Source: Geosiphon pyriformis
Lineage: Eukaryota > Glomeromycota > Glomeromycetes > Archaeosporales > Geosiphonaceae
Length of the DNA: 64,000 nt
Assembly (NCBI GenBank): GCA_016748015.1
Contig: JAAOMT010000484.1
Span: 37,847-101,846 of the forward strand
Reading direction: 5' to 3'
Part shown: positions 1 through 64,000 of the stretch, piece by piece
How the letters are laid out: every line of letters starts with the position of its first letter
Position numbering within the stretch: position 1 is the first letter of the stretch
Made by a program: the position numbers and the translations under genes
The notes under the pieces: generated by a model
What the model was told of the DNA's origin: nothing
The model's input: only the letters and a program-made list of their open reading frames with translations
The model's database searches: none

Positions 1-1
1 A

Positions 2-931
2 TGATTTATATTCTACTAAAGCCTTTTGCCAAAGACTAATAAGCTGCACTTTGATTGAAATAATCTTGCCAAACTTGGAGAACACTGCCTCAATCGCCAA
101 TTTGAGAAGATCCACTGGGATTTTTTTGACGATCACCTCCTGATCTGAATGGCTGTTTTTTTTTTTTAGATCATTATTTACCAAAATTTTTTCACCGATT
201 GCCATTTCCCTTGTCTTAATCAGACTCTTTTCAGATGTAAATGATGACCTTATTATTCCTGGAAATTTTGAGGGAGTTGAAGCTCCCCCAAAACCATCAA
301 CTTGATAAAAAATTTTTTTCACACAAACCAACTTATCACCATTAGTTTTGCCAGGAACAGCAGATAGCTCAATATCCAATGCAAATGATTTTGATGAATT
401 AAAACTCCGTTTCTCCGGTGCACATAACCCGACTGGAGGAAGGTGATTGGACCCACAAAATTTAGAACTCGGAAAAGACAAAGTGTCTTCACCATCACTT
501 AGAACGTTGAAAGAGAGAGGTGGCGGCTTACTGTTCAGAACATAGGTGTGGGTACACGTTTTTCTTGGCGTGGCATCATTCATGTCGTTGTCCAAACCTG
601 AAACATCCGACTCTGCATAGCTAGTTTTCTCAGCGATGACGTTTTTCAAGTTATCCAAGTCCGAGACGCCACTTATGCTGTTCACTTCACTGTTAACCTT
701 GCTAGCCCACAATCGTTCAATGTCAGGTCTGTCACCACTTTTATCCATAACATTCGAGACACCAGCAGACGACTCTACCAAACCGTCAACCACCACAGGT
801 TTTTTCAGCTTCTTATAGGATGCACTGCGAGATTGAGGACCAACTGAATGCTTATTTTTGACACCAGACCAGGTCCCCAACCCAGCTGAAATGGACCCAG
901 AACTATCAGCAGCAAAGCCCATCAGTTCCAT
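2..931 (-). CDS. LINE retrotransposon ORF1 protein, N-terminal part (runs off left edge)
   Basis: An open frame of 310 codons without a stop starts at the ATG at 929-931 and continues past the window edge. The protein begins MELMGFAADSSGS and has a long low-complexity, Ser/Asp-rich first half. Near residue 210 comes a block with DGFGGASTPSKFPGIIRSS, then at about residues 268-310 an RRM-like segment (EVIVKKIPVDL ... VFSKFGKIISIKVQL). I recall this protein type as the first ORF of a LINE that is very abundant in arbuscular mycorrhizal fungi; the RRM-like fold would bind the element RNA. Base composition is far less AT-rich than the adjacent 40 kb, so this copy is younger than the other elements. 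A decayed relative lies at 23.6-25.3 kb. Whether the rest of the element is intact cannot be seen. Confidence 0.75.
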   Translation of the reverse strand, partial: MELMGFAADSSGSISAGLGTWSGVKNKHSVGPQSRSASYKKLKKPVVVDGLVESSAGVSNVMDKSGDRPDIERLWASKVNSEVNSISGVSDLDNLKNVIAEKTSYAESDVSGLDNDMNDATPRKTCTHTYVLNSKPPPLSFNVLSDGEDTLSFPSSKFCGSNHLPPVGLCAPEKRSFNSSKSFALDIELSAVPGKTNGDKLVCVKKIFYQVDGFGGASTPSKFPGIIRSSFTSEKSLIKTREMAIGEKILVNNDLKKKNSHSDQEVIVKKIPVDLLKLAIEAVFSKFGKIISIKVQLISLWQKALVEYKS

Positions 932-1035
932 AGATACAAAAAGGGGAATGTCTGAAGAAATAACTAGAGAAAGTTGAAGGGGAAAGGAAAAAGGAAGGCT
1001 ATTTCAATGATGACTCAATGCTCTCATTGTGACTG
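932..1035 (-). other. Probable LINE 5' untranslated leader and element 5' end
   Basis: Just upstream of the ORF1 ATG, the moderate-GC sequence continues for about 100 bp and then switches abruptly, near 1035, to about 85-90% AT. The composition break is the likely 5' end of the LINE. No target-site duplication can be checked because the 3' end is outside the window. Confidence 0.45.
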
Positions 1036-2303
1036 GGGGATCAATGAAAGAAAGAGTTTTAATTGTTTTAATTAGTGACTTAAATAATATTAATATAAAT
1101 AATATAACAAAAACAAATAGTGTTAATATAAATAAATAATACTTGATAAAAAAACTGTTTTCAATATTAATAATTATAGTAAAATAAAAATAAATAATAT
1201 AAGTACTATTTTAAAAGCACTAAAAGTTAAGACTTAAATAATAATTATTAAGTTTTTAAATTAAATTAACTTTAATATTGTTGGTAATAATTTTAATATT
1301 TTTTTTTAAATTTTAATTTAACATATTTATAAATTTTTTTTTTGTTTTAAACATTAATTTTTTAGCAATTAAATACAAATTATTTTAAAATAAATTAAAA
1401 ACAATTTTTTAATTGTTTTTAAGTATGAATAATTTTAAAAAGTATTTATTTTCTTAAAATTTGGTAGAATAATTTGTACAACTTTTATTTTCAGATTTGG
1501 TATAATAAAAATTGTAGATTTAATTAATAATAATAATATAATAACAAATATTAATTTTAAAAAATTTATAAATAATTATATAAATTTGACTATAATATTT
1601 AAAAAATTTTTGATAAAAATATTAATAAAAACTAAACATATTATGTTATTTAAATTTGAAATTATTAAGTTATTTAAAATACAATTGATAAAACTATAAC
1701 AAAAAGCATTAATAAAATTTGATGATTATAATTAAACCAATTTTTTAACTTCTAAATAAATTATCTTAATTAAAAAAAAACACAATTTATATAATTAAAA
1801 CCAATATTAACAAATTTTTTTGAAATATTAAAAATATTGATAAAGTTTTGCTTTATATTTTGTCAATAAAAATAATTATAAATGATTTGAAAAATTTTTT
1901 AATATAATTAATTATTATTTTATTATATATATTTATATAAAATATAATATTATTTATATTAAATTTAATAAAAATTTGATTGTGACTTTAATTACAATTA
2001 CAATTCTTAAAAATTTAAATTTAAATTAAACTAAATTAAACTTATTTTTGTGTATAATTTGTAAAAAATTCAATTATATTTTTTTAATATATAAATTTAT
2101 TATAATATTATCTCTTAAAATTAAGATTAAAAATTTTTTTTCAAATTCTAATAAAAATAAATTTGTTATTATTTATGTTAAAAAAACAGCTTTTATTACT
2201 TAATTAGTGTTTTTTAATAGAGTATTTTGGATTTAAATAGTTAATAGTAATTATTTTAATGCTTTTTTTGGTTTATTTTTTGGAAGTTTTTTATTATTTA
2301 ATG

Positions 2304-2374
<71 letters not shown>

Positions 2375-2754
2375 CTGTTTTATTTGTAAAAAACTGTTCA
2401 AATGGTCTAAAATGTTTAGTAAAGCTTTTGTTAAATCAGATATTTGGAATTTTTTAACAAGTTAAATTTATTATTAGTTTTTTTTATTGTTTTTTAATAT
2501 ATTTAAAACTTTTATAGTAATTATCTGTATAAATATAGTTATATTTAAAGTTTATTTAATTTATTATTTTTAAGAATTAGTAGTTTAAAAGTTTTTATTA
2601 CTAAAATTAATAATTTAAAAAACTAATATTGGAATTTAAGAAGTTTATATATTGGTTTTGGTTTTTTTTCTTAAAAATTAATTTTATTTGAAAAATTACA
2701 ACATATAATTTTAAAAATATAAATGTTTTTATAAAACAAAATAATATTGTGCAT
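1036..2754. other. AT-rich gene-free stretch
   Basis: Very AT-rich sequence with dense stops in all frames. I see no recognisable gene or element, apart from the TTA microsatellite inside it. It may be a transposon decayed beyond recognition. Confidence 0.6.
2305..2374. repeat. (TTA)n microsatellite, about 23 copies
   Basis: An uninterrupted trinucleotide run of about 70 bp. Read on the plus strand it gives a run of about 24 isoleucines in a short open frame (2259-2465), which is not a real gene. Confidence 0.95.
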
Positions 2755-3469
2755 TATTATTAGCAGAAATTTGAGTTATAAATTAGCATAAATTTTTTTT
2801 TATAATTTATATTATTAATTAATATATACTATTATTTTAATTTATTATTTATTATCTTATTAAATTATCTAAATTATTATTTAATAAATAATTTAATTTG
2901 TAAAAAACACAAATATATTTTAGTTAAAATATTTTTTATTTGAAATATTATCTTAAATGCAATAATTAGTTATTATAAATTAATTCAATAAAAATTACTT
3001 TGAAAACTTAAATTTTTGATTATTACTGCTTTAAAATCAAATTTTTAAAACTAATATTTTGAAATTAATTAACTATTAATTTTAAACTATTAATATATCT
3101 AAGTCTAAATTAAAAACAATGTTTTAAATATACTTAATTTATTATTATTATTATTAAATAGTTTATAATCAAGATTTTTTGTAAAAAAGTTAATTTTTAT
3201 TACAAAATAACTACATATTATTTGAAAAGTTTACAAACAAGATTTTTTTGTAACAAAGTTGATTTTTATAACAAAGTAGCTATACAAAACAATTAACACA
3301 GAATTGGTTATTTTATTATAAACTTAAAAACATATATAATCTAAAGTATAAATAAATATTTTGAAAGAAAAATTGGCTTATTGAAGATTTATTAGTTTTT
3401 ATTAACAGTAAAATTAACAGCAAAACAGCATTAATAACATTAAAAAAGAGTAAAAAATTTCTAATAACA
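2755..3469 (+). mobile_element. LTR of gypsy family B, shortened copy
   Basis: Collinear with the LTR at 20481-21435. It begins TATTATTAGC, against TGTTACTAG in the better-preserved minus-strand copy at 63456. It passes through the paired blocks 'gtaaaaaagttga(t)tttttac/ataacaaa', and ends AATAACA. It is about 240 bp shorter than the full LTR, so it has internal deletions. No coding sequence of the same element abuts it; the next sequence resembles a hAT fragment. Confidence 0.6.
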
Positions 3470-3645
3470 ATAGAATTATTTAAAAATTTTTTATTAAACA
3501 GTATATATTACAATAGAAAAATATTATAAAAAAAAACAAAATATTTAAAAATATTACAAATTAATTAAAAAAATGTTTTAATAAATAAAATTGCTATTTT
3601 TTAGTTAATTTAACTAAAAATATACAAAATTGAAGATATTATCTT
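3470..3645 (+). mobile_element. hAT-related fragment
   Basis: About 170 bp resembling 27290-27470 inside the hAT element: both have 'aacagtatat(a/g)tta', 'aaaaatattataaaaaaa' and 'aaaaaaatgtttta' in the same order. It starts directly at the end of the preceding LTR. Confidence 0.4.
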
Positions 3646-5934
3646 TATTAACTATTTAATCTATATATGTATTATAAAAAATTAATCTGATTATTTAACA
3701 AACCACAATTCAAAAAAAATATACAAGATAAAATACTTACCTACAGCAATTTTTTTACAAAATACATTATAAAAAAAAAACTAAAAACACCAATGTTAAC
3801 AGTTTATTAAGAATAACTCAAGTTTAATCTTGCAAAATAAACACATTTATGTATCAATAATTATATTAATATCTGTTTATATTTTAGTTTAAGAATAAAT
3901 TATCTTAACAAGAACAAAGAACTATATAAAAACAAGTTTAGAACTATTATATTAATAAAAATATTAAAATTATAACACATCATAAAAAATCATAAAAAAT
4001 ACAAAAAAAGAAACAATATTATTTAACATGTATTTTGATCTAACTACTAAATATTTTAACAAAAATATTACTTTAAATAAAACAATAAATTTATACTATT
4101 AACCAATAATATATAAAAATATTTTTAAATATATTTATAACTATAACTTTTGTTAAAAAAAGAAAGAGCCAGAATAATAGAAATATTTTGATTTATTTTA
4201 GTTGATTTTTTTTTTAATAAAATCAAAATTAATTTGGTTAAACTTTTTTCAATTACTTTTAAAAGAAATTAATATATTACTATAATTATAAACTATCTTA
4301 CTAAATAATCAGAAGTCTAAGCCATTCAAGTTGTAAATATTAAAACAATAACTAAGTTCATATATTAAGCTTTAATTTGTTAACATAAATGCCCAAAAAA
4401 ATTATTATTTGATCAAAAAACTTATTTTGTTAATAATACTTTGGCAAAATTAAGCCAACAATTTGGAATAAAATAACTCTTATTATTTCTATATTATTTT
4501 TAAACAAACAGATTAATAAAATAATATAACCAAATATTGTGTAAAACTCTAACAAAAATAAGTTATAAAAATATGCAAGAATAAAACTTATTTATATTTT
4601 TAGTATTATTTATATACCAAATATTAAAACAAAATATTATTCAATTTATACTATTTAAATTAATATATAAAAAAAAACATATTATTTATTAAACTAAAAA
4701 TACTTTTTTTTTAATATAAACAATTACAAAAGAGAACTTTGAAGTTATTTTATATTAATAAATATATCAATTTATAGAAACACTAAAAAATAATCATAAA
4801 ACAACAACTAATAATATTATTAATTTTCAGAAATAACCGAAAAAAAACATAATAATTACTTATTAAACCAATCAGTTAAATTTAAGAATAAAAACAGAGT
4901 GTTGTTATATATACTAAAGCTAAAAAATAGTAGAATAGAAAATTTAATCTAAAATAGAATAGATTATTTTATATACACAAAATTTTTGACAATAAAGCTT
5001 ACAAACTACAATTAGAAAACAAAATTTTAAAGAAAGCCATTTATGAAAATTATTTAAAACTTTATTATATAATACAAAAATTATTATCAATTATATTTTT
5101 ATTAAAAACACAAATTTCATTAATCAAATCTGAAAATATTTTATGAGATCTAAAACCCATTATTATAATTAAATACAATTTATGTACAAAAATTTGAATT
5201 ATACAAATTAGACATATAAATACCAAAAAATAAGAGAGAAAAATTTAAAAAAAATCAAATTCAACATAGATTTTTTAAATAAAATCTTAAAACTTACAAC
5301 AATTGTTTAAAGTTATTCAACAATTCACAATATCAATAGAAATCACAATTAATAAAAAAAGATATAATATAAAACTATAAACAAAGAAAAGATAAACAAA
5401 AGTTTAACTAAAACTAAATGTTTTCAATCTTATATAAAATCAAAAAAGAAAAAAAAACACAAATATTCAAACAATCAAAAAAATCAAAAAAGCTTTAAAC
5501 AGCTTAATCATAAATCTTAACACTAAAAATTAATTCTTAAAACTTCCAAAATATGAAAAAAAAACTTCTATTAACATACTGGTTTTTTAAAATTAGCAAA
5601 AAACTAGATCTATAAATATTATATATAGATAATAATAAATAAATATTTAATAGAAAAGTTTTTAAATAAATAAATAAATTTGTTGAAAAAACAATTTAAT
5701 ACTATATTATAAAGCAATATATTAATTATACTTAATATTCAAATACTATTTAGCCATATTGTTAGACAATTTATTAAAAACTATTATAATTAACAACATT
5801 AAACAAATGACAAATTCTTAGTTTAAAGAACTACAAAAAGCAATATTTAATACCATAATTAAACAATATATTAAAAAAAACAATTTTCAAAGATATATAT
5901 ATTTTTGCAGAAGCTCAATTCTAAAAAAGAAAAA
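3646..5934 (+). pseudogene. Ty3/gypsy pol fragment (integrase to element 3' end), family C
   Basis: Conceptual translation with in-frame TAA codons shows an integrase core. One block reads IKINLVKL at about 4207-4235, where families have G-(I/V)-D-x-V-G-P-L, so the first catalytic Asp is Asn. A second at about 4391-4470 reads KCPKKLLFDQKTYFVNN, with the second Asp kept. Then comes TNRLIK, where the catalytic Glu is Lys. The tail near 4905-4980 matches the post-integrase segment of the B element (19350-19440). The last part, 5690-5934, matches the 3' internal end of the nested family C element (35240-35475) and leads straight into an LTR-C, so this is the 3' half of a family C element. It is not functional. 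Confidence 0.65.
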
Positions 5935-6871
5935 TATTATTACTTAAGTAGAAAAACCAGTCTAAAACTATTAAAAAAACGGAATTACCACAAAATAATA
6001 CAAAATAGTACAAAATAACTAATAAGAATATAAAATAATTAGTTATAATATAAAAAAATAAAACAATAACTGAAATAATAAATAATAACTAGTAATAACA
6101 AACCATTAATAGCAATCTTATAGAACTAGAAAATATGTATAAAAGTAAGTAATTTTAGTAAATTGAAAAAGACAAAACATACATAAATTTAGTTAATATT
6201 TTTATTTTATTCTTAGTCTTAAAAACCTATTTTTTATTTTTCATATTTCAAATTATCAAATAAAATATTATTGTTTAATTTACAAGTTTATAATTTTATA
6301 TGTTTTAAGTATTAAGATTTGATTAATCATTTTATTTACTTTTATTTTAGGCCAAATACAATTAACATAAATGTTTTTAGAATCTTGATAACTCAAACCA
6401 ATTATTTTTGATTATGGTAATTAACAGAATACTAATTTAATTTTATTTTTTTATTTTTTTTATCTTTTTATTTATTTATTTTTCTCTTTTTTGTAATGAA
6501 GTAACATTAGAAATTGATTGTTTAAGAATAGATTTTATAATATTTTGCTAAAAAAAAAGCTTTTTTTAAGTTTAAATATTAATTTTATTTTGATAGCTTA
6601 TTAGTAAAGCAAAAAAACAATGCCAAATTCTAAAAACTGTACTTGATTAGCTTGAAAAAAAACACAATAGTAATAATACAATTAAAGAAACAATATTTTT
6701 GTGCCTTATAACAAAAGAACTTAATAAGTAAAACTTTACACAAAAAAAATTTTTAAAGACTAATAATTAATTTTACTACTAAAACTTATCTATTTAAAAA
6801 CCAATTTGCTTTTAATATCAAATTATAAACATTAAATATTACAATTATTTTCACCAAATTTATATATAACA
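5935..6871 (+). mobile_element. LTR of gypsy family C (3' LTR of the preceding fragment)
   Basis: Starts TATTATTACTTAAG (decayed TGTTAC) and ends ATATAACA, about 937 bp. It is collinear with 33633-34668 and 35476-36441. All three share the 'aataactagttataat' block, the 'gattatggtaatt' block followed by a T/TTTTA tract, and the 3' end 'accaa.tt.ac.cataaca'. Confidence 0.7.
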
Positions 6872-7620
6872 ATATTATATATTGTTATAAATGTCTTAAA
6901 AAATATTTATCTAAAAAAAAAGAGCTTTTTTTAGTATTTTAGTTAAAATATTTTATAAAAAACTAAGAATATATTATAAATTTTTATCTTCTTATTATCT
7001 TTAAACAATATTATAAGTGATTATTTAAAATATTGAAATAAATAACAAACTCAAAACTTGGTGTTTAATAGCTATCTCTAATTTTAATGATTTCTAAAGG
7101 TTTTGGTTAAGTTTTTGTATAATAAACAGAGATTAATTTAATAGTTATTTTTCCAAATTTTTTCTTCAGTATAGAAACTGGTTTAATTTGACAGTTATGC
7201 TTTTTTGGTAAATTATTTTTAAGTTTTTTATTTTTGTTTTACAGGTTTTTTATTAAGCTATTCTTGATTTTAATATTTTAATGTTTAATTTTTTAATCAA
7301 TTAGTACACAACATAAAACAAAAAAAATAAAATAAAATAAAATAAAAAAATAAAAAAATAAAAAAAAATTGTTATTTCATTAATAGTTATAATTAAAAAT
7401 TATTGGCTCCATATAGTTAAGTAACAAATGTTATTAGCATAAGTTGTTAATAAAGTTAGAGAATATTAATGTAATCTAATAAAAAAAATAACATAAATTA
7501 AATAATTCTACTTTAAGATATAAAAAAGTATCTTTTAAAAAAAGAAGTATATTATGAATATTTATTGTTTAACTACCTAAAAATTTGTCTAAATTTGTAA
7601 ATACTTTTCTTACTTCTGAT

Positions 7621-8143
7621 ACTATTGCTAAATATACATAATTTTTATTATATAAATCTTATATATTCTTATTTTTTTTACACTATTTTTTAAACTGTGC
7701 TTATTCTTAAGCAATAGGTTATAATTTTTTAAAAATGTGTTCATTTTTTATAAATGTGCATATTCTTGAAAATATGTTGTAATTTTTTGACAATATGCTT
7801 ATTTTTTGTGAATGTATACATTTCTAAAAATGTGTTTATTTATTAAATATTATTTTTTTATTGGCTTATTTTNNNNNNNNNNNNNNNNNNNNACTATTGC
7901 TAAATATACATAATTTTTATTATATAAATCTTATATATTCTTATTTTTTTTACACTATTTTTTAAACTGTGCTTATTCTTAAGCAATATGTTATAATTTT
8001 TTAAAAATGTGTTCATTTTTTATAAATGTGCATATTCTTGAAAATATGTTGTAATTTTTTGACAATATGCTTATTTTTTGTGAATGTATACATTTCTAAA
8101 AATGTGTTTATTTATTAAATATTATTTTTTTATTGGCTTATTT
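7621..8143. repeat. 252-bp direct duplication flanking an assembly gap
   Basis: 7621-7872 and 7893-8144 align base for base; the only difference I see is g at 7717 versus t at 7989. The two copies are separated only by the 20 Ns. This is most simply an unrecognised contig-end overlap, not biology. Confidence 0.85.
7873..7892. other. Assembly gap (20 N)
   Basis: Exactly 20 consecutive Ns, the usual look of a scaffolding placeholder of arbitrary size. Confidence 1.
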
Positions 8144-8150
8144 TTATGAT

Positions 8151-11100
8151 CTGTTTTTTTTATTTCTTTTTTGTACTTTTTTTTTATAAGTAATATATAT
8201 TTTTTTTTAATATTAAGCTTCATTAAAATTTTTATTTTGATTTAATTTTATTACTTTTTTTTCTAATATTGTATATTTGATTCTGGTTTTTAGGTCTTTA
8301 AATTAAAAGTTGATTATCTTTCCTTATTGGTTAATAGTTATTATTTCTATTTTTAAATACAGTAGTATTTCAAAGTAATTCTAAAATATAATATGTAATT
8401 AATAAATTGTTTTAATATATAGTATAAAACTTGTTTCCTTCTAATAAAGTCTTTAATTTGTTGCACTATTTGTTAATTGAATGTTTTTTTAAATTTATCT
8501 GTATACAATTCCTGAATATTCAATTTTTGTTCTAGTTAATAATAACAACATGTTCTTGGAAGTTGTTCTATTCATAATTTCTAATTTTTTTAGTCAATCT
8601 TTTTGTTAGAATAATATTTGGTATTTTTTCAAAAATGTTCTTTACTTTTTCTATAATTTTATTTGACAAGTGATTTGGTTGTTTTTTGTTTGTGTTTTAT
8701 AACAATTTATTTGGTAATTAATAATTATTTTTATGTTTAATTGTTGTTGATTTATTATCTAAAATAATTGTTGTGCCAATATGTAAATATGATCTGAGAT
8801 TTTTATTTTTTCTAATCACTTTTATTATATGTACTGGTTCTTTATATATTATTTTGGTAGCTTAAATTGTCATATTTGTTCAATAACTATGATTGGTTTT
8901 AAATTTTGTGAGATCTTATTTGGTTTAACTAATATTTGTTGTACTTCTAATTATAGAATATTATTAGTAAAAGATAATACTATATTGTAATATAATTTTA
9001 ATTAATTATTATATGCTGTTTTGGCTAAAATTTTGTTGTTCTATCTTAATTTATATGCTTTGTTTTTCAAAATTTCTTTAATATAAAATAAACTGTCATA
9101 TTTGGAGTCAAGTTTTTTATTTTATTGTTTTTTTATTTTGGTATAATATAAAAGTACTTTGTCTTTAATTTTAAATTCAATTGATTTGTTTGATAATTGG
9201 TTGTTATGTTATTTTTTTTTATTTTTTTTGTATTATTAACTGCTTTTTTTTTTTTTTCTAGTGTTTTTATTAAGTAAGAAATTTTTTGTAATAATGTTTC
9301 TTAACAATTGTTTTCTATTATTGGTTCTATTAAATATGTATAAATATTTATCTTTATTAATAGTATTGCTGTTTTATTATATACTAATTCAAATAGTATT
9401 GTTTATATAGTATTTTGCTTTATTGTTTAATAAGCAAATAGTATTAATAATATAAACAAATTTTATTTATTTTAGTTTTTTTGGCTGATTTTTACACAAT
9501 ATTTTATTGAATATTTCGACTAAGCTATTGGTTTATAAATAATATAAAAATAATAATAATCTTTAAATTCCAAATTTTTGACTTAATTTTGTTAATGTTT
9601 TGTTTACAAAGTAAGTTTTTTGGTCTAACAATAATTTTTTAAACATCTATATTGACAAATCAAATCTTAATATATAAATTTAATTATAAATTTTATATTG
9701 TTTTTTGAATGGCTTTAACTTCTGGTCATTTTGTAAAATAATTTATGACAACTGTTATATATTAATTGTTTCTGCTGGTTATTGTTAATAATCTGGTTAA
9801 GTCAATTTTAATTCAATCAAATAGTTGTCTTAATTTGATTGATCTTAGTGGTTTATGGGGTTTTGTTTCTTTTTTTTTTAATAAACATTACAATTTTGAA
9901 TATATTAGATAATATTTGAATATATTGATAGTCAATAATATATTTTTTTGGTTTTTTTTATAGTGGCTTCTTTATAAAAGTGTTTTGTTATTAGATCTAA
10001 GTATATGTTAAACAATATTATTTTTTTTCTGGTTTTATAATAACTCTAAGTGGCTGGTTTGGTTTTTTTCTGTTTTTCTAATATAGTATATTTTAGTAAA
10101 TAATAAAGTATTTTAATTGTTATTTTATGTTGTTTTGTTTTTTTTAAGATAATTTTTTCTTAAACTATTAGATATTAATATAATATTAGAGTTGTTAATA
10201 TTTTTGTATATTTATTTTTTGACTTATTTTTCTGTTTAAAATGTTTTTAAATTTGTTTTATGTATGATAAATTGTCAATATTTCCATTTTTTTTATAATA
10301 TACTGTATATTAAAATAACAATAATTCTATTTTCTATTAAACATGTTAATTATTTCTAAATTTTGTTTTTGAATCGATGTTAATTCTTTATAGTTAATAT
10401 ATACATCAAATTTCTGACTTAAATATTTATTTTATTTAATAACAACCCAATAAATAGTTAAATATTTTATTGCTAGAATTCTATAGTTCTTTTTAACTGA
10501 ACTTAAACTTTAATTAACATATGTTACTGAATATTCTTGTTTATCTAATCTTTATTGTAATAGTATAACTCTCAATACTTGACCAAATATATCTGTAGTA
10601 ATGATAAATAGTTTGCTATAATTTGAATAAATTAATATTAAAACCTAAATAAGCTTTTTTCTTAATGTATTAAAAGTTTTTGTTTATTTATATTTGGTAT
10701 TTTTTGCTTAGAGCTGATAAAGTAGTTAACTTACAAAAATTGTAAATAAATTATTAATAATACTTAACAAATTCCAAAAATGATTAGAGTTTAATAAAAT
10801 TAATAAGTATTAAAAAGTTTTTAACTATTTTAATCTTATTTGAATCTGTTTTAATACTATTTTTACCAATAATATATTTCAAAAACTTGAGTTTTGTTTT
10901 TCCAAAGAAATATTTAGTAGCATTCAATTTTGATCTTGCTCTTTTCAATCTTTTAAACACTTATTAGAAATAATAAAGATGATTATTAAATGTTTTGGAG
11001 AATATATTGGTGTTATCTAAATAGACTATTATTAATTTTTATAGTAATTCAGTATAAATAATTTTCATTAGCCATTAAAAAGTGACTGAAGTATTGGTTA

Positions 11101-11799
11101 AGCCAAAAGATATAATTTCAAATTCAAAGTTTTTTTCTTTAGTAGTGAATGCTATTTTTTTTTTATTTGCTGAATTTATGGCTACTTGTTAATAATTACT
11201 ATCTAAGTCTAATATAGAGAACTATTTCTTTCTTTTAAATATATTAAATAATTTCTGAATAAGTAGAATTAGATAATTGTTTTTGTAAATAATACTGTTG
11301 AGCTTTTTATAATTCACACAAAACTGAATCTTTCTATTTTTTTTTCAAACAAGTATGATTGATAATAACTATAGATTCATTAATAGTTGAATTAACTTAT
11401 TGTCTAACATATGATTAATTTTTTGATAAATAATTTTATGGCTTACAGATAATACTTAGTATGCTTTCTATTTAATTGGAATTATATCTTTAGTCTTAAT
11501 CTAATGCTAAATAATATTAGTTCTGCCAAATTTATTCTTATTTGTAAATATATTAGTAAAATTATTGAATAATAGCTTAATTTGCATGCATTAAAGTAAA
11601 TCTAAATTTTTTAAATTTATTTGCTCTAACTGTTTTAGTTGTAATAATAACATGAATTGAATTATAATTAGATATTTTATTGATATTGATGTTATTTTAC
11701 TTCAAATTATAGAAAACTATTTTTTGAAAAGAGGAGTAAAAGTAAAATAATTATTGTTAGCTACTGTTTTATTTGAGTTAAATACTTTTTTTGCTTTTA
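8151..11799 (-). pseudogene. Ty3/gypsy pol pseudogene on the minus strand (family C-like)
   Basis: Reverse-strand conceptual translation, reading through TAA/TGA, gives RT then integrase in gypsy order. RT is at about 11340-10950: FCVNYKKLNSI, then ILDLDSNY*QVA, then VYLDNTNIYS with YLDN at 11012-11026. The HHCC finger remnant (CNVCQ-like) is at about 9880. The integrase core begins near 9840 with IKIDLTRLL, keeping the first Asp. LLLDQKTYFVN (second Asp kept) is near 9640, and TNSLVEIFNK (Glu kept) near 9500. Integrase acidic residues thus survive here while the RT second Asp is Asn. Stops in nearly every line make it dead. Upstream of RT only about 450 bp are left before an LTR fragment, so gag and most of protease are missing. 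Confidence 0.7.
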
Positions 11800-11947
11800 A
11801 TACTCTCATTATATATATAATTTATATTATATAAGATTTTTTGGAATTCTGCAATTTTTTAAAAGAAATCCTAGAATTTTTTTTTTGCATTTTTTTCTAA
11901 TTGGCTATTTTACTTATTATTATAATTCCTAATTTCTATAAGTAATA
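11800..11947 (-). mobile_element. LTR-C fragment (5' part, minus orientation)
   Basis: Its reverse complement starts TATTACTTATAGAAATTAGG and includes 'atagccaattagaa' and 'gcagaattcc'. This matches in order the first 200 bp of the solo LTR at 61067-61896 (TGTTACTCATAGAAATATAGG ... ttagccaattagaa ... gaattcc). The rest of the LTR is missing, so a deletion joins it to pol. Confidence 0.5.
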
Positions 11948-12605
11948 ATGTATTTTTAATTTATTAAAATATTAGAAAAAAAGAAATGCTAGATTATAGA
12001 ATAATGTTATAACAAGTTATATAAAAAAAAGCTTTTTTTTTAAGAAAATGTATTTTTTACTAAATATTTTAATTAGAATTATCTTTTATACAAATTAATT
12101 CCAATAAAACTAACTTTAAAAAACATAAAAATTTTTAATTATTTTTGTTTTAAAATTAACTATTTTATATTAACATTTTAAAATTAATTAACTATCAATT
12201 TCAGTAACTGTTAGCAACTTTTAGATTTAAATCCAAAATAACTTTCTTAACACATTTTTTTATTTCTTTTTTTTAGTTTAATTTTTTTTCTTTTTTTCTT
12301 TTTTTATATTATAAAGTAGTCTATGTTAAGATTTTTTGTAGAAAAATCGACTTTTACTACAAAGTAACTATACATATTTTTAAAAAGCTTACAAATAAAA
12401 TTTTTCTGTAAAAAAGTTGACTTTTACTACAAAATAACTATACAAATAATTGGTACAAAATTGGCTATTTTATCATAAGCTTATAAAAAAATACTTTGAA
12501 AGAAAAATTAGCTTATTAAAAGTTTACCAACTTTTATTAACAATAGAATTAATAGCAAAACAACATTAATTATACGCAAAAAAGATAAAAAAATCTTTAA
12601 TAACA
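11948..12605 (+). mobile_element. 5' LTR of element B (5'-truncated)
   Basis: Aligned with 20481-21435 it lacks roughly the first 300 bp and abuts an LTR-C fragment. It ends CTTTAATAACA. Confidence 0.6.
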
Positions 12606-12718
12606 TTTGGTGTTTTTTTAAAAATAACATAATAACAACTAAATTAAAATAATAATCATATTTAACATAATAACTTTAAAATACTATCAGTTAATTTACA
12701 CTTATTGCAAACAACAAT

Positions 12719-14160
12719 TTGGAATCTAAAATGGAATTACAGCTTTTAAGAAAACTTTTTTTTAATACATCAAAAATTAAATCAATAATTATTTTTTTGA
12801 AAACTATAATATTACAAGTCAAAAATAATTTTCTTGAAAACTTAATTTACTATTTAAATAAAAATTCAGAAGCTATTAGTGTTGACACTTATGCTATTTA
12901 TTTTGAAAAACTTGATTACAACAACATTAAATTTTGTAAAAAAAATACTTTACCAACTCATAATTTATTTTTAAACTTGAATTAAAACCAGAAACAAGCA
13001 ACAAAAGCAAATAAAAAACACCAAATCTGTTTACACAACTTCTAATACACCAAAAACATTATTTAAACATTTGAAAATACTTAAACAAAAAACAAATATT
13101 AAACTATTATTTTTAATTGCATTTTTTTTAGCTTTACTTACTTAAACATAAATACCAACTTTATTTTTAACCAATTTTTAAGACCAGAAGACTTTGTCAA
13201 AAGTTTTATTTAACAATTAAAACTAATCTATAATAATATTAATTTTCTTGATTATTTAACTAAAAACCAAAGTAAACACTCAAAAATTTTAGCCAACAAA
13301 AAAAAAAATAACAAAAAATATATTAGTAATAATAAAAATAAAAAAATAGTTATTACTTATATTGCAAAAATCTTTAAATTTTTAAATAAAAACTTTAAAA
13401 CCAGTTTTTAAAAGTGGCTTAATAAAGTCATCAAAGCTAGAAATGTTAATAGATAAAATATAGCAAAAATACTAAAAATTTTTTTTATTTTTTACAAAAA
13501 ACTATAACTAAATGATTCAAAAACTTAATAGTATCTTTTACTAATTAGCAAGTTTTTAAAACTGCTTTTTTTAAACAGTTTACTAACAACATTTTAATTA
13601 TTCTCTAAAATCACTTTCAAAATATTAGACAGAAACTAATTAAATCTGCTATGATCTATTTTAAGAAGTTTAACAAACTTTTTTGAAGAATTAAACAGTT
13701 GAAAAACAATAACTACTACTTAAATGCTAAATTATTGAATCAATTTATTGCTGGACTAAAAGATAAACTTATTAAAAAAGTTTAATCATATGTATTTAAA
13801 AATTTAACTATTATTAAAGCATATGTTAAAATTACAAAATGACAATAGAAAAAACAAACTATATAAAGCTTGTTAATTTTATTATTAGTGAAAACAACTT
13901 AATTACTAAAAAAAATTGACCAACTTATAAAAAAAGTTGAAATCTACTTTGCTAATTAACAATAAAAATATTAACTATTTTAATAATAAAATTTAAGCAC
14001 TTTTTTATTATTATCTAATTTTAATAATTAAATTTATTAATTAAACTGTCATTATTGTAAAATATCAAAATACTGGAAATTTAATTGCTAAAAAATGCAA
14101 TAAAACCTACAACAATAAAATAATTAACATTATTTTTTATTCCAATAACAATTATATAAA
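12719..14160 (+). pseudogene. gag pseudogene of element B with zinc knuckle remnant
   Basis: An 88-codon open stretch at 12719-12985 starts at TTG, not ATG, and reads ESKMELQLLRKLFF at its start. The translation then continues with frequent TAA codons. At 14047-14088 is a CX2C-X4-Y-X4-C array (C-HY-C-KISK-Y-WKFN-C). This is the retroviral-type CCHC zinc knuckle with His replaced by Tyr (CAC or CAT read as TAC), so the finger is destroyed by a C-to-T change. That places it as the gag C-terminus. Confidence 0.55.
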
Positions 14161-14399
14161 TTACAAATATCTATTTACTATTCTTTAAGTTCTTAGCCTA
14201 ATTATTATTATTAGTCTGCTTCATTACAACAACAATATTATTAACTATTAACAAAAAAATTGGTTTAATTCAACCAATTTATATCATAAAACTGTTTTTA
14301 ATAAAATAACAACAGATTTAATCCCAATAATTAATTGTTATTTTATAATAATAATTAACAGCCATTTAAATATTTTTACACTTAACTTAATTATCTTAC

Positions 14400-17300
14400 A
14401 ATATTCAAAGACCAGAATTTTTACCATACTGTACTTTCAAAAAATAAAGTTATAGGACAACAGTAAAACTTTTTTTTCAATTACATTATGGTTTTATTAG
14501 TAAAAATTATCAAAAACACCAATATTTTAAACATATTTTCATTCGAATTTGAAGCAAATAAATTATTTTTTTTACTTAGCAATACAGCAGCTTTAGAACA
14601 AAAAGCAAGTACAATAATATACACCAAAACTAAAGTTGAAAAAGAATTAATTTAGTTAATTTTAAATAGTGAATTTGTTAGAAATATTATTATTTATTAG
14701 TTAATATAATGATTAAAAAAAATATTAACAAGTCTGTCTAAATAGTGATTATAATTGTCAATAGTATAAAAAAGATATCTGTAAAAAAAATTAATAATTT
14801 TTTTTTATAGTTAATAGAATCACTATTTTAGTTAATATTTTTATTATAAATGTATCTTAATACTAAGTTCTTGTTAAAAATGATAAATTTTTTAAAACCA
14901 ATACAAATTTAAATTAAAAACTCAAGAATTAAAGATTTTATATTAAGATCAATATACTAAAGTACTAATTATATATAATACTTTTAACAAATAATTTAAA
15001 AAAGCCCCAGTTTTTGAATTTGAAAATAAAAATAAAATACTTATTATCGAAACTTATATAATACTCAACTTTTGGTCTAATTAAATTGAAGAAACAAACC
15101 AATTTTTTGAGATTTTAGAATCACAATTAATATTATTATAGTTTAAAAAATCTAGTTAACAATTAATATTAACAATAACAAATAAACAGACCAATAGTTA
15201 ATATGTTTTATACTTAAAAACACAACTTAAAAAACAATTAACTTATATTCCATTTAAATATAAATATTATAATAAAAAGTATTCATCCATAAAAACTTGT
15301 ATTTTATTTGAAAAAAAAATATAAAAATTGCATTTGTTACTATTATAAAGTCTGCCACTAAAAATAATTTGGTAGCCAAAAATAAAATAGAAAATAAGAC
15401 AACACATTTTGTTTTACATACAAAAAATTATTGTTTAAAGAATATAATTAAATTGATATTGTAATAAATAAAAAAGTCTGCAATTAGATCTGTTAATATG
15501 TTCTTTTTATTTTTAAGAAAGTAAAATAAAAAACTTTATTCACAACCACTTACAATAATGCTCTTAACAAACTTTATTATTATTCATACAATACTAAAAT
15601 AATTTATAAATTAATAATAGTTTTAATTAATGGAAAAACTTAAACAGATATTTACTAAATAAAAAAATTTGAATATATTAAATATATAATAGAATTAATT
15701 AAATTTAACAATGAAAATAAAGTAAAATTTTACTATTTAACTTTTGATTATGTTTACTTTTTCAAAAACTCAAATTTAATAATTAAAACAAATAAACATT
15801 CAATTATGTGAAAAATATATTATATTTTGTGATAACATATAATATCTCAAATATTATGCACTTAGCATACTATTATTAATAGAAGATAACCAAAATAAAA
15901 TAAAATTTAAAGAAATTAAAAAAGTTTCAACAATTCTAATTTACTTTACCAAAAACCAATTTGTTTTACTTTTTAAATACTTTGACAACAATAAGCAAAA
16001 AATTAAGCCAGAAAAAGCTTACAAAATTAATGCAGAATATGATATTTGATATTTAAGCAAAAATATTTTCACTTTAAAGCCAAAATTACTTACAAAAATT
16101 AACTTAAAAATTGCTCTTAAAATTTTATCAAAAGCAATAATACAAATTGTTTTCTGATCATTATTAACAAACAAAGAAATTAATATTAAAAAAAGAATTA
16201 TGAATATTAGATATACTAAAAACATTACAGTAATACTTCAAAATAAAACTGAAAAGCCATTTAAAATCGAATATGCTAAAAAAATTGCTCAAGCTATTTA
16301 TTTACTCTTAATCAATATTTTGGATTTGCAATTAATTAAAAATTGAAAAAAACTTGATAAAAGTAAAAAAAAACTCAAAGTTTTGGATTAAATAGATAAT
16401 TTATAATTTTAGTAAATATAGTTCTCAATATACAAAATAAATTTTACCAAATTTTTAGATTATTAAGAACAATTATTATTCTTTTTTTTAAAAAAGTTTG
16501 TAAAGCATACATTTGTTTAACACCTATTATCATTTAACAAATTTTTAAATCAAATAAACAAATTTGCAAAGAAAATAGAATTTCAATTTCAAATATTTAT
16601 TTGTCTAAAAAAATCAAGAAATTTAATATTATATTTTACAACTTTAATAACCACATTATTATATTAAATAATTATTTTAAAATTAAAATTATTTACAATA
16701 ATATCTTTTAACAAGAGTTATCATAAATAGTTTTAAATTTTACAGAAATAATTAAAGATTCTCTTGCAAAATTTAAGTTACATCTTAGTACTAAAAACTA
16801 TTATATTATTATTAAAAAATTATTTCGAATCAATATGGAATAGTTAAAGTCACAACAAAAAAAAATTTAAAGAATTAATTACAGAATATGCAAACATATT
16901 TACCAAATATAACAATAATTTAAGAACTAATTTAGTTTAGCATTAAATTTATACTAAAAATACAAAATCAAAATGCCAACAAGTTTTTTGAGTCTTATTT
17001 AAAAGCCATCAATTTATCTGAAAAAAAATTTAATATATATTTAACAATAAATTTATTTAACTATTAATAAGTTCCTAAACTTTACTAGTAGTTTTCATTA
17101 AAAAAAAATAAAAAAACCCACTTTTGTGTTAATTATTATCAACTAAATAGTATTACAATTAGAAATATTTACTTTTTATTCTAAATTAAGAACATATTCG
17201 ATATTCTTAACAAATCAAAATACTTTTCAACATTGAATCTAGAAAATAAATACTAATAAATTGTTATAGATCTCAAAAACTGTTTAAAAACAGCTTTTAT

Positions 17301-19450
17301 TACCCAAGGAAAAAATTAGAAGTTCAATATAATGCTTTTTAAATTATACAATACATCAACAATTTTTAAAGACTTATAAATATTGTTTATGTTAAACTTC
17401 TTTAAAAGTCAATAGTTGTTTATTTAGATAATACTAATATTTATTCATTATTTAAAACTTATTTAGTTTATCTGTAAAAAGTTTTTTAATGATTATAAAA
17501 AGCAAAATTAAAGTTAAATATTAAAAAATGTTATTTTGAAAGAATAGCTTGGCCTTTTTAGATTATATTGTCAACAAAAAAGAAATTAAATCTAATTTAA
17601 AAAAATTAGTATTATCAAAAATTTCAACTTTTTTTAAAACACTACTGAATTAAAAAAATTCACAAAATTAATATTCTATTATCGAAAATTTATTAAGTTT
17701 TTTTGAAATTGCCAAATCACTAAATTATTTAATTAACAAAAATATTAAATATAAATAAATTCCAAAACAACAAAAAGCCTTTAATATTTTCAAAAAAAAG
17801 CTAACAATAGCTTCAATTTTAGTTTATTTTAACTTTAACAAAAGATTTCAACTAGCTATAAATACTTTATATACAGTTTTTAGTGCTATTTTATTTTACT
17901 TAGATAATAATAGCAATAAATAAGTAATGCTTTATGTCAATAAAACATTAAAACTAGCAAAAAAAATTACTCTGTTACTAAACTAAAAACAACAGTAATA
18001 ATTTGGGCTTTTTACTATTTTAATTTATATTTTAAACCAAAAAAAATTGATATTATTATTGATAATATTAAACTTAAATGACTACAAAATAAGAACTCTA
18101 AATTAAATATCAAACAAATCTGTTGAAATAAATTTTTAGCAAATTATAAATATATTGTATACTATAAATTAAAAAAATTATATACAAATATTGATTGTCT
18201 TTTCAAATAAGACAAAATTAGAAATTACAATTATTATTCAATTTAATAAACAATAATAAACAATAAACATTAGATTCCAAAAACTACAACAATCTTAAAC
18301 AATATTTGGTAATATTTATTATATTAAAAACTTGGTTTTCAAATAAAAAACATTAATTATAATACTAAGCAAAACAATATTTTCTATACAATAATTTTAT
18401 TTATTACCAAAACTACAAAAACCAAACAATTCATTCAAAGTAATCTAGAAACATAAAAAAAAACAATTTTATATAATATATATTTAGATCCTGTATTAAT
18501 GTACTTTAAAAAAAATAGCACAATTCAAAGAACACTAAAACATTATTTTTGGCCCCAAATAAAAAAATATATTTACCAATATTTTGAATTTTGTAATAAT
18601 TGTCAAAGAAAATAAAAACCATATTTTACAGAATCTCTAAATTTAATTGAAATTAAACAATCTTTTGATTAAATTGGTATTAATTTAGTTAGACTACTAT
18701 CTATTACAACTCAAAAAAATTAATATATTGCAGTTATAGTAGATTATTTAACAAAATGGCCAAAAGCAAGAGTAATTCAACAGACAAATGTAAAATTAGT
18801 TGCAAATTTTATTTACAAAGACATTATTTGTAAACATAAATGCCCAATTGAATTTTTATTTAATTAAAAAACATATTTTGTAAACAACTTAATACAAAAA
18901 ATTTGTGAATAATTTAATATTAAGAGATTTTTATTTTGGCTTTATTATCTATAAACAAATAGACTTATAAAACGTTTTAACAGAACATTTTGTGAATTAT
19001 TAGCCAAAGTTTTAATTAGTTTTGAACAAAAATAAGATCTTTTTATTTCATTAATGTTACTAGTATATAGAACTAAAACAAAATACAATAAAACATATGC
19101 TATTTAATTTAATTTATGATAAAACAGCAATATTACCAATTAATTTTACAGTAAAACTCTATTTAGTTTAATTAATTATTAAAAACAACTTTGTAAAAAC
19201 ACCATAAAAAAGAGCCTACACATTTTATAATACATTAAAAAAAAATAATGAATTGCAGTTATCTATATAGAACATTTTAAGCTTAATAAAAAAACAATAT
19301 AACAATAAACTATTACCAGCTATTAATAAATTTAAAGTTAAAAACAAATTTTCTTATATAAATTAAGGCTAAAAAACAAGAGAGTAGAAAATTGGATCAT
19401 AAATAAAATAAACCATTTTACATACACGAAATTCTAAGAAATAAATTATA
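14400..19450 (+). pseudogene. pol pseudogene of element B (RT, RNase H, integrase)
   Basis: Reading through stops, RT lies at about 17120-17480: FCVNYYQLNSITIRNIY, KYFSTLNLEN, KTAFITQ, and VYLDNTNIYS with YLDN at 17421-17432 instead of YLDD. RNase H follows (about 17760-18100). The integrase HHCC finger and core are at about 18480-19080. The first catalytic position is Asn (18682-18684, in FD*IGINLV), the second is Asn (18862-18864, in LFN*KTYFVNN), and the Glu is Lys (18970-18972, in TNRLIKRFNRT). The chromodomain-like or post-integrase segment ends near 19440. All three DDE residues and one RT Asp are lost, each by a G-to-A change, so the protein is inactive even without the stops. Confidence 0.75.
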
Positions 19451-20480
19451 TAAATTAAGACTTAATAATAAAATTTTAAAAAAAATTACATATAATAACA
19501 GATTTAAGCATTATTATTCCAAAACCAATCTTAAATTTCTTGTTCTACAAATTGGTACACAATTTTTTTGGTTAATTCTAAAAATATTTTCCAAAATTTA
19601 GAACCAATAATTGTTATTGAACAATTTTAAAACCAAAACAATTAAATTTTAATTTTCTCTATAGTTATTTTTTATATTTTAGGAACAATTTTCCAAAAAC
19701 AAAACAAAAACTACACAGAAAAACAATACAAAAATAACATAAAAATTCTACATATTAAAAATAATTTTATTTATTCATATTTTCATTAATTATCATGATT
19801 ATTTCTAAAACATTTAACAATTATTTTAAAAATTAATACTAATTTTAAAATTACTATTTAACTTATTTATAACAATTATTAAAAAACATATTAATTACAC
19901 CTAAACAGAATCAGCAATATTTTTGATCACAAATTCATAAAATTACCACTCTTATAAAAGAAATAAAAGAAGTTATTCTGGAATTCACTTACTAGAACTT
20001 TTAAAACAAGCTTTAAGAGAGAATTTAATGTTTGTATCTATTAACATTCTACCAAATATTACAATTTAACAAAAACTTTAATAGTGTTTTAATAAACAAA
20101 ACAATAAATACTTTTCAATTTATAGATATTTTTATATTGGAAAACATTTTATGAAAAAAAACTGGAGCTAAAAATAGCAAACTTCACAATTAAAGCTATT
20201 TAAAAACAACTTTACAATAAATTTAAGACAACAGCTAAACTAATAAATATTTATTACAAACTTAAAGCAGTTTTTAGACTTTATAATCTATTTTACACTT
20301 GTGAAAACATTTTATAAAACTCAATTTTATGATTCTTAAAGATTTAATATATTGGAAAGCTTATAAAATTAAAATTTTAACAATTTTCAAATCAAATTTT
20401 TTCAATAATTTTGGATTACTATCTGAAAATTATAGACAGTACTTGGACTTTAATAGAGCTTAGTCTTGAGAAAAAGATTA

Positions 20481-21435
20481 TATTATTAGCTGAAATTTGA
20501 AATATTAATTAGCATAAAATTATTTTTATAATTTCTATTATTAACTAGCATATATTATTATTTTAATTTATTACTTATTATCTTATCAAATTATCTGAAT
20601 TATTATTTAATTAATAACTCGATTTGTACAAAACACAAATGTAATCAAATTGTAATGATCAGATCATGTAATATGCCGAACTATATAATATTCAAAATTT
20701 ACTGAAATATTTAGTAATTTGACAAAATATTCAACAGTTTACCAAAATAATTTATAGTTCACAAAAATAACTTGTAGTTCAATAAAATATATTTTTAGGT
20801 TACCAAAATATTAGAAAAAGAGAAAGTGCTAAATTATAAAATAATGTTACAACAAGTTGTATAAAAAAAAGCTTTTTTCTTTAAGAAAATATATCTTTTA
20901 CTAGATATCTTAGTTAAAATTACTTTTCATACATAAAAATTCTTAATTATTTTTGTTTCGAAATTAACTATTTTATATTAACAATTTGAAATTAATTAGC
21001 TACCAATATGTGTAACTGTTAGCAACTTTTAGATTTGAATTCGAAATAACTTTTTTTTTATTTTTTTTTTATTTTTTTATTTTTTTTATTTTTTATTTTT
21101 TTTTATTTATTTTATATTATTAGATAGCTTACAGTTATAATTTTCTGTATAAAAGTTGCCTTTTATAGCAAAGTAACTACACACATTTTTGAAGAACTTA
21201 TAAACAAACTTTTTCTGTAAAAGAGTTGACTTTTACTGCAAAATAACTATACAAATAATTAGTATAAAATTGGTCATTCTATTATATATCTAATAGTATA
21301 TACAGTCCAAAGTATAAAGAAATACTTTGGAAAAAAATTAGCTTATTAAAGATTTATTAACTTCTATTAACAATAAATTAATAGCAAAATAGCAACAATT
21401 ATATACAAAAAAGAATAAAAAATTTTTAATAAAAA
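20481..21435 (+). mobile_element. 3' LTR of element B
   Basis: Begins TATTATTAGCTGAAATTTG, directly preceded by the purine-rich 'gagaaaaagatta' that fits a polypurine tract. It carries a TATAAAA motif near 20871 and a T-rich tract at 21053-21115. About 955 bp, matching the 973-bp minus-strand copy at 62484-63456. Confidence 0.65.
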
Positions 21436-22406
21436 TAATCATCTTGGTAAAATTATAAAAAACATAAAGTTTTTAAAAAAAACATCTTCAAAAATACAGA
21501 CAAAAATTTTGGGCATTATATATTTAAATATTCTAAAAATTTTGATCATTGCCAAAAAAGCCAAAACTTTTATATAAAAATTTGGTTTTTTGAATACAAA
21601 GCTTATTTTATATCAAATTTTGTATATCTTATCAACAAAAAACTTTACAAACTAGTTAATTTTAAGTTAAATAAAAATTTTTAATTAAAATACTTTATAA
21701 ATAGTTTAATTTTACCAAAGCTTAATTTCTTTGAAAAAAATAATATTATAGTTAAAAATCATAGTTTTTATTAATTATTATATATATTAATCACTAATAT
21801 CATATAGTTAGCTATTCTATTTTTAAAAAGTAATTAATAATCTAATCAATAATCTAATTAATAATTTGATTGTTGACTTAGTTATTGATCTGATCATTAA
21901 CTATTTTGAATAACTATATAAACAATATATATCTTAGCTTTAGAAAAACATATTTTAATATACAAAATATATATAAATTAAAGTAATAAAAATTACTTCT
22001 AAATATCTAATTCTTTTTAATTTACTTATTTTTCTTTTTCTAAATTCTTTTAAATATTTGAATATGTTTGTAATAAAAGATTACTTTTTGGTATTTACTT
22101 GTAAATAAATATTATTAAGAAGTATAATCAATATTTAATATTAAATTCTAAGAATGTTAATATAAAACATAGAATTATATTAATATGTTATTTTTTGTTA
22201 ACAGTACAAATTATCTTTCTATTTTTAAATTCTTTTATTGTCTTTTAGAAAAAATAATGACTAAAATATTTATGAAACTGATTTTACATATTAAATTTAT
22301 ACCAATTTAATTTACTCTTTGAAGTTAAATTCTTTTTTGATTATTATTATTATTATATAATTTTGTTTTATCTTGCTATTTATTAGTTTATTATTTAATT
22401 TATAAT
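21436..22406 (+). mobile_element. Remnant of gypsy family A: 3' internal end plus LTR-A
   Basis: 21465-21743 matches 39760-40032 (shared 'gccaaaacttttata.aaaattt', 'ttgaatacaaagcttattttat', 'ccaaagcttaatttctttgaa'). From 21744 (TATTATAG) it matches the LTR at 40033-40766. This is the 3' tail of a second family A insertion, directly adjoining the 3' LTR of element B. Confidence 0.55.
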
Positions 22407-23597
22407 AATATTAAGCAATTTAATTAACTTTTTATTTTAAAAATATAAATAACAAATACTTTATCACAAAATTATAAAATTAACAAAAAATAATAAATAA
22501 TAAATATTATAAAATAGCAATTCTAATAAAAACTTAATAAATAACTACTATATAATAATAATAAGTTTATTGTGAATTTAATAAATATTGCAAATATATA
22601 TATATTCAATTTTTTATATTACTTATAAATTTAAATTATAATCAATTTTATTTTTAGATTTTAATAATTAATATTTAATTATTATATTAACAATTAATTA
22701 AAAAACTTAATAATAATTTATAAAATTTTTATAATTATTAATTTAGATATATTTTAAATAAATTTAACAACAATTATAAGAATTTTGTATTTTTATTATA
22801 AAATATTAAACATTTTGCAATACAATAATACAAAATTAATACAAATTATATATAATATTATGATATAAAAAATACAGTACTTTTATGCAAAAAATTACAA
22901 CATATATTATAAAAATTAGTATTAAAATTATGTAAAAAAAATTATATTATCAAAATTAATTTAACAAATATTAATTAGTAGTAAAAAAGTAAAAGATTAA
23001 TAATTAGCTTAATTATAAAACAATTTAATTAAAAAATACAAAAAAATTTTAACAACTAAAAAACAACAATGAAAATTAAAAATTATTACCAAAAATATAA
23101 TTAATTGATTTGCTTTTAATTATATTAATTATAATTACAATTAATATTATTAATATACAATTAAGTTCTAAATTTAATCATTTAAAATCTGATAATCTAA
23201 AATTTAATTATCTAAATTATTATTTTTAAAAAAATAATATGCCAAATAAGCTTAAAATAAATTAATTAATTTAATATATATAAATAATTAATATAATTAA
23301 AATAGTACTAATATAATAAAATAATTTAGCTATATATACAGTTTTTTTATAAATTAAAAAAAGTATTAATTTTTTTTTTATTAAATTTAATAAGTAAGAC
23401 CTAATTACTATTTAAAAATTAGGAACAAATTAAGTATTCTAGTATTAAATATAGTTTATGTACTTTCTACATATAATTAGCTATTCGAACCAATTCAGAC
23501 TATACTAAGTTAATACAACAGAAGAAAACTTATCCAAAAATAACATTTTTTGAATAACTTCAAACAAAGTAATACTACAAAAAACCAATTCAACCAG
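22407..23597. repeat. AT-rich DNA with interspersed repeat D (22720-23340)
   Basis: About 620 bp within this stretch (22720-23340) is collinear with 59150-59790, including 'aaaattacaa.atatattat', 'aattaatttaatatatataaataattaatat' and 'tctgattatctaaa'. No protein similarity is visible. The rest is featureless and extremely AT-rich. Confidence 0.45.
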
Positions 23598-25322
23598 TCA
23601 TTTGGCTGTTTTCAAAGGATTAGTTTTAATACTAATAGATTCATGTGTCCAAAAAGATATTAAGTTAAAAAACATATTATTATCTATATTAATTGAATAC
23701 TCCAAATTACCAGACATATTAACATTATCTATATAGCACTTTTTTTTCAAAAAAACTATTTTTCTTTTCAACTTACCAACAATCTTGCCAAAAAAACCCA
23801 AATAAACTATAAGCTCATTAACTCTTAAACTAAAAACACTGCTTAAGATGAGATCACTCTTAATAAAATATTTAAATACAGTAACCAATGTACCAACAGA
23901 TTTAAAAATTGACTCAACCAAAGCCAACAACTTAACTAAATCAGATTCCAGAAACACCAGCCAAGAGAAAAACAAAGAATTACCAACAACTATAAAAGGA
24001 GAAGCAAAGGCTGTTAAAGGAAAAAACTTAAAAGAATTTAAATGAACAGAAACCTTAGCATAAGAAACATTATTTGCAAAACGTAATTTAAATATTTTAA
24101 AAGCCATAAAAAAAGGAGGTAAAAAAACTGTACAGTTTGCAGCCAAATAGTTTATCTTTTAGCATTTAAAGCAGTACTAACAACCAGAAGTTTCTTATCA
24201 AATATGATATCTTCTTAGTATATCAGTCTTAACAACTATAAAATCCAAATTAACTTGAAAGCCAAATATAATCAGAGCAAACTAAAAATAATAACCAGAA
24301 TTAAGTAAATAAGGAATAAAACAAGTTCAATTATCAACTTAAGAAATCATATTATTAATCTTAAAAGTAGTATAGCCAGAAAAAAAGTTGATTAACTTGG
24401 CTCTAAACCTATCACAAAACAGAATGATCTCTTTTTAATTCAAGAGGAAAAGAATCCAAACACAATTTTTGTTTACTAATATTGACTAGTAATTAAAAGC
24501 AGATGCAACAGTATTTAAATTATTAAGATAAACAACTACATATTGCCAAACATTAATAAACTTCAGCACAACACAAAAAACTTTACCAAAAACACCAAAA
24601 GCTAACTTAATATTAGCAGCAAACACATTTAAGAGCACATTATACAGCACAACAATAGCAGAAGAAAAACCAAACTCAGAAACCACCAAAAACTTAGCAA
24701 GTTTAAAAGTAACAAGACAAATAAAGCTTGTAAGCTCAACCAAAAATACAGCATTTAAAGAACTTTGGAAAGTAAACTCTATACAAAAAAGTTTCATATT
24801 GTTTTTTAACACTGATTTTGCATCCAAAAAACCATTTACAAACTGAAAAACAGTTCTAATATAAGCCAATTTGATTTTGAAAGTATTACCAAATACCAGA
24901 ATAGAAGCCATCTACTCAGTAAATCTTTGATAACTAGTAATAATTTCCTAAGCACCACCAATAACAATACCAAAAACCAGAGAAGATAATTTAGTTTTTA
25001 TTTGATCAACCCAGTTCCCAAGAACAGATAACTCAATAGAAAATAGTTGTTTTGCTTTTAAAACTAGTAAAAATCTGTTGGAAGACATCATATTTTGCAA
25101 TATAGTCAGTAGTTAATTTTGGCTTATCTTAAATAATATACTGGATAATACAGTAGAGATTTTATCTAAGATCTCAATTAAAATTACAAAAAAATTTAGT
25201 ACAACAATAGCAAAAACAAACAACTGCTTCCACTTTTTTGAAACTTTGGTCTTTTTGACTATTTTGTTTAAAGAAGTAGTGCTAGCAGCACCAGATATAA
25301 AAGCTATAATAAGAAAAACCAA
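23598..25322 (-). pseudogene. Decayed LINE ORF1
   Basis: Three open pieces on the minus strand are successive parts of one LINE ORF1. The order is 25322-25113 (SGAASTTSLNKIVKKTK), 24911-24486 (LFCIEFTFQSSLNAVFLVEL, then WQYVVVYLNNL), and 24146-23598 (SYAKVSVHLNS, VNELIVYLGFFGKIVGKLKR, SFWTHESISIKTNPLKTA). I recall the same blocks, in the same order, in the abundant AM-fungal LINE family whose first 310 codons stand at 2-931. Substitutions relative to that family are mostly of the C-to-T/G-to-A kind (Pro/Ala/Glu/Asp to Ser/Val/Lys/Asn). The zinc-knuckle region that would lie between the last two pieces (24147-24485) is broken by stops. Confidence 0.65.
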
Positions 25323-26340
25323 CTTATCAACTGGTTTACTATTAAAAATCTTAGAACTTTTGAAAAAAACAGAGACAACATTGAAATTAATCTAAATATG
25401 TCTCTTTGAGAGAACTTTAACTGATGAAAAACCAGCCACAAATAAAAAAAATGTTTTAGTGACCACTAAAGACAGCTTTTCATTATTAATATCTAAAAAA
25501 AATATAGTTAAGACATTATGTCTAATTGTTTTAATAACAAAAAGACCCTTTTACATTAAAACTTTATTAGTTACTATAGAAAAAATAATGAGTACAGCTT
25601 TTTTACTCTTTGTTTTAATTGTGATTATAAAATTAAGAAGACAAAAAGTATTTTTTTTAAATTTTAATCTATTAATTTTATATTAAATCAACTTTTTATT
25701 AGTTTTATTATAAATAATAAATTTTTTTTTCTTTGTTTTAATATTTTTATATATATATTTATTTATTATAAAAAATTAATTTTAATTATATTATTTTTTA
25801 TTATTATTTTTTTAACAACTAATTAAAAAAATTCTGGTTTAATTTTAATATAATAGTTTTGGGTTTATTTGGTAGTTTTAATTGTTTTTTATGTTTTTTA
25901 TAAACATTAATTATTATTTTTTAAATAAATTCTAAACTGGTTCTTGTTTAAAAACAAACAATAATAATTTTATAAATTTTTTATTTTATAAATATTTTAT
26001 AATAATCGTTTTTTCTTTTATTTGTACATTGTAAAAAAAATCTATAAAATTATATTTATACTATAGTTAAAACAACAATAATACATAACATTTATATTAT
26101 TAATTAAAATTATTAATATTTAAAAAAAAAGTACTTAAATTTATAATTTTAAAATAGTAATAGTATTTATATTAATTATTTCTATTTTATTGTTATTGTT
26201 TAAACCAAAAATTATTTTTTTTACTAAGTAATTTTTATTTATATTAACATTTTTAGTATCTGTTATATTATTTATATTAGTTTTATTTATATTATTAATT
26301 ATAGTAATTATTACAAAAAAAACCAATATTATTATTATTA
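25323..26340. other. AT-rich stretch with no recognised gene
   Basis: The first 100 bp probably still belongs to the decayed LINE. A 75-codon plus-strand open frame at 25459-25686 has no features of a real gene. Nothing else can be supported. Confidence 0.5.
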
Positions 26341-26344
26341 AGTT

Positions 26345-26722
26345 TCAAAAAAAACACTTTTTTTCTTTTTTTTAAGAAAAGTTTATTAATAAAACCAGTA
26401 TTCAAACTTTTAAAACTTTTATTAGAATTTAATATATTATTTGATTTAATAACAACTGTATAGTCAAATAAAAAAAATGTAAAAGTATTAAATTAAATAT
26501 TAAAAATTTATTATTAAAAAAAAACTTATTTTTAAGAAATAACTTTTTTAAAAAATTAAAAACATGAAAAAAAGAAGTTTTTAATTTTATAATTAATTGT
26601 TTTAAAATTTACAAGCTTAATTAAAAATAATAAAATTAATTAATTATTAATTTTAATAATAAATTAATTATTTTAAGTTTAAATAAAAATATTTTTTTTT
26701 ATTTTTTTATATTATTATAGTT
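26345..26722 (+). mobile_element. Possible left half of a split LTR-B
   Basis: The stretch 'aattaattaattattaatttt...ttattttaag' followed by a T-rich tract and 'tatattatta' resembles the middle of LTR-B (20960-21120). The missing right half may be at 40767-41017, on the far side of the hAT and family A elements. The match is weak because both copies are almost pure A/T. Confidence 0.35.
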
Positions 26723-26949
26723 GAAAACTAGAGTTTCAATTAAACTGAACTGAACTGAACTTTAGGTGTTGTTTAAGTTTAGTTTAAATTATGAACCAAA
26801 CTTGAACTAAACCAATTTTTCAAAGTAAATTTAGTTTAAGTTTGGCATTAAAATCTTTTTGACAAGTCTAAATTTAGTTCAAGTCTGGTTTGAAGTTTAC
26901 AAACTTGTTTAAGTTCAATAAAATTAAAAAAAAATATAACTTATATTAC

Positions 26950-29900
26950 TTGTTCATTAATTATTATTTTGTTTAATTACTATGATCAGTTAAAGAAATA
27001 TATAAAACTATGTATATATAATAACTCTAGTCTTCAACTTACCAAAATGAATTCATTGTTGATATTATCTAATATTATTAAAGATTCAAAATCCAAAATA
27101 ATGGAATTTAATAATCCAAATAGTCTAAATATTAATATATTTGGTAAATATAGTTTTTAAAATGAAGTATAAAACTATTTTAATAAATTTAAGTAAACAA
27201 AAAAAACAGCTAAATATATAATCTTAAAATATGTACATAAATCATTTTTTTGCAAAACTATAAGCACTACCAAACTCTTATAGTGTCATTTAGAGACTTT
27301 TTACTGAACAGTATATGTTATAATAAAAAAAATATTATAAAAAAAGACAAAAAGTCTAAAAAAATTGTGAGTCGATTAAAAAAATGTTTTAACAAATAAG
27401 ATTGCTATTTTTTTTATTATTTTTGGCCAATCTAAATAAAAAACTGTTCTAGTTTTATATAGTAACTGTTATTAACATTGATAATGAAAAACTTTATAAC
27501 ATGATTACTATTTGGTTTATTAACTATTAGCAACTATTTTTTACAGTAAAAAATTCTGAATTAATCAAAATATTTCAATATTTGAATCTTATTTCTTAAA
27601 CTGTTTGTGTTAATACAATTAAAAATAAAGTTATAAAACTCTATGTTTTTGATAAACAAAAATTAAGAGTAAACACTACCTTTATTATGAAATGTTCTTT
27701 TTTGTATTTATACTTATAATATGATAAGTATATTTAAGTACTATTAAGTTCAAAATTTTTTTTACGCCAAATTTTTGGATATTTTTAATAATAAAGCCTT
27801 TGTTTTGTTATTACTTATTATATTAATAACAACTGAAATTTTCAACAAACAATAATTGATTTTGGATTAATAAGTAAATAACATGATAGAATAAATATTG
27901 TAAATAGATTTTTTAAAGTATTAAAAAATTATAAAATTACATTAAAAATACATGTACATATATATATTTTTACATGAATTTAGATTAATTAATGGCCAAT
28001 AATAAGATTGGCATATTACACAGCATATTAGTATTATTTAAGACTCAGAATTATTATAGTGTCTATATTATTGAAAATTGCATTTTCTTAATATTGGCTT
28101 AAGTTGGTTTTCATTATTGCTTCAAAGCTGAATTTTCAGCATTAGCATTATTTAAGGCTCAAAGTTACCACAATATTCATATTATTGAAAATTGTGTTTT
28201 CTTAATATTGGCTTAAATTGGTTTTTATTATTGCTTCAAAGCTAAATTCTTAGTATTAGTATTATTTGAAACTTAGAGTTACTATAATGCTTATATTATC
28301 AAAAATTATATTTTCTTAATGTTAGATTAAATTGGTTTATATTATTGTCTCAGAGCTGAATTATTAATATTAGTATTATCTGAGTCTCAAAGTTACTATA
28401 GTGCTCATATTATTAAAAACCACGTTTTTTTAATATTAGTTTAAGTAGTTTTTATCATTGTTTTAAGCCGAATTTTCAACAAAAAAAGTTTAAGAAAGAG
28501 TTACACTTACTCTCTTTTTATATGAGTTTATCATTAATTTTTTTTTGACAGCTTCTTGTTATTATTCTTAATAATATTACAAATAATAGTATTTTTATAA
28601 AAGAGTTAATAAAAAAATTAAAAAAGAAAAATATTCAATGAAACTTAGAAGATTTTTGATTTTGATGCTTTGATTATATTCTAAACTTAGCAGTACAGGC
28701 GACTTTAGATAAAATAAAGAATAATATTTTTAAGATATTTGTTAAAAATCCAAACTAAATATATTTACTTAAAATTTTCTTAATATAAACTTTGTATAAA
28801 TTAAAGATTAAAAAACTTAACTCTACAATTCATATTTTACTCCAACGTTTTAAGCTCTTTAAATGTGCCTGTAATGTATGTCAAATTAAATACTGTAAAC
28901 TTATTCTGGATTGTCTTATCCAGTGAAATTTTATTTATAATATGGTCAAGAATAGATTATCTTTTAAATTAGCAAATTATTTATTTCTGATTCTATATAT
29001 TTTGAATACAAAAATTTTAACTGTAAATTTATAGACATTAAACATCCCTACTAATACTTATATTAATCTTTATTAATATGCTATTTCATATAATTAGTGG
29101 GCTGTTTTTGATAAAATTGCTAAATTTCTTGAAACATTTAAGAATATTATGATTAAAATATTAGCCAATTCAAATAATACTGTCTTTTCAATTATTTTTC
29201 TCTTTAATATTATTTTTAATCACATCTAAGACACAGTTGATGATAATAAATCTGGTAAAACATTATAATCTTAATTGTATTTATTTAGTTATTTATTTTA
29301 CATATTTAATATTAAATCTATTACTTATTACAATGGCTAAAGCAGCAAAAAAAAAGTTGGTTGAATATTACTCTAAAACAAATACAATTATAATGCTCTG
29401 TACTACATTAGATCTAAGCAAAAAATTTTATTATTTCACAAAAAGAAAATTTTTGGATAATAATATTAATAAAATAAAAGAATTATAAGTTATTAATTTA
29501 TTTAAACAGTTTTATTTTCTAACTTTTATACAATAAATAAATCTTTAAAATATATATTCTCTTTAAAACAAAGTATATATTAAATATTATACCAACATCA
29601 AATGACAGTTTTTTGTTAAATAGCAATTTTAATAATACTATAATTACACAATTCATATTAAAGACAGACTTTAACAATAATAAGAAAAAAAAACTTGACA
29701 AAATTAATTATTATATTTCTGAAAAGATGGCCAATAAAAATATAAATATAATGACATAGTAAAAGACATATTATAAAAAATATTTATTTAAATTAATATT
29801 TTATTAATAATTTGATATTTAAGCATATTAAACACAATTTTTTATTTTGTATATATGGTTTATAATTATTTGGCAATCCAAAAATTATTTGTTGCTTCTG

Positions 29901-29990
29901 AACATGTTTTTTCTGTAAGTGAAAATATAATTACAGATATGAAGCCTCATTTAGTGTCTAAAACTATAAAAACAGCTTAGTATTTTTAAT
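26950..29990 (+). pseudogene. hAT transposase pseudogene
   Basis: The clearest part is the C-terminal dimerisation domain at about 29867-29980: LAIQKLFVASEHVFSVSENIITDM, where hAT families have L-A-x-P-A-x-S-V-A-S-E-R-x-F-S. Upstream, about 28663-28756 reads CFDYILNLAVQATLDKIK, the C-A-H-x-L-N-L-x-V-Q block of the RNase H-like core. About 29095-29240 reads KIAKFLETFKNIM then SIIFLFNIIFNHI. A BED-finger-like piece may lie near 27240-27330. Stops and frame changes are frequent. Between the N-terminal part and the core lies a 114-bp tandem repeat. Confidence 0.65.
28027..28482 (+). repeat. 114-bp tandem repeat, 4 units, inside the hAT element
   Basis: Units begin 'attag.attatt' at 28027, 28141, 28255 and 28369, exactly 114 bp apart. 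Each unit contains 'catattattgaaaattg', 'tttcttaatattggctta' and 'attgcttcaaagctgaatt' with scattered substitutions. The period is 38 codons. In one frame each unit is open except for a single TAA at the same position (after ILA), where CAA may have stood, so it could once have been a repeated protein segment. Confidence 0.85.
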
Positions 29991-30350
29991 TATGAATACA
30001 AAGACCATTAAAAGAAAAATTAAATAATAATATAATATAATATAATATAATATTTTTAATAGTTGAACCTAAACATGTTTATAAACTTTAAACTGAACTT
30101 AAATCAAACTTGTTGTATGTGTTTGAGTTTGGTTTAAGTTTAGTAATTTTAAGTCTGGTTCAAGTTTGAGTTTAAAATTTTGCCAAATTTTCCATTTAAG
30201 TTTAATTCAGTTTGGTAGTTTAATTAAATTTGAATTGAATTAGACTGAACATTAGAATCTTATTAAAAACTATAGTTTTTATTAGTTATTATATATATTA
30301 ACTATTGATATTACATAATTATTCACTTTATTTTTGATAGTAATCAATAA

Positions 30351-30435
30351 TCTAATTATTGACTTAATTAATAATCTAATTATTAACTTGATTATTGACC
30401 TAATTATTGACTTAATTAATAACTTAGTTATTGAC
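30351..30435 (+). repeat. 12-bp minisatellite in LTR-A U3
   Basis: About seven units of the type attattgactta/attaataatcta. The same array occurs at matching positions in the other LTR-A copies (about 40125-40215, 60490-60560 and, more decayed, 21838-21905). Confidence 0.75.
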
Positions 30436-30448
30436 AATTTTTAATAGC

Positions 30449-30456
30449 TATATAAG
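30449..30456 (+). promoter_or_regulatory. TATA box of LTR-A
   Basis: TATATAAG within 'tagctatataagt'. It is conserved at 40228-40235 and 60572-60579, just after the 12-bp array, as expected for the U3 promoter. Confidence 0.6.
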
Positions 30457-31009
30457 TGATAAGTTTCTTATCTGTAAAAAAACATGATTAAAGTAATAAA
30501 ATAAAACCCACTATCAATTATTTTCTCTTATATTACTTATTTTTTTTTTCTACTTTTAAGTATTTAAATATCTTGAAATAAAAAATTACTTGTTGGCTTT
30601 TACATATCTTATTTTTTCCCTTTTTTGATTTGTATTTGTTAGAATTAACCTAAAAAGTAATTGCTTGCTTTTGTAATTTATTAAATAAAAAAACAATTGA
30701 AAAGCACAACAATATCTATTATTTATTTTAAAAATTGCCAGGTTGAAACATAAAATAACAGCAGTGGTATTATTTTATTAACAATTATAGACTATTCTTT
30801 TATCTTTAAATTTAAAAAAAAATTTATGATTGTAATTTTTATAAAACTGATTATATACATTAAATTTTTACTTATTTAATTTACTCTTTTATTGTAATTC
30901 TGTCTTTAATTAATTTTATTACCTTATAATCTTGTTTTTTCTTATTATTTGTTAGCTTATTATTCCAAGTTATAACATAAAAGTGGTGTTTTTTTGTAAA
31001 ATTGTCAAA

Positions 31010-33632
31010 ATTTACTTGTTTTTTATTGTATAAATGATTATTTATATCTGTCATAACAATCAAAAAAACATTTTACAGTACACAACAAAAATAATCTAAA
31101 TTTTATTAAACTCAATTCTCTGCTCTTTTACTTAATCTGCTTTTTTGTTGAAAAACAATTTAATAAACAATTCCAAGATTTTTAGAACTGGTTTTTAAAT
31201 AAACATTCAGCTAAAACCTATACAATCTATTTTTTTAATCAAATTTACTTTGAAAAAACTTTTAAAAAAAAACAATATTAATTAGCTCTTATATTTAATA
31301 ATCTTTGAATAATAGTCTCTTGATTTTAAATATTTAAATCATCAAATTTATATTTAGATTGCTGTCTACTAGTTAATTGAAACACTTTTTGAAACAGAAA
31401 AAGAAAGCTATCAAATTACTTTTGTTTTTGATCTCTTCTTAAGTAAATTAGACCATTCTATACAAACAACTATTTTTAAATCAATAGTTACTAATTCTAT
31501 ATAAGCAATTATTTTGGCTGTTTTCTAAAGTATACAAACTGTTTTAGAGCAAAAAAACAACACTTCACTACTATTATTTAGAGATAATACTTAAGACTTA
31601 ATTAAATAGTTAAATAACTTTAAAAAAAAAATCACAGCCAGCCAATATAATACTGACTACAAGTTTTAAATCATTGGTGGCTATTTTTAAGGCTCTTCTA
31701 CAATATGGTTTTCACAAAAATCAATACTAATACTCAACAAAAAATTATTAAATAAATACCAATAAATGTCAGAAAAGACAATACTTTTTTTATTATTTAG
31801 TTTAAAAATAAATTCAGAATCCTAATCTTAATATTTAAATGGTATATGAAATTAGAAAAAAGAATCCAAAGCATAGAAAAAGTAGTAACTAAATATGTTA
31901 AAGCAATAAAAAAGCTCATTAAACAAGTAGAATTTAAAAAAAATTAAATAAAAAAGCAAAAAATTCATTTTGTTATAAAAAGATTGAAAACTAATTTATC
32001 TTATGCTCTTTGGTTTTTTTTGGTCTTAAAAAACAATCCTACTATAGACATAGCCATTGAACTTGCCCAAAGAATGTATTTAGGATCCACTTTTCTGACT
32101 TTTGCTTTCTAAATAGTTGTTATTTTTTTTGTTGTCTAGATTCAAGATCCAAATAAATAATTAATAAACAGATTTACAGCTAATTTTGATCAACTATTAG
32201 AACTTTTGGCATAAGCAGTCAGAAATAACTAACAATAACAAAAATTCAAATTTGAACTATGTTTTAATCAGTCCCAACAACTATTATACCAAAGACAACA
32301 AAATTATGATCCACTTGTGTGTTATTATTATGAATTAACTGAACATTTTTCAAGAGACTACAACAATTTTTTATTGCTTTTTTCAGCTTCTAAAAACAAT
32401 AATAACCAGAATAATAGATCTATTAATAACAATATTTTTAATTAAAAACTTAATTATGCTAACATCAATTTTTTTAAAAAGAATCTCTTAGTTAAAGCCA
32501 CTATTTATTAGTCTTTAAACTGGTAGACACATCTTCAAAGAATAAAAGTACAAGCCAACCAGAAAAAAATCTTTTTTATATTTTTAATTTAACTAATAAT
32601 AATTATAATATGGATAAATTAACCATTAATTTCTTTGAATTCACAAGAAAAAAAAGAAAGCCAAAATTGATTTTGTTTTAGATTCTAATAAAGTTTTAAC
32701 TTTTACTGTTAATAACAATAAACCACTAAAAATTATAGTTTTTAAGAATTTTTCAAAGTTAGAACTCTTAAAAATAGTACAAAAATCTAATTCTTATTTT
32801 ATTGTTAAAAATCTTATAAAAACATTAGCACATATTATCTTTGACCAATTAATGACTTATTTATAGTTTAGAAAAAATTTTCAAAAATTATTAATCTTCC
32901 AAAAAAAAACACCAAAAACCAACAAGTGCTTTTATTAAGCTAAACTCATTAGCAATAGTAATCTTATTCCTTTAATCTGCAAAACTCAAGTAACTGGTTA
33001 TTTTATTGATTTAATTTTAAATAGGAAATTATCTGTTATTGTTATTTTCAAATACTTTCTTAAAGCAATTAACAAAAAGATTGATAAACTTTTTACTTGA
33101 CCAATAACCAATGTACATAGTAACAAAAAAAAATCTGGACATAATCAAAGCTGTTTCTGTTTGCATCAATAATATTAACATTAAAATTAATATAAAATTA
33201 TCTGAAACCAATAAGTATATTATAATTATTGGTAATAAATAACTTAAAAAAGCCAAAACTTTGCTTGACTATAAGCTGTATAAATTAACCATCAAATATA
33301 ATAAAAAATCTATTATGATTAAATGTTATTATTAGACAACTTTTTCAGTACTCAAACAAAGTCCAGAAAAAAAACAATTAGATGAATTAAATAATAAAAA
33401 AAGTATTAAAGAAAAAAAACAAAAAAAAACTGCTAAATTCATTTACACTATTTTTATCAGCAATAACAAGTCATTAGACAATATTAAAGCTAACAAAAAA
33501 AATCATTGTAAATGACAAGCTAATTTGCTGGCCTTACTATAATATTTTTAAAAAAACTTTTAATAAAAAGCCTAGCAAAAAAGCCAAATATAGTTATTAG
33601 TAGCATAGTCTTTGTGTTTGGTATTAGTGTAA
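31010..33632 (+). pseudogene. gag and protease remnants of element A
   Basis: 31010-31500 aligns with the better copy at 61978-62466 and shows the decay directly: the start ATGGGTGAT reads ATAAATGAT here, and ATG and Glu/Asp codons are replaced by ATA/Lys/Asn. Further 3' the frame is broken. The stretch around 32640-33600 has the composition and place of the gag-protease junction, but I cannot read a protease D-S/T-G motif. The reading ends where the nested element begins. Confidence 0.5.
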
Positions 33633-36441
33633 TGTTACTTGAGTAAAAAAACCAATTTGAAAAATATCGGAAAAAACATAATTAAAAACGTGATAACTTA
33701 GAAAAAACATAATAATGCAAAATAATACAGAATAATATATTATAACTTAAAATAACATAAGATAACACACAATAACATAAAATAATTAGTTATAATATAG
33801 AATAACTAGTTATAGTGTAAAAAAAACAAAGCAACAACAAAAATAGTAAGCAATAGCTAATGATAACAAATGATAAAAAGCAATCTTATAAAATTAAAAA
33901 TATATATAAAAATGAGTAGTTTTAGCAGTAAAAAAAATAGAAACCAACAGACAGAAAAACAAACAAACAAACAAATATTTTTTTTTACTCATATTTAATA
34001 GATTTACTTTACTTATATATCTATATTACTTCAAATAAAAAAAATATTCAAAACCCAAACTTATTTATACATGATTTATGAATTCCATGTTTAAACTGAA
34101 TTAATTATTCTCTTATTTTTGTTTTTAATAAGTTGCTTTTAGCATAAACTATCTCAAACAATAATAACTTAAACTAATTGCTCTTGATTATGGTAATTTA
34201 TAATACTAATTTTATTTTATTTTTATTTTATTTTTTATTTTTTATTTTTTATTTTATTTTTTATTTTATTTTTATATTTTTTTCTCTTATAAAGTGGCAA
34301 TATTGTAAAATTAACTATCTGAAAATAAACTTTGTAATAGTCTGGTAAAAGAAAAAAACTTTTTCTAAAATATGATATTAATATTATTTTATTAGTTTAT
34401 TAAAAGAGTAAAAAAACACTATTAAACTTTAGCAATTGTGCTTAACTAATTCAGAAAAAATAACTCATTTACTTAAGTTGTAAACAGCCAAAACACTTTT
34501 TTGTGCTTTATAACTAAAGAATTTCACAGATAAAACTAGTAAAAAATTTTCAGAGACTGATATCAACAATTCACTTCAAGTATCTAGAATAAAAATTTTT
34601 AAGCTTTTCTAATCCAAATTTAGAGCACTAAACATTACTACAATACTTTACCAAGTTTACTCATAACATTTGGTGCTTTCTATAAGATTATAAAATTCAC
34701 AAAAACAGAATACCTCAGAAATTCACCAAAGTAGTGACTATTAAAACTATAAAAAAAGATTATTTACTATATAAAAGAGCATTATTTTAATACTTTAAGA
34801 AAGACTTAGAAATATCATTAAAAACTATCATTATAGAAAGTAATTTTTATTACTATGTACATGTCAAAGTTAATTACTTACTAGACCAAACAACAAATAC
34901 AGAAAAACTTGAAAAACAAATCTATTAAAAATTATTAATATACTCAACATCAATCATTACTTGGGCAATAACCAACATTTTTTTAATAATTAATTAGAAA
35001 ATCCAAAAATACATTAACAAATAGTACTTTTAAGTAAAAAAAAAACAAATATTGAGACTTGACTCTAAAGAATTCAAATCTGAAAATAAAAGTACACAAA
35101 AAAGTATTTGACTCATAGTCAACAAGAAATAAAGATTTTTTTTGCCAACAACTTCCTTATACTTAGATATTAACAAATAAACATTTAACAAAAAAGCTCT
35201 GAAACAAGTAAAAAAATTTGTCAGGAGAAATGACCTAATTTTGTACTACAATACAATATATTGACTGTATTTAATATTCAAATATTGTTCAGCAATATTG
35301 TTAAACAGTTTACTAAAGTTTATTACAGTTAACAACATAAAACAAATAATAAATACATGGTTTGAAAATCTACAAAAAGCAATACTTAACACAACAATTG
35401 ATTATTATACCAAAAAAACAATTTTTACAGATACATATAATCTTGCAAAAGCTTAATTCTAAAAGAAAAGAATAATATTATCTGAATAGAAAAACCAATC
35501 CAAAAAATATTGAAAAAAACGTGATTAAAAATGTGATAACTTAAAAAAAATATAATAATGTAAAATAATACAGAATAATATATTATAATTTAAGATAATA
35601 TGAAATAATACACAAAAATATGAAATAACTAGAATAACTAGTTATAATGTAAAAAAACAAAACAACAACAGAAATAATAAACAATAGCTAATAATAACAA
35701 GTAATTAAAAACAATCTTGTAAAACTAAAAATATGTATAGTTTTAGCAGTAAAAAAAATGAAAACCAACAGACAGATAGAAAAATATATCTTTTTACTCA
35801 TATTTATTAAATTTATCTTACTTATATATCTATATTACTTCAAATTAAAAAATATTCAAAACCCAAACTTATTTATACATGATCCATAAATTCTGTATTT
35901 AAACCAAATTAATTATTTTTTTACTTTTGTTTTCAGTCAAATGCTTTTAACATAAATTGTTTTAAACAATAATAATTTGAACCAATTGCTCTTGATCATA
36001 ATAATTGACAATACTAATTTTTTTTATTTCTATTTCTCTTTTTTTTTTATTTTTATTTTCTTGTAGAGTGGCAATATTGTAAAATTAACTGTCTGAAAAT
36101 AAACTTTGTAATAGCCTGATAAAAAAAAAAGCTTTCTCTAAAATTGGATATTAATATTATCTTATTAGCTTACCAAAAAAGCAAAAAAACACTACTAGAT
36201 CTTAGTAACTGTATTCAACTAATTCAGAGAAAATAGCTTACTTATTTAAGCTGCAAACAGCCAAAACATCTCTTTGTGTTTTATAACCAAAGAATTTCAC
36301 AGATAAAACTAGCAAAAAACCTTTAAAAATTAATATTAATGACTTATCTTAAATATTTAGAATAGAAATTTTTAAGCTTTCTTAATCCAAATTTAAAACA
36401 CCAAACATTATCACAATATCTTATCAAGTTTACTCATAATA
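33633..36441 (+). mobile_element. Nested, internally deleted family C LTR element
   Basis: LTRs at 33633-34668 (TGTTACTTGAG ... CTCATAACA) and 35476-36441 (TATTATCTGAA ... CTCATAATA) flank only 807 bp. After the first LTR comes TTTGGTGCT, a TGG-initial primer-binding-site-like sequence two bases from the LTR end. The internal part shows no RT or integrase motif. The element interrupts the pol region of element A, whose reading resumes after 36442. It would have depended on proteins from a complete family C element such as the one ending at 6871. Confidence 0.7.
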
Positions 36442-39400
36442 GCAATAAACTATTGTATTTTTTTAGTGATAAATACATGTTTTGTTTAATCTATTACAAA
36501 GATTGGAAACTAATTAACTTGATATCTTAAGAAAAAATAAAAGAAGTATAGAAGTTTTTTAAAAATAAACCACTAAAAATACAATTATTAATAATAAAAC
36601 AAAAAAAACTCTTTTTAGAAAAAAAAATAGACATTGAAAATTTGTTGACTAAAAATAGTTCAGTTATTTCAAAAAAAATAATATTTTTAGACATTTTTAT
36701 GTAATACAACATATTATTACTATTAGAGAAATTTGTTCTATTCATTTGAAGTCTTATCAATTCAATTAATACAATGATAAATTCATTAAAAAAAAATAAA
36801 CCAGATGAAAAATCTTGAATTCATACAAGAAACTAAAAACAAATAGGCTTTTTCAGTTGTAGTAATATTCAAAAAAGATGAAATTCTATGTTTTTGTATT
36901 AACTACTGCCAATTAAATACTATTACTAAAAGAAACATATATCTATTTCTCAAAATTAATGCAATACTAAATCAATTTAATAGTGCTGTTTTCATTTCAA
37001 CTATTGATTTAACTGCTAAATTTTGACAAATAGAGGTGAATTCAGAAAATAAAAAAAAACTGCCTTTATTATTAAGTATAGTACTTACAAATTTACAGTT
37101 ATATTTTTGGTTTTGCTAATGCTTTTTTTACATTTTAATATTTAATAGACAAAGTATTTGAATTAATAAAAAAAACTTTTGTTCTGGTTTATTTAGACAA
37201 CATAATAGTATACTCAAAAATTTGAAATGAACATCTTGAATATTTACAAAAAATTTTTGATTTTCTTAGAAATACTGGCCTTAAGATTAACTCAATTAAA
37301 TTTTTTTTTAAACATTAAACTACCTAGTTTTTTAGACATTTTATTACAAAAAATAAAATCTTCTCTAATTTAGCCAAGATTAAAAAGATTTAAAACATTA
37401 AACAATCAATAAATATTCATAAACTATACTCTTTTTTTGGTTTAGCATTTTATTATCACAAATTTGTCAAAAATTATTTCAAAATTGTCTTTCCACTTAA
37501 TTAGCTATTCAAGAAAACTGTTAATTATTATTAAAACACACATCAACAAAAAGTTTTTAAAACTCTAAAAAAAAACTAATTATTAAGCCAATTTTCAAGC
37601 AATCTAATCTAGATTATTCTTTTTTTTTTATACTAATGTATTTGGCTTTAAACTTAGTGCTATCTTATTTCAGAAAAATAAAAATGAAAAAAAACATAAT
37701 ATAGCTTATGTTAACAGATTTTTTTCTTCAACAAAACAAAATTACTCAATTATTAAACAAGATTATTTAGCAATAGTATGATTTACCAATTATTAGAATA
37801 AGTATTTTTTGGTATAAAGTTTTTGGTAGTAATAGATCACCAAGCTTTGGTTTGGCTATATAACAAAAAAAACTTGAATACAAATAGATAACTTGTTAAA
37901 TACTCTACCTGAATAAATTTGATTATAATATACAATATTATAAAAAAGCTTATTATCAAAATACTAATACTTTTTTTAGACTTATTATTTAATAATAATA
38001 CAACCTTTTCAAACCAAACCAATCTAATTATTAGTAACTTCTTCTTAAACAATTACAATAATAGACTTAAACAACTATTCTGTTTTAATAAAATTTTTGG
38101 GTAAAAGACAATATTTATTAAACTACACTTAACAGCAAAAAAAACATTTATGTAAATAATTAAATTTCTATTTAATTTGCCAGAATCAACTTTATAAAAG
38201 AAATAAAAAAGATTCTAACTGTTCTTAAAGAGTTATTAAATTTGAAGAAAAAAAAATTATAATCTATAACATATATATTAATTCATTACTTAGACACTTT
38301 GAAAAAACAAAAACAATTCAAAAAATTTTTACTTACTATTATTAACCTATTTTAAGAAAAAAAATTGCTGAATACATCAAAACCTATAATATCTGTCCAA
38401 AAAAAGGAAAATTCAATTGCAAAAAATACATCTATTTAATCTTTGTTGGTTAATTATTTGACAAAATTGGTATAAATATTATTGGATCTTTAATTATAAC
38501 TTCTAATAACAATAGATATATTATTACAGCTACCAACTATATTACAAAGTAAATAAAAACAAGAATTATCTCAAATCAAACAGCAATTTTTATTGCCAAC
38601 TTTACTTATAAAGATATTATTTGTTATCGTGGCTGTTCCAAAAAACTTTTATTTAATAGAAAAAAAGTTTTTTTCAATATATTAATTAAAAAACTTTGTA
38701 AAAAAATGAGAATATCTTATAAATTTTTTTTCTTATAATCCTTAAACAAATGGCTTAATAAAATGTTTCAATAGAACACTATGTGAAATCTTAACCAAAA
38801 CCAATAAAGAAACAAACTTATAGAACAAAGTACTATTTTCAGCTTTTTTTGCTTATAGAACTGTAAATTATAACATAACAAGTTATAAACTCTTTTATTT
38901 GTTCTATAAACAAATGGCAATACTACTAATAGAAACTAATATTAAAACAATATTTTTTAAAAAAATTACAATAGAAAATTACAAAGACATTTTGCAAAAA
39001 AAACTTGATACCATTCTTGACTTTTTAATAAAAGCATGAATAATTGTCTTTAAAAAGATAAAACAGATTCAAGAAAAGCTTAAGAAAAAAAAAACTTTTA
39101 AAATACTTTCTTAAGTATTAATAACTTGGTTTTAAAATACTGTTTAAACAGAAACAATATCTATAATAATAAATTTTTTAATCAGTAGAAAAAATTTATT
39201 ATAGTTAACAAAGTTTTGAACAATGGTTTTTATATCTTATAAGATTAATATAGAACAATCTTTAAAGATTATCTTGTTTATGATATATAACTTAAAAAAT
39301 ATTACAAATGACCTGATTGGTTACCTGTTATGATAATACTAATCCAAATAATTAGCAAAAATCAGATATAAATAAATGTATTATTCTCAAAACAAAGATA
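36442..39400 (+). pseudogene. pol pseudogene of element A (RT, RNase H, integrase)
   Basis: RT is at about 36855-37220: FSVVVIFKKDEILCFCINY, STIDLTAKF*QIEV, then after a frame change GFANAFFTF and VYLDNIIVYSK. YLDN is at 37190-37201 where families have YLDD. RNase H is near 37560-37800. In the integrase core the first catalytic position is Asn (38475-38477, IGINIIGSL), the second is Asn (38655-38657, LLFNRKKVFFN), and the Glu is Lys (38761-38763, NGLIKCFNRT). Stops and at least one frameshift are present. The same four catalytic losses occur in element B. Confidence 0.75.
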
Positions 39401-40032
39401 TTTTTAATTGATATAAACAATTGTTTTCTGGATTAAAACATTCAAAATGTTTTCTATACTTTCTATAAATATTAAATTAAAAATTATTCAAACACTACTT
39501 TGACTATTAAAAAACAGATTATAATAATTAATAACAATAAAATATATACTATTATTAGACCTTAAAAACCACTATCAGAAAAGAAAAAATTAGTAATAAA
39601 ATAGATAAGTATCTGTTAAAAAACATAACAGTAACAATACTTATACTTTCTATTACAATTGGAAAAACAATTAAAAAAATCTTGTTTATAAACAAAAACT
39701 TGTTATATAAAAGATAATTAAAATTCTATGGTTGCTTTGATAAAATTATAGAAGATATAAAGCTCAGGAAAAAAACAACTTCAGAAATACAAATAAAAAT
39801 TTTGGGTATTATATAATTAGATGTTTAAGAGTTTTGACTATTATAAAAAGAGCCAAAACTTTTATACAAAAATTTAGTTTCTTGAATACAAAGCTTATTT
39901 TATCTTAGTTATTATATATTTTATCTATAAAAAACTTTACCAAATTAATTAATTTCAAATTAAACAAAATTTTTTAATTAAATTATCTCATACATTGATT
40001 TTGCCAAAGCTTAATTTCTTTAAAGAAAATAA

Positions 40033-40766
40033 TATTATGATTAAAAATTATAGTTTTTATTAATTATTATATATATTAACTATTGATATCATATAATTAG
40101 CCATTTTATTTTTAAATAATAATTAATAATCTAATTATTGACCTAATTATTAACTTAATCATTGATCTAATCATTAATCTGATTATTGACTTAATCAATG
40201 ATTTGGTTATTAACTATTTTTAATAGCTATATAAGTAATAAGTTTCTTAACTGCAAAAAAACATGATCAAAGTCAATAAAATAAAACCCACTATCAATTA
40301 TTTTCTCTTATATTACTTATTTTTTTTTTCTACTTTTAAGTATTTAAATATCTTAAAATAAAAGATTACTTGTTGGCTTTTACATATCTTATTTTTTCTT
40401 CTTTGTAATTTGTATTTGTTAGAATTAGCCTAAAAAATAATTATTTGTTCTTATAATTTATTGAATAAAAAAATGATTAAAAAACACAATGATATCTGTT
40501 ATTAATTTTAAGAATTGTTAAGTTAAAACATAGAATAATAACAGCAGTATTATTTTGTTGACAATTACAGACTATTTTTTTATTTTCAAATTCAAAAAAA
40601 AAATTTGTGATTATAATTTTTATAAAATTAATCACACATATTGAATTCTTACTTATTTATTTTACTAATTTACTCTTTTATTGTAATTTTCTTTTTAATT
40701 AATTTTATTACTCTACAATCTTGTTTTTTTTTGCTATCTATTAGCTTATTATACCAACTTATAATA
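40033..40766 (+). mobile_element. 3' LTR of element A
   Basis: Begins TATTATGATTAAAAATTATAG and ends CCAACTTATAATA; collinear with the 5' LTR over its full length, with the TATA box at 40228-40235. Confidence 0.7.
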
Positions 40767-41017
40767 ATATTATTAAAAAGTTTATAATTAAGATTTTTAT
40801 AAAAAAAAATATTTTTATAACAAAATAAAAATTTTTAATTTTTATAATAAAATAATTACACAAAATAATTAAGACAAAATTAACTATTGTATTCTAAATT
40901 TAACAGCATAAATAATTCAAAATATAAAAATAAACTTTGAAAATAAACAAACTTATTAAAAATTCAATAATTTAATATTAATAATATAAAAAAAAACAAT
41001 TAAAATCTTTAATAACA
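40767..41017 (+). mobile_element. Right part of an LTR-B
   Basis: 'aagtttataattaagatttttat...' to 'aaaatctttaataaca' matches the last 300 bp of LTR-B (3160-3469 and 12330-12605). Element A therefore seems to have inserted into an older family B LTR. Confidence 0.5.
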
Positions 41018-42580
41018 ACTTACTAAATTATAATTAACAATAAAAAACATTTACAAAAACAATTAAATTTTTATTTAATTTGCTAAAACTAATTAATTAA
41101 TAAAACCAAAAAAAAATTTTAATTGAAAAAATATATATAATTTAAGAAAAAAATATAATATCTAATATATATATAAATTTTTTAACAAGTTATTTTAAAA
41201 AAACAAAAATAATTTAAAAAACATTAACATAATATTATTGATTAATCTTAAAAAAAATATAACAAATTATATACAACTTATAATATTTGTTAACAAAAAA
41301 ATAAATTTAATTAAAAAAAACATTTATTAAATATTTATTAATTAAATTTTAACAAAATTAAAATTAAAATTATTAAATTTTTAATATTAATATTTAATAA
41401 AAACTAATATATTATTACAATTACAAATAATTTTACAAAATAGATAAAAACAAAATTAAACAACAGTTTAAACAAATAATTATTTAGTTTTTAAAACAAT
41501 TTTTAAGAATAAATAACTTAAATTATTCAAAAAAAATATTATTATAGCAATTCTGTTTAACTTATATTTAAATACAGTTTGAATAATTTTTTATATTAGA
41601 AAAGTTAAATAAAACAGCAGTAATAATAAAATTATTTTAATTTTAAAAAAGTATAACATTTAAGTCTTTTATTTAACAATAACTTATTAATTTTTATTAT
41701 TAAATTATAACCAATTTTAATTTTGTTATACTGTGTATTTCTAAATTGTTTTTTATTAATTATTAAAAGTTTTATTTTTAAAATGTATTTGCTATTATCA
41801 AATTTTTTAAATTTTTAACAAGCTTGAATTTTATTAATTACATTTATAATATTTTAGCTTTGTTATTTTTCTTTTATAGTTATTTTAAACCTACTTTTAT
41901 TAAAAATATATTTTGGGCAAAAGGTTTTAACTTTTTTTTGAAAAATATAGAATAGTTATAATAAATTTGAATAATCAATTAAAAAAATTAATTACTTTAT
42001 GATAAAATATGTGCTTTAGTAACTTTTATTTTTAGTAATTAAGAGAAATTTATTTTTAATTGAAATTAATTTGTTTAACATTTTGACATTTGCAAATGTT
42101 GAATTGTTTTAATTAATTTGATCAAAAATATTTTCAAAAATTAATCTGAAATAAACTTTGCAGTTTTTATAATATAATTTAGCATTAAAATATGCAACAA
42201 AAGCAAAGCCGAACCTTTCGTTAACAATTTCTTTATAAAGTAAAATAAATATTGTATGTAATATAATAGAATAAAACGTGGCACTAAAAGTTATCAAGCA
42301 TAATTTACTCAACAATCTGCGCAACAGGGCTGATTATTTATGTATCGCGGACATAAATTTTGAGTGACATAAAATTTGGAAAATATCAAGCTATGAATTT
42401 GAATGAATATTCCAAGTTCCTAGGGTAATATTGTGCAAACCGTGTTTACATTTTCAATTTCTGATATTTTTATGTGATATTTCTCACTTCCTTTTGTCAT
42501 GGCGCATCATGTTTCATTTTGAATAATGAGTTCAGAAAAATTCTTTTAATTATACATGCTAATTCCACAAGAAACGCGAG
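41018..42580. other. AT-rich transition, with a gypsy pol scrap, to the gene island
   Basis: 41034-41280 resembles 38125-38380 of element A ('aaaacatttac.aaa.aattaaatttttatttaatttgc'), so it is a worn RNase H-integrase linker fragment. From about 42150 the AT content falls towards the gene island. A 71-codon minus-strand frame at 42109-42324 has no support as a gene. The last part is the downstream region of GLE1. Confidence 0.4.
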
Positions 42581-42633
42581 GTTATTGAAAAGATGTGTTA
42601 ATAGGCTTATCTGAGGCGGATGAATTCAATTTA

Positions 42634-44820
42634 TCAATTTGGGAAGCGTCCAGGAGAATCGGGAAACATATAACGGTTTTTACGGGTATTGGAAAGAAAC
42701 GATTCCAATCTTGACATAGCAGCTGCAGATTCTTTTCGTAGCACCTCGAACTCTTGGTGTCCGATACCAACATAGGCGTTATAATAGGTGTTGATAAGCT
42801 TCCTGCCTTGCTCAGGATAAGTTTCAATAAATCGCGGACCGGCAACCTGGCATATTCACATGTATCAAGTTTGCTTTGGTTATGCCCTTTATAAATAAAA
42901 GGCTATAACATAAAAATTACGAGGCACATACCTGGAGAAAAGTATAAATCAAATAAGGAGTGATCGTTTGCGGCTTCATATTCATAATTCGGGCCAGCCA
43001 TTTCCATCCATGTTCCATTCCGTATGGATTGGTGAGGCCTAAAAAACAAATTGTTAAAATGGTTACCAAACCGGGGGAATTGGTTTCAAAAAATAATTGA
43101 GCGGAGCAAATTATCATATACCTGAAATTAATGGTGAGGTCTGTAAGATGGCAGCATATAATGCTAGTATAGCTTGCATTCGACTAAAGTATTTATCCTC
43201 TTTTTCCTCTTTCTTGTATCCGAGAATCTCTTTATACTCATCTAAACTTTGTCCCTAAAGTATCAAAATGATAGGCAAGGTCTCTTAGAGATAGGTATTA
43301 TAAAGACAGTCATGTGAAATTCAAACAAAATCTGATACATATATACCTGAGTACGAATATGATATCGTGGTAATACATAGCAGCACTTGGTAGTTATATG
43401 AGTCATTACAAAATTATCAAGGAACTCGACATGTTGCATGGCAATAAGTACGCATACATGAGCTAGCTGAAAAGCTGCTATATGATCGGTTGGTGTCAAA
43501 GAAGCCTCAACTTCTGCTTGCGTCTAAAAAGCCAAACGTGAAAATGAGAATTAAATAGAGTAAAATCCAACAGACAAATGATCCAGGATTTACCACAAGA
43601 TTTTCAGCTATTTCATTGAGGAGATGATAATATAATTGTTGGTTAGTGCGGGCAGCATTACATAAGTTAGAGAGCTCAGTTGCCTAAACATTGTAATGTT
43701 AAAGATTTAAGAAGAGAAATAAAAAATCATAAGTTTGAGAATATATAATAAGTTTATCAATAAGAAGTTGGATCTGCCGTTCAAATTCACCGTATTAATT
43801 ATAGTCGTTCTTGTATTGGTCAGTTGATTAAAACGTAATCTAACAATCTTTCGGTACTCTGAGGATAATGTCCTCAACTGTTGGTTTTCAGATACGTTAT
43901 CGCGTATGAATTTTAATTTATCCTTGAAGCTTTTTTCTTTTTCTAAAACTTCTTGACATGCTATATCTTTTATAACCGCTTTTTGACCGGCTAATTTCGA
44001 GACTTGAGCGATTTGTAGAGCTTTGACCTCAGATTCTTTTCTTCTCTTTTCTTCAGCTGCTTTGATCGCTTCTTGTTCAGCAGCCAAACGAGCTTGTCGC
44101 TGAGCTTCAGCCTCTCTTTTGTTCCGCTCTTCGGCCTCAGATTCTTTTCTTCTCTTTTCTTCAGCTGCTTTGATCGCTTCTTGTTCAGCAGCCAAACGAG
44201 CTTGTCGCTGAGCTTCAGCCTCTTTTTGTTCTAGCAAATGTCTACGCAATTTCTATAGAGTTATTCATGTTTTCGTCGAATTAACAAATCTTTTGAACTT
44301 AATTATAAAAGAACAGAGTAAAATATCCATTTATATTTATAAAGAATCTGAAAATTGCCTACTTCATATTCCCTTTGCCACCAGGCTTGTTTATTGTCGA
44401 ATTCTGCCTTTCTGCGTCTACGTTCTTCTTCCCTGAATTGAACCTTATGTTAAATTAACGTAGACTCATATTATAAAACAATTAATAGGGACGGACATTT
44501 TAGCTTGATGCAGGTCGTATTCCCTTTGAACACGATCCCATTTTTCTTGACGCTGTCTTTGTAGATCGAGTAAAAAAATCCGGGCTTCTTCTTGAGCACT
44601 TTGCTGAGCTAAGAGCAACTCCCCTTTAAATTGGGCGGTTGCTTCCTGTCAATTTTGGAACAAAATAAGAGGTTGCCCTCAATAAGCTTCATAAAACACA
44701 GGTTAACTGACATGTTTATACCAGAACAGTTTTGTTTCGAAAACGAATTGTCTCACTATCTTCCCGTGCATAGGAGCATCTTAAAGAATCAAGTTCATGT
44801 TCGCTCAGCGGTCCAGACAT
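42634..44820 (-). CDS. GLE1: mRNA export factor GLE1 (nucleoporin)
   Basis: Nine exons: 44820-44722, 44645-44497, 44432-44363, 44252-43791, 43683-43594, 43523-43347, 43254-43122, 43038-42932, 42846-42634; 499 aa. All introns are GT-AG with AG acceptors in frame. Residues about 35-190 form a Glu/Lys/Arg/Ala-rich coiled coil. Residues about 240-490 form the GLE1 domain, with the recognisable blocks HIAAFQLAHVCVLIAMQH, YFSRMQAILALYAAILQT, HGWKWLARIMNM and TPYLIYTFLQVAG. In other eukaryotes Gle1, with inositol hexakisphosphate, stimulates the DEAD-box ATPase Dbp5/DDX19 at the cytoplasmic face of the nuclear pore to release mRNA. The start ATG follows an in-frame TAA by four codons. The coiled coil carries a recent 36-residue tandem duplication. 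Divergent from TRM10, with 167 bp between start codons. Confidence 0.88.
44027..44223 (-). repeat. Near-perfect tandem duplication in the GLE1 coding sequence
   Basis: About 89 bp at 44027-44115 recur at 44135-44223, with a period of 108 bp (36 codons) and at most trivial differences. The protein copies are residues 117-144 and 153-180 (EAEAQRQARL ... KRRKES). Confidence 0.9.
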
Positions 44821-44987
44821 TTTATTACAAGCTTAAGGCTGCCGAAAGAGTTCAGGATGTGTACGAATTGAAGTGTCAAAAGAATTTTACAACTTTTCCA
44901 CGCGATCAATTTGTAAGCTAAATTTCGCAATTTAGGACATGACTCATTATTTTTTTCTAAGCAGTTAGTCCCGACCACCGCTCAAAA
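44821..44987. promoter_or_regulatory. Shared divergent promoter region GLE1/TRM10
   Basis: 167 bp between two start codons facing apart; both 5' leaders and core promoters must fit here. No TATA box stands out. Confidence 0.5.
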
Positions 44988-46281
44988 ATGACGTCAGGTG
45001 AAGGCTCGCTTGGTGCATTGCAACCTTCTCAGCCAGCAGTTTCAAAGAAAGCCAAGAAGCGCTTAATAAAACAACAACAATGGGAGGCTCAACGAGATGC
45101 TAGGAAAGAAGCTAGAAAAAAGAAAGAACAAGAAAAAAAAGCAAAAAAGCAGACTCAAAAGAATGAGGAGGAAGCTGCTAGGAAGCTAACACAAGGCGAG
45201 ATAAATTCATACATTCTTCATTTTAGATGGAATTCTTAGACTGAAACTTTTTATGTTTAATCACAAAGAGCTTGAGGAGACGGCTGAAGCAACGGTCAGT
45301 GTCGGAAGTGGTGTCTCAGACATTAAAGAACCTTTAATAAAGAAACCAAAACTCAGAATTCTTAGTTCGATGAAAGTTGTAGTCGATTTGGATTTTGACA
45401 AGTACATGAATGAAAAAGTACTCGAAATTCCTCATATTTGACGATCTTACTTGGGTCCTGGAGATTCCTTTGCTACATTCTAAACATTTGATTATATAGG
45501 AAATTTCACAACTATCATCGCAATTAACACGTTGTTATTCGTTTAACAACAAATCCAGCAATCCGGTCGGTTTGCATTTCACATCATTTGGTGGTCGACT
45601 TCAGGAACGTTTCGAGAATCGACTTCAAGAATATCACAATTGGAAGGATGTAGTATTTCATAACAATTCTTACTTAGACAACTTTTTTAAAGAAGATCTG
45701 GTTTATCTTACGGCCGATGAAGAAGCTGTTTTGGAAGAACTTGATGAGACCAAAGTTTATATCATTGGAGGTGTAGTGGACAGGAATCGTCACAAGGTTT
45801 AATTGCTTATTTTTTTCTGGTTGAAACCACATAAAGTGGGCAATTCCATTATAAACAAGCTTTTGAAATATTAAATACATTTACTTGAATCTTTATTTGA
45901 GCATCTCTGCTATCATAAAGCAAAGCTAGAAGGAATTGCGACTGCCAAACTGCCGATCAGCCAGTACATCAATTTGACCACAAGGCACGTTCTCACTGTT
46001 AATCATGGTAAGTATTGAATTGAAAGGAAATGATTTTATATTTTTCCATTCTCAAATTCTAATTCTTTTTTGTTAATCCTTTAATACCCATATTGCTGAT
46101 AGTTTTTGAGATTCTTCTCAATTGGCTCGAGACAAAAGATTGGCGAGAAACATTAATGAATGTTATACCACCTCGGAAATTTAATCCAGAAGGTAAAAAG
46201 AAGAGACGTGAGACTACCAAAAAAGGTAAAGCTGATGCTGTCCGTGTAGATACTGATGAATCAAGCACCTCGGAAATTTAG
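44988..46281 (+). CDS. TRM10: tRNA (guanine/adenine-N1)-methyltransferase TRM10
   Basis: Five exons: 44988-45195, 45269-45417, 45500-45796, 45902-46007, 46103-46281; 312 aa (yeast Trm10 is 293). The basic N-terminus (residues 18-60, many Lys/Arg/Gln) is the usual tRNA-binding extension. The SPOUT domain follows: MKVVVDLDFDKYM, LHFTSFGGRLQERF, and VVDRNRHK near residue 213, holding the conserved Asp. KLPISQYI and the C-terminal knot WRETLMNVIPPRK come next. The enzyme methylates N1 of purine 9 in tRNA using S-adenosylmethionine. Intron 1 has no usable GT donor: frame and conservation need a 73-nt GC-AG intron (donor AAG|GCGAGA at 45196). Convergent with BET3, stop codons 211 bp apart. Confidence 0.87.
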
Positions 46282-46492
46282 CTGATAAACATAAATAAAC
46301 TTGTTTGTAATACTTGGTTTTTATTATTAAAATTATCTTGCTTCAAGGGTTTTTGCTATCATTTAAAATAAATTTTGAATCCGAAAATTCAAACTTCGTC
46401 AACACATACCTTTTTAATGTATAGGGCTAGAATCTAGCCTTATTGAAGGTAATTCCAAAAATTTTGGATATATAGTGGAAAAGGAAGATTGC

Positions 46493-47456
46493 TTAATCTT
46501 CACCCGCGGGTACTTCCTCTTCCAAATACCGCACTAATTTCACGCGCATTTCTGTCTGATCATCGCCACGTAAAACATCGCTTATGAAATTGGCTTCCAC
46601 TTGCATTTGAACCTGTAAAGCGAATCCGAGAATAAAATAATGCAGAAAAGAGAAAAATCAAGATATAAAGTGTAACTTACCATCTCTAAAGATCCACGTA
46701 AGACCCCACACAATATGTTTGAATACCAAAGGTCTTCCGCAGCCGAATTATCCTCGGGTAACTCAACAAACTCGGACAATGGATTTTCATCAAATACCAA
46801 CGAAAATTCTTTTCCATTTGCAGACCAGTTTGTTAGTGTAGGAGTAATATTCAAAAAAATTTTGAAGCCTATCTAAAAACGAACGATGATTAGAGGAAAC
46901 GAATTTTAGAAGATTTGGAGATCAAATGGCAAATATGAATTTAGGAGGCGTGAATCGATAACTCACCTTCGAGATAACTTCGGCAGTCTCACGGAAATCG
47001 GCACATCGACCTAAACTGGCACGTGCTAGAAAATCCTCGATCAATCGTACGCCAATGTTATAGCCCCTTGAGAGAATTTTGCACTGGGAGCGTCAGTAAA
47101 AGTTTCAAATTTCACATAGTTGACTAGAGGCAAATGGTAACCAAGTGGCTTGAGATTTAAAAATTGAATAAATGTCCATTTTATTCTAAGGGGATTTCCA
47201 AAGAACAAAAACAACCTACATTTTCTCTAATTGTTTATTGACCTCTTGATAATCTTCATAGTCTTTGACGAGTTGGGCAACGATAGAGCCATATGTTAAA
47301 GTGAATAGTTCTGCATTCTATTCAACATGTTATAAGAGGATTTAGAAAAACTTGCAAAAAGTAGATAAACAAATAATTGTTTGCCAAATTTCATACAATT
47401 TTGTCTACGCGGTTTTTCCACACATCCTCACCTATCGTCTTGAATTGTTTCGCCAT
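46493..47456 (-). CDS. BET3: TRAPP complex core subunit BET3/TRAPPC3
   Basis: Five exons: 47456-47397, 47317-47220, 47066-46967, 46872-46681, 46612-46493; 189 aa (human 180, yeast 193). The protein starts [17 protein letters not shown] and runs through [50 protein letters not shown] and [19 protein letters not shown]. Cys74 in the GRC block corresponds to the palmitoylated Cys of mammalian Bet3. TRAPP acts as a Ypt1/Rab1 exchange factor and tether in ER-Golgi traffic. All splice sites are GT-AG. The acceptor of exon 3 (AAG|GGGC at 47067) was chosen over a nearer CAG because only it restores the codon for Met53. Divergent from the GPALPP1-like gene. Confidence 0.9.
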
Positions 47457-47600
47457 TTAGGAAATATGGTTTAACTTCAGCTAATTTTATATTTTTCTGA
47501 TTACTTTGATGCTATAAATTAAACAAAGATCCATTGATTACGTACAGCATGAAACAAGTACAGGCTGATAGCTCTAGAGAACTTGAAACATTTCGTAAGG
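47457..47600. promoter_or_regulatory. Shared divergent promoter region BET3/GPALPP1-like
   Basis: 144 bp between start codons of two genes facing apart (126 bp if the upstream in-frame ATG at 47583 is used). Confidence 0.45.
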
Positions 47601-48930
47601 ATGTCGAGCAGTATAGGGCCCCAGATTCCTGAAATTTTGAAAGCAAAATTCTTCAGTGAAAGTGAAGGGCAAGAAAAAGAACAGTTAGAAGCAGATATTG
47701 GATCAAAATCGGAGTTGAATAATACTTCCAATGAGTTAGCTGAAAGGAAATTTTCACATATTATTGGGCCCGAAGTGAGTTTAAAAGACTCTGTTATTGG
47801 CGACTCTGATGATCCAGATGTTTATATGCCAGCTTTACCGCCTGATATGCTAGCAGAAAGACAAGAAAAGAAAAATAGGGCTTCAGAGGGCAAAAAAAAT
47901 CAAACAAACAAGACAACTAAAACAACTTCTAGGCGCATCTTAGGGCCAGCAGTAATGCCACCTCCCGGCTATCAGCCCTACAAAGGGGAAGAGGAGGAAG
48001 AGATCATCGGCCCAGTGCTCCCAGAGGGTCTTACAGATAATCTTAACCAAGAGTTAGATTTGCAGAGGAGGCTTGAAGAGTTTGAAGAGAGGTCTGAGAG
48101 GATGCGTCAGGCGCTCCGGGTAAAGAAATGCTTCGCGTATTTTTAAAGGATTTATATGAGGCTTTTTCAATATTTGCTTATGGAAGAAGGCTCAAAAATA
48201 TAGCCAGATCTATCAGATTCGGAAGGAATATTACAGCGTGGGGAATGGATGCTGGTTCCTCCATCCAGATTTCTCGCGGCAGGTCGGTGAACACATGTTT
48301 GCCATTCTTTTTATGACATGTTAATCGATATCACCCTATTTTATATATTTCCTCAGAATCTCTCAACAAATTGCGCTCACGCAAATTTAACAAAAAGGAT
48401 TACGATCCTACTAAAGTTGATAATTCTCTCTGGACTGAAACGCCCTCAGAAAGACAAAACCGATTAAAGGATCAAAAGGTTGATATATTTGACCTAATGT
48501 TTCAAATAATTATTCACCAGTAAATAAAATCTTCATTAAAGGCTTCAATTGGAGAAAAGAAACCTCAAAAAGAGGAGGAGGAGGAGGAACCAATCCAATA
48601 CACAGCTGAGGAATTAGAAATTTCTGAAAGAGTTCATGAGTATAATGTATACGCAGTCCAATTATATGTAAAAATTAGGACGTGAACACATCTCATATTT
48701 TATTTCATTAGGAGAAATATCGACCAAAATCTTTGTTGAAACAACACTCCGAGACTTATGCCAAATCAAAAAAATGGGAGCAGGATGATGTTCGTCAAAG
48801 GCCATTTGATCGTGATCGAGATGTATTGGGTCCTCGGAGAATGAACCCTCGAAAAAGGAAGGAAATACTTGAACTGGCCAGTGGATTGGGAAGTAAATTC
48901 GGCCACGGAAGAAGCGGAACTTTTTTGTGA
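47601..48930 (+). CDS. GPALPP1-like DUF3752 protein
   Basis: Five exons: 47601-48119, 48237-48282, 48357-48478, 48542-48646, 48712-48930; 336 aa. It carries repeated GPALPP-type motifs: IGPQIP near the start, IIGPEV, MPALPP, ILGPAVMPPPGY and IIGPVLPEGL. The DUF3752 region (about residues 190-336) follows: RGEWMLVPPSRF, WTETPSERQ, KYRPKSLLKQHSE, RPFDRDRDVLGPRRM, and SKFGHGRSGTFL at the end. I chose the ATG at 47601 because MSSSIGPQIP mirrors the family start; an in-frame ATG at 47583 would add six residues. The molecular function is not established; the charged, disordered composition suggests a nuclear protein, possibly linked to RNA processing. That last point is inference. Confidence 0.82.
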
Positions 48931-49233
48931 ACCCAAGTCAATTATTTCTAGTTTCCAAATTATTATCAATAGTTGAAAATCTTTACGTATTTTTTTGTAA
49001 ATTCGATTAAAATTGCCTCGAGGAGGCACGCGGCGAATTTTGTTATTTAATAGAGCAATTTATTCTTCACGAATGGTTGAAATTGAAGTTTTCCAATCTT
49101 GGGAGATCTGACAAGTTTGAATTTTATTGTTTGCCAATTTATATTTCCAAATATATAATGAAACCAAGGGCTAAGGCAAAAAGGCATGGCAGGGTTACCC
49201 CAGGAATAAATGCTTCCATGTTTCACATTTGCC
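48931..49233. other. Convergent intergenic region, GPALPP1-like / glycerol kinase
   Basis: 303 bp holding the two 3' untranslated regions. A 67-codon plus-strand frame (49077-49280) overlaps the kinase 3' end and is not a credible gene. Confidence 0.5.
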
Positions 49234-50879
49234 TCACGCCCAGTTCAGACTTCTTTCGATCGCTTTCAGCCATTGTTTGAGTCTAGCTTCGCGATCCTCT
49301 TGGGAAGTTTGAGGTAAGAATTGTTGATAATCGTGGGCATTGACTTCTTCCAATTCACTCAAACTTTTCCAGACGCCAACTGCGTAACCAGCCGCGATAG
49401 CCGCCCCTAAAGCAGTAGCCTCCCGCATGGCGGGTCGAATCACCGGAATACCTAAGATATCTGCCTGTATCTGCATGCATAAATCAGAATTGCTTAAGCC
49501 ACCATCAGCTTTCAAAGAAGTTAAAGGTGCGTCTGAGTCTTTGTTCATGGCGTCCAAGATATCGCGCGTTTGAAAACAGGCAGCTTCCAAAATAGCACGA
49601 GCAATATGGTTCTTATTGGTGTATTGTGTAATTCCCACTATACACCCACGAGCATCGTCACGCCAATAGGGGGCAAACAAACCTGAAAAAGCTGTTACGA
49701 AATAAACACCACCAGTATCTTCTACTTGAGCTGCTAGCTGATTAATCTCATTTGTCTCGCTGATAAGTCCGAGATTATCACGAACCCATTTAACTGCTGA
49801 TCCAGCCACAGCTATAGAACCCTCTAAAGCGTATACTGTCTCCTCGTTTCCGAATTTGTAGCCTACCGTTGTAAGTAGACCGCTTTGAGAGATGATAGGA
49901 TCCGAACCAGTATTAAACAGCATAAAGCAACCAGTTCCGTAGGTGTTTTTCGCTTCGCCTGGTTTGAAGCATTTTTGTCCAACCAGTGCAGCCTGTTGAT
50001 CTCCCAGGACCCCTGCGATTGAAATACCTTGCAAAGAACCGATGGTGATATCGCCGTATATTTCAGAAGAAGACACAATTCTCGGAAGAACCGAAGGTTT
50101 TACTTCAAAAAATTCGAGCAGTTCATCACTCCATTTCAAGGATCTAATATCCATAAACATAGTTCTAGACGCATTAGTAACATCGGTAATATGTATCCCA
50201 CCTTTATTACCACCTGTTAAGTTCTGTTGAATTAAAGATGAAATCAATCAAAGTTTAATATGCATCAGGCTTTAGATCAAAAATTTTTTACCCATATTAA
50301 CCATGAATCAATGGTACCGAATAGCAATGTTTCCTTGTCATGAGCTTCTTTGACCACAGCCACATTTTCCAACATCCATTTTAGTTTAAGTGCCGAAAAG
50401 TAGGTAGTAATTGGCAGACCACATTTTTCTTTTAAAGCCTTCGCACCAAATGAAGTCGTTTTATTTAAACGGTGAACCAAATCATGCGTACGGGTATCAG
50501 ACCACACTATAGCATTATAAAGGGGTTTTCCGGTGATTCGGTCCCAAACTACCGTTGTTTCTCTTTGGTTGGTAATGCCAATAGCCTTAATGTCATTTAT
50601 CTTATGACCCGCTTGCTCAAACTTTTGAATGGTCGCTTTGATACATAAAAGAACTGAGTCGAAAATTTCAACTGGATTATGCTCTACCCAGCTGCGAAAA
50701 TCTTTTTGGTCAATCCTAATGTGCGAAATGGTTTGTTCACATAGGCAATCTTACCCAGGGTGTGGATAATATTGAGGATATTCCGCTTGGTGATATGTGA
50801 CCAATCCACCCTTATCGTCGAAAACCAAAAAACGAGAAGAAGTAGTCCCTTGGTCTATAGCACCAATAAAAGAACTCAT
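49234..50879 (-). CDS. GUT1: Glycerol kinase
   Basis: Three exons: 50879-50755, 50691-50292, 50223-49234; 504 aa, close to bacterial (502) and animal enzymes and shorter than yeast Gut1. FGGY-family features: [20 protein letters not shown] (phosphate-binding loop at the N-terminus), [36 protein letters not shown] with the catalytic-base Asp near residue 250, [25 protein letters not shown], and [10 protein letters not shown] near the C-terminus. It phosphorylates glycerol to glycerol-3-phosphate with ATP, feeding lipid synthesis and respiration. Glycerol use is of interest in lipid-storing AM fungi, though this says nothing specific here. Divergent from the SAH hydrolase gene. Confidence 0.93.
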
Positions 50880-51204
50880 GGGTAAAAATTGTGAAGGGGT
50901 AAAGGTGGAGCGAACGTTCCCTTAGCTGATAAGAGAGAAATTAACTGTCATGTTTGTCACATGTCAGCCACGTAAACTTTTGATCTGATCTCTTCCCGTG
51001 GCGTTTCCGCCAAAATTATTTTCATAATTACTGCCCCAACGCTTTTTTACGCAAACCCCTTTTGAGATGTAAAAAATCGCTATCTGACAATCCACAGTAT
51101 ATAAGATAATCATCAAACGACCAAAAATTTTTGCGTTTTTAAAAATTTTTATTCTGCTTGAATTTAATATACGCTAAAAATTTTCAACCTTATAAAAAAC
51201 ATTC
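50880..51204. promoter_or_regulatory. Shared divergent promoter region glycerol kinase/SAH1
   Basis: 325 bp between two start codons facing apart. Moderate GC near the middle (50990-51050). A TATAAAA at 51191-51197 is too near the SAH1 ATG to serve as a normal TATA box for it. Confidence 0.45.
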
Positions 51205-53010
<1,806 letters not shown>

Positions 53011-53143
53011 AACCTAAAGCCTGGAAAATTTTGATAAAAGGATTGAAATTAATAAAAATAGATATTTTATTTTTGGAAAATAACTAATTTTCTTAACCTG
53101 AACAATTCCCTGTATCAAATTGTGTACCTTGTAGCAAATCATA

Positions 53144-54865
53144 TCATTTTTCCCTCAGTGAATTGTAATGTTCGCCTAGCCCATACATGTATCGATGGTA
53201 TCTAAAAAAAAAAAGAGAATCAAGGGAAAAAATAAACTTCTTTAGAACTTGATATGCTTAATATGAAGAAGAAAGGATACGATAGCGTGATTGGTTTTTT
53301 ATTCGTGAATTCATCTTCAGATATTTTGAGCAAAGGTAAACCCATCTGAACAATGTAAATTGGGATCTCATAAAACTTTGATGCAGCGCGTAACTACAAA
53401 AAGCAGAAATTGCACCAAAGTTAGCTTTTAATTATTTTAAAATTGTTGAGGTAGATAAATTCAAGATAAAAAGAAACAACACCTCCAATTGACCACCCCA
53501 GTCGGCAGTGTTCTCTAGATTGTAGCAATACCTTTGAAATTGTTCTAATAACAGATATAATAAAAATGTGTGTATTTTGTTGATTCTTCCAAGACTCGAA
53601 TGAATTTTCAGAAACTCACCCATGGTATAAAGATCACCTGATTCTGTGGAAAGGAACGGAAGAAAATCGTCAGAATTTTGTCGCATATACTCAGCGACGT
53701 TCTTCCTGATATCTTTATAATCAGTCTTTGAAATTATACTTTAATGAATTATTTAGGAGAAAATCAAAAATTTTATTAATCATGAAATTAGAAGAATGTA
53801 TACCATGATATTATATTGCGTTGAGAGTTGATCAGCGATTGCATTGTACAAGCTAAAAATTGCCAGTCACGACATTTAGTGAGAAAATGCTTTATACATC
53901 CTAATAAATACTCCTTAAACAATATAAAAAAAATTAATTTACCAATGACCGTCTGGAATGATCTGTTACGAATCCAAAGAACAACTTTTAGCTGACATGA
54001 AAAATGTATTATAAAAATGTATCCATCAAATGAAATCGCAGAACGAACTTGTTTAATAGTTAAATCCATTTTCTCTGTTAGGCTTTTGATCGCTTCTAAC
54101 TCCACCTCTTTCATGTTAATTTGACCATCGACTTCTTTTTCAGCTTGATCTTGCAATTCTTTGAACTTTGCCATTGCTTTTTCCTGAGATTTGATTGTGG
54201 GTTTATGAGGAATTGCACTTATAAACTATAGCTTAATTGCAAATTTTACCTTTCTTTTTTTCTGTCTACTGTATTTCGGCTTAGCTTTTAATGAAGCGTC
54301 TTTTTTCGTTTGATTAATAGATCGGCTGGCGAAATTTTCTTCTTCGGCAATATTCTCTTCATCATCATCGATGGCATCTTTCTCTTCGGATGCTAATTTA
54401 TTGTTTATTGGACCACTTTTTCCCTATGATAATTCAGCAAAGTTGAATAATACAATAATAATTCCTTAAGCAAAAGATAGGTCATTTGCATGAGACTCAC
54501 ACCTTATTTGTCAAAGTGTTCTCAGAGACAGCCTCGCCACCAGCTGCTTTCGTTTCAACCTCTCCATGCTCCACCTCCTGCCCAACGTTCAAAGCATAGT
54601 AGCTGATAAGTTCATTCGCCTGTCTCTCATCAGTTGTTTGCTCAAGTATCAATATTTCGGCTTGTATTTCTTTCTTTCGTTTCTTGTCACCTTTGGTAAC
54701 CGTTTTTTTAAGCTTTATCGTACGAGCCGCAAGCTCTTTGAGTTCTTTTTTGTGCCTTGCGGTTATTTGGGTCAAAGTTTCAAGGTGCTGTGAGGGTGCT
54801 GAAGAAATTGTTGAATCATCAAATATTTCTTGTGTTGAAGACGAAGTGCCAGTAGTATCAGTCAT
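53144..54865 (-). CDS. OTUD6-like OTU-domain deubiquitinase
   Basis: Nine exons: 54865-54503, 54423-54250, 54183-54049, 53962-53943, 53852-53804, 53725-53620, 53544-53483, 53393-53281, 53201-53144; 359 aa (human OTUD6B 293, yeast Otu2 307). The N-terminal half is coiled coil (ITARHKKELKELAARTIKLK, KGDKKRKKEIQAEI) plus an acidic linker. The OTU domain covers about residues 225-355. PDGHCLYNAIADQL carries the catalytic Asp228-x-x-Cys231 pair, then come WGGQLELRAASKF and YGLGEHYNSL with catalytic His352. Exon 4 is only 20 nt, and the intron after it splits the catalytic Cys codon. OTUD6/Otu2 proteins are cysteine proteases removing ubiquitin and are linked to translation in other organisms. Divergent from the SFM1-like gene. 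Confidence 0.88.
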
Positions 54866-55083
54866 TGGTATAGGGTTCCAAATGAGTCAAATCGATTAAA
54901 ATCATTGATCAAATTCTAGTTTATTAAGCCAATGACAATTTATTTCTGATACAGCACTTTCAAATTCAAATTTCCAAAAATGAAAAGTCGATTTATTATA
55001 GGTAAAGAAAAAATCGTTGAACCTCATTCTCTTTAAAGCAATTAACCCCAACCCAAATCAAAACAAAATCTACATCAGAACAC
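54866..55083. promoter_or_regulatory. Shared divergent promoter region OTU/SFM1-like
   Basis: 218 bp between start codons of two genes facing apart; no obvious core motif. Confidence 0.45.
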
Positions 55084-55997
55084 ATGGAAAATTCTCTTCA
55101 CGACTGGTGTCTTTTAGAATATAAACACGTCGCTTTGCAAATCCCCACGTCAAATTTCTACATAACGAACCTTTCATCTACGGCTTGCATAACCTTGTTA
55201 CAAAATTCTGAGTTGAAAGGGTGTAATTTTATAACGGGAAATATTCAAAGTATGGGAATAGAAAAAGAAAAGATTTGTCTTCTGGATCCGGCTGCGAAGG
55301 AAGATTTGAAACCAGGGGATGGAGAAGAATTTGAATATTTTTTGTTTGGTGGAATTCTAGGTGATGATCCGCCGAAAGGTAGACAGAGGTTTTCCTTGGG
55401 CTTAGTAGATTATGGTTTGATAAATGCCATGTACAAAAAAAAATAAAATTCCCGGGTTCTCCCTAATTTCAATAGATCGTACGAGCGAATTACGAAAATT
55501 GGGATTCCGAACACGACATCTGGGTTCATTACAAATGACAACAGATACTGCTTTATTAGTAACAAAACGTGTAGTAGAAGATAAAGGTAAGTGAGGTAAT
55601 ATCCCTTTCAGTTTGATGACTGATTCATTTTTCATGCATAAAAATCCATGCAGTACCACTCCACGAAATACCATACATTGATTACCCTGAAATTAAACTC
55701 GATACAACAGAATCTGTGGTCAGTACTATTAAGTTTTGGCGTATTGTCGAATCGCCAGATTTTTTTTATAACTTTAAAATCTTGGAACCATTTGATCCAA
55801 GAATAAAGTTTATGGAAATTAACTAGATTGGTAACCTATTTCAGATTATGCCGTTTCGTTACATTGCCTTTCATCATGACACCATCTCAACACTACAAAC
55901 GACCAATAATGAATTAAAAAAAAATGTTGTACCCTTCTTACCTTCAGGGATGATTGAACTGTTACGAAAAGATGGTGATTTAGCTTTAGAGTTTTAA
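55084..55997 (+). CDS. SFM1: SFM1-like SPOUT protein-arginine methyltransferase (DUF431)
   Basis: Four exons: 55084-55378, 55476-55586, 55654-55718, 55845-55997; 207 aa (yeast Sfm1 is 213). The protein reads WCLLEYKHVALQI near the start. The SPOUT cofactor-binding region includes FEYFLFGGILGDDPP, DRTSELRKLGFRTRHLGSLQM, TTDTALLVTKRVVEDKVPL and IPYIDYPEI, ending with MPFRYI and FLPSGMIELL. In yeast this enzyme monomethylates an arginine of ribosomal protein Rps3. All introns are GT-AG and each join falls inside a conserved block (for instance DDPPK/DRTSELR), which supports the structure. It is followed by an EEP-family gene on the same strand 138 bp downstream. Confidence 0.87.
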
Positions 55998-56135
55998 ACT
56001 TAACAAGTGCTAGATTTCTGTATACTTTAGTTTCGGCACTAATAACATGAAATTAGCATTAGATATGATAGTCTTTCATTACCTGGTCACATAAAAAATA
56101 TTTATTTAATAATCGAGTTTTAGAGAATTTAGTTC

Positions 56136-57638
56136 ATGGATAATTTTGAAACCTCCTCCTCCACCCCACAATCTTTGACGCTTCCTCAACCCGGAGAGGT
56201 TTTAATACATGACTTTAGGCCAACGCGGTCTATACCAAACCAGTCTTTACAAGAGGAAACCCAACCACCAGCGTTGAAATGTCTCCAATGGAACGTGGAA
56301 CGTAATCTTTCTGCTTCAAAAATCTTAGATACACTTCGCCAGCTGGACCCTGATATTGCCCTTTTACAAGAAATTGATATTGAATGTGAAAGATCGAACC
56401 GACGGGATCATTTTCGTGAAATTGCAAAAGAGTTAGAGTGGAAGGGAGGTTTTGTGTGCGAGTTTGTTGAATTAGAGGGTAAAACGAGCCAAGAACGAGA
56501 TGGCGTGCATGGAAACGCGATATTTACCAAACATCAAATATCATTTCGTACGTTGGATCATAAATATCATCCATATGACTGGGAGAGGGACGGGCATAAA
56601 TTAGGCGAACCACGTAAAGGAAGGTGAGTTATAACTGTGTCAATAAAGCGAATTGTCTACGCGATTTTTTAAACTTCTCGGTCACCTTTAAACCAGGCGA
56701 TTTACTCTGGTGGCAGAAGTGAAGACGCCACATGGACCACCAATCTTATGTTATTGTGTTCATTTAGAGGTTTGATTAATTCATGATATTGATTGAAATC
56801 GTACTTGTCTATCAACAAAACTCACTGATGCATATCTCAGGTATTCTGCGGGTTAACAGGACGTATAGCACAATTCTCGGAAATTTTATCAGACTCGGCT
56901 GCTCACATTCCTACACATCCATACCAAATAATTTTTGGCGATCTGAATACAATGTCCCATTCAATAGCACGTTTCTCGCCTTTTTATTGCACAGATCAAT
57001 ATCGCGTTCTATCCTGTGGCATGTCGGAATCCGTATTCTGGGATAAATATCTATTTTCATGGCATACATTGGATGGTGATTCGAATCTATTATTGAAATC
57101 TTGTGGACTCGGGTATTTTAATCGATTTTTCTCTTGGGGACCAAATTCGAATTCGAACCAACAAGATTATCAACACGTAAAAACACTTTCGGGATTCACA
57201 TCGTCTGTTTTATGTGCAGCACGAAACCCAGGATTCTATGATCCTTGGGACTCGGAATTAGATATCACATTACATAATCCAAACTATCTCGGTATATATA
57301 AGGCGAAATTAGATTGGACCTTAGTTCGTGGATTTGAAGTTATTAATCGATGGATGGGAAACGACGATTATTCTGCCTCTGATCATAAATATCTAATGGT
57401 CGCATTATTATTCGATCAACCAGATAATATTCAATCTCCTGAATTAGCTAAAAAAATTTGGCTAAATCGACGAGAAAAATGGAATTTTAAAGCGAAAAGT
57501 GGGTTACGAGTCGGATTGACTTTCAGGGATGAGAAGAATTATGAGATTGGGCTATTTGGTTTTGGGAGTCGATTAACAATAATCGGTATTTTGAGCTTGG
57601 TGGTTTTGGGAATTAGTATATCGTATAGTTTTAGCTAA
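56136..57638 (+). CDS. Endonuclease/exonuclease/phosphatase-family protein with C-terminal membrane anchor
   Basis: Three exons: 56136-56623, 56697-56769, 56841-57638; 452 aa. The EEP fold is shown by CLQWNVERN (metal-binding Asn53), ALLQEID (Glu79), GNAIFTK, VHLE, FGDLNTM (Asp221/Asn223), LDWTLVRG and the terminal SDHKYLM with catalytic His. The last 21 residues (LTIIGILSLVVLGISISYSF) form one hydrophobic helix, so the protein is probably tail-anchored with the catalytic domain in the cytosol. EEP members include phosphodiesterases and nucleases; the sequence does not decide the substrate, which could be a phospholipid, nucleotide or nucleic acid. No inositol-phosphatase-specific motif is evident. 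Confidence 0.8.
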
Positions 57639-58560
57639 AGGAATATAAGATCCTATTCGATTTTGGCTTTTGTATTATATCAGAGTATATCTATATTCGT
57701 TTGGTTTATAAAACTTAATTTTTAAGAAAAGGTAATAAATTCGATTTTCAACTGATATGAGAAATGAGAATCAGTTAAAGTCAACCCACAGAAAGTATCT
57801 TCAACCTCTATAAAAAGAGTAAAAAATATTGGTTCCCCAAATTTAAATTCCTATTCATACTAGGATTTATAATAGCTTATTAAAATAAAAAATCCATTTG
57901 AAATCTAATTTAGTCATATCACCATGGAGAATGTGCCAGGACTATCCAATAAAGTACTTAATCGTGATTCTTTTAGGATCATTGAATAAAGACAGAAATC
58001 GACAGATATATGACAAAATAATTTACAAATATCGACTCATGTTTTTCAATTATTGATGAAAATTCAACTTTAGAATTAGAATTATAAAATTGTATATTAT
58101 AATTTGTATATTACTTTTATTATAATAAATATTTTTATCAAAGGCAATTTTAATTTCTTTTTTGATTTAACTGAATGTTTGTTGTTTTAAATTCAATAAT
58201 CATTAAAAATTTGGTTAATTGTTATAAGTAAATATTAAAAACTTATTTTAAATCCAAATATTATTATTAACAATTGCTTTCAAGTTTTTAACAATAAAAA
58301 TTTTTAATGTAATAATTTATATTTTAAAAAGTTATAATTAATTTAAAATTCAATTTAATAACTAATAATATGTTTAATTTCTAAATATTTAAAGTTAATT
58401 TTATAAATAATTATAATTATTTTTTTTGTCAATTTTTATTTACAAAAAGAGCTAAGAGAAATTAAAAAAATATTTTATTTCTTTTTTCTTTACTTTGTTT
58501 TTTTTATGAACTATTTTTTTATTTTAATACCAACAAAAAAAAATATATCAATATATATTT
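57639..58560. other. 3' flank of the gene island grading into AT-rich DNA
   Basis: Downstream region of the EEP gene up to about 58080, then an abrupt rise to about 85-90% AT. No gene or element recognised. Confidence 0.5.
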
Positions 58561-59939
58561 ATAAAAATACAAATAAAATGGCCAAAAAACTTATTGTTAA
58601 AATGCCAAATATTATCTTATTTGTTGGTTTTTTAATTATAAATGTGTTAAAATTTAATAATATTAAAGTATTTAAATTATAAAAAAATAAAATAAAAAAT
58701 AAAACTAATAACATTAATAATATATTAGATATTAAAGACATAAATAATGTTTTTATTATAATATGTTAAACAATTTTAAGTTTATAGATAATACAACTTT
58801 ATAAAATATTTATACTTATGTTTATAATTTAAACAATTTAATTTATCAATTAATTTTTAATAATTTAAGTAATAATAAAGCTTTAAAACTTTTTTTCTTT
58901 AAATTTAATAAATTAAAGTTATTAACTACAATTTTATTAAATAAATAAATTTAAGAGAATCTTTATTTTTTTAAAATTATTTAATTAATATTTATATTTA
59001 AATTAAGCTTAAATAAAACTAAAAATTTAATAATTAATATAAAAATTTTAGTAAATTTTAGATTAAAAAAAATTAATATATATATAAATTAGAAAGTAAT
59101 AATTAAAAAAATTTTAATTAATTTTCTTAAAATTAGCTTTTTTTAAATTTAACAAAATTGTATTAATCAACTTACAACTTATTGGTTTATAACAATAAAT
59201 TTTAAAAATTATAATATTGTTAAGTTAATTGTTTTTAAATAATCTGTTTTATAAGTAAAAAATTTTATATATATAATAATAATATTAGATTTTTATGTTT
59301 TTTAATACAAAAATTACAATGTATATTATTAAAATTATTATTAAAATCATGCAAAAAAAATCTATATTATTATATTTAATCAACAAAATTAGCCAATAAA
59401 TAAAAAATAATAATAATATAATCTAATTATTTAATTAAATTAGATATAAAAATTTTTTGACAAAATTAAAAAATACCAATCAAAATTAAAAATTAACATG
59501 TAATTTAATAACAACAAGTTTTATTATATTTTAAAATTTTTATATACTCTTATTTATACAATTTAATATTTTAAATCTGTAATTATTATTTAAAAATATT
59601 TATCAAAAAATATAATTAATTTATTTATTTTTGATTATATTAATTAAGTTTTAAATTTAACTATTTAAATCTGATTATCTAAATTAATAGCTTATAAAAA
59701 AATATTATATTAAATTATAATTAATTTAATTAATTTAATATATATAAATAATTAATATATTTAAATAGTTTTAATATTATAAATTAGAATAACAAGTTAA
59801 TAAATAATAATAAAAAAATTATTAAAAATAATAGAAATAATCAAAAAACAAATCAAATTTATAAAAATTAATATATATAATTAATTTTAAAATTATAATT
59901 ATTAAATCTTATCTAAAAAATTTAAAAGTAGAAAAATAG
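58561..59939. repeat. AT-rich DNA containing the second copy of repeat D (59150-59790)
   Basis: 59150-59790 is collinear with 22720-23340. The remainder has dense stops in all frames, with no recognisable coding sequence. Confidence 0.45.
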
Positions 59940-60388
59940 TTAATAATTATTAATAAAATAATACTGCTGTTATTATTTTATGTTTTATTTCAATAATTTT
60001 TAAAATTAATAACAAGTATTATTATGTTTTTCAATAATTTTTACTTAATAAATTTTTTAAATTAATTTTAATAATATAAATTAAAAAAAAATAAGATATG
60101 TAAATACTAACAAATAATTTTTTATTTACAAATATTTAAATACTTAAAAATAAGAAAAAAAAATAAGTAATATAAAAAAAATATTAGATAATAGTTGTTA
60201 TTTTATTATTTTAATTTTTAATATGTTTTTTATAATTAAAAAACTTATTATTTATATAATTATTTAAAGTAATTAATAACCAAATTAACAATTAAATCAA
60301 TAATCAAATCAATAGTTAAATTAATAATTAAATTATTGATTAGATTAATAATTATTATTTAAAAATAAAAAAGTTAATTATATAATAT
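59940..60388 (-). mobile_element. LTR-A, minus orientation, truncated at its 5' end
   Basis: The reverse complement matches LTR-A from the 'tataattag' block onwards: the 12-bp repeat array is at about 60270-60350, 'aagtaatataag' near 60170, and 'ttaagtatttaaat' near 60140. The first about 50 bp of the LTR are absent exactly where the plus-orientation LTR-A begins, so the latter probably inserted into this one. Confidence 0.55.
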
Positions 60389-61066
60389 TGTTACAATTGA
60401 AATCTATATTTCTTATTAATTATCACATATATTAGCCACTGATGTCATATAATTAACCACTTTATTTTTAGAAAGTGATCATTAAACTGATCAATAATTT
60501 GACCATTAACCTGATTATTGACTTAATCATTGATCTAGTTGTTAACTTAATCATTGACCATTTTTGATAGCTATATAAGTAATGAATTTTTTAGTTGTAA
60601 AAAAGCATGTAAGAATCAAAGAAAGAAATAAAATAAAATAACAACTTTCATCTTAATTATTCTCTTATTGCTAATTTCTCTTTCCCTACCTTTAAGTATC
60701 TGAACATCTTGGAATAAAAGATTACTTGTTGGTTATTTTTTACCCTTTTCCTGAAACGTGTAATTACAACATTTGAAGATTATTGAATAAAATGTGACTA
60801 AAAAGTACATTTGATACTTGATATTGAATTCTAAGAATGCCAATATAAAACATAAAATTATACCAATATGTGATCATTTGTTGACAGTATAAACTATCTC
60901 TTTACCTTCAAATTCTCTGATTATCTTTTGAAAAATATAGCAACTAAGATATTTTATGAAACTGATTTTGTATATTGAATTCATACTTATTCAATTCACT
61001 TTTTGAAGTTGAATTCTCTTTGATTCTTTTCATTATTCTACAATCCTGTTTTCTCCTATTATCCGT

Positions 61067-61896
61067 TGTTACTCATAGAAATATAGGAAATATATTAGCA
61101 TAATTATTAGCCAATTAGAAGTAAGCATAGTAAATGTGGAATTCCAGAATTCCAGGAATTTCAGAATTCCCCAACAAGGAATTGCAAGATTCCAGAATTC
61201 CAGGATTCCTCTCAAAGGAATTGCAGGATTCCAGGAATTCCAGGATTCCTGTCGTGAAGAATCGAGGAATTGAAGAATCTCAATTATGTATATATAGTGA
61301 TAGTGTTAGAAACAGAAAAGACAGAATTAATACTACAGAATCCTTAGCCTAGAAACAAAAATCATCAAATAAATAATTATTCCATATCTCAATTCACTCT
61401 CTACTATCAACACTTCATGTTAATAATAAGTGATACTTAACTACACTAGAACAATAGCTCTTGATCATAGCTATTAACGGGATACTGATCTGCAAATCGC
61501 CTTGGTTTATTTCTTTTCTTTCTTTATTTTTCTCTTATTTTTCTTTATTTTATTTTGATTTATTATTGTGCACTAACCCATTGATTGAAAAGTGCTGATT
61601 ACTGACATCAAGGATTGCCTGGTAAAAGACCCCTGCGAAAGGATAGGACATGTACAGAAAATACGGATTACTTACTAGAGAATTGCTGGCCACCAAGCCG
61701 AGAAAAAAATTGACAGACTTGCAAGTCTGGGAAGCTATGGATAAAACAATTATTGTATCTTTGTCCATTATACAAAGAACTCCATCAAAACCTTCAGATA
61801 CAATGCTCACAGAACCTCATCAATGGAAGTAGCTTTATGAGCACCAAGTTACAGGTTTGTTATTTACTTCAACAACAGAAATAATCCCCTGTAACA
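61067..61896 (+). mobile_element. Solo LTR of family C (subtype) with 4-bp target duplication
   Basis: TGTTACTCATAG ... CCCCTGTAACA, 830 bp, flanked by CCGT on both sides (61063-61066 and 61897-61900). Joining the flanks gives the uninterrupted LTR-A reading 'attatccgttagtttgttactcc', which parallels 'attatttgttagcttattattcc' at 30945-30968. Confidence 0.75.
61138..61280. repeat. GAATTCC-rich palindromic repeat cluster
   Basis: About eight variants of ggaattcc/agaattccagga on both strands, able to form many small hairpins, within the first 220 bp of the solo LTR-C. A decayed version is at 11840-11890. It makes a short spurious open frame (61134-61352). Confidence 0.75.
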
Positions 61897-61977
61897 CCGT
61901 TAGTTTGTTACTCCAATCCATAACATAAAAGTGGTATTTTCTGTGAAATTGTTAAAATCCACTTTGTTTCTTATTGT

Positions 61978-62466
61978 ATGGGTGATTATTTATACTTGTT
62001 ACAACAATCAGAAGAATACTTTGAAGCACACAACAAAAATGATCTAGACTTTATTAAACTTAACCTTTTACCCTCCTGTTTGATTTGCTTTCTCATTAAA
62101 AAACAATTTAGTAGACAATTCCAAGACTTTTGGAACTGGTTTCTGAACAAGCATTTAGCTGAAACCTATACAGCTTATACAACCTATTACTTTGACCAAG
62201 CTTATTTTGAAGACAACTTTGAAGAAAAAAACAACAGTATCAATCAGCTTTTATATTCAACAACCTTTGAACAACAGCCCTCTAATTTTGAATATTTAAA
62301 TCACCAAATTCACATTTAAATTGCTGCCTATTAGCTAATTGAAACACCCTTTGAAACAAAAAAAAAAAGCTATCAAACTGCTCTTGTTTTTGATCTCTTC
62401 TTAAGTAAATCAAAACCTTTTATACAAACAGCTACTCTTGAACCAATGGCTAATGACTCTATGCAA
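61978..62466 (+). pseudogene. gag of a younger family A element, 5' part
   Basis: ATG at 61978, 113 codons open to a TAA at 62317. The reading continues in the same frame past one more TAG (Y*LIETPFET) to about 62466, ending TATLEPMANDSMQ. The protein is rich in Asn/Gln/Phe/Tyr (for example FQDFWNWFLNKHLAETY) and aligns with the decayed 31010-31500 region, which has stops at the same two positions. Capsid-like function is inferred only from its position after the LTR. It is cut by the minus-strand LTR-B at 62484. Confidence 0.55.
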
Positions 62467-62483
62467 CAAAACATTCTGATCAC

Positions 62484-63456
62484 TGTTACCAGAGGTTTTT
62501 GGTCTCTTTTCTTGAATGTTGTTAATGTTAATTTGCTGTGAATTCACATTCTTAAGAAGTAGTTGGATCTTTAGTAACTGAATTTATCTTCAAATTATCT
62601 CCTATAATTTGAACTGCTGGACTTATAAGTAGAATAGCCAATTTCTTGCCAGTTACTTTATGTAGTTATATTGTAGTAAATATCAACTCTTTCTCAGGAA
62701 TTGCTCATCTGGAAGCTCACTAAAAATATGTAGTTACTTTGCTATTGAAAGTCAATTCTTCTACAGGAATCTTGTTTGTAGGCTATCCCAATAATTATAA
62801 TAAAAAAAGTGAAAGAAAATAGAAAAAATGTAAAAAAAATAGAATTGTGTTGAGGGAAACGTTTTCTATCCAGGCCTGGAGTTACTAACAGTTTATTGAA
62901 ATTGGTAGCTAATCAATTTCAAAATGTTAGTTGAGTTAAGAGGATTTCAAGTGTAATATTTTTAAGAATTTGTTTTTTGAATATTTAATTTTTATTTGAA
63001 TATATAAAAGATGATTTGTTTCAATTAAGATATCTAAAGTAGGATGCTATAGTAAAATACTATAAGAAGATACATTTTCTTGAAGAGAGAAGCTCTTCTT
63101 TTATACAACTTGTTGTAGTATTAGTCTTTGAACTTGCACTTTTCTCTTTGCTATAATTTGGTGAACTAAAGATACATTTTGGCAAACTACAAGTTTATTT
63201 CACTGAACTATTGATTATTTCGGCCAATTTTCATTAATTTCGGTGAATTTTGACTATGTTAAATGGTTCAGAGTATTGTGTAATTTGATTATCTTAATTT
63301 TTATGGTACAAATTAGATTATTGATTGAGTAATAATATTTGATAATTTGATTAAATAATAAGTAATATTCGAAATAATAATAATATATACTAATTAATAA
63401 TAGGAATTATGAGAGTAATTTTATGCTAATTAATAGCTAAAATTCTACTAGTAACA
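62484..63456 (-). mobile_element. 3' LTR of a minus-strand family B element
   Basis: TGTTACCAG at the left and GTAACA at the right give intact reverse-complement termini, 973 bp. TATAAAAG on the minus strand is at 63098-63105. This is the best-preserved LTR-B in the window. Its element body lies to the right (63457 on), so it is the 3' LTR, inserted into the gag of the younger family A element. Confidence 0.7.
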
Positions 63457-64000
63457 TAATCTCTTTCTCAAGACTGAGCTCTGTTAAAGTCAAAGTACTA
63501 TCTGTAATGTTAAGATAATGGTCCAAGATAATTGAAGTGATTTGGTCTGAAAATTGTTGAAATTTCAGTTTTGTGAGCTTTTCAATGTATTGAATCTTTA
63601 TTGGATAAAGTATTGGGTTTTATAGGACGTTGTTACGGTTTAAGAATTTAGCAAAAAGAATCATAAAAATAATACAAACTATTCAATCATAATATAGCAC
63701 AGTAATAATCTTAGAAAGGTAATGATTAACATAGTAGCAAACACCATCTCACGATAGTGGCAAGCACCAGTTCACAATAGCAGCCAACACCAACTGGTGA
63801 TAGCAGCAAACACCAGGTTGAAATATCAAAAAGAAAGTATTACAATGTGTTTTCTCATAGAACTACAAACATGTATATATACAGTAGTTTTAATATTGGG
63901 AAATAATCAATCAAGTAATAAAAATCATAACTTATCAAGCAACAGATCCAATTTTATCCAACAAACTCCACTTTAAATCATACTTTCAAATTAAATATTC
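63457..64000 (-). mobile_element. 3' internal end of the minus-strand family B element
   Basis: Reverse complement of 63457-63620 matches 20320-20480 upstream of the 3' LTR of element B. The purine-rich 'gagaaagagatta' abuts the LTR, as a polypurine tract would. Contains a 23-bp minisatellite and runs off the right edge. Confidence 0.55.
63733..63824. repeat. 23-bp minisatellite, 4 units
   Basis: Four exactly 23-bp units of the form ag(t/c)(a/g)gcaa(a/g)caccan6at, starting at 63733, 63756, 63779 and 63802. The core CACCA is kept in every unit. Confidence 0.9.

Follow-up and report, generated by a model that had tools for sequence, protein, structure and literature searches.

C-to-T decay of retrotransposons in Geosiphon pyriformis, fastest at CpG and without CpA preference

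Geosiphon pyriformis is a soil fungus close to the base of the mycorrhizal lineage. In a window of 64,000 nucleotides from its genome (the whole stretch of DNA that was analysed), retrotransposons have been degraded almost purely by C:G-to-T:A change, leaving a codon pattern far beyond chance. The decay is restricted to transposon-bearing tracts, affects both strands, and is fastest at CpG. Classical RIP is not supported. The reading we prefer, with a probability of about one half and on sequence evidence, is that transposons would be methylated and then gradually lose cytosines to thymine, by a CpG component and by a non-CpG component plausibly due to two DIM-2-like enzymes.

The preliminary description of this DNA saw decayed transposons and, between them, a gene island with normal Gln codons. 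Both are confirmed with sharp limits: the AT-rich DNA occupies 1.0-42.2 kb and 57.9-60.5 kb of the window, and the boundaries between tract and island resolve within 250-500 bp. GC is 0.35-0.46 from the window start to ~1,000 and mostly 0.08-0.25 from there to ~42,100. The island (~42,200-57,900) has a GC of 0.37, a four-fold-site GC of 0.36 (0.358) and a lowest 100-bp GC of at least 0.19. The observed/expected ratio (o/e) of CpG is 0.11 across 1,036-42,300 versus 0.91 in the island. The affiliation to Glomeromycotina suspected earlier is borne out by an 18S gene, found by pattern search, that matches three AM-fungal primers with one mismatch each. The published genome measures 129 Mb at 29.25% GC (PMC9453076). 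The features of the window are as follows.

1036-42200, unstranded: AT-rich, CpG-less tract of decayed transposons (GC 0.17, CpG o/e 0.10)
3834-5140, plus strand: decayed Ty3-type integrase-region remnant (tblastn with the intact relatives L068/L064, E 3e-67)
8909-11260, minus strand: decayed Ty3-type RT/RNase H/integrase remnant (Pfam PF17919, E 3e-12, and PF17921; tblastn), with RNase H at ~10414-10686 and integrase zinc binding at ~9866-10018
14047-14088, plus strand: zinc-knuckle remnant, with Tyr at the His position 14071
15700-19562, plus strand: decayed Ty3-type pol (Pfam PF00692, PF17919 and PF17921; codon fates), with dUTPase at 16008-16358, RNase H at 17762-17965 and integrase zinc binding at 18454-18612; 47 genomic matches, copies elsewhere at 71-80% identity
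37103-39362, plus strand: decayed Ty3-type RNase H (37620-37814) and integrase (38247-38402) remnant (Pfam PF17917 and PF17921; tblastn with L067, E 8e-133)
42200-57900, unstranded: spared gene island, including a glycerol kinase gene and others (GC 0.37, CpG o/e 0.91)
58000-60500, unstranded: second AT-rich tract (GC 0.07-0.13), recurring at 71-80% identity in many places

Over 2,938 aligned codons, the Ty3-type coding remnants of the window were set beside intact relatives found in the same genome. Of the 142 stops, 96 replace Gln, Trp or Arg: 50 of 178 Gln codons, 27 of 42 Trp codons and 19 of 150 Arg codons now read as stops, followed by Lys (11 of 292) and by every other residue with at most five. 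Amino acid replacements obey the same rule: Glu has given way to Lys at 88 of 173 codons and Asp to Asn at 75 of 142, as have His to Tyr (47/79), Met to Ile (25/40), Val to Ile (59/135) and Pro to Ser or Leu (63/115). These counts uphold what had been claimed from the letters alone, that conserved Gln stands as TAA/TAG, Trp as a stop and Asp/Glu as Asn/Lys; the zinc-knuckle His noted as Tyr is indeed Tyr, at 14,071 in CHYCKISKYWKFNC, which begins at 14,047. Trp-to-TGA changes had also been taken as a sign that not all sites are CpA. C-to-T change is in fact not tied to CpA, and a context-free process is expected to produce such changes. An alternative genetic code, with TAA/TAG read as Gln, is rejected because Trp, Arg, Glu, Asp, His, Met and Pro codons follow the same C-to-T rule.

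Alignments of family copies, a check set beforehand, revealed an excess of C-to-T over other changes. Seven young copies ~8% apart have 262 singleton changes among them, of which 205 are C to T, with per-site rates of 0.040 at CpA, 0.052 at CpC and 0.046 at CpT and a T-to-C rate of 0.0034; non-CpG C-to-T is thus 12-15 times T-to-C in this, the cleanest family. CpG decays at 0.355 per copy versus 0.077-0.101 in other contexts, or ~4-5 times faster. The dinucleotide preference sought in these alignments is therefore real for CpG and mild on the 5' side, where TpC decays ~1.7 times faster, and is absent for CpA: C-to-T per copy-site is 0.066 at CpA, 0.073 at CpT and 0.076 at CpC (CpA against CpT, p 0.22). 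When old copies are set against young relatives, C-to-T has reached 53-61% at CpA, CpC and CpT, and T-to-C 2.2%. Young, mostly open copies have a GC of 0.33, a CpG o/e of 0.21 and a CpA o/e of 1.36, a skew that we read as the probable footprint of CpG methylation. Loss of CpG alone cannot bring GC from 0.33 to 0.17, so a strong non-CpG component is required; the predicted equilibrium, ~7% GC, agrees with the most AT-rich tracts.

Within each copy C-to-T and G-to-A changes are about equal, and the copy alignments contain no strand-coordinated runs and no clustering of C-to-T changes, which together point to a process that works on genomic DNA in its double-stranded form, probably without bursts. 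This leaves scarcely any credence for editing of retrotransposon cDNA by an APOBEC-like single-strand cytidine deaminase during reverse transcription, which yields changes on one strand only, even if some deaminases have a TpC preference much like the mild one seen here. The genome search gave no APOBEC_N match, an uninformative result as control genomes were silent too.

Could the whole genome simply drift toward AT, with gene islands kept GC-higher by selection or by GC-biased gene conversion? Glomeromycota genomes are AT-rich generally, with a mean of 27% GC (PMC11134847), and plain AT bias had been left as a possibility in the preliminary description. It is disfavoured: the island's four-fold sites stand at GC 0.36 while transposon decay is heading for ~0.07; the island also keeps its CpG and lacks any 100-bp stretch below GC 0.19. 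Gene duplicates point the same way. The pair L003/L005, ~89% identical over ~1.1 kb, is without C-to-T excess, with 31 versus 19 transitions in opposite directions and 22 transversions, although this is a single pair on one contig, ~30 kb apart, in which gene conversion is possible. Its transition to transversion ratio is 50:22 against 242:18 in a transposon pair (2.3 against ~15; p 7e-7), the pair L041/L062 being left out of this comparison since its ends do not align. The contrast implies that the two compartments have different mutation spectra, and a genome-wide bias is very unlikely.

The decay had been called RIP-like, and in part it is: C:G-to-T:A transitions are concentrated in repeats, they fall on transposons, and the gene island is spared. 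As in the RID-dependent RIP of Neurospora crassa, the changes are confined to repeats and have left broken transposons and AT-rich tracts of ~16-17% GC. The likeness to strict RIP ends with sequence context. N. crassa tracts at 16% GC have a TpA/ApT of 1.59 and a substrate index of 0.44 (PMC6714961), whereas the Geosiphon tract at 17% GC has 1.08 and 1.01. These indices, also a check set beforehand, came out near neutral, with RIPper thresholds passed by 2 of 80 segments of the tract; the composite index lies near zero and is uninformative taken alone. Classical RIP is thus not supported: the context is wrong, one pair of gene duplicates is spared, and the RID-type motif is absent from readable methyltransferases. 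A looser form of strict RIP, in which a non-RID enzyme with relaxed context mutates any duplicated DNA upon recognition of homology, would account for the escape of single-copy genes and for the heavy C-to-T burden in each young copy, and RIP has been proposed outside Dikarya, in Entomophthorales (PMC10515909). The unscathed L003/L005 pair, the lack of CpA preference, the few positive segments, the lack of the motif in readable methyltransferases and the absence of strand-coordinated runs nevertheless make it unlikely. Ascobolus immersus Masc1, which induces methylation premeiotically, would target repeat cytosines in all contexts, as seen here. Masc1 carries an EQT motif, however, which was not found in the readable methyltransferases of Geosiphon, and the associated process, MIP, methylates duplications reversibly, whereas in Geosiphon one pair of duplicated genes looks untouched.

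The flat context has a practical consequence, since CpA-based indices score heavy decay as neutral and standard RIP tests would miss it. In a kingdom-wide survey, mutation signatures enriched in repeats were nearly confined to ascomycetes (PMC12543289), and according to work cited in PMC8647823, RIP signatures went undetected both in the AM fungus Gigaspora margarita and in Mucoromycotina. Here is a member of Glomeromycotina with transposons destroyed to the GC depth of Neurospora RIP tracts, and "no RIP" from dinucleotide indices does not mean "no C-to-T defence". If general across the group, such decay would help to explain the ~27% mean GC and the two-compartment genome structure.

The search for RID/DIM-2-like methyltransferases divided in its outcome. 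The genome holds a DNMT1 gene (E 4e-56) and two DIM-2-like candidates, L002 and L006. For the L002 exons the top PDB match is N. crassa DIM2 (E 5e-13), with DNMT1 next (1e-11); for the short L006 exon DIM2 is again on top, nearly tied with DNMT1. A BAH domain scores above the cut-off in L002 and below it in L006. The RID-type EQT/EET was not found, motif VI being ENV in the readable PF00145 matches L001, L002, L004, L006, L007 and L070, though a genome search for PF00145 genes is not proof of absence of a RID-type enzyme. Pre-SET histone methyltransferase gave three matches in the genome. No HP1 chromo-shadow match was obtained, with control genomes equally silent and the result hence uninformative; a FAS_N search of the genome likewise had no match, its controls also silent.

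As expected of 5mC-linked decay, CpG mutates fastest and cytosine methyltransferase genes are present. Methylation followed by deamination, which had been named as a possibility beside RIP, fits better than strict RIP. Cytosine methylation would silence the transposons, and methylated cytosines would be lost to thymine gradually, in the course of many cell generations of mitotic growth. CpG would go first and fastest, already in lineages that still transpose, as expected of DNMT1-type methylation and deamination; all other contexts would follow at about a quarter of the CpG rate, on both strands and slightly faster after T, down to 7-17% GC. The non-CpG part could be the work of the two DIM-2-like enzymes, through low-level non-CpG methylation that H3K9 methylation would probably direct, or through a mutagenic activity of their own. 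CpG methylation is known from the transposons of a relative, Rhizophagus irregularis (PMC8647823). The CpG part resembles the deamination of 5mCpG in silenced transposons of vertebrates and plants, with CpG lost from transposons but kept in genes, and with DNMT1 present; Geosiphon differs from it by the strong non-CpG component. For that component a parallel is Zymoseptoria tritici, where Dim2 drives mitotic C-to-T change in methylated repeats (PMC8016269), a DIM-2 dependence for which Geosiphon has candidate enzymes. There, however, CpA takes more than 98% of the changes and CpG escapes (PMC8016269), whereas Geosiphon has a flat 3' context, with CpG decaying fastest. This CpA-specificity counts against the methylation-decay reading, as do the near-tie of L006 with DNMT1 and the mild TpC preference, for which that reading does not account. 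A bolder version, that Glomeromycotina possess a context-independent, repeat-targeted C-to-T mutator, RID-less and driven by DIM-2-like enzymes during clonal mitotic growth, is doubtful. If true, it would be a RIP analogue invisible to index-based surveys and may underlie much of the AT-richness of the Geosiphon genome.

The main rival that remains is an AT bias of heterochromatin independent of methylation, in which unmethylated cytosines of late-replicating DNA would deaminate more and be repaired less, all DNA outside the gene islands would drift toward AT, and only the CpG part would be linked to methylation. It is a possible explanation, though we would not expect it to prevail. Non-CpG C-to-T change is nearly context-free, unclustered and strand-symmetric, like slow chemical decay, and the ~7% equilibrium suits such a bias as well; a heterochromatin-specific bias of deamination or repair would do no worse in predicting the bulk of the non-CpG data. 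Three observations weigh on the other side: the 12- to 15-fold ratio of non-CpG C-to-T over T-to-C is high for unmethylated DNA, the TpC preference is not expected from spontaneous deamination, and the island boundaries are sharper than replication-timing domains.

The decay recorded in this window works like a repeat-restricted C-to-T process. GC is 0.35-0.46 across the first kilobase; from about 1.0 to 42.1 kb there is almost no CpG and GC lies mostly at 0.08-0.25, the gene island at 42.2-57.9 kb has a CpG observed/expected ratio (o/e) of 0.91 and GC of 0.37, and at 58.0-60.5 kb GC is back down to 0.07-0.13. Ty3-type retrotransposon domains (dUTPase, RNase H and integrase zinc-binding, by Pfam) lie in stop-broken frames. 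The preliminary description had read conserved Gln and Trp codons as stops, alongside other C-to-T-type replacements, and comparison with intact relatives from the same genome bears this out: over 2,938 aligned codons, stops stand at Gln (50/142), Trp (27/142) and Arg (19/142), replacements are those expected from C:G to T:A change, and the His-to-Tyr change in the zinc knuckle at 14,071 is confirmed. In one decayed Ty3-type element the dUTPase domain occupies 16008-16358 (PF00692, E 6e-6), upstream of RNase H and integrase. The stretch at 23500-26600, possibly a younger unknown element, is CpG-poor, with core GC 0.23, few stops on either strand and a minus strand without a Pfam match. A tandem repeat at 28026-28478 (114-base unit, four copies) sits within the AT-rich tract.

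Integrase has thousands of candidate matches in the genome, many with open frames. The mutation spectrum was read from young copies by counting alignment columns in a handful of transposon families, all of one superfamily. Seven copies form a near-star family, in which a change was called derived if one copy differed and all others agreed; here C>T makes up 205 of 262 derived changes, at 0.040 (CpA), 0.052 (CpC) and 0.046 (CpT) per site per copy, against 0.0034 for T>C and five transversions at C sites. Two further families are concordant, their T>C rate being inflated by deeper branching. The family alignments show a C-to-T excess and no CpA preference: pooled over families, CpA has no higher rate than CpT (p 0.22) or CpC (p 0.16), and TpC is 1.7-fold over ApC (p 1e-10). 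G>A and C>T counts are similar, and neither strand runs nor clustering of these changes was found in the copy alignments.

At sites where four young relatives share C, fifteen decayed copies, including the window's, carry T at 53% of CpA, 61% of CpC, 58% of CpT and 70% of CpG (30 cells for CpG); sorted by 5' base, the share is 72% where T precedes, 63% for C, 46% for A and 41% for G, with T>C at 2.2%. The dinucleotide residue of the AT tracts (CpG o/e 0.10, TpC 0.77, GpC 1.69) agrees with this. Extrapolated, the rates in young copies lead to a final GC of about 7%, a value attained by the most AT-rich stretches.

RIP in the strict sense failed on two counts, the CpA context and, among the methyltransferase matches with a readable motif VI, a RID-type enzyme. 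The AT tract gives product and substrate indices of 1.08 and 1.01, whereas N. crassa RIP tracts at the same GC give 1.59 and 0.44, and by the customary cut-offs only 2 of 80 windows are RIP-positive. The decay also differs from the CpA-only Dim2 mutator of Z. tritici. The PF00145 matches include two DIM-2-like genes.

Cytosine methyltransferase genes in the same genome
L004: DNMT1 (E 4e-56)
L002: DIM-2-like, BAH domain; top PDB match N. crassa DIM2
L006: DIM-2-like, BAH domain below cut-off; top PDB match N. crassa DIM2
L007/L008, contig C307: DNMT2-like, by motif
L070, C346:422414-422635: second DNMT2-like gene, by motif, PPCQPYTRGGKG...LENV
L001/L003 and L005, C318:788-790 kb and 819-822 kb: duplicated cytosine-5 methyltransferase gene, ENV

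The N. crassa DIM2 structure is PDB 9BAP (PMC11315935); the duplicated gene has its nearest PDB neighbours in a bacterial enzyme and the catalytic domains of DNMT1. Motif VI reads EQT or EET in Masc1/RID enzymes (PMC6709928); neither was found among the PF00145 matches, which have ENV wherever readable, a genome non-match being no proof of absence. Pre-SET histone methyltransferase has three matches.

What could drive the changes? The CpG rate in young copies is 0.355, against 0.077-0.101 in other contexts (truncated-binomial estimate), and CpG loss fits ordinary deamination of 5mC. To account for C>T change outside CpG, one must call on either methylation at non-CpG cytosines or a heterochromatin bias independent of methylation. 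Putative non-CpG methylation is our leading reading, at a probability of about one half; heterochromatin bias without methylation is the less probable main rival.

The gene island, described as having normal Gln codons, is spared: exon four-fold sites have GC 0.358 (n = 547) and every 100-bp stretch is at 0.19 or above. It holds a 108-base coding tandem repeat at 44027-44231 (two copies, 98% identical, Glu/Ala-rich open frame, minus strand). Elsewhere, the duplicated methyltransferase copies L003 and L005, about 30 kb apart and with roughly 89% identity across some 1.1 kb, differ by 50 transitions and 22 transversions, against 242 and 18 in a transposon pair (Fisher p 7e-7; one gene pair), a conservative contrast because purifying selection should raise this ratio in genes. 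One copy adjoins an AT tract. On this single pair, duplicated genes, which RIP in the strict sense would be expected to hit, may escape the decay.

The assembly analysed, a single genome, comprises 124.7 Mb in 406 contigs, with the window in C277. The AM-fungal primers AML1, AML2 and SSUmAf2 each match the 18S gene with one mismatch. The source is almost certainly Geosiphon pyriformis (Archaeosporales, Glomeromycotina), whose published assembly has 129 Mb, 64% repeats and 29.25% GC (PMC9453076). Past the second AT tract, short minisatellites at 61138-61250 (39-base unit) and 63731-63815 (23-base unit) lie in CpG-poor DNA (o/e 0.18-0.32) of GC 0.25-0.33.
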